Source: an uncultured Alphaproteobacteria bacterium
GTDB lineage: Bacteria; Pseudomonadota; Alphaproteobacteria; HIMB59; GCA-002718135
Direction: 5' to 3'
Assembly: GCA_902623255.1 (NCBI GenBank)
Contig: CACNSY010000003.1
Location: forward strand, 1-64,000
Length of the DNA stretch: 64,000 nucleotides
A program made the position numbers and the translations under genes. The notes under the pieces were generated by a model. The model was not told the DNA's origin. It did no database searches and saw only the letters and a list, made by a program, of their open reading frames with translations. Positions 1 through 64,000 of this stretch are shown here, piece by piece (within the stretch, counting starts at the first letter, position 1; every line of letters starts with the position of its first letter).

Positions 1-1
1 A

Positions 2-691
2 AGTAATTTTTCAGGTGGAACAGCTTTTTTTTTAATTAAAGATATTGTTATTTTTAATTTTTCAAATTATTTTTCAATCTCTCTATATGTGATTGCAACT
101 TTTTCAGTAACTTATTTTAAATTAAATAAATTGATAGTTTTTTTATTATTTTTTGTTACTTTAGTTTATATTTATTTATCAACATCAACTATTACAATTC
201 TAATTTTAATACTTACTTTATTTTATTTTCTTGTAAAAAATACCAAGATTATTGATATCCTCTATGACAACTATTTATATTTCATTATTTTTATTTTAAT
301 CTTAATTTTTATCTCTTCAAAATTGATTGACTTAAATACAATTAATGATCATAATATATTTTTTAGGTTAGCTGTCATTGAATACTATTTAGATACAATT
401 ACTTTTTATAATTTTATTTTTCCTTTTAATTCATACTACTTATATAATTTTTCCGATCATAACCAGTATTTTGGTTTTCTAGCTTTTGGGGGAATAATTT
501 TTTTTTATTATATCTTATCTTATATTGACCACATCAAAAATACTTTTTTAAATGATAAAAATTATTTTTCATTCACTATTATAATGATAATTATTATTGG
601 TTGTTTTATACAAAATTTTTTTACAAATATTTATTTTGCAATTATATTTTCTTTTTTAATAAATTATTCTAAAACTTTAAATTTTAAGTAA
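2..691 (+). CDS. Polytopic membrane protein, 3' part only; possibly O-antigen polymerase or ligase
   Basis: The frame is open from base 2, so the gene begins before the window; the GTG at 89 is internal. About 229 residues are visible. They are almost wholly hydrophobic, with roughly six membrane segments. A stretch reading DHNQYFGFLAFGG, followed by another hydrophobic segment, resembles the HNxYLxxLxxxG loop near the C-terminus of O-antigen ligases and Wzy polymerases. Polymerization or ligation of surface glycan is an inference from this loop and from the polysaccharide genes that follow. No catalytic residues can be assigned from this fragment. Confidence 0.55.
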   Translation, partial: SNFSGGTAFFLIKDIVIFNFSNYFSISLYVIATFSVTYFKLNKLIVFLLFFVTLVYIYLSTSTITILILILTLFYFLVKNTKIIDILYDNYLYFIIFILILIFISSKLIDLNTINDHNIFFRLAVIEYYLDTITFYNFIFPFNSYYLYNFSDHNQYFGFLAFGGIIFFYYILSYIDHIKNTFLNDKNYFSFTIIMIIIIGCFIQNFFTNIYFAIIFSFLINYSKTLNFK

Positions 692-740
692 TTTGTTTTA
701 TTTAATATATATTTTACTTTGATTGGCTTATATATGAGCG

Positions 741-1364
741 ATGGATATTGAAAAATATAATACATTTATTTTTGACTTCGATGGAGTTATTCTTGATTCA
801 AACTTTGTAAAAAAAGAGGCTATTTACAAATCTGTAATAAATTTCACTGATATTGAAAATGCTAAAAAATTTGTTAATTATTTTATTGATAACAGCGGTA
901 TTCCTAGAGAGAAAAAGATTAATAAATTTTTTTCCTCAGGTATTTCTTTAAAAATTCAAAATAAATATGAGCAAAATTTAGAAATTACATATAAAAAATC
1001 AAATTTTGTTCCGGGAGTTATATCTTTTTTGACTAAATTAAAAAAAAATAATAAAGATATTTTAATTTTATCAGGTGGAAATCAAAATGAAATTAAATCA
1101 ATCATTAAAATTAGGAAAATTGATAATTATTTCAGTAATGTTTATGGTGGGCCATTAACCAAAGAAGAAAATTTTAAAATATCAAATGCCAAGGAGCCAA
1201 TTTTATTTTTCGGAGACAGTAAACACGACTACTTAGTATCTTTAAGTTTAAATTTAGATTTTATTTTCGTTTATGGTTATACAAATCAAATAAATTGGAA
1301 AGAATTTATTGATATTAATCAGTGTAAAGATGTAATTAAAGACTTTGATAATATTTTAATATAA
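741..1364 (+). CDS. HAD-superfamily phosphatase
   Basis: This 207-residue protein carries HAD motif I near residues 10-17 (DFDGVILDS, with the nucleophile and acid aspartates), a motif II serine in ILSGGN near 112, and motif IV as FFGDSKHD near 160. The size and small cap fit sugar-phosphate phosphatases of the beta-phosphoglucomutase or Gph type. It begins a tight run of sugar-acid genes and probably removes a phosphate from an intermediate, as KdsC or a sialic acid 9-phosphate phosphatase does. It could also serve as the GmhB step for the heptose genes downstream. The specific substrate cannot be told from sequence. Confidence 0.75.
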   Translation: MDIEKYNTFIFDFDGVILDSNFVKKEAIYKSVINFTDIENAKKFVNYFIDNSGIPREKKINKFFSSGISLKIQNKYEQNLEITYKKSNFVPGVISFLTKLKKNNKDILILSGGNQNEIKSIIKIRKIDNYFSNVYGGPLTKEENFKISNAKEPILFFGDSKHDYLVSLSLNLDFIFVYGYTNQINWKEFIDINQCKDVIKDFDNILI

Positions 1365-1377
1365 GTATAACAAATTT

Positions 1378-2430
1378 ATGAGGATAGGAATAAATGGTTT
1401 TGGAAGAATAGGAAGAGCTATTTATAGAGTAAATAGTTTAAATCCTGATATTAATATTGTTGTAGTAAATGATATTAATCCAGACATAGAAAATATTTTT
1501 TATACTCTTAAATATGATACACTTTATGGAATTATAAATGAAATTAGCCTAGAAAACAGTTCTATAATTAATAGTAGTAATAATAATAAAACAAAAATAA
1601 TTTCAAATAAAAATATAAATGAAGTAAATTGGTCAGAATATAATTTGGATTATATTATTGATTCTTCGGGTGTAGTTAAGAGTGTTAAAGATTCAAAAAA
1701 ATTAATTGAGGACAAAGTAGTAAAAAAAGTTTTTTGTACTTTTTCTCCCGATATAGAAGATTTTACTATGGTTCTAGGAGCAAATGAAAATGATCTAGAT
1801 TTATCTAAGCACAAACTTATATCTACATCTATATGTGATGCATCAGCTTTAGCTCCTGCACTAAAAGTTATTAATGATTTATTTGAAATAAAAAATGGAT
1901 ATGTAACAACTCTTCATCCTTTATTATCTTATCAAAATTTACTTGATGGTCCCTCTTCGTCATGGTCTATCCCTGGGGATATTTATCATCATTATGCACT
2001 TGGAAGATCAATAATTGGAAACTTAATTCCAAAACCCACTACAGCACTAGATGTTGCATTAAAATCGATTAATGGAATTAATTCAAAAAAAATGGGATGT
2101 TTTTCTTATAGAACACCAACTTCAATAGTTTGCAGTGCTGATTTATCCTTAACATTAAAAAAGAAATCATCAAAATCTGAAATCATAGATATATTTACCG
2201 ATTTACAAAAAAAACAGGATTTTAATATTTTTCAAAATATTTTTGATCCTCTTGTTTCTCTTGATTTTTTAAGAACGTCATACTCATGTAATGTTGATCA
2301 TAGATGGACAGATGTTTTAGATAGTCATTTGTTAAAATTAGTTTTTTGGTACGATAATGAATGGGGATATGCAACAAGAGTTATTGATATTATTAAATAT
2401 GTAAACGCAAAAATTAATGAACAAAATTAA
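1378..2430 (+). CDS. Glyceraldehyde-3-phosphate dehydrogenase paralogue
   Basis: This 350-residue protein has the GAPDH layout: an N-terminal Rossmann motif INGFGRIGR, a catalytic Cys at 153, His at 180 (TTLH), and the C-terminal block WYDNEWGYATRVID. The usual SCTTNCLAP signature reads SICDASALAP, so the nucleophile is kept but the two Thr and the second Cys are replaced. The protein probably oxidizes an aldehyde or aldehyde phosphate with NAD(P). Its place among polysaccharide genes, and a 14-nt overlap with the next gene, argue for a biosynthetic role rather than glycolysis. Substrate and cofactor are unknown. Confidence 0.8.
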   Translation: MRIGINGFGRIGRAIYRVNSLNPDINIVVVNDINPDIENIFYTLKYDTLYGIINEISLENSSIINSSNNNKTKIISNKNINEVNWSEYNLDYIIDSSGVVKSVKDSKKLIEDKVVKKVFCTFSPDIEDFTMVLGANENDLDLSKHKLISTSICDASALAPALKVINDLFEIKNGYVTTLHPLLSYQNLLDGPSSSWSIPGDIYHHYALGRSIIGNLIPKPTTALDVALKSINGINSKKMGCFSYRTPTSIVCSADLSLTLKKKSSKSEIIDIFTDLQKKQDFNIFQNIFDPLVSLDFLRTSYSCNVDHRWTDVLDSHLLKLVFWYDNEWGYATRVIDIIKYVNAKINEQN

Positions 2431-3103
2431 TATAGTAATACCTGTAAAGAAAACATCTGATAGAGTAAAAAATAAAAATTTTAAAGAGTTTTATAAAAAA
2501 AAATCTCTTTTTCAATTATTAATTCAAAAATTAAGAAAATCCAAATATGTTAAAAATATATTTATTTCCTCAAATAAAACGTCAATAGAAAAAGAAGTTA
2601 ATTCTATTGGTTGTAGATTTATTTATAGAGAAGATAAATATTGTAATAATATAATACCTTGGAGTGAAATGATCTACCATACTGTTAAATCTTTACCTAT
2701 AGATATGGAAGATGATTTAGCCTGGTGTCATACAACGACCCCTCTTTTTGATAGATACGACGATGCTTTTAAAACTTATTTTAATACTTCAAAAAGTAAA
2801 AATGATGGTTTAGTAATAGTATCATCTTTTAATGAATTTATAGTCAATGAAAATAAAAAACCTATTAATTATTCATGGGGGCCTTGGCATCAATACTCTC
2901 AGAATCTTGAAAAACTTTACACAATAACAGGAACAATGTTTGCATCCAAAAAAATAAATTTTCTTAAAAATAGATATGTTATTTCAAAAAATCCACATTT
3001 TTATGAAATTAGTAGATACGAATCTTTAGATATTGATGACAATTACGATTTTGAATTAGCAAAACTTTTAATAAAGAATAAAAGATTGAAAAAATATGAT
3101 TAA
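2417..3103 (+). CDS. CMP-sugar-acid synthetase, NeuA-like cytidylyltransferase
   Basis: This 228-residue protein starts with a nucleotide-binding loop of the form IPVKKTSDRVKNKNF, matching IPARGGSKRIxxKN of acylneuraminate cytidylyltransferases. CHTTTPLFD near residue 105 matches the LQPTSPLR block, and DIDDNYDFELA near the C-terminus matches the family's D-x-D metal and substrate region. The family activates a 2-ulosonic acid with CTP. The sugar is not known here. It overlaps both neighbours (14 nt with the GAPDH paralogue, 8 nt with the aldolase), which implies translational coupling. It is distinct from the KdsB-like enzyme at 8162. Confidence 0.8.
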   Translation: MNKINIVIPVKKTSDRVKNKNFKEFYKKKSLFQLLIQKLRKSKYVKNIFISSNKTSIEKEVNSIGCRFIYREDKYCNNIIPWSEMIYHTVKSLPIDMEDDLAWCHTTTPLFDRYDDAFKTYFNTSKSKNDGLVIVSSFNEFIVNENKKPINYSWGPWHQYSQNLEKLYTITGTMFASKKINFLKNRYVISKNPHFYEISRYESLDIDDNYDFELAKLLIKNKRLKKYD

Positions 3104-3866
3104 AACTAACTATTTAAAAGAAAAATTAATGAAAGACCTACCAGTTATAGGAACTTGGGTTGTGGTACCTTCAATAAATAATATTGATATAATAAGTTCA
3201 TCGGGTGTTGATTTTGTAATTATTGATAGAGAGCATGGACCGATTACATTTGAAACTGCTCAAGAAATGTCAATAGCATGCCAAGCTAGAAACGTATCAC
3301 CATTAATGAGAGTTGGTGATATCGAAAAATCTTTTATTCAAAACGCATTAGATATTGGAGTTCACGGTATTCAAATTCCTAATATTGAGACTAAGCATGA
3401 TGCTTTAAAAGTAGTAAATTATTCTAAATATCCACCAATTGGAAATAGAGGGTTTTCTCCATTTACTAGAGCGGGAGATTATACCAATTTGAATTCAAAA
3501 AAATTGTTAGAAGGATCTAACAATAATACATTGGTTGTATTAAATATTGAAGGTAAAGATGCTATTAAAAATATTGATGAAATAGTTTCAGTAAAATATG
3601 TAGATATAATCTTTGTAGGTTTATTTGATTTAAGTAAAGAGTTAAATATACCAGGAGAAATAGAAAACCCTAAAATTTTTGATGCTTTAAAACTGATTGC
3701 AAAGAAATGTCAAGACAATGGTATATGGGTAGGGACAATTGCAACTAATTTAAATCAAATTGAAAAGTTTATAGGAATTGGTCTTAAATATATTGTGTAT
3801 GGAGTGGATTGTAATTTATTAAAAAGTTCATACGAAAATGCAGTAAAACATTTTAGGCAATTTTAG
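3096..3866 (+). CDS. HpcH/HpaI-family class II aldolase
   Basis: This 256-residue protein fits 2-dehydro-3-deoxyglucarate and 4-hydroxy-2-oxoheptanedioate aldolases. It has GTWVVVPS at the N-terminus, IIDREHGP near residue 45 (catalytic His and metal shell), GVHGIQIPNIET near 88, GNRGFSPFTRAG near 115, the metal-ligand Glu in VLNIEGKDA, and VGLFDLS. The family catalyses reversible metal-dependent aldol addition of pyruvate to an aldehyde. Beside a NeuA-like activating enzyme it may build or trim the carbon chain of a 3-deoxy-2-keto acid. That role is inferred from context. Confidence 0.8.
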   Translation: MIKTNYLKEKLMKDLPVIGTWVVVPSINNIDIISSSGVDFVIIDREHGPITFETAQEMSIACQARNVSPLMRVGDIEKSFIQNALDIGVHGIQIPNIETKHDALKVVNYSKYPPIGNRGFSPFTRAGDYTNLNSKKLLEGSNNNTLVVLNIEGKDAIKNIDEIVSVKYVDIIFVGLFDLSKELNIPGEIENPKIFDALKLIAKKCQDNGIWVGTIATNLNQIEKFIGIGLKYIVYGVDCNLLKSSYENAVKHFRQF

Positions 3867-3879
3867 TTTTTTCAAAAAA

Positions 3880-4833
3880 ATGACTAAGGTTTATATTACC
3901 GATTATATTACTAATCCAGATATAGAAAAGAAAATACTAGGTAAAGATTTAACTACAAAAGTACATAGTAACGTATCAATATTATTAGTTTGGCACCAAA
4001 TAATTAATAAAAAATACATTAATAAATTTCCAAATCTTCAAGCAGTAATTAGATATGGGGTTGGTTATGATAATATTGATTTAGTAGAATTAAAAAAAAG
4101 AAAAATAATTTTTTGCAATACTCCAGATTATGGTGTTGATGAAGTAAGCGATACATCAATTGCAATGATTTTAAATGCTGTTAGAGGAATAAATGAATAC
4201 AATATTTGTGCAAAACATTATGTTAATAGCTGGCAGGAAAACATTATTAAATCAATTAAGAGAATTTCAGATCTCAACCTTGGTGTTATTGGAGCTGGTA
4301 GAATAGGAAGTTCAGTTTTATTAAAAGCTAAAGCTCTAAATTTTAAAACTTTCTTCTATGATCCTTATAAGGAATGTGGTTATGAAAAAACACTTAATTC
4401 AAAAAGATTTGACAATCTTGATAATCTTCTAAAAAAATGTCATATAATCTCAATTCACACACCTTTAACTAATGAGACTAAGGGATTAGTTAATAAAAAT
4501 TTTATAAAAAAATTAAAAAAAAATTGCATTTTTATTAATACAGCAAGAGGCGAGATTGTTGAGAATTTAGATCATTTATATAATGGCTTAATTTCTAAAA
4601 AACTATCCTTTGTAGCTTTAGATGTGCTGCCTGAAGAAACTTTACCAATAAAAAGTTCAAAATTAATTAATGCTTGGAAGAAAAATGATAAATTCAGTGG
4701 TAAAATAATTATTAATCCACATACATCATATTATTCAAAAAAGGCATTTATAGAAATGAGAAAAAAAACTGCTCAAAATGCTTTAAGAATTTTAAAGAAA
4801 TTAAAACCGAAAAATATAATTAATTATGAATAA
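3880..4833 (+). CDS. D-2-hydroxyacid dehydrogenase, NAD-dependent
   Basis: This 317-residue protein has the two-domain layout of the D-2-hydroxyacid dehydrogenase and C-terminal-binding-protein family. Visible motifs are RYGVGYDNID near 65, the NAD loop GVIGAGRIGSS near 137, the catalytic Arg in NTARGE near 225, Glu in LPEE near 249 and His in NPHTSYYS near 281. It should interconvert a 2-keto acid and a D-2-hydroxy acid. It lacks the C-terminal ACT domain of long serine-pathway SerA proteins. It lies between the aldolase and a glycosyltransferase-like gene and overlaps the latter by 8 nt. Confidence 0.8.
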   Translation: MTKVYITDYITNPDIEKKILGKDLTTKVHSNVSILLVWHQIINKKYINKFPNLQAVIRYGVGYDNIDLVELKKRKIIFCNTPDYGVDEVSDTSIAMILNAVRGINEYNICAKHYVNSWQENIIKSIKRISDLNLGVIGAGRIGSSVLLKAKALNFKTFFYDPYKECGYEKTLNSKRFDNLDNLLKKCHIISIHTPLTNETKGLVNKNFIKKLKKNCIFINTARGEIVENLDHLYNGLISKKLSFVALDVLPEETLPIKSSKLINAWKKNDKFSGKIIINPHTSYYSKKAFIEMRKKTAQNALRILKKLKPKNIINYE

Positions 4834-6565
4834 AAATAACATCGGCTTAAATAATATAATTGTAATTTCTTCAATTAATCAAGCGAAGAAATTAAAGATT
4901 GATAATTATAATAATCCAATATTATGCATGAATGCAAACATATTTTTTTTTTTAAAAAAAAAAATAAATAATATAAAAAAATCTTATTTAATTAAATTTG
5001 AATTAACTAAAGAAGAAGAGGAAGAAATAACCAGAGTTTCTTCATTGGAATATTTTAGAAATATCAATAGTTTTCAAAACTACTCAGTCTCACTTTCATC
5101 TATGGAAACTATAAAAGTCTTACTATTACAAAATTTATACTCATTAAATGCAATTTACTTATTTATAAGTAAATACAAAGGCTTCTATTATTATGAGGGA
5201 AATACATTACAATACACAAACTCTAAAGAAAAAGTAATCAATAGTATATTTTCTTCAAATCAAGAAGAAAATAGCTTTAAAAGAAACAGCCAAATTAATA
5301 TTAAATTCAAATCTATTATTATTTTAGTGAATAAATTAATTTTTTTTCTAAATAGAAATAAAAAAATGATCTGGATAATTGCAAAACAGAAACCAATTGA
5401 AATTTTTTTAGACAGTTTGAACAAAAATAAAAAAAACAGTGACAGAATTTATGCCTATTATTATTATAAAAATAATCAATCTTTATTTATTAAAATATTT
5501 AAATCATTATTCTGTTCTCTAATTAAAAAAACTATTATTCCTATCTTTCCAGTAAGAAAAGAAGTAATAATTGACAAAAGTAAAATTAAATCAATAATTT
5601 TAATATCATTGAATAATCAACTAAAAAAATTTAGTGATATAATTCTTATCAATATTTTAAATTCTATTAAGGATGCAGAATCTATTGAGAGTTATACTTA
5701 TGAATTTTTAAGAAATTACAAAATTCACTTATTAATTACAGATCAGATAAGATGGAAGGATGGTACTGGGGTAGCAGCTGCTTGCAAAAGGAGAGATATC
5801 CCGGTTTTTCTTATCTCCCATAATACACACTCTATACCTAATACTGAGATATCTGAAAAAATACAATTTCAAAATTCAAACGGACTTCTGAATAGCAAAT
5901 TATCTACATATAATATAATTCAATCTGAACAAGCTTATCTATTATATAAAAAATATTTTGATCAAAAAAAAATAATAAAATCAAGTCCTATAATGTGGGG
6001 TTATTATAATTTAAATAAAAAGAAAAATAATGAAAATTTTACTATAGTTATAGCTGATACGATAAAAAGATTTTATACAATACCATATATTTATGAAGAT
6101 TCATTTGGTTACATAAAAAATATAAAAGAAATTTTGGATAAATTAGAGGAATTTGATAATATTAAAAAAATTATAAAGTTTAGACCTGATGAGAGTTTAA
6201 ATTCTCAATTAATTTTTGAAATAAGTAAAAATTATAAAAATACACATATCTCCATTAAAGAAAGTTTTCTTGATATTATGAAAAATTCAAATTTATTAAT
6301 TAGTCATTCATCTACTACTATTGAAGAAACTTTAAATCTAAATATTCCAGTAGCATTGTATGAAGGTAAGAATAAATATCAACATATAAGCGCAGGGAAT
6401 AATGATTCAGAATTTATTTACTTTTTAAATAAAAAAAATTTCCATGATAAAATTAAAAAAATTTTAATGAATGCAAATAGAATGAATAATATTAATAATT
6501 ATAATGATAAATGGATAACAAATAATAATAATGTAATTATGAAGATAAATGAATATTGCAAATAA
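4826..6565 (+). CDS. Probable surface-carbohydrate GT-B glycosyltransferase
   Basis: This is a 579-residue protein of uncertain family. The N-terminal third shows no motif I recognise. A central LLITDQIRWKDGTG block is followed by a short strand and SHNTHSIP. The C-terminal part has LLISHSSTTIEETLNL followed by PVALYEG, as in the nucleotide-sugar domain of GT-B capsule enzymes, where a mobile Ser/Thr loop and Glu hold the donor. No signal peptide is visible. Its position directly after activating enzymes suggests that it transfers the CMP-linked sugar acid made by its neighbours, which is an inference. It is unusually rich in Asn, Lys and Ile. Confidence 0.5.
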   Translation: MNKNNIGLNNIIVISSINQAKKLKIDNYNNPILCMNANIFFFLKKKINNIKKSYLIKFELTKEEEEEITRVSSLEYFRNINSFQNYSVSLSSMETIKVLLLQNLYSLNAIYLFISKYKGFYYYEGNTLQYTNSKEKVINSIFSSNQEENSFKRNSQINIKFKSIIILVNKLIFFLNRNKKMIWIIAKQKPIEIFLDSLNKNKKNSDRIYAYYYYKNNQSLFIKIFKSLFCSLIKKTIIPIFPVRKEVIIDKSKIKSIILISLNNQLKKFSDIILINILNSIKDAESIESYTYEFLRNYKIHLLITDQIRWKDGTGVAAACKRRDIPVFLISHNTHSIPNTEISEKIQFQNSNGLLNSKLSTYNIIQSEQAYLLYKKYFDQKKIIKSSPIMWGYYNLNKKKNNENFTIVIADTIKRFYTIPYIYEDSFGYIKNIKEILDKLEEFDNIKKIIKFRPDESLNSQLIFEISKNYKNTHISIKESFLDIMKNSNLLISHSSTTIEETLNLNIPVALYEGKNKYQHISAGNNDSEFIYFLNKKNFHDKIKKILMNANRMNNINNYNDKWITNNNNVIMKINEYCK

Positions 6566-8165
6566 AAAAATTAAAATTCTAGATTGTACTCTTCGTGATG
6601 GGGGATATTATAATAATTGGAATTTTAAAAATAAATTAGTAGATAAATATTTAAAGACAATTTCTGAAACTAAAATTGAAGCTGTTGAATTAGGATATCG
6701 AATTATCAATAAAAAACGATTATTAGGTAAATATGCTTTCATTGATGAAAATTTATTAAAAAACTTAAAAAATAATAAAAATGTCTTAAAATTTGTGATG
6801 ATAAACTCAGGTGATTTTTTTATTAAGAATAAATTTTTATCCAATTTAATTTCAAAAAATTTTATTAATAAAGATCTTTCTTTAATTGATGGTTTTAGAA
6901 TTGCTACAAATATTAGAGATTATAAAAAATGTAAAAAATTAACACTAGCACTATCTAAACTCGGTTATAAAATTTGCTTGAATTTGATGCAAGCATCAAA
7001 TCATAGTGATCAATATTATAGAAAAATTTCTCATGAGATTAATTCTTGGAAAAATGTTGATATTTTATATTTTGCTGATTCATTTGGAAACATGCTCCCA
7101 GAAGATGTTTATAAGATTACAAAAATCTTTAAGAAAAATTTCAAAAAAGAAGTTGGGGTACATCTTCATAATAATAAAGGTTTTGGACTTATCAACGCAA
7201 TTTATGCTGCTAAAGCTGGTGTTGATTGGATTGATAGCACTATTTTAGGTATGGGAAGGGGGTCAGGAAATGTAACTACAGAATCAATCATATTAGAAAT
7301 GAATAGTATGGGTATGCATGATGGCGATATTTATAAAATTGAAAACATAATTACAGATTTTGAACGTCTTCAAAAAAAATATAAATGGGGTAGTAATTTA
7401 TATTATCATCTTTCTGCTAATTTAAATATTCATCCAACCTATACACAAACCCTCTTGACAGATGATAGATATGAAAAAAATAAGATTTTAGATTCTTTAT
7501 TTTATTTATCAAAAAAAGAATCAACATCCTTTAATCAAGAAAAATTAAGGGCGTCGATATTTAGTGCAAAATTAACTAATTATGGAGATTGGAATTCTTC
7601 AGGATGGATTAACAAAAATAAAGTTTTAGTTATAGGAACAGGTCCAAGTATAAAACAAAATAAGAAGAAAATAATATCATACATAGAAAAAAATAAACCA
7701 TTTGTTATAGGTTTAAATATCAACAATTATATTAAAGAGAAATATATAAATGCAACAATTGTTTGTCATGAAACAAGAGTAATAATTGATTCAATAAAAT
7801 ATAAAAATTTAAATAAAATATTAATTTTACCAAAAAAAAGTTTTAATAAAATACTACCCAATAATGATTTTAATTGTACCGTTTATGATTATGGCTTAAA
7901 TATAAAAGATAACCAATTTAAAGCCTATAAGAATTATTGTATATTGCCAAAACCTCTTGTTGTTCCATATGCATTTGCAATATTATTAAATTCAAATATT
8001 AAAAATATTAATATAGTAGGATTTGATGGCTTTGAAGAAGGTGACATAAAAAATAATGAAATGAATAATTTTTTTAAAAAATTCCAATCAGATAATAAAT
8101 CTATTAAGCTTTTATCTTTAACACCCTCAATTTATGATATTAAAACTAATTTAAAAATCTTATGA
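6549..8165 (+). CDS. HMGL-like aldolase fused to a C-terminal DUF115-like domain
   Basis: Residues 1 to about 310 of this 538-residue protein form a TIM-barrel aldolase of the DmpG/MhpE and HMG-CoA-lyase group. It has LDCTLRDGGYYNNW at 10-24 (metal Asp and catalytic Arg), YFADSFGNM near 174, the metal motif GVHLHNNKG near 203, and STILGMGRGSGN near 230. From about residue 355 a second domain starts with KVLVIGTGPSI, recalling GNGPSL of DUF115/MptE-like proteins and some glycosyltransferases, and ends with a VGFDGFEEGD strand-loop. The first domain probably joins or splits pyruvate and an aldehyde. The second domain's role is unknown. The gene overlaps the previous gene by 17 nt and kdsB by 4 nt. 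Confidence 0.7.
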   Translation: MNIANKKIKILDCTLRDGGYYNNWNFKNKLVDKYLKTISETKIEAVELGYRIINKKRLLGKYAFIDENLLKNLKNNKNVLKFVMINSGDFFIKNKFLSNLISKNFINKDLSLIDGFRIATNIRDYKKCKKLTLALSKLGYKICLNLMQASNHSDQYYRKISHEINSWKNVDILYFADSFGNMLPEDVYKITKIFKKNFKKEVGVHLHNNKGFGLINAIYAAKAGVDWIDSTILGMGRGSGNVTTESIILEMNSMGMHDGDIYKIENIITDFERLQKKYKWGSNLYYHLSANLNIHPTYTQTLLTDDRYEKNKILDSLFYLSKKESTSFNQEKLRASIFSAKLTNYGDWNSSGWINKNKVLVIGTGPSIKQNKKKIISYIEKNKPFVIGLNINNYIKEKYINATIVCHETRVIIDSIKYKNLNKILILPKKSFNKILPNNDFNCTVYDYGLNIKDNQFKAYKNYCILPKPLVVPYAFAILLNSNIKNINIVGFDGFEEGDIKNNEMNNFFKKFQSDNKSIKLLSLTPSIYDIKTNLKIL

Positions 8166-8893
8166 CTAAAGTAGTAATTGTAATTCCTGCAAGATATCAA
8201 TCATCTAGATTTCCAGGTAAGCCATTGTATTTATTTGGTAAAAAAACTATGCTTCAGCTGGTGTGGGAAAGATGTATAAACTCTATCGATGAAAAAAAAG
8301 TATATGTAGCAACTGATGACTCAAGAATACAAAAACATTGTTTGAAAAATAATATACAGGTTGTGATGACATCTAAAAATTGCAAAACAGGAACTGATAG
8401 GATCTACGAATTTTCTAAAAAAGTAAAATCGGATATTTATATTAATGTTCAAGGTGATGAACCTTTGATTAGGTCTAAGGATATTAAAAAATTTATTAAT
8501 TTTTCATTACTTCACAAAAATACTGTTGTAAATGCCATGACGAACATTTCTACTTTAAAAGAATTTAAAAGTTTAAATGTTCCTAAGGTTGTTCATGATC
8601 AAAAAGATAATTTAATTTATATGTCAAGATCACCTATTCCTGGAAGTAAAGATAATTCTTTTTCAAAAGCTAAGAAGCAAGTTTGTATATATAGTTTTCC
8701 TAAAAAAAGTCTTAAAAACTTTGGCTTGAAAAGAAAAAAAACTTTTTTTGAAAATATTGAAGATATAGAAATTTTAAGATTTATTGAAATGGGTGAAAAA
8801 GTTAAAATGCTTACATTTCAAAAAGGTACAATTGCTGTTGATACGGTTAGTGATGCAAAAAAAGTAAAAACATTAATACAAAATGAAAAATAA
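8162..8893 (+). CDS. kdsB: 3-deoxy-manno-octulosonate cytidylyltransferase (KdsB family)
   Basis: This 243-residue protein has the KdsB N-terminus IPARYQSSRFPGKPL, then ATDDSRI, the substrate block TGTDRIYEF, and VQGDEPLI near residue 100 with metal-binding Asp. The family couples CTP to Kdo to give CMP-Kdo for lipopolysaccharide. Because it ends the sugar-acid gene set rather than sitting with other lipid A genes, it could act on a Kdo-like acid made by this cluster. It starts inside the stop of the aldolase fusion (4-nt overlap). Family assignment is firm; the exact sugar is less so. Confidence 0.85.
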   Translation: MTKVVIVIPARYQSSRFPGKPLYLFGKKTMLQLVWERCINSIDEKKVYVATDDSRIQKHCLKNNIQVVMTSKNCKTGTDRIYEFSKKVKSDIYINVQGDEPLIRSKDIKKFINFSLLHKNTVVNAMTNISTLKEFKSLNVPKVVHDQKDNLIYMSRSPIPGSKDNSFSKAKKQVCIYSFPKKSLKNFGLKRKKTFFENIEDIEILRFIEMGEKVKMLTFQKGTIAVDTVSDAKKVKTLIQNEK

Positions 8894-9029
8894 AAATTTA
8901 CTTTATCCAAACATTCATAAAAAATTAAAAAAAATGATAATTTATTTCACTTTATTTGATAAATATAACAAAAAAATTATTTTTGGAAATGATGACAGGA
9001 TATTTGATAAAGATTACTCAAAAGAATAA
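8883..9029 (+). CDS. Possible 48-residue protein
   Basis: An ATG at 8883 overlaps the end of kdsB by 11 nt and opens a 48-codon frame ending at 9029, just before the CDP-glucose dehydratase gene. The product is basic at the N-terminus and acidic at the C-terminus (FGNDDRIFDKDYSKE) with no recognisable motif. Overlap with the upstream stop matches the coupling style of this operon. In DNA this AT-rich, with frequent TAA, a frame this long could still be chance. It might also be a relic of a longer gene. Confidence 0.3.
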   Translation: MKNKNLLYPNIHKKLKKMIIYFTLFDKYNKKIIFGNDDRIFDKDYSKE

Positions 9030-9043
9030 TAGTCTATTGATTT

Positions 9044-10105
9044 ATGTTTAATAATTATTTTTTAAAGAAAAAAATACTAATAACTGGAAATACTGGTTTT
9101 AAAGGTACTTGGCTTACTAATTTTTTATTAATTATGAAATCAAATATCATTGGAGTTTCTAAAGACATACCTACAAACCCATCAATGTTTAAAGCCACAA
9201 TTAGCAAAAGTCAAATTAACCAATATTTTTTTGATATTAAAAACTTTATAAAGCTGAAAAATGTTATTAATAAAGAAAATCCAGATATAATTTTTCATCT
9301 TGCTGCTCAACCTTTGGTAAAAAAATCTTTTGAAGATACAATTGAAACCTGGGAAACTAATGTAATTGGAACTGTAAATTTGTTAGAAGCTCTAAAAACT
9401 TATAAGAAAAAAATAATAGTTATTATAATTACTAGTGATAAAAGTTATAAAAATAAGGAATGGGTTTGGGGGTATAGAGAAAATGATGAATTAGGTGGGA
9501 GTGATCCTTATAGTGCATCAAAAGCTTCTGCAGAGTTTGTAATTAATTCTTATTATCAATCATTTCTAAATAAAAAAGAAAATATAAGACTTTCAATTGC
9601 CAGAGCAGGTAATGTAATTGGCGGTGGAGATTGGGCTGAAAATAGAATTATACCAGATTGCATTAGTTCTTGGTCAAAAGACAAAATAGTAAAAATTAAA
9701 AATCCTAATTCAACTAGACCTTGGCAGCATGTTCTTGAACCAGTTTCAGGATATTTACAACTAGCTTATGTTTTGAGTAAAAATAAAAAAATTAGTGGTG
9801 AGGCGTTTAATTTTGGACCTAATTTGGATCAAAACAAAAATGTTAAAAATTTAGTCAAAAAAATGTCAAGTTATTGGCAAAATAAAAAATGGAGTATAGA
9901 TAAAAATCATTCCAAAATAATAGAGAGTAGGTTACTTAGTTTAAATTGTGAAAAATCAAAAGAATTGTTGAAGTGGACACCAACATTATCATTTGATGAA
10001 ATGAGTGAATTCACTATTTCATGGTATAAAACTTATTACAGTAATAAAAAAAGAATAAAAAATTTAACTTATAAACAGATCAAAGATTTTATGAGTAAAT
10101 TTTAA
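9044..10105 (+). CDS. rfbG: CDP-glucose 4,6-dehydratase
   Basis: This 353-residue extended SDR enzyme has the NAD loop ITGNTGFKGTWL near 14-25, the RfbG-type HLAAQPLVKKSF near 84, TSDKSYKN and WGYRENDELGG, the catalytic YSASK near 160, and RAGNVIGGGDWAENRI, which is typical of CDP-glucose dehydratases. It converts CDP-D-glucose to CDP-4-keto-6-deoxy-D-glucose. The matching cytidylyltransferase (rfbF) is two genes downstream, with a cupin-type epimerase between them. Together they form a CDP-6-deoxyhexose module. Confidence 0.9.
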   Translation: MFNNYFLKKKILITGNTGFKGTWLTNFLLIMKSNIIGVSKDIPTNPSMFKATISKSQINQYFFDIKNFIKLKNVINKENPDIIFHLAAQPLVKKSFEDTIETWETNVIGTVNLLEALKTYKKKIIVIIITSDKSYKNKEWVWGYRENDELGGSDPYSASKASAEFVINSYYQSFLNKKENIRLSIARAGNVIGGGDWAENRIIPDCISSWSKDKIVKIKNPNSTRPWQHVLEPVSGYLQLAYVLSKNKKISGEAFNFGPNLDQNKNVKNLVKKMSSYWQNKKWSIDKNHSKIIESRLLSLNCEKSKELLKWTPTLSFDEMSEFTISWYKTYYSNKKRIKNLTYKQIKDFMSKF

Positions 10106-10111
10106 TTTAAA

Positions 10112-10534
10112 ATGCAAAATAAATTTTACTCCTTAAGAAAATTAAATAAGATAAAAAATCCAAAGGGTGAAATTTTATTAGGTTTAAAAAAAAATGATAA
10201 AGAATATAAAAATTTTAGTGAATTATACTTTTCAAAAATTCATTACGACAATATTAAAGGATGGAAAATTCATAAAAAAGCAACTATGAATATAGTGGTT
10301 CCATTTGGAAAAATTAAGTTTGTAATATACGATGATATTAGTAAAACTTTTTTTTCAGAAATCATAGGTGTTGATGATTATAAGTTGCTTACAATTTATC
10401 CAAATTCTTTTTTTGGATTTAAAGGATTAAATGATCCATTTAGTATATTAGCAAATATTAGTGATTATATAAATGATCCTATGGAATATATGAATATAGA
10501 ATTGAATTCTATAGAATATGATTGGAGCTTATGA
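10112..10534 (+). CDS. RmlC-like sugar 3,5-epimerase (cupin)
   Basis: This 140-residue protein resembles short dTDP-4-dehydrorhamnose 3,5-epimerase relatives. It has GEILLGLKKND, SELYFSKIHYDNIKGWKIH (His and Lys where RmlC binds and protonates the keto sugar), MNIVVPFGKIKFVIYDD as cupin strands, and IYPNSFFGFKGL. It is shorter than full RmlC (about 180). Between rfbG and rfbF it most likely epimerizes CDP-4-keto-6-deoxyglucose at C3 and/or C5. Its stop overlaps the rfbF start as ATGA. Substrate assignment is from context. Confidence 0.65.
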   Translation: MQNKFYSLRKLNKIKNPKGEILLGLKKNDKEYKNFSELYFSKIHYDNIKGWKIHKKATMNIVVPFGKIKFVIYDDISKTFFSEIIGVDDYKLLTIYPNSFFGFKGLNDPFSILANISDYINDPMEYMNIELNSIEYDWSL

Positions 10535-11277
10535 AAGTTGTAATTCTGGCAGGCGGGTATGGAACAAGAATGGAAGAATACACAAAAACAATTCCAAAAC
10601 CAATGATAAGACTAAAAAATACTCCTATAATAATGAAAATAATATCTCATTATTATAAATATGGTTATAAAGATTTTTATATTGCTACGGGCTATAAGTA
10701 TGAGATTATAGTTCAATATTTTAAAAAAAATTTTAAAGAAATTAAAAATAAAAATTTTAAGAATAAAGACAGAAAAAATTATTATTTTTATGATCTTAAA
10801 AATGAATGTAAATTTAATCTTATTTATACTGGTCTAAACACAATGACTGGTGGTAGAATTAAAAGACTAAAGAAATATCTTCCAGATGAAAATTTTATGA
10901 TGACATATGGAGACGGTGTTTCAAATGTAAATATAAAAAAACTTTTAAAATTTCATATGGATAAAAAAAAAATTGTAACTTTAACAGCTGTTAATCCCCC
11001 TGCTAGATTTGGAGCATTAGAGATTAAAGATGGTATAATAATTAAATTTAAAGAAAAAATTAAACTCAAAGAAAGTTGGATTAATGGAGGATATTTCGTA
11101 ATTAATAATAAAATATTTGAATATATTAAATCTGACAAAACTTATTTTGAAAGGGAACCTCTTGAAAAACTATCTAAAGAAAATAATCTTAGCGCATATA
11201 AACATAATGGTTTTTGGCAGTGTATGGATACAAAAAGAGATAAAGATTATTTAGAGAATTACTATAAAAATAAATGA
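10531..11277 (+). CDS. rfbF: Glucose-1-phosphate cytidylyltransferase
   Basis: This nucleotidyltransferase begins MKVVILAGGYGTRM, with IPKPMIRL, IATGYKYE, a block near TGLNTMTGGRIKRL and MTYGDGVSNV, all typical of RfbF. It makes CDP-glucose from CTP and glucose 1-phosphate. I chose ATG 10531, which overlaps the upstream stop (ATGA), over an in-frame TTG at 10522. It supplies the substrate for rfbG at 9044. The length (about 248 residues) is normal for the family. Confidence 0.88.
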   Translation: MKVVILAGGYGTRMEEYTKTIPKPMIRLKNTPIIMKIISHYYKYGYKDFYIATGYKYEIIVQYFKKNFKEIKNKNFKNKDRKNYYFYDLKNECKFNLIYTGLNTMTGGRIKRLKKYLPDENFMMTYGDGVSNVNIKKLLKFHMDKKKIVTLTAVNPPARFGALEIKDGIIIKFKEKIKLKESWINGGYFVINNKIFEYIKSDKTYFEREPLEKLSKENNLSAYKHNGFWQCMDTKRDKDYLENYYKNK

Positions 11278-12197
11278 TTAATAAAAAAAAAGTTTTAATT
11301 GTTGGAGGTAGTGGATTTATTGGTCATCATTTAATACTCAAAATTATTAATTTAAGATATAATGTTTATTGTCTTTCTAAAAATAAAATTAAAAATAAAA
11401 TAAAAAATGTTATCTATATTCGTCAAGATTTAAATAATAAAAATAAACTTTTTAAATCAATAAATATAATAAAATTTGATTATGTTATATATTCTGCTGG
11501 TTATATTCAGCATGAAGTTTTTGATAAAAAAGGTTTTGAATATATATCTTATAACATTAAAAATTTTAATAACTTAATAGAATCCTTAGATTTGAAGTAT
11601 GTAAAAAAATTTATTAATATTTCTAGTAGTGACGAATATGGAATAAGTAAAGCACCTCAAAAAGAATCACAATATGGAGTACAATTGACTCCATATAGTA
11701 TATTAAAAAATTACAACAGTTCGTTATTAAAAACATTAAATTTAAAATATAAACTTAATTATTTAAATGTTTTTACTTTTTTAGTTTATGGCCCAGGGCA
11801 AAAAATTGATAGATTAATACCAGCAATGATATCAAATTTTTTAAATGATAAATTATTTATTTTGAAAAATCCAAAATTTAATAGAGATTTATTATATATT
11901 GAAGATTATGTAGATTTGATTATTAAGTTATTAAGATCAAAAAAAATAACAAATATGAATATTAATATTGGCTCAGGTAAAGTAATAAATTTAACAAAAC
12001 TTGCAAAAATAATCTATTCAAAAATAAAAAGAGGTAATTTAAATATTCCTGAGAATAATATAATTACTAATTCAGATGTGAAAGATTTATATCCAAATTT
12101 AAAAAAATTAAAAACTCATATTAAAGACTGGAAGCCTAAATTTAATTTAGATTATGGACTAAATTTAACAATTGAATATTATAAAAAATTTAAATGA
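11274..12197 (+). CDS. NAD-dependent epimerase/dehydratase (extended SDR)
   Basis: This 307-residue protein has the NAD loop VGGSGFIGHH near 10, ISSSDEYG near 117 (catalytic Ser), the YSILK catalytic Tyr/Lys pair near 140, and VYGPGQ. Its start overlaps the rfbF stop as ATGA and its end overlaps hldE. In a CDP-6-deoxyhexose module it is a good candidate for the 4-keto reductase that gives the final CDP-6-deoxy sugar. The sequence alone does not separate reductase from epimerase. Confidence 0.75.
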   Translation: MINKKKVLIVGGSGFIGHHLILKIINLRYNVYCLSKNKIKNKIKNVIYIRQDLNNKNKLFKSINIIKFDYVIYSAGYIQHEVFDKKGFEYISYNIKNFNNLIESLDLKYVKKFINISSSDEYGISKAPQKESQYGVQLTPYSILKNYNSSLLKTLNLKYKLNYLNVFTFLVYGPGQKIDRLIPAMISNFLNDKLFILKNPKFNRDLLYIEDYVDLIIKLLRSKKITNMNINIGSGKVINLTKLAKIIYSKIKRGNLNIPENNIITNSDVKDLYPNLKKLKTHIKDWKPKFNLDYGLNLTIEYYKKFK

Positions 12198-13588
12198 TTT
12201 TAGTTATTGGAGATATTATTTTAGACGAATATTGGTTTGGATCATCAAATCGATTATCTCCTGAAGCTGTTGTACCTGTTGTTAATATAGAAAAGAAAGA
12301 TATGAGATTGGGAGGTGCTGGTAATGTCGCAAATAATGTTCAATCTTTAGGAAATAAAGTACATTTAATTACTTCTTTTGGGAAAGATGAAAAAGGTAAA
12401 ATTCTTTCTAATATTTTAAAAAAAAACTTAATTAATTATACAAATCTTAGTGTTAAAAAAAAATTTACTAACTCAAAAATTAGAATAATTTCTTCAAATG
12501 ATCAAATTGTTAGATTAGATAATGATAACCATTATAAAGAATTTCCAAGTACAAATAAAAATATTTTAGAAACGAGTATATTTAAAAAAATTAATAATAT
12601 AAATTTAATTATTATTTCTGATTATAATAAAGGATTAATCCAAAAAGATATTAAAAAAATATTGAATGTAGCTAATAAAAATAAAATCCCAGTGTTAGTT
12701 GATCCAAAAAGTAATGATATTAGTAAATATAAAAATTGTTCATTATTGACTCCAAATTTAAAAGAATTAAGTAAATTAGTTTGCGCATATGAAGATAATT
12801 TAAATTTTATAAAAAAAATTCGAAGAGTTATAAAAAAAAATAATATCAATAGTATTTTAATTACTCTTGGTAAAAGAGGCATGCATCTTATTAATTCAAA
12901 AGAAAATTTAAAATTAAAGTCAATAAACCAAGAAGTCTTTGATGTTTCTGGAGCAGGTGATACTGTTATAGCTTCAATAGCAGTATTTTTAAATATGGGT
13001 ATAAGTCTTGATAAGGCAGTAAAACTATCTAATATAGCTGCTGGACAAGTAGTAAAAAAGTTGGGAACTTCTACTACCTCAATACATAGTATTTACTCAC
13101 AAATAATTAAAAATAAATATAATTTAAAATATATAAATAACAAAAATTACTACATGTCTGTTATTAATTCTTTAAAAAAAGATTCAAAGAAAATTGTAAT
13201 GACTAATGGTTGTTTTGATATATTACATGCAGGTCACATAGAACTTTTGAGAAAGTCAAAAGAGTTTGGTGATTTTTTAATTGTTGCAATTAATACAGAT
13301 ATATCTGTAAAAAAAAATAAAGGAAATAATAGGCCAATTAATAAGCTAAGTGAACGCATAAAAATTTTATCATCATTATCATTTGTTGATTTAATTTTAA
13401 CTTTTGATTCAAGAACACCAATTGGTTTGTATAAATTAATTTTACCCAATATCTTAACAAAAGGTAAAGATTATAAGCTTAATCAAATTGTGGGCTCTAA
13501 AGAAGTTTTAGAAAGCGGTGGTAAAATAAAATTGATTGATATTTATAAAAATTTGTCAACAACTGGCATTTTAAAAAAATCTAAATGA
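12194..13588 (+). CDS. hldE: Bifunctional heptose 7-phosphate kinase / heptose 1-phosphate adenylyltransferase
   Basis: This 464-residue protein has both HldE domains. The N-terminal PfkB-type kinase (about 1-315) shows GDIILDEYW, LGGAGNVANN and the catalytic DVSGAGDTV near 255. The C-terminal cytidylyltransferase-fold domain has MTNGCFDILHAGH near 335. It makes ADP-D-glycero-D-manno-heptose from the 7-phosphate, with a phosphatase step between its two reactions. hldD follows with a 4-nt overlap. The isomerase GmhA and an obvious GmhB are not in the window. Confidence 0.92.
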   Translation: MILVIGDIILDEYWFGSSNRLSPEAVVPVVNIEKKDMRLGGAGNVANNVQSLGNKVHLITSFGKDEKGKILSNILKKNLINYTNLSVKKKFTNSKIRIISSNDQIVRLDNDNHYKEFPSTNKNILETSIFKKINNINLIIISDYNKGLIQKDIKKILNVANKNKIPVLVDPKSNDISKYKNCSLLTPNLKELSKLVCAYEDNLNFIKKIRRVIKKNNINSILITLGKRGMHLINSKENLKLKSINQEVFDVSGAGDTVIASIAVFLNMGISLDKAVKLSNIAAGQVVKKLGTSTTSIHSIYSQIIKNKYNLKYINNKNYYMSVINSLKKDSKKIVMTNGCFDILHAGHIELLRKSKEFGDFLIVAINTDISVKKNKGNNRPINKLSERIKILSSLSFVDLILTFDSRTPIGLYKLILPNILTKGKDYKLNQIVGSKEVLESGGKIKLIDIYKNLSTTGILKKSK

Positions 13589-14520
13589 TAATACTTACAG
13601 GAGTAAATGGATTTATTGGCAATAATTTATATAAAAAAATTAAAAGAATATATAAAAAAAAAATACTACTTATTGAAGATTTTAAAATAAATAATAATTT
13701 ATGTAAATACGATGATAAGATTATTGATTTTAGAGATTGTGATTTCTTAAAATTATCAAAAAATAGAATAGAAGCTATTTTTCATCTTGGAGCAATAACT
13801 GATACAACATTTAGTGACTCTAAAATTATTAACTTTCAAAATACAGAATTTTCTATCAATCTTTATGAAAGTGTTAAAAATACTGAATGTAAATTTATAT
13901 ATGCATCTTCCGCATCTGTTTATGGTAAAAATTTAAACTCAATTGAAGAACCCATAAATGAAAAACCAATCAATCTTTATAGTTATTCTAAATTAAATTT
14001 TGATAATTATATTAGAGAGACAACAAATAATTTCAAAGATAATAATAAAGTTTTTGGTTTAAGATATTTTAATGTTTATGGCCCAGGAGAAGATAAAAAG
14101 GGTAAAATGGCTAGTGTAATTTTTCATTTTTACAATCAAATTGTTAATGAGCAAAAAATTAAATTATTCATAGGTAGTGACGGTTTTGAAAATGGCGAAC
14201 AGAAAAGAGATTTCATTTATGTAGACGATGTCGTTAATGTAACATTAGATATGTTTGTTAAAAATTATCAATCTGGTATTTTTAATCTGGGAACTGGTGA
14301 GGCAACAACCTTTAATAGAGTTGCAAATATAATAATTGAAAATATAAAATATAAAAATGAAATAAAGATTGAATATATAGATTTTCCAGATAATCTTTTA
14401 AAAGGATATCAAAGTTATACAAAAGCTAATTTATCAAATTTTATTAAAAATGGACTTTCATATAAGTTTTATAATATTGAAGAGGGTATAAACTCTTATC
14501 TAGAAGTACTAAAAAAATGA
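13585..14520 (+). CDS. hldD: ADP-L-glycero-D-manno-heptose 6-epimerase
   Basis: This 311-residue SDR enzyme begins MIILTGVNGFIGNN, with HLGAITDTTFSD near 71, ASSASVYG near 108, the catalytic YSYSK pair near 132 and RYFNVYGPGEDKKGKMASV, all diagnostic for HldD (RfaD). It inverts C6 of ADP-D,D-heptose to give ADP-L,D-heptose, the donor for heptosyltransferases. A GT9 enzyme at 15537 is a candidate user. It overlaps hldE by 4 nt. Confidence 0.92.
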   Translation: MIILTGVNGFIGNNLYKKIKRIYKKKILLIEDFKINNNLCKYDDKIIDFRDCDFLKLSKNRIEAIFHLGAITDTTFSDSKIINFQNTEFSINLYESVKNTECKFIYASSASVYGKNLNSIEEPINEKPINLYSYSKLNFDNYIRETTNNFKDNNKVFGLRYFNVYGPGEDKKGKMASVIFHFYNQIVNEQKIKLFIGSDGFENGEQKRDFIYVDDVVNVTLDMFVKNYQSGIFNLGTGEATTFNRVANIIIENIKYKNEIKIEYIDFPDNLLKGYQSYTKANLSNFIKNGLSYKFYNIEEGINSYLEVLKK

Positions 14521-14524
14521 TTTT

Positions 14525-15451
14525 ATGAAACTTGTTAGTATAGTTATGAATTGCAGGAATGGATCTAAATTTTTAAAAAGTGCATTATTATCAGTTATTA
14601 ACCAGACTTATAAAAATTGGGAATTAGTTTTTTGGGATAATAATTCATCAGATAATAGTAAAAAAATTGCAAATTCTTTCAAGGATCAAAGAATAAAATA
14701 TTATTTTTCAAAAGGTGAGTTTTCTTTATCCAAAAATAGAAACGATGCAATAATGAAAACCAAGGGTGATTACATTTGTTTTCTCGATACAGATGATATT
14801 TGGCTTCCTAATCATTTAGAGCACTTGATGAATATACTAATTAATAACATTAGATTTGCATACTCAGATAGTTTACTTTTAAAAGATTTTAAGAAAAAAA
14901 AAATTTATAATAATATTAATTTATTTAATACAAAAACTTTAAATGATATTGATACCTTTGCACTCAGTAGAAATATTTTTTTTGGATCTATAATCGTAGA
15001 AAAAAATTTATTAAAATCAATAATGCCTTTTGAGGACAATTTGAATCATTCTATTGATGATTATATTATATTATCATTAATATGTATTGAAAAAAACAAG
15101 GTTTCAAATACTAAAATGATATCATTTATTTATAGAATTCACTCTTCAAATTTAACTAATTTTCAAAAAAACCTATCAGCAAAAGAAGCAATAAATGTTT
15201 TAAATTTAATTCAAATTAAACAAAAAATAAAATTTAGTCATATTGTTTTTAAGGAAAGATTTTATAAATATAGTATTTTGTCAATATTTGATAAAAAATT
15301 TATTTTCAAAATTAATAGTATTTTGAATTACAATTTATTCTATTTTATATATTTCTTATTTAATACAATTTTAAAAAAAATTAAAAGAAATATTAGTAAA
15401 GTTAAAAATCAAAAAGAGATATTAGACTATATTGAAAAGTTAGAAGTCTAA
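14525..15451 (+). CDS. Family 2 glycosyltransferase
   Basis: This 308-residue protein has a GT-A fold. It begins VSIVMNCRNGSKFL with VINQTYKNWELVFWDN, and has the metal-binding DTDD motif in CFLDTDDIWLP near 94. The C-terminus (about 255-290) is hydrophobic and then basic, so it may lie on the inner membrane. It probably adds a sugar during repeat-unit assembly. Donor and acceptor are unknown. An 85-nt AT-rich gap follows. Confidence 0.85.
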   Translation: MKLVSIVMNCRNGSKFLKSALLSVINQTYKNWELVFWDNNSSDNSKKIANSFKDQRIKYYFSKGEFSLSKNRNDAIMKTKGDYICFLDTDDIWLPNHLEHLMNILINNIRFAYSDSLLLKDFKKKKIYNNINLFNTKTLNDIDTFALSRNIFFGSIIVEKNLLKSIMPFEDNLNHSIDDYIILSLICIEKNKVSNTKMISFIYRIHSSNLTNFQKNLSAKEAINVLNLIQIKQKIKFSHIVFKERFYKYSILSIFDKKFIFKINSILNYNLFYFIYFLFNTILKKIKRNISKVKNQKEILDYIEKLEV

Positions 15452-15536
15452 ATGATTATTAATTTAAAAAAAATTTATGAATATTTATATTTAATGTATA
15501 TATTTTTTTTAAGTCAATTAATTTAATAAATAAATA

Positions 15537-16556
15537 ATGAAATACTTCTCGATATCAATATTTAATAGAGGTTTGGGTGATAATATAATGGCTTATCGAT
15601 ATTATAAATCTCTATCTGTGCATGGTAAAACAAATAATAATTACTCCCTAATTTATGTCAAATCAGATTTAGAATTAGAAATGAGTAAACTATTAAATTT
15701 AGAAAATATACACTTTAAAAAAATAGGTTACTCCCCAAGGCTTACAATATTATACAGTATAAAGCCTTTAATAGATAAAGTAATTTTTTTACTCGATATT
15801 TTATTTTTTAAAAAAACAAAATATTTGATATTTTTAGATTCATCAAAAAATAAATTAGTAAAACTGATATCCTTTTTTTATAAAAAATCATTTATTATTG
15901 GTTCTTCTAAGTTTTTTGCTAATATTTTTGATAAAAATATTATTTTAGATGAAAATTTACACCTTTCTGATTCCTTAACACATTTTTTACCTCCAGAAGT
16001 TAATATTGTTTATAAATTAAATATAAGAAATAATTTTTCATATATTGTGAGCGAAAATAATTTTGAAAACTATCTAGTTTTTGCTCCTGGCTCTGGCGAA
16101 TTAGAAAAACACAAAAGGTGGCCTGCTTTATATTATTCAAAATTAGCAGATCTATTGATAAAGACTGATATTAAAATCATTATAATTGGTTCTATCAACG
16201 AAAAAATACTTATAAATAATATTTTAAAAAATACGTCTAATCAGAATATTCAAGTATATATTCCAAAAAATTTAATTGACTCGTTAGTTATATTTAAATA
16301 TTCTAAATTAGTTCTAGGTGGTGACTCTGGCAACTTACACCTTGCTAGTATTGTTAATGATAATATTTTGGCTATTTGGGGACCAACAAATAAATATAAA
16401 ACTTCTCCAAAAACTAAAAATATTAAATTTATAGATTTAAAATTATCTTGCTCACCATGCTACAATAAATATAGAACGGGATGTGGTAATAATATTTGTT
16501 TAAAAAATATTTTACCTAACTTTGTTTTTGATAATATTTTGCAGATATTAAAATGA
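15537..16556 (+). CDS. Family 9 glycosyltransferase (heptosyltransferase-like)
   Basis: This 339-residue protein has a GT-B fold with LVFAPGSGELEKHKRWP near 180, IIIIGS, and the family 9 block LVLGGDSGNLHLASI near 262 followed by ILAIWGPTNKYKTSP. The C-terminal region carries four Cys near SCSPCYNKYRTGCGNNIC, as in many GT9 proteins. With hldE and hldD just upstream, ADP-heptose is a plausible donor. It overlaps the next gene by 4 nt. Confidence 0.85.
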   Translation: MKYFSISIFNRGLGDNIMAYRYYKSLSVHGKTNNNYSLIYVKSDLELEMSKLLNLENIHFKKIGYSPRLTILYSIKPLIDKVIFLLDILFFKKTKYLIFLDSSKNKLVKLISFFYKKSFIIGSSKFFANIFDKNIILDENLHLSDSLTHFLPPEVNIVYKLNIRNNFSYIVSENNFENYLVFAPGSGELEKHKRWPALYYSKLADLLIKTDIKIIIIGSINEKILINNILKNTSNQNIQVYIPKNLIDSLVIFKYSKLVLGGDSGNLHLASIVNDNILAIWGPTNKYKTSPKTKNIKFIDLKLSCSPCYNKYRTGCGNNICLKNILPNFVFDNILQILK

Positions 16557-17311
16557 AATTTTTTTCAATAATAACAGTTGTAAAGAACAGAAGAGAAACT
16601 ATCGAAAACACTCTTAGTTCTGTAAGATCGCAAACTTTTAAAGATTTTGAATATATTGTAATAGATGGTAAATCTGATGATGGAACTTTAGAAATATTAA
16701 ATGAAAACTCTGATATTATAGATATACTAAGATCAGAAAAAGATGAATCAGTATATGATGCATTAAATAAAGCTATTGCATATGCAAAAGGAAAATATAT
16801 TTCTATTCTTCATTCAGATGATCATTATGAATCTAAGCATGTTCTAAAAAATATATTCAATAAAATTAATGAAATTCAACCTGATGTTTTATTTGCAAGT
16901 GCAACATATTATAAAAAGGGAGAGTATAACAAACCTCTTAGAAAATACAAAAGTACTGATTTTCAACCTAATTTAATTCAATATGGTTTTATGCCACCTC
17001 ATACCTCTATGTTTGCAAAAAGAATTGTCTATACTAAGATTGGCATCTTTAATACTAAATATAAAATTGCAGCTGATTTTGATTGGTTGTTGAAATTATA
17101 TTCAAACAAGAAACTTTCAATTCATTATATTGATAAAAATGTTATAAATATGAATACTAAAGGCTTAAGTAATCCAAGTATCTTTAATTTATTTAAAAAA
17201 TTACAAATTCATAATGAGTTACTAAATATATTTAGAGATAATAGAGTTAATACTAATTGGTTTAAATTATTTATTAGATTTAAATACAAATTAAGACAAC
17301 TTAATTTATGA
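16553..17311 (+). CDS. Family 2 glycosyltransferase
   Basis: This 252-residue GT-A protein begins FSIITVVKNRRETIENTLSS, with FEYIVIDGKSDDGT and the HSDDHYES metal site near residue 85. It resembles WcaA/WcaE-type enzymes of exopolysaccharide assembly. It overlaps the upstream GT9 gene and the downstream carbamoyltransferase by 4 nt each, so the three are probably co-translated. The donor sugar is not known. Confidence 0.85.
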   Translation: MKFFSIITVVKNRRETIENTLSSVRSQTFKDFEYIVIDGKSDDGTLEILNENSDIIDILRSEKDESVYDALNKAIAYAKGKYISILHSDDHYESKHVLKNIFNKINEIQPDVLFASATYYKKGEYNKPLRKYKSTDFQPNLIQYGFMPPHTSMFAKRIVYTKIGIFNTKYKIAADFDWLLKLYSNKKLSIHYIDKNVINMNTKGLSNPSIFNLFKKLQIHNELLNIFRDNRVNTNWFKLFIRFKYKLRQLNL

Positions 17312-19089
17312 TTTGTTTGGGACTTTCAACTATGGGTTCTAGCTCAGCATGTATATTTCGAGATGGAAAATTACTATTTGCAGTAGAAGAAGAGCGATTA
17401 TCTAGAATAAAAAATGATGCTTCTTTTCCAGTTTTGTCAATTAAAGAATGTTTATTAAGGACTAACATTTCTATTAAAGATGTAAATTATATATGTGTTT
17501 ATTGGCACCCATATAAATTTGTAGGTCGTAGTATAAGCTTTGCAAAAAAAATAATTACCTCGCCTTATTTCTTAAAATTTTATTTAAAAAGAATTTATAC
17601 CGCAATCTTTTCTAAATCAAATAGAGGACAATATTCTGATTTTAATGGTCGTTGGTTAGACTTATTCATGATAAAAAACATAATAAAAAAAAATATTGGT
17701 GATTTTAGAGGTAAAATAAAATTTGTTGATCATCATTTATCTCATCAATTCTATTGTGAGGCTCTTTCTTCAAAAAATAAATCTATAAATTTATCTTTTG
17801 ACGGTGGAGGTGAGAACTTTTCGACTAAAATTACATTTATCAAAAATAAAAAAATAAAAATATTAAAAAATATAAAATGGCCAAATTCACTCGGTCATTT
17901 CTATAGTTATTTTACTGGTTTTCTTGGGTTTAAAATGCTTGAAGGAGAATACAAAATGATGGGCCTTGCTCCATATGGTAAGGCAAAATATCTTGATTTA
18001 ATTTTAAATAAAATTTTAATTTTAAAAGATAATGGTGAATATTTATTTAATTTTAAAATTTGTGATTATCATCTAGCATTGGAGGGAAAATATTCTGAAA
18101 GTATAAAAAGTATATTTTTCCAAAATAGAAAAAAAAATGAAAAAATATTGAAAAAACATTTAGATCTAGCTGCTAGTGTCCAGGCTGCTTTCGAATTGGC
18201 ATTAGAAAATATGCTAAAATGGTCTAAAAAAAAATATCCTGATGTAAATATTTTAAATTTATCAGGTGGCTGTGCTTTAAATGTTACAGCAAATGGTAAA
18301 ATTTATTCTAAAGGTATATTTAATGAAATTAACGTAACACCTGCCTCCAATGATGCAGGATGTTCTATTGGTTCAGTAGTAAAATTTTTAAAAAATCAGG
18401 ATATAAAACTAGACAAAGTTTCAATAAAAAATCCATATCTTGGAGCATCTTTTGATAATAATCAAATTGAAAATACTTTTAAAAAATTGAATCTTACTAT
18501 TCCAAATCTAATTTCTACTGATGAATTAATTGATAAAATTAGCAGTGAGCTAGCAAATAAAAAAATAGTTGCTTGGTTTCAAGATTCAAGTGAATTTGGG
18601 CCAAGAGCTCTTGGCAACAGGTCATTTTTAGCTGATCCCAGAGAAGATAACATAAGAGAAATTTTAAATAAAAAAATAAAAAAAAGAGAATTGTTTAGGC
18701 CTTTTGCACCATCAATTTTAGATTTTAAATTAAAAGAGTTTTATGAATTAGATATTGAAAGTCCATATATGAGTTTAGTTTCTAAAATTAAAAAAGATAA
18801 GAAAAAATTAATACCTGCTGTAGTTCATATAGATGAAACATCGAGAATACACAGTGTATCAAAGAATATGAATTCTAAGTTTTATAATTTACTAAATGCT
18901 TTTTATAAAAAAACTAATGTTCCAGTATTATTAAATACCTCATTTAATATTCAGGAACCTATCGTGTATTCACCTTTGGATGCATTGAACACTTATTTTA
19001 ACTCCAATGTTGATTACTTATGTATGGGGAATTATATATGTGATATAAAATGGAAAAAATTAAATTCAAAAAAAATGAATAATGTATAA
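17308..19089 (+). CDS. O-carbamoyltransferase, NodU/CmcH family (first copy)
   Basis: This 593-residue protein has the N-terminal ASKHA-type block LGLSTMGSSSACIF with AVEEERLSRIKND, and DHHLSHQFY near 146, whose His residues serve the metal and carbamoyl-adenylate site. LSGGCALNVTANGK lies near 323, and the C-terminal block FGPRALGNRSFLADPR near 431. The family forms carbamoyl-AMP from carbamoyl phosphate and ATP and passes the carbamoyl group to a sugar hydroxyl. It overlaps the next gene by 8 nt. A second copy lies at 23967. Confidence 0.9.
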   Translation: MICLGLSTMGSSSACIFRDGKLLFAVEEERLSRIKNDASFPVLSIKECLLRTNISIKDVNYICVYWHPYKFVGRSISFAKKIITSPYFLKFYLKRIYTAIFSKSNRGQYSDFNGRWLDLFMIKNIIKKNIGDFRGKIKFVDHHLSHQFYCEALSSKNKSINLSFDGGGENFSTKITFIKNKKIKILKNIKWPNSLGHFYSYFTGFLGFKMLEGEYKMMGLAPYGKAKYLDLILNKILILKDNGEYLFNFKICDYHLALEGKYSESIKSIFFQNRKKNEKILKKHLDLAASVQAAFELALENMLKWSKKKYPDVNILNLSGGCALNVTANGKIYSKGIFNEINVTPASNDAGCSIGSVVKFLKNQDIKLDKVSIKNPYLGASFDNNQIENTFKKLNLTIPNLISTDELIDKISSELANKKIVAWFQDSSEFGPRALGNRSFLADPREDNIREILNKKIKKRELFRPFAPSILDFKLKEFYELDIESPYMSLVSKIKKDKKKLIPAVVHIDETSRIHSVSKNMNSKFYNLLNAFYKKTNVPVLLNTSFNIQEPIVYSPLDALNTYFNSNVDYLCMGNYICDIKWKKLNSKKMNNV

Positions 19090-19930
19090 AAAAAAAATAT
19101 TTTTAACAATTGATTTTGAAGATTGGAAATATGATACATCAGTAAGTTATTCAATCTTAAAAAATAATAAAATAAATGAAAAATTATTATTTAAGACATA
19201 CTTTAATATACAAGATTTTATAGATAAAAATTTAAATGGTGATAAAATAACTTTTTTTTGTACAGGTATTTTAGCTGAAAAATTTCCTCAAATAATAAAA
19301 GAAATCAGTAAAAATGGTCATGAAATTGCTTGTCATTATTATAATCACAAAAAAATCACAGATGATACGTTAGATAATTTTGAATATAATCTTTTAAAAT
19401 CTAAAGAAAAATTTGAAAATGTAACAAATAAACCTTTAAAGGGTTTTAGAGCTCCAAAGTTTTCTATTCATCATAGCCATAGAGATTATTTAAAGATAGT
19501 TAGTCGTATTTTTAAATATGACTCGAGCTTAAATCTTAATTCTATGCAAGATTTAAAAAAAATATCATGTGAAGATATAGATATAAATTTTTTTCCAGTA
19601 TTTACTTCAAAATTTTTTTTTAATATCCTTAAATATAAACCTGGTGGAACATATATGAAGCTTTTCCCATATAGAATTTTGTACAATAATATTTTAGAAA
19701 CTCTTAGTAAAAATGAAAAACCAATAATTTATCTGCACCCATATGAATTTTTGCAAAATAAGGAATTTGCTTTTAATTTCGAAGAATTAAAACATAAAAA
19801 TTTTTTCTTTTCATCATATTTTATGTTAAGACAAAATCAATGGAATTCAGGTAATTCATTTATTATAAAAAAATTAAAAAAAATATTTAATGTTTATGAG
19901 TCTGGAGGTAAAATAGAGAATTTAATTTAA
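19082..19930 (+). CDS. Polysaccharide deacetylase (NodB-like)
   Basis: This 282-residue protein shows NodB motifs: TIDFEDWKYDT near 10 (catalytic and metal Asp), FFCTGILAEKFP, and HEIACHYYNHK near 79 with the metal His pair, then GFRAPKFS near 120. The H-x-x-x-H spacing and the EDW start are typical of cytoplasmic sugar deacetylases in DUF3473-like clusters. It removes N-acetyl from a glycan or nucleotide sugar. No signal peptide is visible, so it probably acts before export. Confidence 0.82.
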   Translation: MYKKKIFLTIDFEDWKYDTSVSYSILKNNKINEKLLFKTYFNIQDFIDKNLNGDKITFFCTGILAEKFPQIIKEISKNGHEIACHYYNHKKITDDTLDNFEYNLLKSKEKFENVTNKPLKGFRAPKFSIHHSHRDYLKIVSRIFKYDSSLNLNSMQDLKKISCEDIDINFFPVFTSKFFFNILKYKPGGTYMKLFPYRILYNNILETLSKNEKPIIYLHPYEFLQNKEFAFNFEELKHKNFFFSSYFMLRQNQWNSGNSFIIKKLKKIFNVYESGGKIENLI

Positions 19931-19935
19931 TTCAT

Positions 19936-20502
19936 ATGTATATTAATAGAATAATCGAAATTTTTTTTGCCTTTATTTTAATTATATTAGTTTCACCAAT
20001 TTTTTTATTAATTAGTTTTATTTTATTTTTTTATAATAGAGGTAATATTTTTTATATTTCCAAAAGAATAGGATATAAAAATATAATTTTTAAAATGTAC
20101 AAATTCAGAAGTATGAAAACTAGTTCACCTGAATTAGCAACACATTTATTAGTCTCACAAGATCAATACATTACGAAATTTGGGAATTTTTTAAGAAGAT
20201 TTAGTTTAGATGAAATTCCTCAACTTTATAATATTTTAAAAGGTGATATGACTTTTATAGGACCAAGACCAGCATTATTTAATCAATTTGATCTAATTGA
20301 ACTAAGAAGTCAAAATTCAATTCAATTAATAAAACCTGGGATAACTGGATGGGCCCAAATAAATGGTAGAGATAATCTAACGATAAAGCAAAAAGTAGAA
20401 TTGGATATTTATTATTATAAAAATAAATCACTTTTATTAAATTTAAAAATTTTATTTTTAACTGTATATAAGGTTTTTATAGGAAAAGATATTAAGCATT
20501 AA
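19936..20502 (+). CDS. Initiating sugar-1-phosphate transferase (WcaJ/PglC type)
   Basis: This 188-residue protein has one N-terminal hydrophobic re-entrant helix (about 8-32), then the family blocks YKFRSMKTS near 56, LRRFSLDEIPQLYNILKGDM near 90, IGPRP, and KPGITGWAQINGRD near 135. The short form matches PglC-like phosphoglycosyl transferases. It places the first sugar phosphate on undecaprenyl phosphate, starting repeat-unit assembly. It sits next to a 4,6-dehydratase that may make its sugar. Confidence 0.9.
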   Translation: MYINRIIEIFFAFILIILVSPIFLLISFILFFYNRGNIFYISKRIGYKNIIFKMYKFRSMKTSSPELATHLLVSQDQYITKFGNFLRRFSLDEIPQLYNILKGDMTFIGPRPALFNQFDLIELRSQNSIQLIKPGITGWAQINGRDNLTIKQKVELDIYYYKNKSLLLNLKILFLTVYKVFIGKDIKH

Positions 20503-20503
20503 A

Positions 20504-22333
20504 GTGATCAATAGAATTTTAAAACTAAATAGAACATATAAACAATTAATCGTAATAGGTTATGATATTATTTCATCACTGATATCATTAATATTTTCAT
20601 TTTTAATTGTAAACAATTTCAAAATATTTGATTTATATCAATTTACCTCTTTTTACTTTGTTTCAATAATAACTTTTTTAATTATTTTTTACTTTATGAA
20701 TTTCTATAGTTCAATTTTTAGATTTATAGATTTAAATTCTTTGCTTAAAATTATAGTTACGTTTATAATTTATTTATTTATACTTCAGTTATTAAGATCA
20801 TTTCTTAACTTTAAAATTAGTTCAGAATTAATATACTTACATGTTTTTATACTGTTTATTTTTGTTACTCTTAGTCGTTTTGGGATTGTAGAAATTTATA
20901 AAAAATCTACTAATGAAAATTTTATTGATAATATTTTGATTTATGGAGCAGGTGAAGCAGGTTTTAAGATTTCAAATATTATTACAAATTCAAGGATAAT
21001 GGGTTTTGTTGATGATAATCCCTCTCTACACGGAAAAGTAATAAATCAATATAAAATTTATAATTCTCAAGATATAAAAAAAATTATTTCAAAAAATAAA
21101 ATAAATAAAATTATAATTGCCATACCTTCATTGCAACAAAAAGAAAGAAAAAAAATTATTGATAAACTTTTGGATTTAAATGTTTCTATAAATATTGTCC
21201 CTAGATTAAACGATTTAATTCAAAAAAAATCTACTTTATTTGATCTTGATAGTTTCAGAGTGGAAGATTTAATAAACAGAAATATTTCTTGGGAAAGAGA
21301 GAAGATTTTTAACCAATTAAATAATCAAAATATATTAATCACAGGTGCTGGCGGTTCAATTGGTTCTGAACTTTCAATACAAATAATTAAGAAAAGACCA
21401 AAAAACTTATATCTATTAGATAGCTCAGAAAATAACTTATACAATTTAAATAATGTACTTTCTAAGATACAAATAATTGAAAAAATTGAAACGAATTTAC
21501 ATTTTAAATTAATCAATGTTACAGAATATGATAGTATGTTTAAAATTTTTAAGAAAAATATAAATTATGTTTTTCATGCTGCTGCTTATAAGCACGTACC
21601 TCTTCTTGAAGATAATGTTTCATCAGCAATACATAATAATATTCTAGGTACGGCCAATGTTCTTAAATTATCTATTAATAATGAAGTTAAAAATTTTACC
21701 TTAATTTCGAGTGATAAAGCAGTAAGACCTACAAATATAATGGGTGTCACAAAGAGATTCTCTGAAATAATATCCCAGATATATTTTAAAAAGCAAAAAT
21801 TAAATAAAACTAAAATTTCTGTTGTAAGATTTGGCAATGTTTTAGGTTCATCAGGATCAGTTTTACCTCTATTTCTAAAGCAATTAAAAGAAGGTACTCA
21901 ATTAACTGTTACACATCCTGAAGTTACTAGATACTTTATGACAATTGAGGATGCTGTTGGTTTAGTACTCCAATCTACTTTAATGTCAAAAGGAGGGGAA
22001 ATTTATGTATTAAACATGGGTGAGCCCGTTAAGATTGATAGTATTGCTAAAAAACTAATAACTTTATTTTATGGTAATGATTTGAAAAACATAAATTCTA
22101 AAATTAAATATATTGGATTGAGACCTGGAGAAAAAATGCATGAAGAATTGTTTTTTGATAAAAACATTCAAGAAACAGAACATAATGATATTTCAATGAC
22201 AAATAATAATTTAACAGCAGAGGAAATTAATGAAGCAGAAAATATTCTAGAAAAAATAACTATGAAAAATCTTAATGATTTAGATAAGGATTTAATTAAT
22301 AGATTAAATAAAGCAGTTAAAGCTTTTGTGTAA
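20504..22333 (+). CDS. Membrane-bound UDP-sugar 4,6-dehydratase (WbpM/PglF/CapD family)
   Basis: This 609-residue protein begins at GTG. It has four N-terminal membrane helices (about 15-130), a first Rossmann domain (IYGAGEAG near 146), then the catalytic SDR domain (ITGAGGSIGSEL near 280). Catalytic blocks are SSDKAVRPTNIMGVTKR near 405, where Met takes the place of the usual SDR Tyr as in PglF and WbpM, and VVRFGNVLGSSGSV. The family turns UDP-GlcNAc into UDP-4-keto-6-deoxy-GlcNAc. No aminotransferase or acetyltransferase partner lies nearby. Confidence 0.88.
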   Translation: MINRILKLNRTYKQLIVIGYDIISSLISLIFSFLIVNNFKIFDLYQFTSFYFVSIITFLIIFYFMNFYSSIFRFIDLNSLLKIIVTFIIYLFILQLLRSFLNFKISSELIYLHVFILFIFVTLSRFGIVEIYKKSTNENFIDNILIYGAGEAGFKISNIITNSRIMGFVDDNPSLHGKVINQYKIYNSQDIKKIISKNKINKIIIAIPSLQQKERKKIIDKLLDLNVSINIVPRLNDLIQKKSTLFDLDSFRVEDLINRNISWEREKIFNQLNNQNILITGAGGSIGSELSIQIIKKRPKNLYLLDSSENNLYNLNNVLSKIQIIEKIETNLHFKLINVTEYDSMFKIFKKNINYVFHAAAYKHVPLLEDNVSSAIHNNILGTANVLKLSINNEVKNFTLISSDKAVRPTNIMGVTKRFSEIISQIYFKKQKLNKTKISVVRFGNVLGSSGSVLPLFLKQLKEGTQLTVTHPEVTRYFMTIEDAVGLVLQSTLMSKGGEIYVLNMGEPVKIDSIAKKLITLFYGNDLKNINSKIKYIGLRPGEKMHEELFFDKNIQETEHNDISMTNNNLTAEEINEAENILEKITMKNLNDLDKDLINRLNKAVKAFV

Positions 22334-23007
22334 TGCAATTTATATTAAGCTTTATATATAAACTTTATGATAAAGGATCGATTAAAAGAGACACATTCTT
22401 ACACAAATTACATGAAAAATTTTTTTCAAGTTCTTTTTTAGTTTATATTTTTTTTCAAGTCAAAATCTCTCCAGATTTGTCACATAAAAGTAATTTTAGA
22501 AATTTAAAACATAAATTTGATTTAACAACAATTATATTAAAAATTACATTAAAAAAATTTATTAAAATTGATACTTCAATTTTAGAAATAGGAACTGGAG
22601 CTTTTGGAATACTATCAATATATTTTTCAAAATATACAAAAAAGAGAATAGATTCAATTGATATTAGTACAAATAATATTAATAGTGCTTTAATAAATAT
22701 TAAATTTAATAACGCTAAAATTAATTTATTCAAATCAAATATTTTTGAAAACGTTATATCAAAGTACGATGTAATTTTTTGGAATGTTCCCTATTATTAT
22801 CCCAAAAAAGATTATTTATATCCATTAATTGATGAAGTTCATAATTATTTAAAAGAAGAAGGTTTATTAATAATTGGTTATAATTCAAATCCTTTAAAGG
22901 CAAATGAAGTTATAAATTATACTAAAAATAATAATAAAATTGAATATTATAAAACTGTAAAATTTAGTTGGAACCATCACTTAATATCTTTAATTAGAAA
23001 AAAATGA
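22333..23007 (+). CDS. SAM-dependent methyltransferase with an NPPY-like motif
   Basis: This 224-residue protein has SAM motif I as LEIGTGAFGILS near 82, an acidic SIDIS motif near 106, and FWNVPYYYP near 148. The last recalls the NPPY catalytic motif of HemK-type N-methyltransferases with the first Pro changed to Val. The start shares one base with the upstream stop (TAATG). A role in modifying the glycan or a sugar amine is an inference from the cluster. A stray modification enzyme for another substrate cannot be excluded. Confidence 0.6.
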   Translation: MQFILSFIYKLYDKGSIKRDTFLHKLHEKFFSSSFLVYIFFQVKISPDLSHKSNFRNLKHKFDLTTIILKITLKKFIKIDTSILEIGTGAFGILSIYFSKYTKKRIDSIDISTNNINSALINIKFNNAKINLFKSNIFENVISKYDVIFWNVPYYYPKKDYLYPLIDEVHNYLKEEGLLIIGYNSNPLKANEVINYTKNNNKIEYYKTVKFSWNHHLISLIRKK

Positions 23008-23924
23008 AGAAAATTTTAATTACTGGCTCAAGTGGATATTTAGGAAAAAAATTAGTAATATATTTAGGTAAAAAAAGATCTTTTAAAATTAGAACTTTAT
23101 CCAGAAGAAAAACTAATGATTTCAATAATAATGTTAAACAAGTTACATACAGTGATTTTAGCAATATTTTTAATTATAAAAAAATATTAGAAAATATAGA
23201 AACTGTTGTACATCTTGCAGCATATTCTAATGAATCGAAAAAAACATATAATAAAAATGATTTTGAAAAGATTAATATATTTTTTTTAAAAAAATTATTA
23301 AAAGAATGTAAAAAATACAAAATAAAAAAATTTATATTTGTTAGTACTTCTAAAGTATATGGTGAGCATAATATTAATGGTAGAGTATTTAGTATTAATT
23401 CTAAAACTAATCCTCAAAACAATTATTCTTTAAGTAAATTAGTTGGTGAAAAAATTGTTAAAATTTATTGTAAACTTTATAAAATAGAATTTCTTATAAT
23501 TCGTATGCCAATGGTTTATGGTGAAAAAAATAATAAAAATTTTAGATTATTAGAAAATTATGTAAAATATCATTTACCTATTCCTTTAAAAAATTTTAAT
23601 AATTCAAAAAGCGTTTTACATATAGAAAATTTTTGTGATTTTATTTTTAAAATATTACAAATAAATAAATTTAAAATAAATATTATTAATATTTGCGATA
23701 ATAATGACTTATTTACCTATGAACTAATTAATTTTTTTATAAAAAAATATAATTCAAAAAATCTCAAAATATATTTGCCAATAAATTTAATTAAATATTC
23801 TTTATATTTAATTGGAAAAAAAAATATTTATGAAAAATTATTTTTAAATAATAAAATATCTAACTCATCAGCAAAATTTTTTTATAACTGGCGTCCAAAA
23901 TATTCCTTTAAAGATTATATATAA
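23004..23924 (+). CDS. NAD-dependent epimerase/dehydratase (extended SDR)
   Basis: This 306-residue protein has the NAD loop ITGSSGYLGKK near 6, HLAAYSNESKKT near 71, VSTSKVYGEHN near 111, the catalytic YSLSK pair near 140 and RMPMVYGEKN. It probably reduces or epimerizes a nucleotide sugar. There are no residues from which I could name its sugar. It overlaps the methyltransferase gene by 4 nt. A 42-nt gap precedes the second carbamoyltransferase. Confidence 0.75.
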   Translation: MKKILITGSSGYLGKKLVIYLGKKRSFKIRTLSRRKTNDFNNNVKQVTYSDFSNIFNYKKILENIETVVHLAAYSNESKKTYNKNDFEKINIFFLKKLLKECKKYKIKKFIFVSTSKVYGEHNINGRVFSINSKTNPQNNYSLSKLVGEKIVKIYCKLYKIEFLIIRMPMVYGEKNNKNFRLLENYVKYHLPIPLKNFNNSKSVLHIENFCDFIFKILQINKFKINIINICDNNDLFTYELINFFIKKYNSKNLKIYLPINLIKYSLYLIGKKNIYEKLFLNNKISNSSAKFFYNWRPKYSFKDYI

Positions 23925-23966
23925 GAATTGATAAAAGACTTTTTTAAGTGTAAAAAATAATTTTTA

Positions 23967-25715
23967 ATGTACATACTCGGTATTAATGCTTATCATGGAG
24001 ACTCTTCAGCTTGTCTAATTAAAGATGGTGAAATACTTGCAGCGGTAGAGGAGGAGAGATTTAATAGGATTAAACATTGGTCAGGGTTCCCAGAAAAATC
24101 AATAAAATTCTGCTTAGACAAATATGGATTAGATATTAATGATGTTAGTTATATAACTACAAATAGTAACTTTTTTTCAAATATATTACTTAAAATTTCT
24201 TTTTCTTTAAATAAATTAATTAACCCATCTTTTTTAATTAATCAAATTATTAGAAAAAGAAAAAAAACTAATCTAAAAAATACTATTCTCAAATCTTTCC
24301 ATGCTAACAAACTTATACCAAAAATTATTAATATAGATCATCACCTTTCTCATATTAGTTCTTCATTTTATTGTAGTCCTTTTGATGAAAGTATTTCTAT
24401 GTCTATTGATGGATTTGGCGATTTTGCCAGTTTAGTTTTAACAAAAAATCAAAATAATAAAATTAAAATAATTTCTAGAGTTCTTTTCCCAAATTCTGCA
24501 GGTGTTTTTTATCAAACTCTAACTCAATACTTAGGATTTAAAAACTATGGAGATGAATATAAAGTTATGGGTATGGCTGGATACGGCGAAGAAAAATATA
24601 CAAAACACTTAGATAAAATTGTTAAATTAAAAAATAATGGAAAGTTTGAAATAGATAACTCTTATTTTAATTTATATAATAAAAATTTTGAGTTTAATTG
24701 GGATGGAGGAACGCCAACATTTAATGATTTATATAATGAAGATAAATTTAAACAACTTTTGAATTTAAATCCTAGAAATAAAAATGAAGATATTACAGAC
24801 GATCATTTTTCATTAGCAGCCTCTTTACAATCAGTTTATGAAAAAATTTTGTTTAATGCACTTGACTATTCTCAAGAAATATCAAGTATAAAAAATTTAT
24901 GCCTTGCAGGTGGTTGTGCAATGAATTCACTAGCTAATGGAAAAATAAGAAAAAAAACAAAATATAAAAATATATATATACCATCTGCACCTAGTGATGC
25001 AGGCGGCTCAATAGGTAGTGCTTTAAATTTATATTTTAAATTGCATAAACAAAAAAAACATTTTTTTCAAAATAACCCATATCTTGGCTGTGATTATTCA
25101 AATGAATTTATCAAAAATGAAATAAAAAAAAATACACAATTAAATAACTTAAATAAATTCAATATAATGAATTTCGAATATAATGAATTAATCAATTTTG
25201 TTACAAAAAAAATAATACAAGGTAATGTAATAGGGTGGTTTCAGGGAAGAATGGAATTGGGCCCGAGAGCATTAGGTAATAGATCAATTTTATGCGATCC
25301 TAGAATTAAAAATCTTAAAGATTTATTGAATATTAAAATTAAAAGAAGAGAATCTTTTAGACCATTTGCACCAGCTATTTTGAAAGAATATATGGGCGAC
25401 TGGTTTGATGATACCTTTGACTCTCCTTTTATGATGCAAGTTACACCTATAAAAAAGGAAAAACTTAACTTGGTACCAGCAATTGTACATGTTGATGGTA
25501 CTTGCAGAGTCCAAACTGTAGATTATAAAAATAATAATATTTTTTATGATTTACTAAAAGAATTCCATAAGTTAACTTCTGTCCCTATTCTATTGAATAC
25601 TTCTTTTAATGAAAATGAGCCTATTGTTAATGAGCCAAAAGAAGCTATTAATTGCTTTCTTAGAACAAAATTAGATATATTAGTATTGAATAATTATATA
25701 ATAATGAGGAAGTAA
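23967..25715 (+). CDS. O-carbamoyltransferase, NodU/CmcH family (second copy)
   Basis: This 582-residue protein shares the layout of the copy at 17308: LGINAYHGDSSACLI at the N-terminus, EEERFNRIKHWSGFP, the DHHLSHISSSFY metal site near 125, LAGGCAMNSLANGK near 313, and LGPRALGNRSILCDPR near 431. The two copies differ throughout, so this does not look like a recent duplication. Two enzymes may carbamoylate two sugars or two positions. It shares one base with gmd, suggesting carbamoylation of a GDP-linked 6-deoxy sugar. Confidence 0.9.
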   Translation: MYILGINAYHGDSSACLIKDGEILAAVEEERFNRIKHWSGFPEKSIKFCLDKYGLDINDVSYITTNSNFFSNILLKISFSLNKLINPSFLINQIIRKRKKTNLKNTILKSFHANKLIPKIINIDHHLSHISSSFYCSPFDESISMSIDGFGDFASLVLTKNQNNKIKIISRVLFPNSAGVFYQTLTQYLGFKNYGDEYKVMGMAGYGEEKYTKHLDKIVKLKNNGKFEIDNSYFNLYNKNFEFNWDGGTPTFNDLYNEDKFKQLLNLNPRNKNEDITDDHFSLAASLQSVYEKILFNALDYSQEISSIKNLCLAGGCAMNSLANGKIRKKTKYKNIYIPSAPSDAGGSIGSALNLYFKLHKQKKHFFQNNPYLGCDYSNEFIKNEIKKNTQLNNLNKFNIMNFEYNELINFVTKKIIQGNVIGWFQGRMELGPRALGNRSILCDPRIKNLKDLLNIKIKRRESFRPFAPAILKEYMGDWFDDTFDSPFMMQVTPIKKEKLNLVPAIVHVDGTCRVQTVDYKNNNIFYDLLKEFHKLTSVPILLNTSFNENEPIVNEPKEAINCFLRTKLDILVLNNYIIMRK

Positions 25716-26740
25716 TGAAAACTGCATTAATTACTGGAATAACAGGACAGGATGGATCTTATCTTGCAGAAATACTTTTAAAAAAAAAATATATAGTCCA
25801 CGGTATTAAAAGAAGAACTTCATTATTCAATACTTCAAGAATAGATCATCTGTATCAATCACCTCAAGATAAGAATAAAAAATTTTTTCTACATCATGGA
25901 GATATGACAGATTCTTCATCATTATTTAATATAATTCAAAATACTAAACCTGATGAAATTTATAATTTGGCTGCTCAATCTCATGTTTCTGTATCATTTG
26001 AGGAGCCTGAGTATACAGCGCAATCAGATGCTTTAGGAACTTTAAGAATTCTTGAAGCAATAAAATCTCTTGGACTTGAAAATAAAACAAAATTTTATCA
26101 GGCTTCGACATCTGAATTATATGGGAATTCGCCTCCTCCTCAAAATGAAAAAACACCTTTTTCACCACGATCACCATATGCAGTAGCAAAGTTATACGCT
26201 TATTGGATAACAAAAAATTATAGAGAAGCGTATAATATTTTTGCGTCTAATGGTATTTTATTTAATCATGAGTCACCAAGAAGGGGTGAAACGTTTGTTA
26301 CAAAAAAAATTATTTCAGCACTTGTAAACTATAAACTAAAAAAATCAGAATGTTTGTATTTAGGTAATTTAGACTCAAAAAGAGATTGGGGTCACGCTCA
26401 AGATTATATGTTAGCTGCATGGAAAATATTACAACACAAAAAACCCGACGATTTCTGTATAGGTACAGGAGTTCAATATAGCATTAGAGAATTTATAGAA
26501 AAGGTCTGTAAAAAACTAGATTTATCAATTACGTGGAAAGGAAATGGTTTAAAAGAAGTAGCAATTAATAACAATAAAATTTTTATTAAAGTAAGTAAAA
26601 GATATTTTAGACCAACTGAAGTTGATAGTCTGCGAGCAGATTTTTCGAAAGCTAAAAAAGATTTAAATTGGAGTCCAAAAAAAAATATCAATGATTTAAT
26701 TGATGAAATGATTGAGCATGAATTATCTATCAATAATTAA
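25715..26740 (+). CDS. gmd: GDP-mannose 4,6-dehydratase
   Basis: This 341-residue SDR enzyme begins ALITGITGQDGSYLAE, followed by GIKRRTSLFNTSRIDHL, NLAAQSHVSVSFE near 84, ASTSELYGN near 130, the catalytic YAVAK pair near 154 and NHESPRRGETFVTKK, all signatures of Gmd. It converts GDP-mannose to GDP-4-keto-6-deoxymannose. fcl follows directly with no gap. Confidence 0.95.
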   Translation: MKTALITGITGQDGSYLAEILLKKKYIVHGIKRRTSLFNTSRIDHLYQSPQDKNKKFFLHHGDMTDSSSLFNIIQNTKPDEIYNLAAQSHVSVSFEEPEYTAQSDALGTLRILEAIKSLGLENKTKFYQASTSELYGNSPPPQNEKTPFSPRSPYAVAKLYAYWITKNYREAYNIFASNGILFNHESPRRGETFVTKKIISALVNYKLKKSECLYLGNLDSKRDWGHAQDYMLAAWKILQHKKPDDFCIGTGVQYSIREFIEKVCKKLDLSITWKGNGLKEVAINNNKIFIKVSKRYFRPTEVDSLRADFSKAKKDLNWSPKKNINDLIDEMIEHELSINN

Positions 26741-27691
26741 ATGTCATTGAATTTTCATAAAAAAGATAAAATTTTTCTAAGTGGCCACAATGGATTGGTT
26801 GGTTCTGCTATATATGAAATATTAAAAAAAAATGGATACCATAATATCATTACTGCTTCCAAAAAAAAATTAGATTTACGCAACCAACAAAAAGTACAAA
26901 AATTCTTTTTAAATAACAAAATAGATGCAGTTATAATTGCTGCGGCAAAAGTAGGTGGTATAAATGACAATAATCTAAATAAAATAGATTATTTGTACGA
27001 TAATACTATGATCGCATTTAACTTAATTCATACAGCATTTAAAAATAATATTAAGAGATTAATTTTTTTAGGAAGTTCATGTATTTATCCGAGAAATTGT
27101 AAACAACCTATTAAAGAAGAGTATCTTTTAACATCTTCTTTAGAACCAACAAATGACGCATATGCAATTGCGAAAATAGCTGCAATTAAACTTTGTCACT
27201 ACTACAATCAAAATAAAAAAACATCATACAGATGTTTGATGCCAACTAATATTTATGGATTAAATGATAACTTTGACCCAAATTTTGGTCATGTAATTCC
27301 TTCACTAATAACTAAATTCAAAAATTCGAAATCAAATAATTCTGAAGTTACAATTTGGGGTGATGGAAAACCAAAAAGAGAATTTTTACACGTTAATGAT
27401 TTAGCAGAAGCTGTTAAATTCACAATGGAAATTAGTCATAGACAATTTATGAGCAATTCTTATAATTCGTATTTTAACGTTGGTTCAAATGAAGAAATTT
27501 CAATTAAATCATTAGTAAATTTACTTGAAAAATTATTTAATCATGATTTTAAAATTAAATATGATTCAAGTATGCCAAATGGAACTCTTAGAAAAAAATT
27601 AAATTCAAATAGATTAAATAAACTAGGCTGGAAATCTAAAATAAAGTTAAAAAAAGGACTTTCTGATCTTATACAGACACTAAACAATTAA
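26741..27691 (+). CDS. fcl: GDP-L-fucose synthase
   Basis: This 316-residue SDR enzyme has IFLSGHNGLVGSAI near 11, AAAKVGGINDNN near 67, LGSSCIYPRNCKQPI near 107, the catalytic YAIAK pair near 138 and MPTNIYGLNDNFDP near 162, diagnostic for WcaG/Fcl. It epimerizes and reduces GDP-4-keto-6-deoxymannose to GDP-L-fucose. It ends the + strand polysaccharide run. Its stop overlaps the stop of the convergent PLP-enzyme gene by 4 nt. Confidence 0.93.
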   Translation: MSLNFHKKDKIFLSGHNGLVGSAIYEILKKNGYHNIITASKKKLDLRNQQKVQKFFLNNKIDAVIIAAAKVGGINDNNLNKIDYLYDNTMIAFNLIHTAFKNNIKRLIFLGSSCIYPRNCKQPIKEEYLLTSSLEPTNDAYAIAKIAAIKLCHYYNQNKKTSYRCLMPTNIYGLNDNFDPNFGHVIPSLITKFKNSKSNNSEVTIWGDGKPKREFLHVNDLAEAVKFTMEISHRQFMSNSYNSYFNVGSNEEISIKSLVNLLEKLFNHDFKIKYDSSMPNGTLRKKLNSNRLNKLGWKSKIKLKKGLSDLIQTLNN

Positions 27692-28932
27692 ATTTTATCT
27701 AAAACTTTAATTATTTTTTTGACTTCTTCAATTGTATTATAATGTGTAAAACTTAATCTTACCACACCATCTCTAGGATTTATATCTAAATTTTTAAGAC
27801 ATCGCCATGCGTAAAAATTATCGTTTCTTGTAGCAATTTTATTTTTTACAAATATTTTACTAATTTTTTTAGAGCTATGTTTTTTTGAAAAAAATGCAAT
27901 TGTAGGAGCTCTATTTTTATTTGAAATTTTGTTTTTGCCTATAAGTGTTAGATCTTTTCTTTGATCAATATACTTTAGAATTGGATTAGCTATATCTTCC
28001 TCGTGCTGAGAAATTAATTCATTAATTTTCGATATTTTTTTTCTAATACCTAATTTAGTATTGCTAAAATGATGATCATACATTTTATAAAAATACTCAT
28101 AAATACCAATTAATGATGCGAGTGCTTCATGGTTAGCACCTCCTGGATTTAAGGTATACGGATACATACCATTTAAAAATTCATGATTTTGATTAGGAAG
28201 TTTTTTTAAAATTTTCTCCTTACCATAAAGAAGTGCAACATGTGGCCCATACGTTTTATAAAGACTAAAAGTATAGAAATCTACATCAAGTTCTTTAACA
28301 TCTGGGAAACCATGAGGTGCATATGAAACACCATCACCAATTAATATGGCTTTATATTTGTGGACAATTGAAGCTATGAGTTTTAAATTATTCACTGAGC
28401 CAACTATATTAGAACAATGTGTTACTGCTACTATTTTAGTTTTTTTTGAAAGTAATTTTTTTAATTTATCTAATTTTAATTCACCATCTTTTTTATCAAA
28501 ACTCCATTCCTTTATTATCGCACCTTTTTCTTTTAATCTTCTCCATGGACTTATATTTGCTTCATGATCTTGATTAGTTACTATGATTTCATCACCTTTT
28601 TTTATAGATTTGCCTAAAGCATTTGATAAAACATATAAATTATTACTTGTTGAATCTCCGATTAATATTTCATTTTTTTTTGCATTAATTATTTTTGCAA
28701 AATAATTTAATGCTCTATCCATATTTTCTCCTGCCATTTTTGACATATCAAATTCTGCATAAGGCTGTACTTTTGTTGATTTCATAAAGTGAGTTAATCT
28801 ATCGATAACTGTTCTTGGTACATAACTGCCCCCAGCATTTTCGGCAAAAACCCAATCTTTACAAACAGCATCATCAAAAGCTGGGAATTGTGATCTAACG
28901 TATTCTGTATCAAGTTTAATATTTTCTAACAC
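27688..28932 (-). CDS. Cysteine-desulfurase-like PLP enzyme (class V aminotransferase fold)
   Basis: This 414-residue protein has the class V fold: AENAGGSYVPRTVID near 30, SNIVGSVNNLK near 184 (His and Ser around PLP), GDGVSYAPHGFPDV near 208, and the PLP lysine in FSLYKTYGPHVAL near 228. The C-terminus (NDNFYAWRCLKNL, then VVRLSFTHYNTIEEV) matches the desulfurase-like family typified by VC1184. I see no equivalent of the catalytic Cys loop of SufS or IscS, so true desulfurase activity is doubtful. It is transcribed away from the divergent aldehyde dehydrogenase. Substrate unknown. Confidence 0.8.
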   Translation of the reverse strand: MLENIKLDTEYVRSQFPAFDDAVCKDWVFAENAGGSYVPRTVIDRLTHFMKSTKVQPYAEFDMSKMAGENMDRALNYFAKIINAKKNEILIGDSTSNNLYVLSNALGKSIKKGDEIIVTNQDHEANISPWRRLKEKGAIIKEWSFDKKDGELKLDKLKKLLSKKTKIVAVTHCSNIVGSVNNLKLIASIVHKYKAILIGDGVSYAPHGFPDVKELDVDFYTFSLYKTYGPHVALLYGKEKILKKLPNQNHEFLNGMYPYTLNPGGANHEALASLIGIYEYFYKMYDHHFSNTKLGIRKKISKINELISQHEEDIANPILKYIDQRKDLTLIGKNKISNKNRAPTIAFFSKKHSSKKISKIFVKNKIATRNDNFYAWRCLKNLDINPRDGVVRLSFTHYNTIEEVKKIIKVLDKI

Positions 28933-29014
28933 TAGTCTTGCCTCTTAAAGTATATTCTTTTATTCTAAAATAAAAAAAAATAAATGAATATTTATCTTCA
29001 GTTTTAGTACAATT

Positions 29015-30445
29015 ATGATCGATAAACGTAAATTTTATATAAATGGTGAATGGATTGATCCAGTTATTGAAAATGATTTTAAAGTAATTAATCCATCTAA
29101 TGAGCAATCTTATGCTGTTATTTCTTTGGGTAGTAAGAATGATGTAGATTTAGCTGTACAATCAGCAAAGCAATCTTTTTTAACTTGGAGTCAAGTTGAA
29201 AAAAAAGAAAAGATAATTCTTTTAGAAAATTTACTTAAGATCTATAATGAAAAATGGGATGAAATCACACAAACAATGTCTGATGAAATGGGTGCGCCTT
29301 TAGATTGGTCCTCTTCAGCTCAAACTTCCTCAGGTGCAGATCATATTGATGATTTTATTTATAGATTTAAAAATTTTGATTTTGAAAGGAAATTTCAAAA
29401 GAATTCTAATAATTTCATTATTTATGAGCCTATTGGAGTATGCGGTCTTATTACGCCATGGAATTGGCCAATAAATCAAATTACTTTAAAAGTAATACCT
29501 GCACTAGCTACTGGCTGTACTATGATATTAAAACCATCTGAAATTGCCCCTTTATCTGGTATGCTTTTTGCTGATATTGTTCATGAGGCTGGTTTTCCTC
29601 CAGGTGTCTTTAATTTAGTTAACGGTACAGGTGAAGGAGTGGGAACTGATCTTTCTTCTCATAGTGATATTGATATGATATCTTTTACAGGATCTACAAG
29701 AGCAGGAAAACTTATTTCTAAAAATGCCGCTGATACAATTAAAAGAGTCTGCTTAGAATTAGGAGGTAAAGGAGGTAATATTGTTTTTAGTGACTCACAT
29801 CCAGAAGCAGTAAGGGAAGGAGTTAGAAACATAATGAGTAATTCTGGCCAATCTTGTGATGCACCAACAAGGATGTTAGTTGAAAAATCAATCTATAAAA
29901 GAGCAATAAAAGAGGCAGCTGATGAAGCAAATAAAATAAAAGTTGATATTGCCTCTAAGAATGGAAATCATATCGGTCCAGTTATTTCTAAAACACAATA
30001 TGATAAAATTATTGATCTAATTAATAGTGGTATAAAAGAGGGAGCTACCCTAGTAGCTGGAGGTCCTGATAAACCAAATGGTTTAGAAAAAGGGTATTTT
30101 GTAAAGCCAACAATTTTCACAGATGTAACTAATGATATGAGAATTGCTAAAGAAGAGATTTTTGGACCAGTGCTTTCTATAATTCCATTTGAAGATGAAG
30201 ATGAGGCTGTATCAATTGTAAATGATACATCCTATGGTCTAGGAAACTACGTTCAAACTCAAGATAAAGAAAAGGCCAAAAGAGTTGCAAGAAAATTTAG
30301 ATCAGGAGGTGTTTATATAAATGGAAATAGCGCTGATCCAGGAACTCCTTTTGGTGGTTATAGACAATCTGGTAATGGAAGAGAGGGTGGTGATTGGGGT
30401 TTGGAAGAATATTTAGAAATTAAAACTATCTGCGGATGGGAATGA
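29015..30445 (+). CDS. NAD(P)-dependent aldehyde dehydrogenase
   Basis: This 476-residue protein starts FYINGEWIDP, with TPWNWPINQ near 148, FTGSTRAGKLIS near 226, the catalytic Glu in LELGGKGGNIVF near 247, the catalytic Cys in NSGQSCDAPTRM near 284, and EEIFGPVLSI near 382. It oxidizes an aldehyde to its acid. The substrate is unknown; betaine aldehyde or a similar osmolyte-derived aldehyde is possible given the neighbours. It converges on the dioxygenase gene with one base between stops. Confidence 0.9.
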   Translation: MIDKRKFYINGEWIDPVIENDFKVINPSNEQSYAVISLGSKNDVDLAVQSAKQSFLTWSQVEKKEKIILLENLLKIYNEKWDEITQTMSDEMGAPLDWSSSAQTSSGADHIDDFIYRFKNFDFERKFQKNSNNFIIYEPIGVCGLITPWNWPINQITLKVIPALATGCTMILKPSEIAPLSGMLFADIVHEAGFPPGVFNLVNGTGEGVGTDLSSHSDIDMISFTGSTRAGKLISKNAADTIKRVCLELGGKGGNIVFSDSHPEAVREGVRNIMSNSGQSCDAPTRMLVEKSIYKRAIKEAADEANKIKVDIASKNGNHIGPVISKTQYDKIIDLINSGIKEGATLVAGGPDKPNGLEKGYFVKPTIFTDVTNDMRIAKEEIFGPVLSIIPFEDEDEAVSIVNDTSYGLGNYVQTQDKEKAKRVARKFRSGGVYINGNSADPGTPFGGYRQSGNGREGGDWGLEEYLEIKTICGWE

Positions 30446-30446
30446 T

Positions 30447-31586
30447 CTAAACTCTAATATTATTGAAATAATTTAATCTTCCTATTATTTCATCTCTTTC
30501 AATATAATATCCTTGAAGATGTCTATTTCCAGAGTTTGGATCAAATTCAGTCCTGCCATGTAATACCCTTCTATTATTAAAACAAAATATATCACCTGCC
30601 TCTAATCTAAAATCAATTTTAAATTTTTTGTTTTGAAGCAATGATGCAAAATATTGGTACGCATCATAAAATTTTTTCATTTTTTTAGGATCAACATCGA
30701 CTGCTCCCATAGCAGCCATACTAAATCTAATATCATTGAAATCATTATCTTTTGTGAGGGTTATTATTGGTGAATGAAGAATTCTAACAGCTTTTTGAGT
30801 ATAATCAGTATCTTTAAATTTAACGTGAGTTTTTGTTAAAATATTAAAAACATCTTTTTCATTTTTTTTTAAATAATTTGCAACTGCAAAACCATCTACA
30901 ACAGATGATAATCCACCATTAGCCTCATTCACTAAACAATGAAGAAACTGATAACCAGGAGCATATTCAAAATAAGGTAAGTCGGTATGATTTCTTAATG
31001 CATCTGCCGTATAAGCAGTGTTATTGGGTTTTGGAATATTAATTACTTCAAATGGTGTACCAAAAAATGTTTCTCTATGATGGCTTATTCTATTTAATAT
31101 TTTGAATGCTGATTTTTTTCTAGTTGGTGCATTTTTGATTAATGCAAAACCATAAGTATGAAGTAAATTTAACCATTTACTTAAATATTTATCATTTTTT
31201 ATTACTCTATTATGATCAACAATAATTTTCTTTAAATTTTTTTTTAATTTACCATCCCAAAAAACATAAGGTGATTTATATTTTCGATTATTTATTTCGG
31301 TATAACAATGATCTCTTAACCATTTTAAGTTAAATTTGCTTGTATGATCACCTTCACTCCAATCAATATTGAGTTTATTTTTGTTAATTTTATAATTTTT
31401 AGGAAATATATTTTTACTTACAGTTAAAATATTAAATACTCTCATATTTGCAGTAGGATGTATTGCGGTTGGGCAATTATCTCTCAGCCACATAAAGTGG
31501 AATTTACTTTCAAAATTATCTTTCCATACAATACTTAAGTGGTCATTCTTTTTTTCTAATTTTTTTACATGATATTTACTGCTCAT
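30447..31586 (-). CDS. Gamma-butyrobetaine hydroxylase-like 2-oxoglutarate/Fe(II) oxygenase (BBOX or TmpA type)
   Basis: This 379-residue protein has the DUF971-like N-terminal domain (WLRDNCPTAIH at 33-43) and a TauD-type catalytic domain with Fe ligands H200, D202 (NHTDLPYF) and H343 (RRVLHGRTEF), and R355 to hold 2-oxoglutarate. Aromatic Y192 falls where gamma-butyrobetaine hydroxylase binds the trimethylammonium group. The N-terminal Zn site is altered: C38 and H81 are present, but the two further Cys of animal BBOX1 appear as Thr40 and His43. It could make carnitine from gamma-butyrobetaine, feeding the cdh genes at 57489-59811, or hydroxylate 2-trimethylaminoethylphosphonate like TmpA. 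Confidence 0.82.
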   Translation of the reverse strand: MSSKYHVKKLEKKNDHLSIVWKDNFESKFHFMWLRDNCPTAIHPTANMRVFNILTVSKNIFPKNYKINKNKLNIDWSEGDHTSKFNLKWLRDHCYTEINNRKYKSPYVFWDGKLKKNLKKIIVDHNRVIKNDKYLSKWLNLLHTYGFALIKNAPTRKKSAFKILNRISHHRETFFGTPFEVINIPKPNNTAYTADALRNHTDLPYFEYAPGYQFLHCLVNEANGGLSSVVDGFAVANYLKKNEKDVFNILTKTHVKFKDTDYTQKAVRILHSPIITLTKDNDFNDIRFSMAAMGAVDVDPKKMKKFYDAYQYFASLLQNKKFKIDFRLEAGDIFCFNNRRVLHGRTEFDPNSGNRHLQGYYIERDEIIGRLNYFNNIRV

Positions 31587-31636
31587 TTTGAAATATTTAT
31601 ATCTGAATAAATTATCTTAGTATATTTAACAAATTA

Positions 31637-32497
31637 ATGAAATCGAAAAATAATAATCTCTTGGGAATTTCTTTCATGTTATTGTCCATGTTTTGTCTTA
31701 GTATAAATGATATTACATATAAATATTTAAGTTTTCATTTTCCTGTATGGGAGTCAATATTCTTTCGAGCATTAAGTGGAAGTATAATTGCAACTTTCTT
31801 AGCAATGTATTTTGGGTTTGATAAATTAAAAACTAAAAAACCAGTTCGACATGCCATTCGAGCTCTTTCTGCTTCTGCTTGTGTTGTATTCTATATTTAC
31901 GGAATTAATCATTTAATGTTATCTGAAAACATAGCGATTGCACATTCTGCCCCTATTATTGCTGCATTTCTTGCAGTACCAATACTTGGTGAGAGAATTG
32001 GGATTTTTAGAACAACTGCAATTTTAATTGGTTTTATTGGTGTGTTAGTTATTGTTAAGCCAGGTACTGACTTGTTTAAATTAGAAACACTCTATCCCTT
32101 AATATCTGCAGCTTTTATGGCTTCTGTTTATTTGTCAACAAGATCAGTAATGAGTACTGATTCTAGTGTTGCAATTGTTTTTTATTACTCTTTTGCATTA
32201 TTAATTACGTCAATAATATTTTTCCCTGATAATTTTATTATGCCAAATGGAATTGAATTAATTTTTGCAATGAGTTTAGGTGTGATGGGATCACTAGGAC
32301 ATTTATTTATGTCTCAAGCAGCTAAATACGCAGATGTTGCAATTACTTCACCATTTGAATACTCATCTTTCATATTTGTAGGAATAATGGGATATTTAAT
32401 TTATTCTGAGGTTCCAACTTTTAGTATTTATTTAGGAGGAATAATTATTATTAGTACAGGAATTTTTATAGCTTACAGAGAAAGAAAAAATAGCTAA
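31637..32497 (+). CDS. EamA-family (drug/metabolite superfamily) transporter
   Basis: This 286-residue protein has about ten membrane helices arranged as two EamA repeats. Markers are FMLLSMFCLSINDITYKYL near 13, RALSGSIIA near 44, a first-repeat end with VPILGERIGIFR near 115 and FIGVLVIVKPG near 136, and a second repeat ending near 280. Such proteins export or import small metabolites. Its position, divergent from the dioxygenase gene, does not reveal a substrate. It converges on the MmgE/PrpD gene with one base between stops. Confidence 0.85.
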   Translation: MKSKNNNLLGISFMLLSMFCLSINDITYKYLSFHFPVWESIFFRALSGSIIATFLAMYFGFDKLKTKKPVRHAIRALSASACVVFYIYGINHLMLSENIAIAHSAPIIAAFLAVPILGERIGIFRTTAILIGFIGVLVIVKPGTDLFKLETLYPLISAAFMASVYLSTRSVMSTDSSVAIVFYYSFALLITSIIFFPDNFIMPNGIELIFAMSLGVMGSLGHLFMSQAAKYADVAITSPFEYSSFIFVGIMGYLIYSEVPTFSIYLGGIIIISTGIFIAYRERKNS

Positions 32498-32498
32498 A

Positions 32499-33824
32499 TT
32501 AAAAAATTATTTCTTTTAAATTTTTCTTCTTATATTTTTGATTTCTTATTTTATTTAAAATATTTTTTTTACCTCCACACATTAAAAATTTATTATCAAT
32601 ATCTTCATCTTTTAAAGGGTTATTTTTCCCTCCTTTAATATGTGATATTTTTTCAATCAATATACTTCCATCATTCATTATTACTTTAATTATATCAGGA
32701 TACTTAGGGTCATAATCTTCAAAATTATTTGGCACTTTATACGTGAGTAGTTTAATTTTTTTAACCATATTTAAACTTTTTTTATTTTTGGAAATTTTTA
32801 AACTACTTAAATCAAATTTACCATTAATGAGAGCAGTTGCTAAACAATAACTCAATGAAAATCTAGCTTCAGTAGAATTTTTAGGTATGTGAAATTTTGA
32901 TACTCTGTACCAAGGTTCTGGAAACTCAATTGTAATAGATTTAATATTTTTTTTTATAAAAATTTTTTTATTTAAAATTAATCCTCCTTGTATTACTCTT
33001 TGTGAATAACTACAAACTGGCCAAAACTTAAAGAAATTTGGAAATTTAATTATTGCATATCCTAAATCTGATCTTTTAAAATTATTATTTAATTCTTTAG
33101 AAAATTTACTACCATACAATTCAATAAATCCTCTCTCAATATTCCAAATATCTTGATTAGCTGTTCCTCCATTTTTTGCAAGTAAGGCTGACTGTACCCC
33201 TGCTTGAGAAGCAAATCCTATATGAAAAGCTTTTAAATCTGTGCCGAATTGCTGTTTTAATCCAGATGAAAAACTTGTTGCAATAGAAATTGCATTTGCC
33301 ATTTGATCTGCATTTAATTTTAACACTTTAGATACTGCTGCAGCAGTTCCAATCACGCCTATTGTATTAGCTGAATGCCATCCTTTATAATAATGATCAT
33401 AGCTAAGTGCTTGTCCTAATTTTATTATTAATTCATATCCTACTAACCACCCCTGATATATTTCCTCAATTGAGATGTTTTTCATTTGAGCAATAGATAT
33501 AAGAGCTGAAAAAATTGGTGCACTAGGATGAGATCCTGCAACGTATTCGTAATCATCAAAGTCTATAGATGCTGATCTGACTCCATGTAAAAAACATGCT
33601 GCAGAAATAGATAATTTTTTTCCTCCACCAAAAACCATAATTTTTCCTGAATTATTATTTTCTAAACAATATTTTAAAGCAACCTTTGATTGTTTTTCTT
33701 TAACACCTGATAATATACAAGCTAAGGTGTCTATGAATGCATTTTCTGCTCTTTTATAAGTCACCTTATTGATATTAATTTTTTTTTGTGATGCCCAATT
33801 ACAAAATTTTTTATGAAAACTCAT
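32499..33824 (-). CDS. MmgE/PrpD family protein
   Basis: This 441-residue protein matches the MmgE/PrpD fold, with AENAFIDTLACILSG near 26, HGVRSASIDFDDYEYVAGSH near 75, GYELIIKLGQAL near 129, HSANTIGVIGTAAAVSK near 149 and GLKQQFGTDLKAFHIG near 187. The family holds 2-methylcitrate dehydratases, cis-aconitate decarboxylases and related lyases. Its start overlaps the stop of the CoA-hydratase-like gene (4 nt), so the two probably share a pathway. That pairing would suit itaconate or another dicarboxylate, but this is inference. Confidence 0.8.
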   Translation of the reverse strand: MSFHKKFCNWASQKKININKVTYKRAENAFIDTLACILSGVKEKQSKVALKYCLENNNSGKIMVFGGGKKLSISAACFLHGVRSASIDFDDYEYVAGSHPSAPIFSALISIAQMKNISIEEIYQGWLVGYELIIKLGQALSYDHYYKGWHSANTIGVIGTAAAVSKVLKLNADQMANAISIATSFSSGLKQQFGTDLKAFHIGFASQAGVQSALLAKNGGTANQDIWNIERGFIELYGSKFSKELNNNFKRSDLGYAIIKFPNFFKFWPVCSYSQRVIQGGLILNKKIFIKKNIKSITIEFPEPWYRVSKFHIPKNSTEARFSLSYCLATALINGKFDLSSLKISKNKKSLNMVKKIKLLTYKVPNNFEDYDPKYPDIIKVIMNDGSILIEKISHIKGGKNNPLKDEDIDNKFLMCGGKKNILNKIRNQKYKKKNLKEIIF

Positions 33825-34639
33825 TTTTTATATTTTGCAATCATTGTAATTTGTTTTTTTTCATTAAGAATTCTTCCAATAATTTCATTATCTTGATTTT
33901 CACCAATTTCTACAAAAAAATTATTGTTATATACAAGAGGAGCTGTAGCTTTATATTCAAAAGAATTGAACTCAATCTCGTTTTTTCTTGCAAGATTTAA
34001 AAGATAAGTTGCTTGAAGAGGCGCATGAACTAATAATCCCATATGGCCCTCATAATTTTTTGTATAATCATTATCATAATGAATCTTATGTCCATTAAAA
34101 GTTAAAGCAGAATATCTAAATAGCAAAGTTGATGAACTAAAAATTTCTACTTTATCAATTAATTTTAGTTCATCTTTAATTTTAGGAGTAATGGAGTTTT
34201 TATTTACTTTTTCTCTATAAACAGCAGTTTGATCTTCTGATATTATTAATTTATTTTTATTTAAATATTCATTATTAATATTAACAAAACATAGATTGCC
34301 TGATCTACCTTCTTTAAATTCAATACTTGAAATTGTTGATTTTTTTTTAATTTCAGATCCAATTTCAAATTCATCAAATATTTTTATTTTACCACCAGCC
34401 CACATTCTAATTTTATAAGGTAACTCAGGTAAGAAAATTCCTAATTTTGTATTTCCATCTTTATCTAGATCATTTATTGAAGCTACATCTGCGCATAAGC
34501 ATAAAAAAATTCCCTCAGGTACAGTTTGATCACTTAAACAGTTTTGATCGATTGTTTTTTTTAAATGATCAACTAATCGAGGAGTAATAATGTCACTTCT
34601 TGAAATTTTCTTTCCAATCCAATCTTTGTAATTATTCAT
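33821..34639 (-). CDS. FAS1-like / MaoC-type hydratase related to mesaconyl-C4-CoA and itaconyl-CoA hydratases
   Basis: This 272-residue protein resembles the HTD2-like double-hotdog hydratases. It has WIGKKISRSDIIT near 7, HLKKTIDQN, FLPELPYKIRMWAGGKI near 69, and the hydratase block FRYSALTFNGHKIHYDNDY near 173, with the catalytic His of the MaoC-like hydratase motif, then HMGLLVHAPLQATYLL. It would hydrate a branched or dicarboxylic enoyl-CoA. It lies first in a two-gene unit with the MmgE/PrpD gene. The divergent GMC gene shares its promoter region. Confidence 0.72.
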   Translation of the reverse strand: MNNYKDWIGKKISRSDIITPRLVDHLKKTIDQNCLSDQTVPEGIFLCLCADVASINDLDKDGNTKLGIFLPELPYKIRMWAGGKIKIFDEFEIGSEIKKKSTISSIEFKEGRSGNLCFVNINNEYLNKNKLIISEDQTAVYREKVNKNSITPKIKDELKLIDKVEIFSSSTLLFRYSALTFNGHKIHYDNDYTKNYEGHMGLLVHAPLQATYLLNLARKNEIEFNSFEYKATAPLVYNNNFFVEIGENQDNEIIGRILNEKKQITMIAKYKK

Positions 34640-34655
34640 ATTTAATTTACTCGAG

Positions 34656-34684
34656 TTTACTTATAAATTAATAATTAGTATAAT
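34656..34684 (+). promoter_or_regulatory. Possible sigma-70-type promoter of the GMC oxidoreductase gene
   Basis: A perfect TATAAT at 34679-34684 lies 17 nt after TTTACT (34656-34661), in the 59-nt space between divergent genes. A start about 7 nt downstream would leave a leader of under 10 nt before ATG 34699, and no Shine-Dalgarno is seen there. In DNA this AT-rich, -10 matches are frequent by chance. Confidence 0.35.
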
Positions 34685-34698
34685 TTATATTTTTAAAA

Positions 34699-36336
34699 AT
34701 GAAAAAAACATTTGACTATATAATTGCAGGTGGAGGTTCTGCTGGCTGTACTTTAGCCTCAAGATTATCTGAAAATAAAGATATAAAGGTATTACTAATA
34801 GAAGCAGGGGGGTCAGGAAAAAGTTTATTCACTCAAATGCCCGGTGGTAACGGATATATTTTTGGAAACCCTAAATTTGATTGGGGTTTTGAGTCAATAC
34901 CTCAACCTTCTTTAAATAATAGAAAAATTTTATACCCTAGAGGTAAAGGACTAGGAGGATCTTCTCTTTTAAACGGTATGATTTACATGAGAGGCGCTCC
35001 AGGTGATTTTAATAGGTGGAGACAAAAGGGCTTAGAGGGTTGGTCATATAATGATGTATTACCATATTTCAAAAGATCTGCTTCAGCTTTTCATAGAGAA
35101 AAAAATAAATATCACTCACACTCAGGTCCTTTAAAACTTACACCAGCTGGTAATTATAATTCTATCGATAAAGCATTTATTGATGCATGTGTTGAAGCTG
35201 GGGCAGAAATTAATAATGATTTTTACAATGGCAATCTAAATGGAGTAGGCCGATATGATGTTAAAGTATGGAACGGTAAAAGACAGTCATCTGCAGAAGC
35301 TTATTTGAAATTTAAACCTAGCAACTTAACAATTTATAAAAATACATCTGTAATAAAAATTTTAATTGAGAAAAATAAAGCTAAAGGATTACTTTTATCA
35401 AATGGTGAAGTTTATGCATCATCAGAGATAATATTATCTTTAGGAGCATTTGGTAGTCCAAAATGTTTAATGTTGTCAGGAATTGGTCCAGAAGAACATT
35501 TAAAAGAAAAAAATATAGAATTATTAATTAACTTACCAGGAGTAGGTGAAAACCTTCACGATCATCCTGTTATGCCAATGAATTGGGCTTTTCAAAACAA
35601 CAATTTAAGTTTCTCTAAATATCAAAGGATCGATAGAGCTATTATTGTGGGATTAAAATATATTTTATTTAAACAAGGATTAGCCGCAGCTCCTTTTTGG
35701 TCAACAAATCTATTTCATGCAATAAGAGAAAAAGATATGCCTGAAATACAAGTGTTCATGACACCAATGTGTTTTAAAGAAGAAAAAGATAACTGGTCTA
35801 TGAGTTTAGATAATTTATTAAATTTTGGTTCATTATTTTTTTCTAGAGGTAAAAAAGCTTTTCCGGGATTACACTTTCAAATTAATTTATTAAGACCAAA
35901 GAGCACTGGAAGTGTAAAACTTAAAACCTCAAATCCTAATGATGAACTTAATATAAATCCAAATTGGTTCATCGATCCATCTGATATGGAAGATATGATA
36001 GAGGGGATGAAACATACAAGAGAAGTATTATCAAAACCCAGTTTAGCTAAAATTGTTTCTGAAGAATTACTTCCAGGAAAAAAAATCAAAAGTGATCAAG
36101 ATCTAAAAGAGTCAGTTCGAAATCATGTACAAACCGGTCATCATCCTGCATCTACTTGCGCTATGGGTTCAAGTAATAACAAAATGGCTGTACTTGATAA
36201 TCAGCTTAAAGTTAGAGGAGTAGACAATCTGAGAGTAGTAGATGCTTCTTCTTTCCCAGATATGATAAGTGGAAATATAAATGCATCTGTAATTATGTTA
36301 GCAGAAAAAGCATCAGATATGATACTAAAAAATTAA
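34699..36336 (+). CDS. GMC-family FAD oxidoreductase (choline-dehydrogenase-like)
   Basis: This 545-residue protein begins with the FAD loop IIAGGGSAGCTLASRL at 8-23, then the GMC signature PRGKGLGGSSLLNGM near 93, SLGAFGSPKCLMLSGIGP near 250, and the catalytic block GHHPASTCAMGS near 480 with the active-site His. It oxidizes an alcohol to an aldehyde with FAD. With the aldehyde dehydrogenase 50 nt downstream it could make an alcohol-to-acid unit. It has a paralogue at 53129. No residue here proves choline as substrate. Confidence 0.88.
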   Translation: MKKTFDYIIAGGGSAGCTLASRLSENKDIKVLLIEAGGSGKSLFTQMPGGNGYIFGNPKFDWGFESIPQPSLNNRKILYPRGKGLGGSSLLNGMIYMRGAPGDFNRWRQKGLEGWSYNDVLPYFKRSASAFHREKNKYHSHSGPLKLTPAGNYNSIDKAFIDACVEAGAEINNDFYNGNLNGVGRYDVKVWNGKRQSSAEAYLKFKPSNLTIYKNTSVIKILIEKNKAKGLLLSNGEVYASSEIILSLGAFGSPKCLMLSGIGPEEHLKEKNIELLINLPGVGENLHDHPVMPMNWAFQNNNLSFSKYQRIDRAIIVGLKYILFKQGLAAAPFWSTNLFHAIREKDMPEIQVFMTPMCFKEEKDNWSMSLDNLLNFGSLFFSRGKKAFPGLHFQINLLRPKSTGSVKLKTSNPNDELNINPNWFIDPSDMEDMIEGMKHTREVLSKPSLAKIVSEELLPGKKIKSDQDLKESVRNHVQTGHHPASTCAMGSSNNKMAVLDNQLKVRGVDNLRVVDASSFPDMISGNINASVIMLAEKASDMILKN

Positions 36337-36351
36337 TTAATCACAAATAAG

Positions 36352-36380
36352 TTGACCAATGAAAATATTTAAGTTTAAAT
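36352..36380 (+). promoter_or_regulatory. Possible promoter before the second aldehyde dehydrogenase
   Basis: TTGACC (36352-36357) and TTAAAT (36375-36380) are 17 nt apart in the 49-nt gap between the GMC and aldehyde dehydrogenase genes. A transcript from here would begin almost at the ATG (36386) and be leaderless. The match is imperfect and could be chance. Confidence 0.28.
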
Positions 36381-36385
36381 AAATT

Positions 36386-37858
36386 ATGTCCGAAATTCAA
36401 ACCTACAAATTTTATGCGGGAAATAGATGGCATGAACCTTCTTCTGAAAAATATTTTGAAAGTGAGGATCCATCTATAGGTAAAGTATGGGCAAGGGTCC
36501 CTGAATGTAATGAAAAAGATATTAATCTTGCAGTATCATCTGCTAAACATGCTTATTATGATGGTCCTTATGGTAAAATGCATCCAGCAGAAAGAGGGAG
36601 AACATTAACTAGAATTGGAGATATTATTGCTAAAAATGCAGAACGCATTGGACAGATAGAAACTAAAGACAACGGCAAACTACCAAAAAATATCACTCCT
36701 TCTTTAACCAGCTGGCAAACTGAGAGTTTTTATTATTATGCAGGCATGTGTGACAAGTATGAAGGTAGATTGATACCTTCAGAGGTTCCAAATATGCATA
36801 ATTATTTAAAATGGGAACCATTTGGAGTTGTTGCACTTATTCTTCCTTGGAACTCACCAATTGGAACATTGATCTGGAAATTAGCGCCGGCAATAGCTGC
36901 AGGCAATACTGTTGTAATTAAACCTTCAGAAAGAGCATCGTGCTCTACATTAGAGTTAATGAAAATTCTAGAAGAAGCCGATCTTCCAGAAGGTTTGATT
37001 AATGTTGTTACTGGTTTTGGTCCTACCACTGGTGCACCTCTTATTGAACACCAAGATGTTAGAATGATAAGTTTTACAGGTGGAACAAAAGGGGGAAGTG
37101 CAGCGAGTTTAAGTGCATCCAAAAATGTTAAACCCATTATTATGGAGTTAGGTGGTAAATCACCACAAATTATATTCAAAGATGCTGATTTAACTTTATC
37201 AGTTAATGGAGTTGTGTCGGGTATATTTCCAGTTTCAGGCCATAGTTGTATTTCAGGATCAAGGATACTAGTGCATAAAGATATAAAAGATAAATTTACT
37301 CATAATTTATTAGAAGTTGTTAAAAAGGCTAAAGTTGGTCACCCAAATGATACTGCAACACAAATAGGACCTATAGCAAATAAAGAGCAATATGATTTTA
37401 TTTTATCTAAGATAGAAGAGGCCGAAAAAAGAGGTTTAAAATTATTAATTGATGGAAGAAAAGAACAAAAATCTGAAGGGTACTATATTGGACCAACTAT
37501 TTTTGATAATGTTCCAAATGAAGACGATTTAGCTCAAAATGAAGTATTTGGACCTGTAGCCTCAATACAAACTTGGGAGGATGAAGATGAAGTAATTAAA
37601 ATTGCAAACGATACTATTTATGGACTTGCAGCAGGAATTTGGACTAATGATACTAATAAAGCTATACGTTTAGCGGATAAGATAGAAGCTGGAACTGTTT
37701 ATATAAATAATTATTTTAATGCTTCTACCCAATCACCTGTTGGAGGTTTCAAGCAATCAGGATACGGTCGTGAAAATGGATGGGAGGGAATGCAAAGTTA
37801 TATGCAGACCAAATCTACATGGTTAGCAACCAATCCCTCTCAACCAGATCCATTTTAA
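36386..37858 (+). CDS. NAD(P)-dependent aldehyde dehydrogenase
   Basis: This 490-residue protein has FYAGNRWHEP at the start, LPWNSPIGT near 153, FTGGTKGGSAA near 230, the catalytic Glu in MELGGKSPQIIF near 253, the catalytic Cys in GHSCISGSRI near 288, and NEVFGPVASI near 388. It converts an aldehyde to its acid. It follows a GMC alcohol oxidase and precedes a membrane hydroxylase by one base, so the three may oxidize one compound in steps. It differs clearly from the copy at 29015. Confidence 0.9.
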   Translation: MSEIQTYKFYAGNRWHEPSSEKYFESEDPSIGKVWARVPECNEKDINLAVSSAKHAYYDGPYGKMHPAERGRTLTRIGDIIAKNAERIGQIETKDNGKLPKNITPSLTSWQTESFYYYAGMCDKYEGRLIPSEVPNMHNYLKWEPFGVVALILPWNSPIGTLIWKLAPAIAAGNTVVIKPSERASCSTLELMKILEEADLPEGLINVVTGFGPTTGAPLIEHQDVRMISFTGGTKGGSAASLSASKNVKPIIMELGGKSPQIIFKDADLTLSVNGVVSGIFPVSGHSCISGSRILVHKDIKDKFTHNLLEVVKKAKVGHPNDTATQIGPIANKEQYDFILSKIEEAEKRGLKLLIDGRKEQKSEGYYIGPTIFDNVPNEDDLAQNEVFGPVASIQTWEDEDEVIKIANDTIYGLAAGIWTNDTNKAIRLADKIEAGTVYINNYFNASTQSPVGGFKQSGYGRENGWEGMQSYMQTKSTWLATNPSQPDPF

Positions 37859-37859
37859 A

Positions 37860-38795
37860 ATGAGTTTAAAGAATCGCCATGAATGGAATTGGCAACCAAC
37901 TTTACCAATTAAATTATCGCCAATATTAGATTGGCCTCCAAATTTTTTATTACTTTTCAAATGGCTAGCTTCATATTGGCTTCACATTAGTTCAATTATA
38001 ATTGAAGTTTTACTTGCTATATTTATATTCTATTTGTTTCACCCATCTGCTGAAGAAATGAAAAATTTTTCTTTTTCGTGGATTTCACAGTTATGGATTA
38101 GAAATTGTATTTTAATCACTCTTGTTGCTGGTTCTCTACATTTTTGGTTTTATTACTTAAAAGGACAAAGTAAAAAACTTAAATTTGAAAAAAAATTTAT
38201 AGATGAAAAAGTAAAAAAATTTACTTTCAATAATCAACTTTTTGATAATATTTTTTGGACAATTATAAGTGGTGTTACTATCTGGACAATATTTGAAAGT
38301 CTTTATTTTTGGGCAGCAAGTAATGATATCGTTCCTATCATGTTTTGGCATGATAACCCTTTTTGGTATGGAATATTTTTTATTTTAATTCCTATTTGGT
38401 CAAGTGCGCATTTTTATATTATTCATCGATTATTACATTTTACTTTTCTCTATAAAACTGTTCACAATTTACATCATAGAAATATAAGTCCAGGACCTTG
38501 GAGTGGTATATCTATGCATCCTATCGAACATATTTTATACTTTTCAACTGTAGTTATACATTTTGTTGTTCCGTCAAGTCCAATACATGTACTTTTTCAT
38601 TTTTATCAACAAGGATTAAATCCAGCTTTTAGTCATTCAGGTTTTGATAGTATCGTGATCAAAGATAAAAAAAGATTAAAAGCAGGTGATTTCTTTCACC
38701 AACTTCACCACCGATACTTTAATTGTAATTATGGAACTATAGAAATGCCTTGGGATAGATTTTTTGGAACTTTTAATGATGGTACAAAAAAATAA
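37860..38795 (+). CDS. Membrane fatty acid hydroxylase / sterol desaturase family protein
   Basis: This 311-residue protein has four or more membrane helices and the His boxes of this diiron family: HRLLH near 190, HNLHHR near 202, and HQLHHRYF near 279, with an extra SMHPIEH between. It uses O2 and an electron donor to hydroxylate or desaturate a lipid-like substrate at the inner membrane. Marine relatives of this kind are often annotated without function. It starts one base after the aldehyde dehydrogenase stop and converges on the crotonase gene with 4 nt between. Confidence 0.82.
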   Translation: MSLKNRHEWNWQPTLPIKLSPILDWPPNFLLLFKWLASYWLHISSIIIEVLLAIFIFYLFHPSAEEMKNFSFSWISQLWIRNCILITLVAGSLHFWFYYLKGQSKKLKFEKKFIDEKVKKFTFNNQLFDNIFWTIISGVTIWTIFESLYFWAASNDIVPIMFWHDNPFWYGIFFILIPIWSSAHFYIIHRLLHFTFLYKTVHNLHHRNISPGPWSGISMHPIEHILYFSTVVIHFVVPSSPIHVLFHFYQQGLNPAFSHSGFDSIVIKDKKRLKAGDFFHQLHHRYFNCNYGTIEMPWDRFFGTFNDGTKK

Positions 38796-38799
38796 GAAA

Positions 38800-39591
38800 T
38801 TATTCTTTCCAATTTGGTTCTCGTTTTTCTAAAAAAGCATCAATGCCTTCCTTAGAATCATCATGTAACATATTTTCTGTCATTACCTTTGAAGTAAAAG
38901 TATAGGCGTCTTCTAAATTCATTTCTTTTTGTTTGTAAAAAGCTTCTTTACCAATTTTAATAGTATTAGAAGATTTAGAGGATATTTTTTTAGCGATTTG
39001 AAATACATTTTCTTTTAAACTATTTTCTTCAAAGACATCATTTATTAAGCCAATCCTTAATGCTTTATTTGCATCTATAAGATCTCCAGTGAGAAGCATT
39101 TCCATTGCTTGCTTTTTACCTACAGTTCTTGATAATGGAACCATCGGTGTAGAACAAAATAATCCAATATTAACACCAGGGGTTGCATATTTTGCTCTAC
39201 TACTTGAGTAAGCTAAATCGCAGCTAGAAATTAACTGACAGCCTGCTGCAGTAGCGATACCATCGACCATAGCTATAACTGGTTTATTATTTTTATTAAT
39301 TTTCAGCATAAGTTGAGAGCACATTTGAAATATTTTTTTAAAATAGCTTTCACCTTTGTCATTTTGCAATCTTTGTGAATTTAAATCTTTTAAATTATGT
39401 CCTGCACAAAAAATATTACCTTTTGATGATAAAATAATTACTTTTATATCATTATCTTTATCTGCAATGTCTAGCGCTGATGTTAATTCATTGATCATAT
39501 TATCGCTTAAAGTATTTTGGTTTTTCTGATCATTAAGAATAATATTAAAAATTTTATTATTTTTTTCTGTTAATATTAGATTAAAATTCAT
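38800..39591 (-). CDS. Crotonase-fold protein of the ECHDC3 type, lacking both catalytic glutamates
   Basis: This 263-residue protein has the crotonase fold: FCAGHNLKDL near 61 (first oxyanion-hole strand), ATAAGCQLISSCDLA near 113 (second), and YATPGVNIGLFCSTPMVPLS near 135, the mark of ECHDC3-like proteins. The two Glu used by enoyl-CoA hydratase appear as Gln119 and Gly139, so hydration is unlikely as such. The oxyanion hole is kept, so thioester chemistry such as hydrolysis or isomerization remains possible. It is the last gene of the - strand operon, touching the OsmC gene. Confidence 0.85.
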   Translation of the reverse strand: MNFNLILTEKNNKIFNIILNDQKNQNTLSDNMINELTSALDIADKDNDIKVIILSSKGNIFCAGHNLKDLNSQRLQNDKGESYFKKIFQMCSQLMLKINKNNKPVIAMVDGIATAAGCQLISSCDLAYSSSRAKYATPGVNIGLFCSTPMVPLSRTVGKKQAMEMLLTGDLIDANKALRIGLINDVFEENSLKENVFQIAKKISSKSSNTIKIGKEAFYKQKEMNLEDAYTFTSKVMTENMLHDDSKEGIDAFLEKREPNWKE

Positions 39592-40038
39592 TTAATTGAT
39601 TTGAATTTCAACATCTTTGGATAGGGAATTAGCGATAAAACAATACTTATGTGATCTCTCTTTCATCTTTTTCATTTCTTCATCAGTGATAGTAAAATTG
39701 TCTTCAAATACTATAGCTGGATTTAGCTCTATTTTGTTGACGTACATTCTTCCCTCTGCATTTTTTCCTAAATACGAAATTGCTTTATCTTTGTAATTAA
39801 TAACTGGCCATTTCATTTTTGCAGCTAAAGCTAAAAACGTCATCATAAAACAACTACTTACAGCTGCAGCTAGTTTTTGTTCTGGATTAATATTAGTTTC
39901 ACTTCCTCCATAATCTGGAGATGATCCCGCATCAATAGATACATTTTCGTTAAGCATTACTGTGTGATCAGTTAAGTATTTTCCAAATTCGAGTTTTTGA
40001 TCTCCTAACTCCCACTTTAATTCGATCGAATGACTCAT
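39592..40038 (-). CDS. OsmC/Ohr-family peroxiredoxin-like protein
   Basis: I start this gene at 40038, one base after the upstream stop. The longer frame to 40086 would run into the DmdA-like gene. The 148-residue product has the OsmC two-Cys pattern: the first Cys in AAVSSCFMMTFL and the second in SHKYCFIANSL, with ETNINPEQKLAAA between strands. Family members reduce organic peroxides or handle reactive thiols and sulfur compounds. In an operon with methylsulfur-type enzymes, protection from reactive sulfur products is a reasonable guess. Confidence 0.82.
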   Translation of the reverse strand: MSHSIELKWELGDQKLEFGKYLTDHTVMLNENVSIDAGSSPDYGGSETNINPEQKLAAAVSSCFMMTFLALAAKMKWPVINYKDKAISYLGKNAEGRMYVNKIELNPAIVFEDNFTITDEEMKKMKERSHKYCFIANSLSKDVEIQIN

Positions 40039-40039
40039 T

Positions 40040-41161
40040 TTAAGAATAATTAAAAGGTAGTGAGCATACTTTACCTTTTCTCTCAATATTGTCTGGTGTT
40101 AATACGATAACATCCTGCCCATCATTCCAATAATCTCTATCAACCATTGATAGTCCAATATTGATTTTTAAAAATGGTGAATAAATACCAGAGGTGATAT
40201 TACCAATTTGAAATCTATTTTTTGAGTATACAGGAAAAGGAATTGTGCAGGGAGGAGTCGGGGACCCATCAAAAGTAATTCCTTTTATTTTTTTTTCTAT
40301 TCCATTTTTTAATATTTTTTTTAGGGCATGTTTTCCAATGAAATCATGAGATAAATTGTTACAATAATTATCAAATCCACATTCAATTGGATTATTTTCT
40401 AAAGTAAATTCATTACCATAGGATAATAAACCACCTTCTATTCTATCAATTAAATTTGGACATCCAGGTGAAATATTAAAATCTTTTCCTGCGTCCCAAA
40501 TAGTTTCCCAAAGTTTTTTTCCTAAACTAAAACCTTTAAGATAAATCTCAAAACCATCTTGCTTGCTATATCCTGATCTTGCAATTATCTGCTTTGTTCC
40601 TTCAAATTCAAAAAAAGAAAAATGAAAGAATTTTAATTTTTTAATTTTTTCACCAAATATTGATGACATTAATTCTTCAGATTTTGGACCTTGAATTGCT
40701 AGGGGGTATATATCTGGCTCTATAATATCAACTTTAAAGTTTCTTCCTACGGCCAAACCTTTTGCCCAAAGAAGAACATCTGAGTCGGCAACTGATAGCC
40801 AATATTTATTTTCACTTAATTTTAAAAGTACAGGATCATTTATCATCCCTGCATTTTCATCAATCATTGGATAATAGTAACATTTACCAATAGGCATATC
40901 TTTTATTGATCTTGGAGACATGAGTTGTATTAATTTTGCAGCATCTTCTCCTATTATTTGAACCTGACGTTGACATGAAACATCCCAAATTTGAGTATTT
41001 TTAGATAAGTGCCAATAATCTTCTTCTACTGTTGCTTTATACGATTTTGGAAGAAGCATATGATTAACTACAGTAAAACCACTTACACCAGCCTCAATTA
41101 CTTTCTCTGTATAGGGAGTCCTCCTAATACGTCTAGACATGTTTAATCCTGAATTACTCAT
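40040..41161 (-). CDS. dmdA: DmdA-like tetrahydrofolate-dependent demethylase (GcvT fold)
   Basis: This 373-residue protein is colinear with dimethylsulfoniopropionate demethylase as I recall it from SAR11. It has RRIRRTPYTEKV, VNHMLLP, WDVSCQRQVQI, LMSPRSIKDMPIGKCYYYP, ADSDVLLWAKGLA, IQGPKSEELM, RSGYSKQDGFEIYL and SPGCPNLIDRIEGGLLSYGN in order. DmdA moves a methyl from DMSP to tetrahydrofolate, giving methylmercaptopropionate. Close paralogues act on other methylated compounds, so the substrate is not certain. An internal ATG (41140) is an alternative start. It sits between the transthyretin-like and OsmC genes with 0-1 nt gaps. Confidence 0.68.
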   Translation of the reverse strand: MSNSGLNMSRRIRRTPYTEKVIEAGVSGFTVVNHMLLPKSYKATVEEDYWHLSKNTQIWDVSCQRQVQIIGEDAAKLIQLMSPRSIKDMPIGKCYYYPMIDENAGMINDPVLLKLSENKYWLSVADSDVLLWAKGLAVGRNFKVDIIEPDIYPLAIQGPKSEELMSSIFGEKIKKLKFFHFSFFEFEGTKQIIARSGYSKQDGFEIYLKGFSLGKKLWETIWDAGKDFNISPGCPNLIDRIEGGLLSYGNEFTLENNPIECGFDNYCNNLSHDFIGKHALKKILKNGIEKKIKGITFDGSPTPPCTIPFPVYSKNRFQIGNITSGIYSPFLKINIGLSMVDRDYWNDGQDVIVLTPDNIERKGKVCSLPFNYS

Positions 41162-41497
41162 TTATTTAGACCACCATATTGAGTATCCGTTTGGAGAAAT
41201 AATTAAAGGTATGTGATATTTTTTAAGAGGATCTTTCATTTTAAATTTAACACTTATTGAATTAATTATTTCACTAGTATTTCTAAAATATTTACCAGAA
41301 TTAATTATCATTTCATAATCACTTTCACAATCTTCTTTCGTTAATGCAAATTCTTTAAGCATTCTTCCAGAACTATCTGTTTTATCTTCTAGAAATATAA
41401 CTTTGTTATTATTATTTACTTTATAAATAACAATTTCTACATCACTTGCATGCGTACCATCTATTGAGTTTAGTAAATGTGTAGAAAAAATTGCCAT
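41162..41497 (-). CDS. Transthyretin-related / hydroxyisourate-hydrolase-like protein with altered C-terminus
   Basis: This 111-residue protein has the HIU-hydrolase length and layout: FSTHLLNSIDG at 4-14 (H7), DSSGRML near 45 (R45), GKYFRN near 68, and YHIPLIISPNGYS at 94-106 (H95). Three of the usual active-site residues are kept. The hallmark C-terminal YRGS is replaced by IWWSK, so the protein may not act on 5-hydroxyisourate. No urate oxidase or OHCU decarboxylase gene is in the window. It is locked into the operon, 3 nt after the TPP-enzyme gene and touching the DmdA-like gene. Confidence 0.75.
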   Translation of the reverse strand: MAIFSTHLLNSIDGTHASDVEIVIYKVNNNNKVIFLEDKTDSSGRMLKEFALTKEDCESDYEMIINSGKYFRNTSEIINSISVKFKMKDPLKKYHIPLIISPNGYSIWWSK

Positions 41498-41500
41498 AAC

Positions 41501-43243
41501 CTACTCTATAGATGCTTTATCTCTTTTATCACTAACTGCAGCAACTATTGGACTTATAACACCTTTAGCCTTAACATTTACACATGAAGTTTTACCACTT
41601 TCTAACGCTCTTTTTAAAGCAGGGCCTAAATCTTCCCTTTTAGTTACTAATTCTCCATGCCCTCCAAAACCTTCAAAAATTGAATGAAAAGGAATATCTC
41701 TAAAATCAGTTGCAAAGTGTTTCCCACTTTCAAATAACCTCTCTTGTTGTTGAGAAATACAGTCAAGACCTCCATTATTATCTATAACAACAACAATAGG
41801 TTTTTTTTCTTGAAATGCAGCTTCAATTGACAATCCGCCTGATAAAAATGCACCATCTCCACTAATTAAAACAACATTAGATTTAGGATTAAGATTTTTC
41901 GCTGATACTGCGAAAGGAACTCCAACACCTAACATACTGAAAGTGCCTGGATGTAATATTCCTCCAAGTTTTTTACCTTTTGATCCAGCAATATTAATTG
42001 CAATCTCGGACCAGAAATGGGTGTTACCACCATCAATAACTAGCCAATCATTTTCAGTTAATACCTCTTGAACATCTAAAGCTAATTGAAGAGGATGAAT
42101 TTTTCCACCATTTTTTTTGGTCTCTTCAGTTTCTTTATTTAAGTCATCTAATGTTTTATTTATCCAATTTTTTTTCTCTTTTTTATTCTTATTAAACCAT
42201 TCATTGTTTAATTTCCATTTACTGTTTTTCTTTAACTCTATAAGTTTATCCAAAAAAACTCCAGGATCACAAAGTAAGTTAATATCTGCAGCTCTATTTA
42301 ATTCTATTTCTTCATGTGATCCATTAATACAAACAAGCTTAGTGCTTTTTGGAAAAAGTGGAGGATTGCCAAAATTCATTTGATTATCAAGACGTGCACC
42401 AATCATAAGAACCAAATCTGATTCATGAAGAGCCATTTTTGATGGAGGATATTGATGAATATCTGCCAGGCCCATGTATGTATCTGCTTCTTCACCTAAA
42501 AGCTTTTGATGGTATGGTATATTAAATATTGGAATATTTAATTCAAAGCCAGCTTGCTCTAATTTTTTTTCTGCACTAGACCACCAAACACCATGCCCTC
42601 CGATAAAAACAGGTTTTTGTGAATTAATTGCCAGATCAAATATTTCATTTAAACTCTCAGGATCGGGCCAAGCTTTTGCTAAAGGTTTCTTTTGATGAGT
42701 AAAAGGTCTTTCTTCTAAACCTGCATCATCTGCAAATGATGAAAACATTATATCTACTGGTACACTTAAATGTACTGCACCAGGATAGCCATTTGTTGCA
42801 ATTCTATATGCTTTATCTATGAACTCTCTTATTCTATTGCCATCTGTTATACTTGCACTGTATTTTGTTAACGGTGCTGCAATAGATACATCATCTATTT
42901 CCTTAAAACCTCCTGCTCCTTGTCTTTTTAAGCTACTTGATCCAGTTATAAAAATAACAGGTGATCTTTCACCCCATGCTTCCATCATTGAAGGCACTGC
43001 ATTTGCAAAACCTTCTGGCCCGACAATACAAACGGATGGTTTTCTTGATATCCTAGTATGACCATCAGCTAAATGACCAGCAATTTGTTCATGAGGACAA
43101 TTAATTACATTAATTTGACACTCCATAAATCCTTCAAGTGCTGGATTACAAAAACCTCCAGAAAGTGTAAAAACATTATCAATACCTTTGTCTCTAAGAG
43201 CTCTTGCAACTAATGCCCCACCTCTAATCTTTTTGTCTGCCAT
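41501..43243 (-). CDS. TPP-dependent enzyme of the acetolactate synthase / 2-oxoacid decarboxylase superfamily
   Basis: This 580-residue protein has three domains: the PYR domain with catalytic Glu52 (CPHEQIAGHLADGHTR), a central domain with PVFIGGHGVWWS near 212, and the PP domain with the TPP motif GDGAFLSGG near 462 ending NNGG. The superfamily contains acetolactate synthase, benzoylformate decarboxylase, oxalyl-CoA decarboxylase and 2-hydroxyacyl-CoA lyase. It starts one base from the FMN 2-hydroxyacid dehydrogenase stop, which suggests oxidation of a 2-hydroxy acid followed by decarboxylation of the 2-oxo acid. The family does not fix the substrate. Confidence 0.82.
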   Translation of the reverse strand: MADKKIRGGALVARALRDKGIDNVFTLSGGFCNPALEGFMECQINVINCPHEQIAGHLADGHTRISRKPSVCIVGPEGFANAVPSMMEAWGERSPVIFITGSSSLKRQGAGGFKEIDDVSIAAPLTKYSASITDGNRIREFIDKAYRIATNGYPGAVHLSVPVDIMFSSFADDAGLEERPFTHQKKPLAKAWPDPESLNEIFDLAINSQKPVFIGGHGVWWSSAEKKLEQAGFELNIPIFNIPYHQKLLGEEADTYMGLADIHQYPPSKMALHESDLVLMIGARLDNQMNFGNPPLFPKSTKLVCINGSHEEIELNRAADINLLCDPGVFLDKLIELKKNSKWKLNNEWFNKNKKEKKNWINKTLDDLNKETEETKKNGGKIHPLQLALDVQEVLTENDWLVIDGGNTHFWSEIAINIAGSKGKKLGGILHPGTFSMLGVGVPFAVSAKNLNPKSNVVLISGDGAFLSGGLSIEAAFQEKKPIVVVIDNNGGLDCISQQQERLFESGKHFATDFRDIPFHSIFEGFGGHGELVTKREDLGPALKRALESGKTSCVNVKAKGVISPIVAAVSDKRDKASIE

Positions 43244-43244
43244 C

Positions 43245-44408
43245 TTAATACTTTATATCCTTAAAAAATTTCTCTGCTATTATTTTTTTATCAACTTCAT
43301 TTATATCTGTTAACCCCACTAATCCAAGATTTGTACTTAACTCTTCTTTAATTAAGTTAATGATTCTTCTAAGGCCTTTTGCACCATCTGCACCAATGGC
43401 ATACATTAGAGGTCTGCCAAACATAACAAAGTCAGCTCCCAGAGCTAATGCGCGTAAAATATCACTACCACTTCTAATTCCACTATCAAAAAGTATTGGG
43501 AAATCTTCTCCCAAAGCTTTTCGTATTAATGGTAAAGCATTAATAGAAGCAGTAGCACTATCTAATTGTCTTCCACCATGATTTGATACTTGAATTGCAT
43601 CAGCACCTGAGTCTTTAATTTTTAAAGCATCTTCAGAGTTCATGACTCCTTTTATAATTAATTTTCCTTTCCAAGCTTCTCTAATTCTTTTTAAAGTATC
43701 CCAGTCAGTAGTGCCTCTACTTTCTTTTCTTCTAAAAATTTGATCTCCACTTTTTGAAGTAACATAATTCATTGGTTTTGGAGCACCCTTTAATAAAGTT
43801 GTTAAGCTCCATTGAGGATGTAGTGCAAAATCTAAAAATTGTTTTGGACCAATTTTAAAAGGATAACCAAAACCATTTCTATCATCTCTTGCTCTTCTTG
43901 ATAGAATAGGAACGTCTACAGTAAGAATTAAAACTTTATATCCTATACCTTCTGCTCTTTTTAATAATTCCATAATAAATTCTTCACTTTGAAATATGTA
44001 TATTTGCATCCATGAATGACCCTCAGAGAAAGTAAACATATCTTCAAGTGTAGTACTAGAAGCCATTGAAACACATGTAGGGATATTATTATACGCACTT
44101 TCCTTTGCTATCATTTTATCTGCCTCAGGCCATGAGAGATTAGTCATTCCCATTGGCGCAAATCCAAATGGATAATCAAAATTAAAATCGAATATTTTTT
44201 TACTTAAATTTCTATTCTCGACATTTCTAAAAACCTTTGGTTCAAGTCTAATCTGATCTAATGCTGTACTATTAATTTCAGCAAGTTTATCATCTCCTGA
44301 TGCGCCATCAATGAAATCAAAGACTAATTTTGGCAATCTTTTTTTAGACAATTTAATTGCATCATCTATTGTATGGATTTTAGTGCTAGGTTTAATGAGA
44401 TCTTTCAT
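43245..44408 (-). CDS. FMN-dependent alpha-hydroxyacid dehydrogenase/oxidase
   Basis: This 387-residue TIM-barrel protein matches LldD, glycolate oxidase and mandelate dehydrogenase. It has FAPMGMTNLSWPEAD near 77, MQIYIFQ near 133, LTVDVPILSRRARDDRNG near 156, the catalytic His in VSNHGGRQLDS near 274, and FDSGIRSGSDI with ALGADFVMFGRPL near 307-330 for the FMN phosphate. It oxidizes a 2-hydroxy acid to the 2-oxo acid. The N-terminal substrate-binding Tyr of the family (DYY or DYL) appears as Phe32, so an unusual substrate is possible. Confidence 0.9.
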   Translation of the reverse strand: MKDLIKPSTKIHTIDDAIKLSKKRLPKLVFDFIDGASGDDKLAEINSTALDQIRLEPKVFRNVENRNLSKKIFDFNFDYPFGFAPMGMTNLSWPEADKMIAKESAYNNIPTCVSMASSTTLEDMFTFSEGHSWMQIYIFQSEEFIMELLKRAEGIGYKVLILTVDVPILSRRARDDRNGFGYPFKIGPKQFLDFALHPQWSLTTLLKGAPKPMNYVTSKSGDQIFRRKESRGTTDWDTLKRIREAWKGKLIIKGVMNSEDALKIKDSGADAIQVSNHGGRQLDSATASINALPLIRKALGEDFPILFDSGIRSGSDILRALALGADFVMFGRPLMYAIGADGAKGLRRIINLIKEELSTNLGLVGLTDINEVDKKIIAEKFFKDIKY

Positions 44409-44444
44409 TTTAATATTTGTATTCTAATATAATTTATAATTCTA

Positions 44445-45686
44445 TTACAAAATATATGAGTTTTTTGAAATACCCTTCCAAGGTATTGGACCTGATGGGA
44501 TATCTTCTTTTAAACCTCTTTGTATTTCACCTTTCTCATCATACATTGGTAAAGTACAGATTTCACCTTTTTGCAAACTGCCATCATCACAACTAACATC
44601 TACTATTGTTCCTGGAGAAAATTCTGCATTTTCCATATGGACTATAGCAACACCACAAACTTGAAATGGCGACCATGTACTTGAAGTTACAATCCCAACT
44701 TTTTTATTATCAATAGAAATTTCAGAATCAACCAACGCAAAACTATTTTCCACTCTCATACCCCATGTTAAACAATCTTTGCTTGCATTAAGTAAATAAT
44801 CTCTTCCAATAAAATCTCCTTTATTAAAATCTATAAATTTTCCTAATCCAACAGCAAATGGAGATCTGTCTCTTGTAAAATCTCTCCCTGCTGATAAGAG
44901 ACCTGCCTCAATTCTTCTACATCTAAATCCTGGTGAGGCTGTTAGAATCATTCCCATTTCCTCACCTTTACTGAGTATTAAGTCTCCAATTTTTTTTGAA
45001 TCATTTTCTGGTCTTAAATAAATTTCCCAGCCAAGTTCATTTGTAAACCCTGTTCTGCTTATAATCACTTCTTCTGAATTAATTGAAGTTTCAACCCAAT
45101 CAAAATAATTAAAATTATTTTTTAATGGTTTATCAACTAGTTTTTCTAAAAGTTTTATAGATTTAGGGCCTTGTATTTGACTTACCCAAACGTTTGGATC
45201 TTTAATTTCAACATCTAAATTTTTCGAATGAGCTTTGTACCAACTATATAAATGTCCATCACCTTGTGCAAACCAAAATTTATTTTTTTCTAATCTTAAT
45301 AATAATCCATCTGAAATCATTCCTCCATCATGGTAACAAGCAAATTGATAAGAACATCGTCCTATTTTTACTTTTGAAATATCTCTAGGAAATATTTGTT
45401 GAAGTAAATTTTCAGCATCCGGACCAGAGATTTCGTATGGATGCTCACCTGTATGACGTAAAATTATTTCTTGTCTAGCTTTCCAATACATTTCATCTGC
45501 TGTAGCATGAGATAATTTTTCAAGTGTAAATCTACCATCGGCGTAGTTAGTATATTCTGGGTTAAGTGGTAACTCTTGATATGTAAGAGGGTGTATTTTC
45601 ATGGGTCTAGCCAAATCTAAAGATCTACCAGTTTCCTTAATAACTGGCTTTACAACAAATCTATAATTACTAACTAAATCTCCCAT
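44445..45686 (-). CDS. GcvT-like aminomethyltransferase / folate-dependent demethylase
   Basis: This 413-residue protein shares the GcvT fold, with RHTGEHPYEISGPDAENLL near 75, SQIQGPKS near 168, SRTGFTNELGWEIYL near 209, FRCRRIEAGLLSAGRDFTRD near 254 and SPFAVGLGKFIDF. It is a paralogue of the DmdA-like gene but clearly distinct, with extra residues at both ends. Such proteins pass a methyl or methylene group to tetrahydrofolate. It lies between the homocysteine methyltransferase and FMN oxidase genes, with short gaps. Two folate methyl acceptors in one locus suggest a multiply methylated substrate. Confidence 0.8.
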   Translation of the reverse strand: MGDLVSNYRFVVKPVIKETGRSLDLARPMKIHPLTYQELPLNPEYTNYADGRFTLEKLSHATADEMYWKARQEIILRHTGEHPYEISGPDAENLLQQIFPRDISKVKIGRCSYQFACYHDGGMISDGLLLRLEKNKFWFAQGDGHLYSWYKAHSKNLDVEIKDPNVWVSQIQGPKSIKLLEKLVDKPLKNNFNYFDWVETSINSEEVIISRTGFTNELGWEIYLRPENDSKKIGDLILSKGEEMGMILTASPGFRCRRIEAGLLSAGRDFTRDRSPFAVGLGKFIDFNKGDFIGRDYLLNASKDCLTWGMRVENSFALVDSEISIDNKKVGIVTSSTWSPFQVCGVAIVHMENAEFSPGTIVDVSCDDGSLQKGEICTLPMYDEKGEIQRGLKEDIPSGPIPWKGISKNSYIL

Positions 45687-45727
45687 AAAATATATTCAAC
45701 TTATCACAAAATAATTAAAAAAAAATT

Positions 45728-46651
45728 TTAAAATAAATTCTTAATAGCTTCAATATGTCGTGGCTTTACTTCACAGCATCCACCAACTAGAGTAACACCT
45801 TCATTTAAAGATTTTAAAACAAACTTTTTATATTTATCTTCTCCAAATTCCTCATTTCGAGTTCCAAGTAATTCAACGGGATCAATATAATCATAATGTC
45901 CTTCAAAACCTTCTGAATTGAATTTTTCTTCATTACTAGTAGGCAGTTCTTTAAATAAATTCATTTTATAACCAAAAGGAAGCTTTTGTTTATTAAATAT
46001 AGGAATGCTCAAATTAACGATTTCAGGTGATACGCAGGCTGATACTATGCCACAACAATTAAATTTTTGAATAGTTTCAAAAAGTTCATCAAGACTTTCT
46101 CCAGATGGTAATTTTCCATCATAACGTAAGTGTACACCTACAAGAACTTGTTTATTAAATTCTTTTGAAGCTTCTAAAGCAATTTTTATTTCTTTGATGG
46201 AACACAAAACATCTAAGTAAAATATATCGACATAATCTTTTAATATTTTTGCAATTTCATGAAAATAATTAAACATTGTTTCATCAGTTTCAAAATGTAT
46301 TGGGGAATATGTATTACCTTGATTTGGCAATGAGCCTGCAATAATAACTTTTTTTTCACTTTCATTTTTTGCTTTTAATGCAAGTGCTCCAGCAGATCTT
46401 ATTCCAAATTCAAATTTATCAAGTAAATTATATTTTTTTAGTAGCCTCCTTCTAACACTAAAATTTGAAGTGACTATTAATTGTGATCCAGCATTTATAA
46501 AATTTTTATGCATTTCTACTACCATTGGGTGATTATTTTCATTTAATAAAGCTTGTGCTGACCAAAGATCACCTGTTGTCTCTAAACCCATTTCCATTAA
46601 AGTTTGACCGGAACCTCCATCAAAGAGGTATTTCTTATTTTTTAAAAACAT
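45728..46651 (-). CDS. Homocysteine S-methyltransferase family protein (BHMT/MmuM-like)
   Basis: This 307-residue barrel protein has LFDGGSGQTLMEMG near 9, TSNFSVRRRLL near 61, and the three Zn-binding Cys: C206 (VSACVSP) plus C292 and C293 (VGGCCEVKPRH). The family moves a methyl from betaine, S-methylmethionine or dimethylsulfonium donors to homocysteine, making methionine. It lacks the cobalamin-binding parts of MetH. It follows the binding-protein gene across a 64-nt gap with a strong inverted repeat, and heads the metabolic part of the - strand locus. Confidence 0.85.
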   Translation of the reverse strand: MFLKNKKYLFDGGSGQTLMEMGLETTGDLWSAQALLNENNHPMVVEMHKNFINAGSQLIVTSNFSVRRRLLKKYNLLDKFEFGIRSAGALALKAKNESEKKVIIAGSLPNQGNTYSPIHFETDETMFNYFHEIAKILKDYVDIFYLDVLCSIKEIKIALEASKEFNKQVLVGVHLRYDGKLPSGESLDELFETIQKFNCCGIVSACVSPEIVNLSIPIFNKQKLPFGYKMNLFKELPTSNEEKFNSEGFEGHYDYIDPVELLGTRNEEFGEDKYKKFVLKSLNEGVTLVGGCCEVKPRHIEAIKNLF

Positions 46652-46676
46652 TTTTTTGGAAGATTAGTAGAAATAG

Positions 46677-46700
46677 TGTGGCGCATTTAAATGCGCCACA
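46677..46700. promoter_or_regulatory. 24-nt perfect inverted repeat after the binding-protein gene
   Basis: TGTGGCGCATTT (46677-46688) is followed directly by its exact reverse complement (46689-46700). It is far more GC-rich than its surroundings. It lies 15 nt past the binding-protein stop and 25 nt before the methyltransferase start. No long T-run follows on the - strand, so it looks more like an RNA processing or partial-termination stem than a full terminator. That would let the binding protein be made in excess. Confidence 0.7.
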
Positions 46701-46715
46701 AAGAAAATTAATATT

Positions 46716-48344
46716 TTATGCAAACCACCAACGTTCAGAAAGTTTGTTACCGTCACTTTCCCAGTTACCAGCAACATCTTCACCGTGAGCAAGTTTTTTA
46801 GAACCAGCACCAACGTATTGGTTAAATGCATAAACAATTGCACCACCATCGTAGTTACAAAGAGCTTGTGCTTCCCAGTACATTGATTTTCTTTTTTCTG
46901 CATCAAGTTCTGATCTAGCAGATCTAACAAGTTCATTGAAACGAACAGTTGAATCAGTTTGAACTAGATTACCCCAAGCAGCTTCGTTCCACTCTGTGTC
47001 ATCTGTGAATGCAGCAGACCACATCATATCTTCTGTAGGTCTTCCACCCCAAGAACTCATACTGAAACCTTTAGTGTTCCATACGTTACTCCAGTAACCA
47101 TCTTCTGGTTCTTTTTTAACTCGAAGATCGATACCACATTCTTGAGCAGATGCTGCTATCAAGTTAGTTGCATCTGTACATCCTGCATAAGGAACCTCAG
47201 AAGTACTAATTTCAATTGGTCCACTTACTCCAGATTTTTTCCAGTGATAAGCAGCTTTATCAGCATCGAACTCTCTCTGCTCTAAAGCGCTATTATGGTA
47301 TGGGTGAGCAGTAGAGATCGGATGATCATTACCAACAGTACCATATCCAAGCATAATCTTATCAACAATTTCCTGTCTTTTGATTGCAAACTTCATTGCC
47401 ATACGCACATCAAAGTTATCAAACGGTGGAACGTTCAATCTCATTGGAGCTGTATAGTGAGCGTAACCAGAAGCTGCTGTAATTTCTACACTAGGATTTC
47501 TAGTCAATAGATTAGCAGTTCTAAGATCAACACCATTCATCCAGTCAATTTCACCATTTAATAATGCTGCTTGTCTAGTAGCAGGATCATTAATTCCGAT
47601 TACTTCAACTGAATCAAAGTGTGCAACACTATCACCTTTGAAATAATTTGGATTTCTTTTTCCAAATTTTGCACCAACACCAGGATTGAATTCATCCATA
47701 ATATATGGACCAGTTCCAATCGTTGATTGAGCATCAACAACTCCATCTTTTGTTGGTTTGATCATAATGTGATAGTCAGTAGTTATTGCAGGCCAATCGG
47801 CATTTGCACCTTTTAGCTTAAAAATAACTCTGTCATTTCCATCAGCAGAAACTGTTTCAATTTGAGATAAAAGTCCACCTGCTGCCGAAGCAGTATCTGG
47901 ATTCATATGATACTGATAGTTGAGCACAACATCTTCTGCTGTCATTGATTTACCATTATGGAATTCAACACCTTTGCGAAGATTATATACCCATGTTTGA
48001 GCATCGTCTGATTCAATTGACTCAGCAAGCTCTCCAACAATTGTATGATCTGAATCAACAACAGTTAGACAGTTCTGATATGACCAAGCAGTAGCTTGCA
48101 TAAATGAGCTCTGATAAGTTGCTGGATCAAGAGTATCAGTTGCATCTGCTGCACTATTACCCCATCTTAAATGTCCACCTTTTTTTGGTGTAGCTGCAAC
48201 TGCTTTATCTGCTAATGATAATGCAATTGGTAGCGTGACCCCAGTAGCAAGGACAGACATCATGAACTGTCTTCTATCAATAAGCCCTTTTGTTAGCTTT
48301 GAAGACTGTTCTTCAATGTATTTGTCTATTTTCTTATTTTTCAT
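46716..48344 (-). CDS. ABC transporter periplasmic binding protein, family 5 (dipeptide/oligopeptide type), Tat-exported
   Basis: I start this gene at 48344, where GGGAGG (48349-48354) precedes the ATG by 4 nt. The frame could extend to 48440 but has no such site. The 542-residue product has a Tat signal (LIDRRQFMMSVLATG near 25-40, ending AVAA). The family 5 body shows LRWGNSAADATDTLDPATY, VYNLRKGVEFHNGKSMTAEDV and IGTGPYIMDEF. It binds a solute for the divergent permease and ATPase genes. Family 5 covers peptides, opines, nickel and various osmolytes, so the substrate is open. Confidence 0.9.
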   Translation of the reverse strand: MKNKKIDKYIEEQSSKLTKGLIDRRQFMMSVLATGVTLPIALSLADKAVAATPKKGGHLRWGNSAADATDTLDPATYQSSFMQATAWSYQNCLTVVDSDHTIVGELAESIESDDAQTWVYNLRKGVEFHNGKSMTAEDVVLNYQYHMNPDTASAAGGLLSQIETVSADGNDRVIFKLKGANADWPAITTDYHIMIKPTKDGVVDAQSTIGTGPYIMDEFNPGVGAKFGKRNPNYFKGDSVAHFDSVEVIGINDPATRQAALLNGEIDWMNGVDLRTANLLTRNPSVEITAASGYAHYTAPMRLNVPPFDNFDVRMAMKFAIKRQEIVDKIMLGYGTVGNDHPISTAHPYHNSALEQREFDADKAAYHWKKSGVSGPIEISTSEVPYAGCTDATNLIAASAQECGIDLRVKKEPEDGYWSNVWNTKGFSMSSWGGRPTEDMMWSAAFTDDTEWNEAAWGNLVQTDSTVRFNELVRSARSELDAEKRKSMYWEAQALCNYDGGAIVYAFNQYVGAGSKKLAHGEDVAGNWESDGNKLSERWWFA

Positions 48345-48545
48345 TTGTCCTCCCTTATAATTGAACAAAAACCTAAGATTTTTGTTCATAATTTCTAGAA
48401 ATTTAACAAAAAACAAACTTAAGTTAATATATAAAAACATATATAACGTTTTAATTCAACGTATAAATTATTAATTTTAGCTTACATGTTGACCTAATTT
48501 AGACAAAACTTTAAGAATTAAGATTGTATCTTTAAGGAGGGTAAT
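48345..48545. promoter_or_regulatory. Divergent regulatory region between binding-protein and permease genes
   Basis: These 201 nt separate two divergent operons of one uptake system. They hold strong Shine-Dalgarno sites at both ends: GGGAGG for the binding protein and AAGGAGGG at 48534-48541 for the permease. A hairpin lies at 48362-48388 and a 14-nt palindrome AATTTCTAGAAATT at 48390-48403. TTGACC at 48489 could be a -35 box for the permease operon, but the -10 is poor. The palindrome is a candidate operator. Confidence 0.55.
48362..48388 (-). promoter_or_regulatory. Leader hairpin just before the binding-protein Shine-Dalgarno
   Basis: TGAACAAAAA (48362-48371) and TTTTTGTTCA (48379-48388) are exact reverse complements around a 7-nt loop. 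In the binding-protein mRNA the stem would end about 7 nt before the GGGAGG site. It could stabilise the 5' end, tune translation, or act as DNA for a regulator. Confidence 0.5.
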
Positions 48546-49544
48546 ATTAGTAGAATTCATCCAATATTTAGAACAATTTTGTTAAGGCTTAGCCTTGGTC
48601 TCGTTACAGTTTTTGCATTTTCGGTAATAATATTTAGTACATTCTCTTTTTTACCGGGAGACTTTGCCACGGAAATATTAGGTCAAAGTGCAACAAAATC
48701 TGCAGTAAAAGCCCTAAGAGCAGAATTGGGTTTAGATAAACCTCCGGTAACAAGATATTTTGATTGGTTAGGAAATGTTTTTCAAGGAGATTTTGGTAGT
48801 TCTTTCTCTGGAAGATCTAAAGTTCAAGGGGATCAAGGTGATAGGTCTAGAGAAGTTGTTGGTTTAATTGTCCCCAGATTAAAGAATACATTATTTTTAA
48901 CAGGGGTTGCCGCCATGTTGGCTATTCCTCTATCTTTAATCTTAGGTATCTCAGCAGCATTATACAGAAACTCTTATTATGATAGGTCAGCAACTGGAGT
49001 TAGCTTAGTAACCGTATCTTCACCAGAATTTTTTACAGCCTATATTTTTATTCTTTTACTAGCGACACTGTTTCCAGTTTTTCCAACTATTTCTAATGTG
49101 GATGAAGCTTCAACTTTGGCTGAAAGATTTTACAGGACTGCTCTTCCAGTTTTTACTTTGACATTAATTACTATGGGTCACATGATGAGAATGACAAGGT
49201 CAGCGATAATAAATATCTTATCAAGTGAATATATTGAAATGGCAAAATTATCGGGAGCTTCTAGATACGAGGTAATTGTTAAACACGCGCTTCCAAATGC
49301 TTGGGCACCTATTTCTCAAGTAATTGCAATAAACTTAGCTTATATGTTGATTGGCTCAGTTGTTGTTGAATATGTTTTTAACTATCAAGGTATTGGTAGG
49401 TTGATGGTCGGATCAGTCTATAATCGAGATTTACCCGTTGTTCAAGCTTGTGCATTAATTTTTGCATCAACATATGTAATATTAAATTTAATTGCTGACT
49501 TGATCGGAATTATTTCTAACCCAAGGTTACTATATCCCAAATGA
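48546..49544 (+). CDS. ABC transporter inner-membrane permease, DppB type; probable ATT start
   Basis: The only standard start in frame is TTG 48579, which lacks a Shine-Dalgarno and would cut into the expected N-terminus. AAGGAGGG (48534-48541) sits 4 nt before ATT 48546, and reading from there adds SRIHPIFRTIL before LLRLSLGLV, the usual DppB lead-in. An in-frame stop lies at 48519. The protein (332 residues from ATT) has six membrane helices. The coupling block EYIEMAKLSGASRYEVIVKH is near its residue 225. It forms the channel with the next gene. Confidence 0.85.
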   Translation: MSRIHPIFRTILLRLSLGLVTVFAFSVIIFSTFSFLPGDFATEILGQSATKSAVKALRAELGLDKPPVTRYFDWLGNVFQGDFGSSFSGRSKVQGDQGDRSREVVGLIVPRLKNTLFLTGVAAMLAIPLSLILGISAALYRNSYYDRSATGVSLVTVSSPEFFTAYIFILLLATLFPVFPTISNVDEASTLAERFYRTALPVFTLTLITMGHMMRMTRSAIINILSSEYIEMAKLSGASRYEVIVKHALPNAWAPISQVIAINLAYMLIGSVVVEYVFNYQGIGRLMVGSVYNRDLPVVQACALIFASTYVILNLIADLIGIISNPRLLYPK

Positions 49545-50461
49545 GCGAAAATTTATCTTATTCAGCAAAAAGTGAAGTTGCAAATTTAATTAAAAGAAGA
49601 ACTAGATTAGAAAGATTAAAAATTGCCTTATCAAAAGCTCCAATCTCAGCTTGGTTTGGTATGATTGTACTATTTATATATTTTTTTGCTGCAATATTTG
49701 CTCCCTTAATTGCTCCACATGGAGAAGCAGAAATATTCCCAGTAGCTTATGCTCCTTGGGGTGATGGTCATATATTTGGTACTGATCAAATTGGAAGAGA
49801 TATTTTTTCTCGCATTATCTATGCTGCAAGAAATACAATTGGTATTTGTTTATTGGCTACTTTTATTGCTTTAGGAATTGGAACAGTATTTGGAATTATA
49901 GCTGCTCTGGATAGAAGGTATTTAGATCAGCTATTAAGTAGAATAGTAGACACGCTTATGGCTATACCTGTAATGATTTTTACTTTTATACTTTTATCAG
50001 TTTTTGGACCTACTAATTTTAATTTAATTGTCATTTTAGGAATTTTGGAGTCAACTAGATTTTTTAGAATATCAAGATCAGTTGCTGTTGGTCAAGTTGT
50101 TCTAGAATATGTAGAGGTTGCGAGATTAAGAGGTGAAAATTTATCATATATTATTTTCAGAGAAATACTTCCTAATATAGCTTCACCTTTGATTATTGAG
50201 TTTGGTTTAAGGTTCATATTTATAATTTTTACAATATCTAGTTTAAGTTTTTTAGGAATTGGTATTCAACCCCCTTCTGCAGATTGGGCATCAATGGTGA
50301 GGGAAAATGCAATACTTATTCAATATGCGCAATATGATATAACAGCAGGTTTAACACCATTAATTCCAGCTGCTGCAATTGCTTTACTTTGTGTATCAAT
50401 TAATTTTGTTGTTGATTGGTATCTTTACATTACTAGCGGATTAAAAGATGACGTCAAATAA
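49541..50461 (+). CDS. ABC transporter inner-membrane permease, DppC type
   Basis: This 306-residue protein has an N-terminal helix near 38-60, then HIFGTDQIGRDIFSRIIYAA near 77, five more helices, and the ATPase-contact loop EYVEVARLRGENLSYIIFRE near 190. This is the DppC/OppC partner of the preceding DppB-type protein. It overlaps both neighbours (4 nt upstream, 14 nt downstream). It completes the membrane channel for the solute bound by the divergent binding protein. Confidence 0.92.
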   Translation: MSENLSYSAKSEVANLIKRRTRLERLKIALSKAPISAWFGMIVLFIYFFAAIFAPLIAPHGEAEIFPVAYAPWGDGHIFGTDQIGRDIFSRIIYAARNTIGICLLATFIALGIGTVFGIIAALDRRYLDQLLSRIVDTLMAIPVMIFTFILLSVFGPTNFNLIVILGILESTRFFRISRSVAVGQVVLEYVEVARLRGENLSYIIFREILPNIASPLIIEFGLRFIFIIFTISSLSFLGIGIQPPSADWASMVRENAILIQYAQYDITAGLTPLIPAAAIALLCVSINFVVDWYLYITSGLKDDVK

Positions 50462-52061
50462 ATCAAAAGAACTCCTGCTTGAAATGAAAAATATCCATAT
50501 TGATGGATTTTCAGATGAGAGATGGCATAAAATTTTAAAAGGTGTAGATTTGACTTTACACAGAGGAGAAATACTAGGATTAATTGGAGAGAGTGGTGCC
50601 GGAAAATCTACTATGGGTAAAGCTGCAATGGGCTATACCCAACCAGGTTGTAAGATTATAAAGGGAGAAATTAATTTTAATGGCATAGACCTCGCTAAAC
50701 TAACTGAATTTGAAAAGAGAAAAATTTGGGGAACTAAAATATCTTATGTTGCACAATCAGCAGCAGCATCTTTTAATCCTGCTCATAGATTAATGGATCA
50801 AACAATAAGTGCCGCTAATAGATTAAAGATAAATCCCACGGATGTATTAAAAAAAGATGCTGTGCAACTTTATGAATCACTACAGCTTCCAGATGCGGAA
50901 AATATAGGAGATAGATACCCGCACCAAGTATCAGGAGGTCAACTTCAAAGAATAATGACAGCTATGGCTATGTCACCAAGACCAGAGTTAATAATATTTG
51001 ATGAACCAACTACTGCCTTAGATGTTACTACTCAGGTAGAAGTATTATCTGCTATGAGATCTATAGTAGACAAATTTAATACAGCAGCAATTTATATTAC
51101 TCATGATTTAGCCGTAGTTGCTCAAATGGCTGATAGAATTAAAGTTTTGCGATACGGTGAAGAAGTTGAAGAAGCTGAAACAAGAGATATGCTATCAAAC
51201 CCAAAAGAAGAATACACTAAATCTCTATGGTCAGTAAGATCACTGATCAAGCCTGAAGAAACAAATGAAGATTATATGTTGTCCATTAAAAATATTGATG
51301 CAGCATATGGCTCATCGAAGGTCTTACACAATGTTTCTATAGATATTCCTAAAGGTAAAACAGTAGCTATAGTTGGCGAAAGTGGATCGGGAAAATCAAC
51401 AACAGCAAGAGTAATTACAGGCTTACTTCCTCAATTAAAAGGAGAAATAATTTTTGATGGAAAAAAATTGTCTCCAAAACTTGAACAAAGGTCAAAAGAA
51501 GAATTAAGAAGAATTCAAATAATTTTTCAAATGCCTGATACTGCAATGAACCCCCGTCAAACTGTTGATGAAATAATAGGAAGGCCAATAGAATTTTATC
51601 AAGGTATAAAAGGGAAAGAAAGAGAAGCAAAAGTTATTGAATTATTAAAAATGATTGAACTAGATGAAACTTTTTTAGATAGATTACCATCCGAATTATC
51701 TGGAGGTCAAAAACAGAGAATATGCATTGCAAGAGCTTTAGCGGCTAACCCAGATTTAATTATTTGTGATGAAGTAACATCAGCGCTAGATCAAATTGTT
51801 CAAGAAGGAATATTAAAATTACTCCAAAAATTACAAAAAGATCTTGGTGTTACTTATATTTTTATAACCCATGATATAGCAACGGTTAAAGCAATCTCAG
51901 ATGAAATAGTTGTTATGTATCAAGGTGAGGTAGTGGAACAGGGTTTGAAAAGTAAAATTTTGAATCCACCATATCCTGATTATACAGAACTTTTATTGTC
52001 TTCAGTCCCAGAAATGGATCCTGATTGGCTAACCAATCTTCTGAATAAAAGATCTTCCTAG
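50448..52061 (+). CDS. Double ABC ATPase (DppD-DppF fusion)
   Basis: This 537-residue protein has two nucleotide-binding domains. The first has Walker A GESGAGKST near 46, signature VSGGQLQR near 162 and Walker B LIIFDEP. The second has Walker A GESGSGKST near 310, signature LSGGQKQR near 420 and Walker B LIICDEV. Both keep the switch His (YITHDLA and FITHDIA). As one chain it replaces the usual DppD and DppF pair and powers the two permeases. Confidence 0.92.
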   Translation: MTSNKSKELLLEMKNIHIDGFSDERWHKILKGVDLTLHRGEILGLIGESGAGKSTMGKAAMGYTQPGCKIIKGEINFNGIDLAKLTEFEKRKIWGTKISYVAQSAAASFNPAHRLMDQTISAANRLKINPTDVLKKDAVQLYESLQLPDAENIGDRYPHQVSGGQLQRIMTAMAMSPRPELIIFDEPTTALDVTTQVEVLSAMRSIVDKFNTAAIYITHDLAVVAQMADRIKVLRYGEEVEEAETRDMLSNPKEEYTKSLWSVRSLIKPEETNEDYMLSIKNIDAAYGSSKVLHNVSIDIPKGKTVAIVGESGSGKSTTARVITGLLPQLKGEIIFDGKKLSPKLEQRSKEELRRIQIIFQMPDTAMNPRQTVDEIIGRPIEFYQGIKGKEREAKVIELLKMIELDETFLDRLPSELSGGQKQRICIARALAANPDLIICDEVTSALDQIVQEGILKLLQKLQKDLGVTYIFITHDIATVKAISDEIVVMYQGEVVEQGLKSKILNPPYPDYTELLLSSVPEMDPDWLTNLLNKRSS

Positions 52062-52079
52062 TAATCAATATTTTAAATA

Positions 52080-52346
52080 ATGAATATATTTAAATTTTTA
52101 CTTAATTTTTTTTCTAGCAAAGAAAATAGAATAGATAATCTAGAAGCAAAAAATATAATGATAATTGAGAAAAGTTTTAATAAAGATAATTTAACATTAG
52201 GTTCTATTTACAAAGTAAATCAAAATATAAAACTAAAATATTTTAAAAATAAAATTCTTGAAGACAACTTAACAATAGTAGTTACTGACAATAAAGGTAA
52301 AACTATTGGATATATTTCTAAAAAAGAGATAGATAATATTCAATAA
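52080..52346 (+). CDS. Small protein of unknown function
   Basis: This 88-residue protein lies 18 nt after the ATPase gene and abuts the SDR gene. It has a short hydrophobic, basic N-terminus and a C-terminal part, TIVVTDNKGKTIGYISKKE, that loosely recalls HIRAN-type beta strands. I do not recognise the family. Its place inside an uptake and oxidation operon implies co-expression with the transporter. It is not an obvious secreted or membrane protein. Confidence 0.55.
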   Translation: MNIFKFLLNFFSSKENRIDNLEAKNIMIIEKSFNKDNLTLGSIYKVNQNIKLKYFKNKILEDNLTIVVTDNKGKTIGYISKKEIDNIQ

Positions 52347-53129
52347 ATGAAAATTAATCTTAGTAAAAAAAATTATATTATTTCTGCTGGTGCAGATGGC
52401 TTAGGTTTTGCAATAGCAGATAAAATAATCAGTTCAGGTGGAAAAGTATATTTATCTGATATAAATAAATCAAAAATTGATAAAATAAATTCAAATAAAA
52501 AATATCGTAATAAAATATTTGCTAAACATTTAGACTGCACAAATCCAAAAGACATTAAAGAATATTTTAAATCTCTATCTAACTTAAAAAAAATAGATGG
52601 ATTAATAAATAATATAGGTATTGCAGGACCTACAAAGTATCTTCAAAATATTTCAATAGATGAATGGGATAACACAATAAAAACCAATTTAAGTTCACAT
52701 TTTTATTTTGCAAAGTTTGCTATTCCATTTTTAAAAAAAGCTAAAAAAGGATCTATTATTAATTTATCTTCAACTGCAGGATTATATGGTTTTGCTCAAC
52801 GTTCACCATATGCATCAAGTAAATGGGCAATAATTGGATTAACTAAAACATTAGCAGTTGAATTAGGAAAATTTAAAATACGTGTAAATACAATTTGTCC
52901 TGGTTCTGTTAATGGCGATAGAATGGATAGAGTAATAAATGCAAAAGCTAAATTAATTAATTCAACAAATAAACAAGTAAGAAAAGAATTAGAGTCAATG
53001 GTTTCATTAAACACATTTGTAGAAAAAGAAGATATTGCATCAATGGCATTATTTTTATTAAGCGATGCCTCAGAAAATGTATCTGGTCAAATCATGACTG
53101 TAGATGGAAATACTGAAAGAATGAATTAG
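52347..53129 (+). CDS. Short-chain dehydrogenase/reductase
   Basis: This 260-residue SDR has SAGADGLGFAIADKI near 12-26 (glycine motif), NNIGIAGPT near 88, the catalytic Ser in INLSSTAGLYG near 136, the YASSK Tyr/Lys pair near 152, and RVNTICPGSVNGDRM near 176. It interconverts an alcohol and a ketone with NAD(P). It sits between the transporter genes and a GMC oxidase, so it probably acts on the imported compound. Substrate unknown. Confidence 0.88.
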   Translation: MKINLSKKNYIISAGADGLGFAIADKIISSGGKVYLSDINKSKIDKINSNKKYRNKIFAKHLDCTNPKDIKEYFKSLSNLKKIDGLINNIGIAGPTKYLQNISIDEWDNTIKTNLSSHFYFAKFAIPFLKKAKKGSIINLSSTAGLYGFAQRSPYASSKWAIIGLTKTLAVELGKFKIRVNTICPGSVNGDRMDRVINAKAKLINSTNKQVRKELESMVSLNTFVEKEDIASMALFLLSDASENVSGQIMTVDGNTERMN

Positions 53130-54730
53130 TGGATAACAACGCTGACTACATCATTGTTGGAGCAGGGTCAGCAGGTTGTGTTTTAGCTAACAGATTATCT
53201 TCACAATCAAAGAATTCTGTAATTTTATTAGAAGCTGGCCCATCGAGTAATACCTGGAAAGTTGATATGCCAAGCGCACTTCTATATGCAATGCATGATC
53301 CAAAGTATAATTGGAAATATTATACAGAGCCTGAGCCATTTCTAAATAATAGATCTTTATATTGCCCAAGAGGTAAAATGATTGGAGGGTGTTCATCCCA
53401 TAATGGCATGGTTTTTGCAAGAGGTCATAAAGAGGATTTTGATAGATGGTCTTCAAGTGGTTTAACTGATTGGTCGTATGAAAAAGTTATACCTTTTTTT
53501 AAAAAATTAGAAACTTGGTCTCATGATAGTAATCAAAGAGGTAAAGAGGGCCCATTAAAAGTAAATAAATCAAACATAGATAAAAAATATCCTTTATTTA
53601 AAAAAGTTTTAGAAGCTGCACAAGAAGCTGGATATAAAATATTTAATGACTCCAATAATATTGATAATGAAGGTTTTGGAACTTTTGATGTAACAATAAA
53701 CAACGGTGTCAGACAAAGTGTTGCTAAGGCATATTTAGAACCTATCCAAAATAGAAAAAATCTTAGAATAATAAATAATATTGATGTGAAAAAAATTCTT
53801 TTTAAAAATAATACTGCAACTGGTGTTGAAACAATTAAAAAAAATATAACAAATAAATATTTAGCAAATAAAGAAGTTATACTTTGTGCAGGTTCAATTA
53901 ATTCTCCCAAAATTCTTCAATTATCCGGAATAGGTAATGAAAAACATCTTAAAAGCTTGGGAATACAGGTAATTAATAATTTAGTTGGGGTGGGAGAAAA
54001 TTTACAAGATCATTTAGAGATGTATATTCAATATAAATCAAAAAAAAATGAAACATTACATTCTTTAGCAACAAATTTTCTCTATCAAGCAATTGAAGGA
54101 TCAAAATGGTTTTTGTTTAAAAAAGGTAGGTTAGCAAACTCACACTTAGAGTTAGGAGGGTTTGTTAAATCTGACAAATCATATAATCATCCAAACTTAC
54201 AATTTCATTTTTTTCCATACTTAGTTATTAATCATGGTTTAGAAAATCCTAATTTTGAAGCTTTTCAATTTCATGTTTGTCCAAATAGACCAAAAAGTAG
54301 GGGGTTTGTTAAAATTAAAACAAATAACTATAAAGATGATCCTAAAATACAATTTAATTATCTTAAGCATGAAGATGATTTAAAACAAATGAGAGAAGGT
54401 GTGGGAATTGCTAAAAAAATATTATCTCAAAAAGCACTAAAAGAATATGTTGGCACTGAAATTAGGCCTGGGAAGAATGTATCTAATCAAAATGAGTTAG
54501 ATGAAGTTATTAAAAATACATCTGAATCTGCGTATCATCCGTCATGCACAAATAAAATGGGTGAGGACAAAACTTCAGTTGTAGACCAAAACTTAAGGGT
54601 TCATGGAATTCAAAATTTAAGAGTTGTTGATGCTTCTGTAATGCCAGATATTGTTAGTGCTAATTTAAATGCAACAACTATTATGATTGCTGAAAAAGCT
54701 TACGACCAAATAAATAGTACCGTTAGTTAG
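53129..54730 (+). CDS. GMC-family FAD oxidoreductase (choline-dehydrogenase-like)
   Basis: This 533-residue protein starts at GTG, sharing one base with the SDR stop. It has the FAD loop IIVGAGSAGCVLANRLS near 6, PRGKMIGGCSSHNGMVFARG near 88, LCAGSINSPKILQLSGIG near 252, and the active-site block SAYHPSCTNKMGED near 470. It oxidizes an alcohol, possibly one released from the imported solute. It is a distant paralogue of the protein at 34699. It is the last gene of the transporter operon. Confidence 0.88.
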   Translation: MDNNADYIIVGAGSAGCVLANRLSSQSKNSVILLEAGPSSNTWKVDMPSALLYAMHDPKYNWKYYTEPEPFLNNRSLYCPRGKMIGGCSSHNGMVFARGHKEDFDRWSSSGLTDWSYEKVIPFFKKLETWSHDSNQRGKEGPLKVNKSNIDKKYPLFKKVLEAAQEAGYKIFNDSNNIDNEGFGTFDVTINNGVRQSVAKAYLEPIQNRKNLRIINNIDVKKILFKNNTATGVETIKKNITNKYLANKEVILCAGSINSPKILQLSGIGNEKHLKSLGIQVINNLVGVGENLQDHLEMYIQYKSKKNETLHSLATNFLYQAIEGSKWFLFKKGRLANSHLELGGFVKSDKSYNHPNLQFHFFPYLVINHGLENPNFEAFQFHVCPNRPKSRGFVKIKTNNYKDDPKIQFNYLKHEDDLKQMREGVGIAKKILSQKALKEYVGTEIRPGKNVSNQNELDEVIKNTSESAYHPSCTNKMGEDKTSVVDQNLRVHGIQNLRVVDASVMPDIVSANLNATTIMIAEKAYDQINSTVS

Positions 54731-54750
54731 AGAGATAAAATCTAATTTAA

Positions 54751-54930
54751 TTAGATAGTTTTTCTTCTAAGAGTCCAACCGTATCTTTCGCTGTAGTATG
54801 CTTCGATACCATCAGCAAGATTAAGGTCATAATTTGAGTCTATAGATCCTTCAAGAACCTTATTCTCAATAGAACTCTGCTCTAGGCTTTCTTTTTGGTT
54901 ATTAATATTTTCTGTTAATTTACTATTCAT
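54751..54930 (-). CDS. Small 59-residue protein of unknown function
   Basis: ATG at 54930 reads on the - strand to TAA at 54751. The product is polar and acidic for about 40 residues, then has an ordered-looking C-terminus, DGIEAYYSERYGWTLRRKTI. This composition is much less Lys/Asn/Ile-skewed than random frames here, which supports a real gene. No clear Shine-Dalgarno precedes it. It occupies the 308-nt gap between the GMC gene and the regulator, converging on the former and divergent from the latter. I do not recognise the family. Confidence 0.55.
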   Translation of the reverse strand: MNSKLTENINNQKESLEQSSIENKVLEGSIDSNYDLNLADGIEAYYSERYGWTLRRKTI

Positions 54931-55038
54931 ATTTACAGATTTTACAAATACATAATAAAATAAAAAAAAACTAGAGTTTTTCTTAGTTTTAATGTAAAGA
55001 AAATTACTTTGAATTTATTATTTTTGTAAATTTTGTAA

Positions 55039-56478
55039 ATGAATATTGAATCTGAAATAAATTTTGGCCCAAGGTTAAAAAAACAAAGGATAAGTAAAGG
55101 TTTTTCACAAGCTGAATTATCAAAAACTATTGGCATATCTCCTAGTTATTTAAATTTAATTGAAAGTGGAAAAAGAAAAATACCACTTTCCTTACTAATT
55201 AAAGCAGCTGATAAATTAGATTTATCAATTAAAGACTTCTCAACAGAATCTAGCAAACGACTTCTTTCAGATGTAATGGATGTTTTAAGCAATGAGATTT
55301 TTGATGATTTAAAGATAACCAATCACGACACAAGTGACTTTATTGGTTCAAATCCTAACATAGCTAAAGCATTACTGACAATAAATGATTCTTTTAAAAG
55401 TTTTAAAGAAGATATGCAAAATCGACTTGAAACGATGGATGTCAATGCGAATCAAATTGAAAAACCAACAAGACTACCTGTAGAAATCGTTTCAGATATT
55501 CTTCAAGAAAATAAAAATTACTTTCATGATTTAGAAGTAAGTTCTGAAAATCTAAGAAAAGAAATAGGTCTTGAAACTGGACCTAACATTGGTTCTGGAT
55601 CTAAATTATCACTTTATCTTAAAGAAAAACATGGAATTGAAGTTAAAATAGTAACCATAAACGAAGATGAAAAAATAGTTAAAAGATTTGATGAAAATTC
55701 AAAGATTTTTTATCTTTCTGAAATGTTAACTTATACATCAAGAAACTTTCATTTAGCATCACAAGTTGCTTATTTAGAAGCTAATGATGTTATCAATAAA
55801 GTTATTAAAGATAATAATGTCGAATCAGAAGAAGTAGAACCTTTGCTTAAACTATCTTTACTAAATTATTATGCTGCTGCTTTTATGATGCCTTATAACG
55901 ATTTTTTAAAGAGTGCTAAATTACATAAATATGATGTAGAAATTTTGATGCATCATTATGCTTGTAGTTTTGAACAAGTTACACATAGATTAACAAATCT
56001 TCAAAGACCTGGAAACGAAGGAGTGCCATTTCATTTTTTAAAAACAGATATTGCTGGAAATGTCTCAAAGCGATTTTCTTTATCTGGTATTCATATACCA
56101 AGACATGGAGGTTCTTGTCCTAGATGGAATGTTTATACTGCTTTTTTAAATCCTGGAAAAATTCATCCTCAAATATCTAAAATGCCAGATGGACGAGTAT
56201 ATTTTTGTATCGCAAGAGCTTTTGAGAAAGGAATTGAAAAACATGGAATGCCTAAAAGCTTTGTTTCGATTGGTTTAGGTTGTGATATGAAATACGCTAA
56301 AGATCTAATTTATTCTGAAGGAATTGATCTAAATAATAAAAAATTACAAATGCCAATTGGAGTTTCTTGTAGGATATGTCCTAGAGTGGAATGTCAGCAA
56401 AGAGCTTTTCCTCCAATTGATAAAGAACTTAAATTAGATATTAAATATCGAGGGACATCACCATACGTTACAATTTAG
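55039..56478 (+). CDS. XRE-family regulator of the ScfR type (RamB/PrpR/PccR-like)
   Basis: This 479-residue protein has an N-terminal helix-turn-helix (LKKQRISKGFSQAELSKTIG with SPSYLNLIESGKRKIP, residues 13-48). The middle part (about 190-300) resembles an IrrE/ImmA domain, and the C-terminal ScfR domain has GGSCPRWNVYTAF near 355 and SCRICPRVECQQRAF near 448. Relatives sense acyl-CoA or short-chain acids and switch on carbon-use genes. Its setting between an osmolyte locus and carnitine genes suggests control of one of them. The stop abuts that of the MDR gene. Confidence 0.88.
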   Translation: MNIESEINFGPRLKKQRISKGFSQAELSKTIGISPSYLNLIESGKRKIPLSLLIKAADKLDLSIKDFSTESSKRLLSDVMDVLSNEIFDDLKITNHDTSDFIGSNPNIAKALLTINDSFKSFKEDMQNRLETMDVNANQIEKPTRLPVEIVSDILQENKNYFHDLEVSSENLRKEIGLETGPNIGSGSKLSLYLKEKHGIEVKIVTINEDEKIVKRFDENSKIFYLSEMLTYTSRNFHLASQVAYLEANDVINKVIKDNNVESEEVEPLLKLSLLNYYAAAFMMPYNDFLKSAKLHKYDVEILMHHYACSFEQVTHRLTNLQRPGNEGVPFHFLKTDIAGNVSKRFSLSGIHIPRHGGSCPRWNVYTAFLNPGKIHPQISKMPDGRVYFCIARAFEKGIEKHGMPKSFVSIGLGCDMKYAKDLIYSEGIDLNNKKLQMPIGVSCRICPRVECQQRAFPPIDKELKLDIKYRGTSPYVTI

Positions 56479-57486
56479 CTAAATTTTAACTAACATTTTA
56501 CCTAAATTTTTACCATTCAGTAGATCTATAAATGCTTTTGGAGCATTTTCTATATTTTCATAAATTGTTTCTTTAAACTTTATTTTTCCTTCAGATAGCC
56601 AATTTCGCATATCAGTTTCAAAAGGCTCATTATCATTTTCATGATCAAAAATTAAAAAACCTTTTATAGTTAATCTTTTTACTAATACGTGAGCCATATT
56701 TTTTAGTCCAGCAGGTGCAGAAGTTGAATTCATTTGAGATATTCTTCCACAAATAATAATTCTTCCAAAATTTTTCATTCGAAAAATTGCAGACTCTAAA
56801 AAATCACCTCCTACATTATCAAAGTATAAGTCAAATCCTTCAGGACAAATTTCTTTTAAGTGAACAACAAGGTTATCAATTTTTTTATAATTAAATGCTA
56901 CATCAACATTTAATTCATTTTTTAACCAATCAACTTTTTCATCTGATCCAGTACTAGCATATACTTTGCATCCTAAATTTTTTGCAATTTGACAAACTGT
57001 TGAACCAACACTTCCACCTGCTGAAGATACAAGAATACTTTGTCCTTTTTGTATATTCCCATGATTAAAAAGACCAATATATGCAGTTTGCCCTGTCATT
57101 CCTAAAGGCCCAAGATAAGTTTGCAATGGAAAATTGGAATTTTTTATTTTTTTTAAATCACCGCCTTTGCAAACGAAGTTATCTCTCATTCCAAAATTAC
57201 TGAAAACAACATCTCCTTCTTTAAATTGTGAATTTTTTGATTTTTGGACTGACCCAATTGCATAACCTTCCATTTCCTCGCCTAATAAAAAGGGTGGTTT
57301 ATAATTTTTACGTTCTGTCATCCTTGCTCTCATATACGGATCAACAGATATCCATGAATTAAGAACATGAATATTATTTGTTTCATCTAATTCTAAAGTT
57401 TTAGATTTAATTTCAAAATCTTCTTCTTTAGGTAACCCAGTTGGTATATAATTTTTTAAAGCTACATATTTTGAGATTATTGTCAT
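56479..57486 (-). CDS. NADP-dependent MDR oxidoreductase (CurA / leukotriene B4 dehydrogenase type)
   Basis: This 335-residue zinc-free MDR protein has WISVDPYMRARM near 46, LGEEMEGYAIGSV near 67, GPLGMTGQTAYIG near 127, the NADP loop SSAGGSVGSTVCQIAKNLG near 152, and DNVGGDFLESA near 223. The family reduces activated double bonds of enones. It lies 2 nt after the carnitine dehydrogenase gene, so it is probably co-transcribed. Its job in carnitine use is not evident. Confidence 0.88.
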   Translation of the reverse strand: MTIISKYVALKNYIPTGLPKEEDFEIKSKTLELDETNNIHVLNSWISVDPYMRARMTERKNYKPPFLLGEEMEGYAIGSVQKSKNSQFKEGDVVFSNFGMRDNFVCKGGDLKKIKNSNFPLQTYLGPLGMTGQTAYIGLFNHGNIQKGQSILVSSAGGSVGSTVCQIAKNLGCKVYASTGSDEKVDWLKNELNVDVAFNYKKIDNLVVHLKEICPEGFDLYFDNVGGDFLESAIFRMKNFGRIIICGRISQMNSTSAPAGLKNMAHVLVKRLTIKGFLIFDHENDNEPFETDMRNWLSEGKIKFKETIYENIENAPKAFIDLLNGKNLGKMLVKI

Positions 57487-57488
57487 AA

Positions 57489-58409
57489 TTATAATTTATA
57501 TTTTTTCTTTAATTCTAGCAAATCTATTAAGAAATTATCTCTTATGTTACTTAAATCTTTTATAGAATGATTCTTTGATTGTTTTTTTGTGCCTTTAATG
57601 ATTTTTTCTTTAAGTTTTTTTGTTAGTTTTGGAGATTTAAGTTTAGTCCATGGAAGCTTCAATGCTGGTCCAAACTGATCTAGCATATGTTTCATACCCA
57701 TTTCTCCTCCCGCTAAGTGAAATGTCAAAAAAGTTCCCATTAGAGCCCATCTCATACCAGGACCATAAGTTATTGCTTCATCTAAATCTTTTGTAGAAGC
57801 ATATCCATCATTTATAATATGTAAACCCTCTCTCCACAAAGCTTCTTGCAATCTATCAGATAAAAAGCCCGGTAATTCTTTTTCTACCAATAATGTTTTC
57901 ATTTTAATTTTTTGATAAAATTTTTTTGCTTTATTAAGATATAAATTTGTAGTTTTTTTACCTTTGACAATTTCAACCAAAGGGAGAATATATACAGGGT
58001 TAAATGGATGAGCTATAATTAACCTTTTTGGATTAATACATTTTGCTTGTAAATCTGATGGAAGTAAACCAGATGAACTTGAAGCAATTATTGAATTTGA
58101 GGGTGAATATTTACTTATATTTTTTATAACATCTTTTTTTAAAGTTAATCGTTCGGGTACATTTTCCTGAATTAAATCTGCATTTTTTACTGCTTCTTCA
58201 ATACTGTCTACGATTTCCAAATTTTTTAAATTGATTTTTGTATTATATAATTTTTTAATAATTAAGTTTGTTCTTGTTATTTCATCTTTTAGAAAATGTA
58301 ATTGCTGAGAATTTTTATCAAATGCTTTTACTTTTATGCCGTTAGCAAGAAATCTAATTATCCAGCCAGTACCAATTACACCAGTTCCAATGACAGCAAT
58401 ATTTTTCAA
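57489..58409 (-). CDS. cdhA: L-carnitine dehydrogenase
   Basis: This 306-residue protein has the 3-hydroxyacyl-CoA dehydrogenase fold: VIGTGVIGTGWIIRF at 5-19, ASSSSGLLPSDLQ near 108, the catalytic His in AHPFNPVYILPLVE near 132, and PGFLSDRLQEALWRE near 175. The C-terminal block GPGMRWALMGTFLTFHLAGG near 212 and FGPALKLPWTKL are specific to carnitine dehydrogenases. It oxidizes L-carnitine to 3-dehydrocarnitine with NAD. One base separates it from the cleavage-enzyme gene. Confidence 0.9.
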   Translation of the reverse strand: MKNIAVIGTGVIGTGWIIRFLANGIKVKAFDKNSQQLHFLKDEITRTNLIIKKLYNTKINLKNLEIVDSIEEAVKNADLIQENVPERLTLKKDVIKNISKYSPSNSIIASSSSGLLPSDLQAKCINPKRLIIAHPFNPVYILPLVEIVKGKKTTNLYLNKAKKFYQKIKMKTLLVEKELPGFLSDRLQEALWREGLHIINDGYASTKDLDEAITYGPGMRWALMGTFLTFHLAGGEMGMKHMLDQFGPALKLPWTKLKSPKLTKKLKEKIIKGTKKQSKNHSIKDLSNIRDNFLIDLLELKKKYKL

Positions 58410-58410
58410 A

Positions 58411-59301
58411 TTAAAAATGTTTTTTTAGTTTTAATTTTTCTCTTGTTTGTTGTGGTGATAAAATAGAAGCTCCCATATCTTCAACAATGCACCTTGCCTT
58501 TTCAACTAACTGTGCATTTGATGCAAAAACTCCTTTCTTTAAATAAAGATTGTCTTCCAGTCCTACACGAACATTTCCTCCTAAAATAACTGCTTGTGCA
58601 GCCATAGGCATTTGAGATCTTCCTATACCAAATCCAGACCAAATACCTTCAGTAGGTACCATTTCAGCCATTGCTTTCATTGCGCTCGTTGTTGCTGGTG
58701 ACCCCCAAGGTATACCAAGGCATATTTGATAAAAAGGAGGACCATCAATTAAACCTTCTTTATAAAGTTGGTTAGCAAACCATAAGTGACCCATTTCAAA
58801 AGCTTCCATTTCCGGTTTCACTCCAAGCTCCTGCATTTTTTTTGCTGCAGTTCTTAGTTGTATCGGTGTATGAATAAAAGTCATGTTTGAATCACCAAAA
58901 TTTAGTGAGCCGCAGTCTAAAGTACAAATTTCAGGCAATAACTCTTCAACATGTTCTAATCTGCTTAATGCATCGATCATATCAGTATTTGCTCCCACTG
59001 GATTTAAAGGATCTTTACCTGTTCCCACTTCAAAATCACCACCCATACCTGTAGTAAAATTTAAAACTACATCAGTTTCAGAGGAGCGAATTCTATCTGC
59101 CACTTCTTTATAATAACTTAAATTCCTAGAAGGTTTGCCATCAGGTTCTCTTACATGTACATGAGCTATTGCTGCACCCGCTTTGGCAGCTTCAATTGAA
59201 GCATCAGCAATTTGTTTTGGTGTTATGGGTAATTCAGGATGCTTACCTGCTGTATCACCAGATCCTGTTACAGCACAAGAAATTATTACTTCATTATTCA
59301 T
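58411..59301 (-). CDS. cdhC: 3-dehydrocarnitine cleavage enzyme (BKACE family)
   Basis: This 296-residue TIM-barrel protein fits the beta-keto acid cleavage family (DUF849). It has [11 protein letters not shown] near 7, the Zn motif [15 protein letters not shown] near 46, NFTTGMGG near 80, [11 protein letters not shown] near 127, [10 protein letters not shown] near 165 and [11 protein letters not shown] near 250. With carnitine dehydrogenase it converts 3-dehydrocarnitine plus acetyl-CoA to betainyl-CoA and acetoacetate. The thioesterase that finishes the route is encoded divergently 42 nt away. Confidence 0.9.
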
Positions 59302-59343
59302 TATTTTAAACTACTATATTTTTTGAATTAATAAAGAAAAACA

Positions 59344-59811
59344 ATGAAGATATATTTAAATTCAGGAAGAGTAAAAAAAGAATGGACCGATTACAATGGT
59401 CATATGAATTTGGCATTTTATATTCATCTTTTTGATGCTGGATGGGAAGTTCTTTTACAAAAATTTAATATGGGAGAAACTTCTGCAAAAACAGAGAAGA
59501 AAACTACTTTTGCCGTAGAGTCACACACAACTTATGACAAAGAAGTGAAAGAGGGTGATGAAGTAGATATTAATTTATTATTTCTTGATAGGGATAAAAA
59601 AAGATTAATTTATAAATTAGAAATGACACATAAACTTGAAGGTTATAGAGCAGCAACAACAGAGGTTTGTTCTTTGTATGTTGATTTAAATGTTAGAAAA
59701 GTTTCTGAATTAGAATTAGAAAAGCAAAAAGATATAGATAAATTTATTCAAGAAAATAAAAATAATTTTGATCCAGGTAACCTTACACTAATCAATAAGC
59801 TAAAAAAATAA
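59344..59811 (+). CDS. cdhB: Hotdog thioesterase, probably betainyl-CoA thioesterase
   Basis: This 155-residue 4HBT-type hotdog protein has VKKEWTDYNGHMNLAFYIHL near 10-29, with the catalytic Asp and Asn-Gly-His-Met pattern, and DKEVKEGDEVDINLL near 66. Next to carnitine dehydrogenase and the BKACE enzyme it most likely splits betainyl-CoA to glycine betaine and CoA, as CdhB does in Pseudomonas. It is on the opposite strand from them and shares their promoter region. It converges on the HD-domain gene with no gap. Confidence 0.83.
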   Translation: MKIYLNSGRVKKEWTDYNGHMNLAFYIHLFDAGWEVLLQKFNMGETSAKTEKKTTFAVESHTTYDKEVKEGDEVDINLLFLDRDKKRLIYKLEMTHKLEGYRAATTEVCSLYVDLNVRKVSELELEKQKDIDKFIQENKNNFDPGNLTLINKLKK

Positions 59812-60375
59812 TTATAAATTTCTATAAGGTGTTCTATTGAATATTCTTTGAACCATTGGAACAAATTCTTTTAAAGGAATTGTATCATAATTTGGATCAA
59901 ATGATGCTTGATCCCATCTTTCACAAAAATCTATAGTGTCTTTAAAGAATTCATGACCTTTGAATTTATCTCTTAGATTTCTATCTTTTCCATAATAATG
60001 ATTATAGTAGTAGGCTTGAAATAAACCGTGTTGTTCTACAATCCATCTTGTCTTTTCAGACACAAAGGGTTTTAATACCGCAGCTGCAAGTTCAGAATGA
60101 TTAAGAGGTGCAATTTCATCACCTATATCATGCAATAAGGAAGCTACCACCATTTCTTCAGAAGCTTGTTCACGTAACGCCCTTGATGCAGTTTGAAGAG
60201 AATGTTCTAATCTAGATACCTTATAGCCACCTAAAGAATTGTCTAAACTTTCTAGCACTCTTACTATTCTATCAGCTGTACCTTCAATGAATTTATCTTC
60301 AAAATTAGCAAGAAGTTCATAATCCTCTTTATCACCATGTTTCATTTCAGTGAATTTTACTTCATCTTTAGACAT
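59812..60375 (-). CDS. HD-domain diiron oxygenase-like protein (PhnZ/TmpB type)
   Basis: I take ATG 60375; an upstream in-frame ATG at 60390 is possible. The 187-residue product has all six ligand positions of mixed-valent diiron HD oxygenases: H58 (RLEHSLQTA), H82-D83 (LLHDIGD), H93 (LNHSEL), H116 (EQHGLFQ) and D155 (RWDQASFD). The LEHSLQ stretch resembles PhnZ. Relatives oxidize phosphonates; TmpB releases glycine betaine from a hydroxylated trimethylammonio-phosphonate. Beside a betaine-producing carnitine module, a TmpB-like role is attractive. An ordinary HD phosphohydrolase is the alternative. Confidence 0.75.
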   Translation of the reverse strand: MSKDEVKFTEMKHGDKEDYELLANFEDKFIEGTADRIVRVLESLDNSLGGYKVSRLEHSLQTASRALREQASEEMVVASLLHDIGDEIAPLNHSELAAAVLKPFVSEKTRWIVEQHGLFQAYYYNHYYGKDRNLRDKFKGHEFFKDTIDFCERWDQASFDPNYDTIPLKEFVPMVQRIFNRTPYRNL

Positions 60376-60403
60376 GAAATAATTATACATATTTTTTAAT
60401 TTT

Positions 60404-61387
60404 ATGAAACTAATTCCTGAATGGTATGAACACCAATATTGTTTGATTGCTTGGCCATGTAATAAAGATCTTTATGGTAAAAATATTAATAAAGCTAGAG
60501 ATGAAGTTGCAAATGTAATTAATGAAATTGCAAAAACTGAGCATGTAATTGTATTTTCAAATAAAGAAGACATTAATGAAATTCAGAATAAAACTGATCA
60601 TAAAAATATAGATATTGTAGAGTGTAAATTAGATGATTCTTGGATGCGAGATATTGCACCGATATTTTATATCGAAGATGAAAAATTAAAATCAATTAGT
60701 TTTGAATTTAATGGTTATGGCAAGTATCCAGATTATTTAAATGATAATAAAATATCAAAATTTATTTCAAACTATTTAAATATCCCAACAAAAATTTCTG
60801 ACTTAGTTATAGAAGGAGGAGCAATAACTTATGATGATAAAAAAAATTTATTTAGCACTAAAAATGTAATATTTAATAAAAATAGAAAACAAAAACATAA
60901 TAGTGAATATATTATTAAAGAATTAAAGCTCTTGTTTGACTTAAATTATATTTTTTTATTTGAAAATGGACTAATTGAGGATGATACAGATGGTCATGTC
61001 GATAATTTATTATGTCCGATAGGAAAAAATCAATATTTAATTGCCACAACTCACAAATTAGATCCTAATTATGAAATATTAGAAAAAAACAAAACTGATC
61101 TTATTAAATTTTTTAAAGATACTAATCAGACATTTGATTTAATTGAAGTTCCCTTACCTGCAAGAAAAAAGATTAATAATAAGAATATTATTAGTTCATA
61201 TATAAATTTCTATTTCAGTAAAAATAAAATTATCTTACCTAAATTCAATGTTAAGGAAGATAATGAGGTAAAATTAACTTTTGAAAAGTTATTCCCAAAT
61301 AGAGAAATTATCATGTTGGAAACAGAAAATATAAATTATGGTGGTGGAAATATTCATTGTATAACAATGAATGTACCAAAAATATGA
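60404..61387 (+). CDS. aguA: Agmatine deiminase
   Basis: This 327-residue peptidyl-arginine-deiminase-fold protein begins IPEWYEHQYCLIAWP, with DDSWMRDIAPIF near 77, VIEGGAITYDD near 137, DDTDGHVDNLLCPI near 197 and the catalytic Cys in GGGNIHCIT near 320. It hydrolyses agmatine to N-carbamoylputrescine and ammonia. The stop overlaps the aguB start (ATGA), so the two steps are coupled. It is divergent from the HD-domain gene. Confidence 0.93.
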   Translation: MKLIPEWYEHQYCLIAWPCNKDLYGKNINKARDEVANVINEIAKTEHVIVFSNKEDINEIQNKTDHKNIDIVECKLDDSWMRDIAPIFYIEDEKLKSISFEFNGYGKYPDYLNDNKISKFISNYLNIPTKISDLVIEGGAITYDDKKNLFSTKNVIFNKNRKQKHNSEYIIKELKLLFDLNYIFLFENGLIEDDTDGHVDNLLCPIGKNQYLIATTHKLDPNYEILEKNKTDLIKFFKDTNQTFDLIEVPLPARKKINNKNIISSYINFYFSKNKIILPKFNVKEDNEVKLTFEKLFPNREIIMLETENINYGGGNIHCITMNVPKI

Positions 61388-62241
61388 AAGTAAAAGTAGC
61401 AACATCACAATTCAAAGCTATTAAAGGAGACTTTGACGCTAATTTAAATAAAGCGATTAGTTTAGTTGAAAAAGCATCAAATGAAAATGTTGATATTTTA
61501 CTTCTGCAAGAATTGTTTCAAGATTATTATTTTTGTTCAACAAAAAATGATAAATTTTTTGATCTTGCAATTGATTTTCCTTCTAATCCAATGTTCGAAA
61601 AATTATCTAATATTTGTAAAGATAAAAATATTTCATTACCAATTAGTTTTTTTCAAAAAAAGGAAAATAAGTTTTTTAACTCTCTAGTTATGATTGATTC
61701 TTTCGGTAAAATAAGTGAAGTTTATAATAAATCTCACATTCCTGAAGGACCTGGCTATAATGAGAAGTATTATTTTGAAAAAGGCAACACAGGCTTTATG
61801 GTTTTTGACACCCCTCTGGCAAAAGTTGGCTGTGCAATTTGTTGGGATCAGTGGTTTCCTGAATGTGCAAGAATATTAACATTGAAAGGTGCAGATTTAA
61901 TTTTTTATCCATCAGCAATTGGCTCTGAGCCACACATGCCTGAATTAAATTCAAAGGATCATTGGATTAATACAATGGTAGGACATGCTGCTGCAAATCA
62001 AATCCCTATAGTAACTTCGAATAGAATAGGGAAGGAGGTCGAAGCTGATATTGAATTAAATTTTTATGGCAATTCTTTTATATTGGATCATCTTGGAAAT
62101 GTAATAAATCGTATGAATGATAAGGATGAAGGAATAATAACTGCAACTTTAGATTTGTTAATTTCAAGAGAATATAGAAAATTATGGGGTAACTTTAGAG
62201 ACAGAAGGCCAGATCTATATAAAAAAATTCTCGATTTTTAA
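61384..62241 (+). CDS. aguB: N-carbamoylputrescine amidase
   Basis: I start at ATG 61384, overlapping the aguA stop; an in-frame TTG at 61357 would lie inside aguA. The 285-residue nitrilase-family protein has the catalytic Glu in LLLQELFQDYYF near 40, Lys in YNKSHIPEGPGYNEKYYF near 112, and Cys in CAICWDQWFPECAR near 148. It yields putrescine, ammonia and CO2. A polyamine transporter follows 40 nt on. Confidence 0.93.
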   Translation: MKVKVATSQFKAIKGDFDANLNKAISLVEKASNENVDILLLQELFQDYYFCSTKNDKFFDLAIDFPSNPMFEKLSNICKDKNISLPISFFQKKENKFFNSLVMIDSFGKISEVYNKSHIPEGPGYNEKYYFEKGNTGFMVFDTPLAKVGCAICWDQWFPECARILTLKGADLIFYPSAIGSEPHMPELNSKDHWINTMVGHAAANQIPIVTSNRIGKEVEADIELNFYGNSFILDHLGNVINRMNDKDEGIITATLDLLISREYRKLWGNFRDRRPDLYKKILDF

Positions 62242-62281
62242 TTTATTTTATTTAATGTAATTTTTATTTAGGAGGGGAATA

Positions 62282-63328
62282 ATGCTTAAGTATTTTATAT
62301 CTCTATTAGTTTTAATTTCTTTTTCAGCTCAGGCTAAAGAAGAATTATTTATTTACAATTGGTCTGACTACATTGCCGAAGATACAATTGAAAATTTTGA
62401 AAATGAATTTGGCATTGATGTAACTTATGATGTTTTTGATTCAAATGAGGTTCTTGAAGCTAAACTTTTAGCTGGTGGGTCTGGCTATGATATTGTCGTG
62501 CCTTCTGGTTCTTTTTTAGAAAACCAAATCAAGGCTGGAGTTTTTCAAAAACTTGATAAATCTGAATTATCGAACTTAGGAAATTTAGATCCAGAAGTTT
62601 TATCAAAGATAGATGCACATGATCCAGGCGGTCAGTATTCAGTAAACTATATGTATGGCACAACCGGTATTGGTTACAATACTGATAAGGTTGATGAAGA
62701 TGAGGTTACTAGTTGGAGTGTTTTATTTGACCCAGCTATAGCTTCTAAATATGAAGATTGTGGTATAGCAATGTTAGATGCACCATCTGAAGTAATGGAA
62801 ATTGCCTTAAAATATGTAGGTAAAGATCCTAACACCGAAGACGAAAATGATTATAAGGCTGCTCTTTCAATGTTGCAGGAAATTAGACCTTTCATTAGGT
62901 ATTTTGATTCTTCTCAATATATAGACGATCTTGCTAATGGTGAAATTTGTCTAGCTATGGGATGGTCAGGTGATGTTTTTATTGCTGCTTACGAAGAAAT
63001 AGAACCAGTTTGGTATTCTATTCCTTCAGAGGGAACTGTAATTTGGTTTGATATGATGGCAATTCCAGCTGATGCAAAAAATGTTTTAAATGCACATAAG
63101 TTTATAAATTATATTTTGCGCCCTGAAGTTGCTGCAGATATTACAAACTATGTTTGGTATTCTAATCCAAATAAAGCAGCTAATGAGCTAGTTGATCCAG
63201 AAATTTTAGGAGATCCAGCTATTTATCCAGATGAAGCAACTTTAAGTATGCTATTTGCTGATACTGCTGACTCACCTAAAAAAGCACAATTATCAACTAA
63301 ATATTTTAATAAATTTAAATCAAATTAA
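62282..63328 (+). CDS. Polyamine ABC transporter periplasmic binding protein (PotD/PotF type)
   Basis: This 348-residue protein has a cleavable signal peptide (MLKYFISLLVLISFSAQA) and the PotD/PotF body: LFIYNWSDYIAEDTIENFE near 22, LLAGGSGYDIVVPSG near 66, YMYGTTGIGYN near 123 and MGWSGDVF near 227. A strong AGGAGGGG (62270-62277) sits 4 nt before the ATG. It captures putrescine, spermidine or a related amine. With aguA and aguB it forms a polyamine supply unit. A perfect stem-loop follows before the ATPase gene. Confidence 0.9.
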   Translation: MLKYFISLLVLISFSAQAKEELFIYNWSDYIAEDTIENFENEFGIDVTYDVFDSNEVLEAKLLAGGSGYDIVVPSGSFLENQIKAGVFQKLDKSELSNLGNLDPEVLSKIDAHDPGGQYSVNYMYGTTGIGYNTDKVDEDEVTSWSVLFDPAIASKYEDCGIAMLDAPSEVMEIALKYVGKDPNTEDENDYKAALSMLQEIRPFIRYFDSSQYIDDLANGEICLAMGWSGDVFIAAYEEIEPVWYSIPSEGTVIWFDMMAIPADAKNVLNAHKFINYILRPEVAADITNYVWYSNPNKAANELVDPEILGDPAIYPDEATLSMLFADTADSPKKAQLSTKYFNKFKSN

Positions 63329-63344
63329 AAAATATACTTCATTT

Positions 63345-63372
63345 CAGCACTAATATATTAATATTAGTGCTG
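63345..63372 (+). promoter_or_regulatory. 12-bp stem-loop between binding-protein and ATPase genes
   Basis: CAGCACTAATAT (63345-63356) and ATATTAGTGCTG (63361-63372) are exact reverse complements around the loop ATTA. The stem ends 7 nt before ATG 63380 and no T-run follows. It probably protects the upstream message from 3' decay or partly blocks ATPase translation, so that binding protein exceeds transporter. Confidence 0.7.
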
Positions 63373-63379
63373 ATTTAAG

Positions 63380-64000
63380 ATGGATAATAATTTTCTTGTA
63401 ATTGAAAATATTTCTAAATCATTTGGAGATAACAAAGTTTTAGAAAATATTAATTTAAATATTTCAAAATCTGAATTTTTTGGTCTCTTAGGATCATCGG
63501 GCTCAGGCAAAACTACCTTACTAAGAATACTAGGTGGATTTGAGAAGCCAGATACAGGACGTGTAATACTCGACGGAACGGACATAACAAACCTTGAACC
63601 TTTTGAAAGACCATTAAATTATATGTTTCAATCATATGCTCTATTTCCTCACTTAAACGTATTTAATAATTTAGCTTTTGGAATAAAAGAAAATTTTACC
63701 CAAAAAGAAATTGAAATAAACGTAAGAAATATTGCCGAACTTTTATCTATTGAACATTTATTAAATAGAAGAATTAAGCAATTATCAGGAGGAGAGCAGC
63801 AACGAGTTGCTCTTGGAAGGTGCTTAATAAAAAAACCTAAGTTATTATTATTAGATGAGCCTCTTGCAGCACTAGATAAAAAACTCAGATCAAAAACGCA
63901 ATTAGAGTTAACAACACTACAAAAGAAACTAAAAATTACATTTGTTTTTGTCACCCATGATCAGGAAGAAGCAATGTCCTTATCTGATAGAATGGCAATA
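63380..64000 (+). CDS. Polyamine ABC transporter ATPase (PotA/PotG type), cut by window end
   Basis: ATG 63380 opens a frame that runs to the window end; 207 residues are visible. It has Walker A LGSSGSGKTT near 38, a Q-loop in YMFQSYALFPHL near 82, signature QLSGGEQQRVALGR near 134, Walker B LLLLDEPLAALD near 156 and the switch His in FVFVTHDQEEA near 190. The order FQSYALFPH is typical of the spermidine/putrescine group. The C-terminal regulatory domain and the permease genes lie beyond the window. Confidence 0.92.
   Translation, partial: MDNNFLVIENISKSFGDNKVLENINLNISKSEFFGLLGSSGSGKTTLLRILGGFEKPDTGRVILDGTDITNLEPFERPLNYMFQSYALFPHLNVFNNLAFGIKENFTQKEIEINVRNIAELLSIEHLLNRRIKQLSGGEQQRVALGRCLIKKPKLLLLDEPLAALDKKLRSKTQLELTTLQKKLKITFVFVTHDQEEAMSLSDRMAI

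Follow-up and report, generated by a model that had tools for sequence, protein, structure and literature searches.

Organization of the locus

The window (the whole 64,000-nucleotide stretch of DNA that was analysed) carries two divergent gene units, at positions 38800-48440 on the minus strand and 48579-54730 on the plus strand (Table 1). ORF calls and searches with Pfam and NCBIfam models confirmed, with their coordinates, all of the families named in an earlier sequence-only reading: a family 5 ABC transporter, DmdA-like and GcvT-like proteins, a homocysteine methyltransferase, an FMN-dependent 2-hydroxyacid oxidase, a ThDP enzyme, and OsmC, SDR and GMC proteins. That reading had missed the TTR-like protein and the enoyl-CoA hydratase. 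An aldehyde dehydrogenase gene convergent to the minus unit is possibly part of the pathway. The GMC protein remained below the betA cut-off (TIGR01810, 626.6 against 732.1). Across the whole window, no tRNA was found and no Rfam family matched at its gathering threshold.

Table 1. Genes of the two divergent units and the convergent ALDH gene
Gene product	Positions	Strand	Basis
Aldehyde dehydrogenase (ALDH), convergent to minus unit	36386..37858	+	PF00171
Enoyl-CoA hydratase family protein (ECH, PRK08139)	38800..39591	-	NF006008 367.9 bits, cut-off 313
OsmC-family protein	39592..40038	-	PF02566; ORF opens TTG 40086, ATG at 40038
DmdA-like demethylase (DmdA2)	40040..41161	-	NF009133 533 bits, cut-off 410
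Transthyretin/HIUase-like protein (TTR-like)	41162..41497	-	PF00576 70.2 bits; TIGR02962 71.2 bits, below cut-off 87.45
ThDP (TPP) enzyme, benzaldehyde-lyase/2-hydroxyacyl-CoA-lyase type fold	41501..43243	-	PF02776/00205/02775; PDB sequence and fold matches
FMN-dependent 2-hydroxyacid oxidase	43245..44408	-	PF01070 (FMN_dh) 396 bits
GcvT-like protein (GcvTL)	44445..45686	-	PF01571/PF08669
Homocysteine S-methyltransferase family protein (HMT)	45728..46651	-	PF02574 138 bits
Family 5 solute-binding protein (SBP; SBP_bac_5)	46716..48440	-	PF00496 228 bits
ABC permease B	48579..49544	+	PF00528/PF19300
ABC permease C	49541..50461	+	PF00528
Dual ABC ATPase, oligopeptide-type C-terminus	50448..52061	+	PF00005 x2, PF08352
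SDR oxidoreductase	52347..53129	+	PF13561
GMC oxidoreductase (choline-dehydrogenase-like)	53129..54730	+	PF00732/PF05199; NF002550 701.2, cut-off 605

The 11 genes tested (SBP, permease B, ATPase, HMT, GcvTL, FMN oxidase, ThDP enzyme, TTR-like, DmdA2, OsmC and ECH) were present in all 32 same-lineage loci having at least 7 kb on either side of the ThDP gene. Together with the recurrence of the order FMN-ThDP-TTR-DmdA in other families, this shows that the grouping is not due to chance.

A four-gene block recurs in marine Alphaproteobacteria

A neighbourhood survey, proposed with the sequence-only reading, showed that the core of the locus (FMN oxidase, ThDP enzyme, TTR-like protein and DmdA2) is found again in Alphaproteobacteria of the SAR11, SAR116-type and other groups. 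Among loci gathered by ThDP similarity, many of them from close relatives, the most constant partner of the ThDP gene was the TTR-like gene, which adjoined it in 114/114 loci; the FMN oxidase gene was near by in 98/106 and DmdA2 in 101/108. ThDP and TTR-like genes occurred without the other two in 3/3 f175 loci, 3/4 f81 loci and one f24 locus (L223). The four genes therefore need not form one pathway.

A transporter of the same type adjoins the block in three lineages: that of the window, G604 (L143; SBP 55% and ATPase 71% alike) and G1057 (L222; SBP 52%, ATPase 72%, plus a GMC protein 45% alike). Of the SAR11 loci, 20/21 have a different binding protein of family 5 near the block; a member of that family is likewise found near it in 13/15 SAR116-order loci.

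Block neighbours in relatives include S51 peptidase, MttB, asparaginase, arginase-family, PhyH and BKACE genes. Among loci extending 7 kb or more to either side, MttB was found in 8/15 SAR116-order and 3/8 f24 loci; none was found in loci of the window lineage or SAR11. PhyH-type dioxygenase genes adjoin the ThDP and TTR-like genes in 3/3 f175 loci (assigned by Pfam for two genes of L152, by similarity in L150 and L151) and adjoin DmdA2 in L220; BKACE adjoins DmdA2 in L221. A substrate with an amide or ammonium group would account for these neighbours no less well than would 4-dimethylsulfonio-2-hydroxybutyrate (DMSHB), the compound put forward in the sequence-only reading.

In window-lineage loci whose sequence continues for 4.5 kb or more past the ThDP gene, ALDH was near the block in 42/42, and it also faces the block in L189, from the same genus. 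The same search matched no SAR11, SAR116-order, f24, f81 or f175 locus. The aldehyde step proposed earlier is possible. Outside the window lineage, neither ALDH nor ECH was found near the block, except ECH in L219 (47%), together with an acyl-CoA dehydrogenase-type gene and a thiolase gene; L217 has an acyl-CoA dehydrogenase gene. The ThDP enzyme was also searched for in plasmids, without a match.

DmdA2 forms a clade apart from proven DmdA

DmdA2, whose score exceeds the NCBIfam DmdA cut-off, shares family, length and folate-binding residues with DmdA of Ca. Pelagibacter ubique HTCC1062 (PDB 3tfh), which is 45-49% identical to the block copies compared with it. The DMSP demethylase DmdA is also present in Ruegeria pomeroyi. 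In our tree, 33 block representatives formed a clade of their own (support 100/95), sister to a canonical clade of 16 members including HTCC1062 DmdA (97/95); the tree program flagged long branches, and unusual composition in six rows, four of which were block rows. DmdA2 thus falls outside the clade of experimentally proven DmdA. In the alignment, Trp197 and Tyr32 (3tfh numbering), present in 16/16 canonical sequences, were replaced by Tyr and Val, respectively, in 33/33 DmdA2 sequences, and the folate-binding Glu204 and Tyr206 were kept. PMC7487153, the source for the folate and DMSP residues, names this Trp as key for DMSP; by our mapping W171 of its alignment equals W197 of 3tfh (offset 26), and E204 and Y206 were mapped likewise. 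The Trp/Tyr difference is no proof, since at the same site a GcvT has Tyr and uncharacterised third-group proteins have Trp.

A second DmdA is encoded in the genome of the window (G000:C5:64315-65403); it matches HTCC1062 DmdA at 65.9% and lies within the proven clade. Among the genomes searched, two proteins above the DmdA cut-off were present in 9/9 same-genus and 4/4 SAR11 genomes. In six SAR116-order genomes (G312, which we take to be Ca. Puniceispirillum marinum, and G478, G604, G605, G612 and G618) the block copy alone exceeded the cut-off; for these, no case can be made from a second DmdA. By its sequence DmdA2, which would normally be annotated as a DMSP demethylase, seems to have another function.

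FMN oxidase, ThDP enzyme and TTR-like protein

The FMN oxidase has an FMN_dh domain and retains the catalytic residues Y129, R164, K230, H254 and R257 (glycolate oxidase numbering) in 101/101 orthologues, which places it in the FMN 2-hydroxyacid oxidase superfamily with glycolate and lactate oxidases, LldD and mandelate dehydrogenase. Unlike these enzymes, it has Phe for Tyr24 in 94/101 and Ala for Trp108 in 100/101 orthologues, and it missed the curated cut-offs for LldD (230 of 550) and lactate oxidase (162 of 645.5). The two pocket changes suggest a bulkier substrate. Other 2-hydroxyacid-oxidising families, Ldh_2 (L216) and a FAD-linked oxidase (L213), lie near the block in relatives. The 2-hydroxy-acid oxidation step of the sequence-only reading is thereby supported.

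The ThDP enzyme shares three ThDP domains and the activating Glu with the 2-hydroxyacyl-CoA lyase (HACL)/benzaldehyde lyase/acetolactate synthase group. Glu52 and Lys114 are invariant in 114 sequences, that of the window included; HACL-type enzymes carry Gln in place of Lys114. The best solved relatives by sequence were 2-hydroxyacyl-CoA lyase/synthase (187 bits), and by fold benzaldehyde lyase/formolase ranked top (identity of 21-25% across the 50 listed matches). The enzyme missed all 25 NCBIfam cut-offs listed (of 51 families); curated 2-hydroxyacyl-CoA lyase and acetolactate synthase scores were 239 of 600 and 267 of 587. Glyoxylate carboligase has no activating Glu. Since the block enzyme has one and the FMN pocket differs from that of glycolate oxidase, a glycolate/glyoxylate carboligase pathway was set aside.

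HIUase (5-hydroxyisourate hydrolase) has a catalytic His-Arg-His triad and a C-terminal YRGS. The TTR-like protein shares PF00576 and the triad (H7 115/115, R45 115/115, H95 114/115) with HIUase/PucM of the transthyretin family. It differs in ending in WxS (W108 114/115, S110 112/115) instead of YRGS, in an additional invariant His16, in missing the HIUase cut-off and in having a ThDP enzyme as partner. Urate breakdown was set aside because YRGS is absent and no urate-pathway enzyme occurs among the annotated window-locus neighbours.

Transporter and methyltransferases

The mature SBP probably starts at an internal Met and would carry a twin-arginine-like signal, RRQF. Its AlphaFold model (mean pLDDT 69) gave GsiB/NikA/DppA-type SBPs as best fold matches, indicating only generic family 5 membership, and 0/11 NCBIfam cut-offs were reached. 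HMT carries GGCC and an upstream Cys (SACVSP) and matches the betaine-homocysteine/homocysteine S-methyltransferase domain; it fell below all five NCBIfam cut-offs listed (best, an equivalog, 86.7 of 215). GcvTL, which resembles TMAO demethylase and DmdA and is under all eight cut-offs listed, is probably folate-dependent. Its relatives adjoin genes that we read as Tmm/Tdm-like in HIMB59-type genomes (L027, L029).

Known marine methylated-osmolyte clusters (Tmm/Tdm for TMAO, MtgBCD for glycine betaine, SAR11 one-carbon genes) have in common with this locus a transporter and THF- or homocysteine-linked methyl transfer; the locus differs in transporter family and in its four-gene block. The transporter may instead be an ordinary peptide transporter; an S51 peptidase lies close to the SAR11-type transporter and would suit this.

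In G031, a DddP-like gene follows the ATPase gene within the transporter operon (L025). Its product scored 367 bits with NF043017 (DddP cut-off 600), and its motifs FDTD, HGVG..D and KLED align with 4rzy; the roles of these residues agree with PMC5395565. Such a gene lay beside the transporter in 1/10 loci examined; in the other nine, covered mostly to ~1.5 kb on each side and less in L167 and L168, no such transporter gene was present. The block of G031 itself lies on another contig (L189). We therefore rejected this gene as strong DMSP evidence.

Proposed pathway and alternatives

From gene content, conservation, co-localization and conserved catalytic residues we infer a substrate and an order and direction of steps. 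The family 5 transporter would take up an onium compound bearing methyl groups, either a sulfonium or a quaternary ammonium and perhaps with an amide link, and HMT and GcvTL would pass one methyl group to homocysteine or folate. The FMN enzyme would convert a 2-hydroxy acid to a 2-oxo acid, which the ThDP enzyme and its TTR-like partner, a putative HIUase-fold hydrolase, would split or decarboxylate to an aldehyde. The aldehyde may be oxidised by the nearby ALDH, and DmdA2 would move the last onium methyl group to tetrahydrofolate. We give about even odds (roughly 0.5) to the reading that the locus imports and breaks down a small methylated onium compound and that the DmdA2 substrate is a DMSP analogue, not DMSP. 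The data support the earlier proposal of a unit for import and demethylation of a methylated compound. Its general scheme of oxidation, C-C cleavage and demethylation is plausible and in part supported; it omits the TTR-like protein and leaves the S51, asparaginase, arginase-family, MttB and PhyH neighbours unexplained.

In the chain proposed in the sequence-only reading, imported DMSHB would be oxidised, decarboxylated and oxidised to DMSP for the block DmdA; ECH could be added to it as the DmdD/AcuH step. The data do not support DMSP as its end-point for DmdA2. The locus has the 2-hydroxy-acid oxidase, ThDP enzyme, ALDH and ECH that this version requires, and the acyl-CoA genes of L219 and L217 and the DddP-like protein of L025 are consistent with it. 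DmdA2, however, lies outside the proven clade without the DMSP Trp, a proven-clade DmdA is already in the genome, the TTR-like, MttB, S51 and arginase-family proteins find no place, and the DddP-like protein scores low and seldom adjoins the transporter; this version is thus unlikely. It is very improbable that DmdA2 is merely a divergent DMSP demethylase in ordinary DMSP metabolism with unrelated genes. Its score, its folate residues and its sole presence in six SAR116-order genomes favour this, as does SAR116 DMSP demethylation stated from genomes in PMC12262181; the fixed changes at positions 32 and 197, the constant FMN-ThDP-TTR company and redundancy with the other DmdA in the window genome and four SAR11 genomes argue against it. 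Plain DMSP catabolism was rejected as the main reading because DmdA2 has a clade of its own and Tyr in place of Trp and because the window genome encodes a second DmdA; a reservation applies for those six genomes.

A quaternary ammonium substrate (betaine or betaine amide) in place of a sulfonium is possible, if doubtful. MttB near the block points to it, and PMC12478193 reports MttB-family MtgB in glycine betaine demethylation by marine bacteria; the Tmm/Tdm-like genes beside GcvTL relatives and BKACE beside DmdA2 agree. Against it, MttB was not found in window-lineage or SAR11 loci, and the known DmdA substrate is a sulfonium. CoA-linked alpha-oxidation, with the ThDP enzyme as a 2-hydroxyacyl-CoA lyase that forms formyl-CoA and an aldehyde, and with a product serving as substrate of the TTR-like protein, would fit the best solved sequence relatives and the PhyH neighbours. 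We consider it quite unlikely, given the fold ranking, the missed cut-offs, Lys114 in place of Gln, and an FMN oxidase that would be redundant.

Implications for marine sulfur cycling

Demethylation of DMSP forms a main branch of sulfur cycling in the sea, and dmdA genes are used to count it. Because DmdA2 exceeds the NCBIfam DmdA cut-off, surveys using such a model may overcount DMSP demethylation. In one survey paper, PMC6309047, dmdA subclade B/3 derives from Ca. Puniceispirillum marinum, a SAR116 organism. PMC7221440 suggests that bacteria demethylate dimethylsulfonioacetate in a way not yet recognised; DmdA is said not to accept this compound.

Tentatively, and with less confidence than in the main reading, we propose that the FMN-ThDP-TTR-DmdA2 block represents a so far undescribed route for the catabolism of non-DMSP onium zwitterions, spread through abundant ocean Alphaproteobacteria, that DmdA2 is the missing non-DMSP demethylase, and that part of surveyed dmdA does not represent DMSP demethylation. 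DMSHB, dimethylsulfonioacetate, gonyol and betaine amide are examples of substrates for such a route. Ocean bacteria probably use the locus to import and demethylate a small molecule. If DmdA2 acts otherwise than on DMSP, gene-based estimates of DMSP demethylation would be inflated, and a new substrate would have to be named for SAR11, SAR116 and HIMB59-type cells.

Organization and conservation of the locus

The window lies on contig C3 of a 1.47-Mb genome (G000) and is AT-rich; its part of very low GC content is possibly an island. A genome of the same order, G061, is a single contig of 1,410,127 bp. The sequence-only reading had described a divergent locus for uptake and demethylation of a methylated osmolyte, and its account of the genes was correct but incomplete.

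Features of the locus and of loci in related genomes
Feature	Position	Strand	Content or remark
Minus unit	window 48440-38800	-	SBP5 (family 5 binding protein), HMT (homocysteine S-methyltransferase family protein), GcvT-like, FMN oxidase, ThDP enzyme, TTR-like, DmdA-like, OsmC, enoyl-CoA hydratase (ECH)
Plus unit	window 48579-54730	+	two permeases, dual ATPase, SDR, GMC oxidoreductase
GMC, ALDH and fatty-acid-hydroxylase-like genes	window 34699-38795		directed towards the locus
Fatty-acid-hydroxylase-like gene	window 37860-38795		among L013-L024, in L013, L018 and L019 only
HMT and GcvT-like genes	window 44445-46651		diverged in four loci
ScfRs-domain regulator	window 55039-56478		HTH and Peptidase_M78 domains; directly past the plus unit
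Low-GC part	window 1-26000		GC 18-26%, vs 27-35% elsewhere in the window
Second DmdA of G000 (L181)	G000:C5:64315-65403		
DddP-like M24 protein (G031)	L025:1679-2941		
GcvT-like relative (G064)	L029:9680-13217		between two flanking genes
GcvT-like group (G079)	L031:9969-12833		with SDR and BKACE-family protein

Gene order was the same in twelve loci of relatives (L013-L024), as far as each extends, apart from the fatty-acid-hydroxylase-like gene. Other relatives lacked this gene between ALDH and ECH. In 32/32 lineage loci that extend 7 kb or more beyond the ThDP gene in both directions, all eleven tested genes were found. Among the matches listed when 101 genomes were searched, at least 38 of 61 same-genus genomes had a GcvT-like copy with 75% identity or more (G000 counted; completeness 53-92%). 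HMT (66-68%) and GcvT-like (78-87%) genes of L020, L021, L023 and L024 had diverged beyond most of their neighbours, which suggests piecewise replacement of these two genes.

Distribution of the four-gene block

The FMN oxidase, ThDP enzyme, TTR-like and DmdA-like (DmdA2) genes form a block. With a separate E-value limit for each search, relatives of the ThDP enzyme were found in 6/385 sampled genomes of the class and 2/398 of the phylum (G000 counted in both), in 5/14 and 32/136 genomes of the orders of two of the six class genomes, and in 12/248 genomes of alphaproteobacterial family f24. A scan of species genomes revealed at least 556 confirmed relatives. The best 80 of these were kept, and were assigned from title and similarity to the lineage of the window (52, one of which, L082, bears the title Pelagibacteraceae) or to SAR11 (28).

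Across 116 loci examined, the TTR-like gene immediately followed the ThDP gene in all 114 with enough sequence, the FMN gene preceded it in 98/106, and the DmdA-like gene lay behind it in 101/108; these counts are not independent, because similarity to the ThDP enzyme was the basis for collecting the loci and many of them are closely related. The absences of the FMN and DmdA-like genes fell in families f175 (genes present in 0/3 for both), f81 (1/4 for both) and f24 (10/12 and 11/12, respectively).

Genes accompanying the block

Where 7 kb or more was available on each side, SAR11 loci (n=21) all contained GcvT-like, S51 peptidase and thiolase genes; a family 5 binding protein was present in 20 and HMT in 1. 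The corresponding SAR116-order loci (n=15) contained a family 5 binding protein (13), S51 (13) and MttB (8). The window's type of transporter also adjoins the block in L143 and L222. An asparaginase gene adjoins the ThDP and TTR-like genes in L042 (f81), a TRAP-type transporter (family by our own reading) is found in L155 (f81), and PhyH-type dioxygenases lie near these two genes in f175. The f24 loci carried an arginase family member exceeding the NCBIfam agmatinase cut-off (L217; same cluster in L218), an acyl-CoA dehydrogenase (L217; its cluster also in L219), proline racemase family (L217), Cys/Met PLP enzyme (L218), BKACE (L221), PhyH (L220), FAD-linked oxidase (L213), and Ldh_2, ApbA and FAA-hydrolase (L216).

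In G031, the transporter, SBP, HMT and GcvT-like genes are grouped (L025), and the ThDP-TTR-DmdA2 genes lie on a different contig (L189) with ALDH facing them. This arrangement shows that the block can be parted, as a module of its own, from the module of transporter, HMT and GcvT-like genes. A DddP-like protein (287 bits to 4rzy; under the NCBIfam DddP cut-off) immediately follows the ATPase in L025. A DddP-like gene was found in 11/101 genus genomes, and among ten loci checked it adjoins the transporter only in L025.

GcvT-like genes were also seen in other settings. In G064, a relative (37%) lies between trimethylamine monooxygenase-like and TMAO demethylase-like genes (names by our own reading), accompanied by a betaine-type ABC transporter. 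In G079, the GcvT-like gene is grouped with an SDR (54% identical to that of the window) and a BKACE-family protein beside a betaine-type transporter; by our reading this group resembles a carnitine-type cluster.

Comparison of DmdA2 with proven DmdA

The DmdA-like protein of the window scores above the NCBIfam DmdA cut-off, and the block copies listed share 45-49% identity with HTCC1062 DmdA. In a tree of 56 representatives, for which the program warned of long branches and, for some rows, of atypical composition, block copies formed one clade (33 rows, support 100/95) beside the HTCC1062 DmdA clade (16 rows, 97/95). G000 has a second DmdA, 65.9% identical to HTCC1062 DmdA and inside its clade. 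Two proteins over the cut-off were found in 9/9 same-genus and 4/4 SAR11 genomes searched. In G312, G478, G604, G605, G612 and G618, the block copy was the sole protein over the cut-off (next-best proteins ~385 bits or lower); these genomes weigh against the argument from a second DmdA.

Sixteen positions distinguish the block group from the HTCC1062 group, in a comparison that omits seven tree rows (three GcvT-like, four third-group sequences); Y32 to V and W197 to Y are fixed on both sides. According to the consulted part of PMC7487153, a Trp is the key residue for DMSP, and Glu/Tyr bind folate; the numbering of that paper was transferred to 3tfh (HTCC1062 DmdA) by an offset of 26, which is our own mapping. 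The Trp to Tyr change suggests that DmdA2 acts on another substrate but is no proof, because Tyr at this position also occurs in a GcvT and uncharacterised third-group proteins have Trp there.

Other enzymes of the block

Catalytic residues of the FMN oxidase were present in 101/101 sequences. At the positions that we take to be Tyr24 and Trp108 of the reference sequence, Phe was found in 94/101 (3 Tyr, 4 gaps) and Ala in 100/101 (1 Val). These replacements point to a substrate that would be larger than glycolate or lactate. The ThDP enzyme is closest to 2-hydroxyacyl-CoA lyases by sequence; by fold (predicted model, mean pLDDT 73.9) it is closest to benzaldehyde lyase/formolase, with 2-hydroxyacyl-CoA lyases next. 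Its 205 invariant positions across 114 sequences include Glu52 and Lys114, whereas 2-hydroxyacyl-CoA lyases have Gln in place of the latter. The TTR-like protein retains His7, Arg45 and His95, and its tail is altered to WxS; it is thus probably a catalytically active hydrolase that acts on a new substrate.

Relation to published work and proposed pathway

The consulted parts of PMC10308909, PMC8547437, PMC11306096, PMC7487153, PMC5395565, PMC12262181, PMC6309047, PMC3160333, PMC12478193 and PMC7221440 do not describe the block. Keyword searches of the literature gave no description among the papers listed, although one may still exist. DsyD, the known decarboxylase of 4-dimethylsulfonio-2-hydroxybutyrate (DMSHB), belongs to another family according to the part of PMC11306096 consulted. 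From the parts consulted, dmdA in SAR116 is confined to one subgroup, LGC2, in PMC8547437 but present in every subclade but one in PMC12262181; thus, criteria for dmdA calls already vary among papers.

The sequence-only reading had proposed a pathway from a 2-hydroxy acid to an acid that is then demethylated, with DMSHB, which would yield DMSP, as one compound that fits. Its scheme leaves the hydrolases near the block in relatives unexplained, and the DMSP end-point is unlikely for the window's DmdA-like enzyme. A methylated compound as putative substrate, a 2-hydroxy-acid step and THF/homocysteine-linked demethylation are retained from that interpretation, and the other 2-hydroxyacid-oxidising families near the block agree with 2-hydroxy-acid oxidation as the first step.
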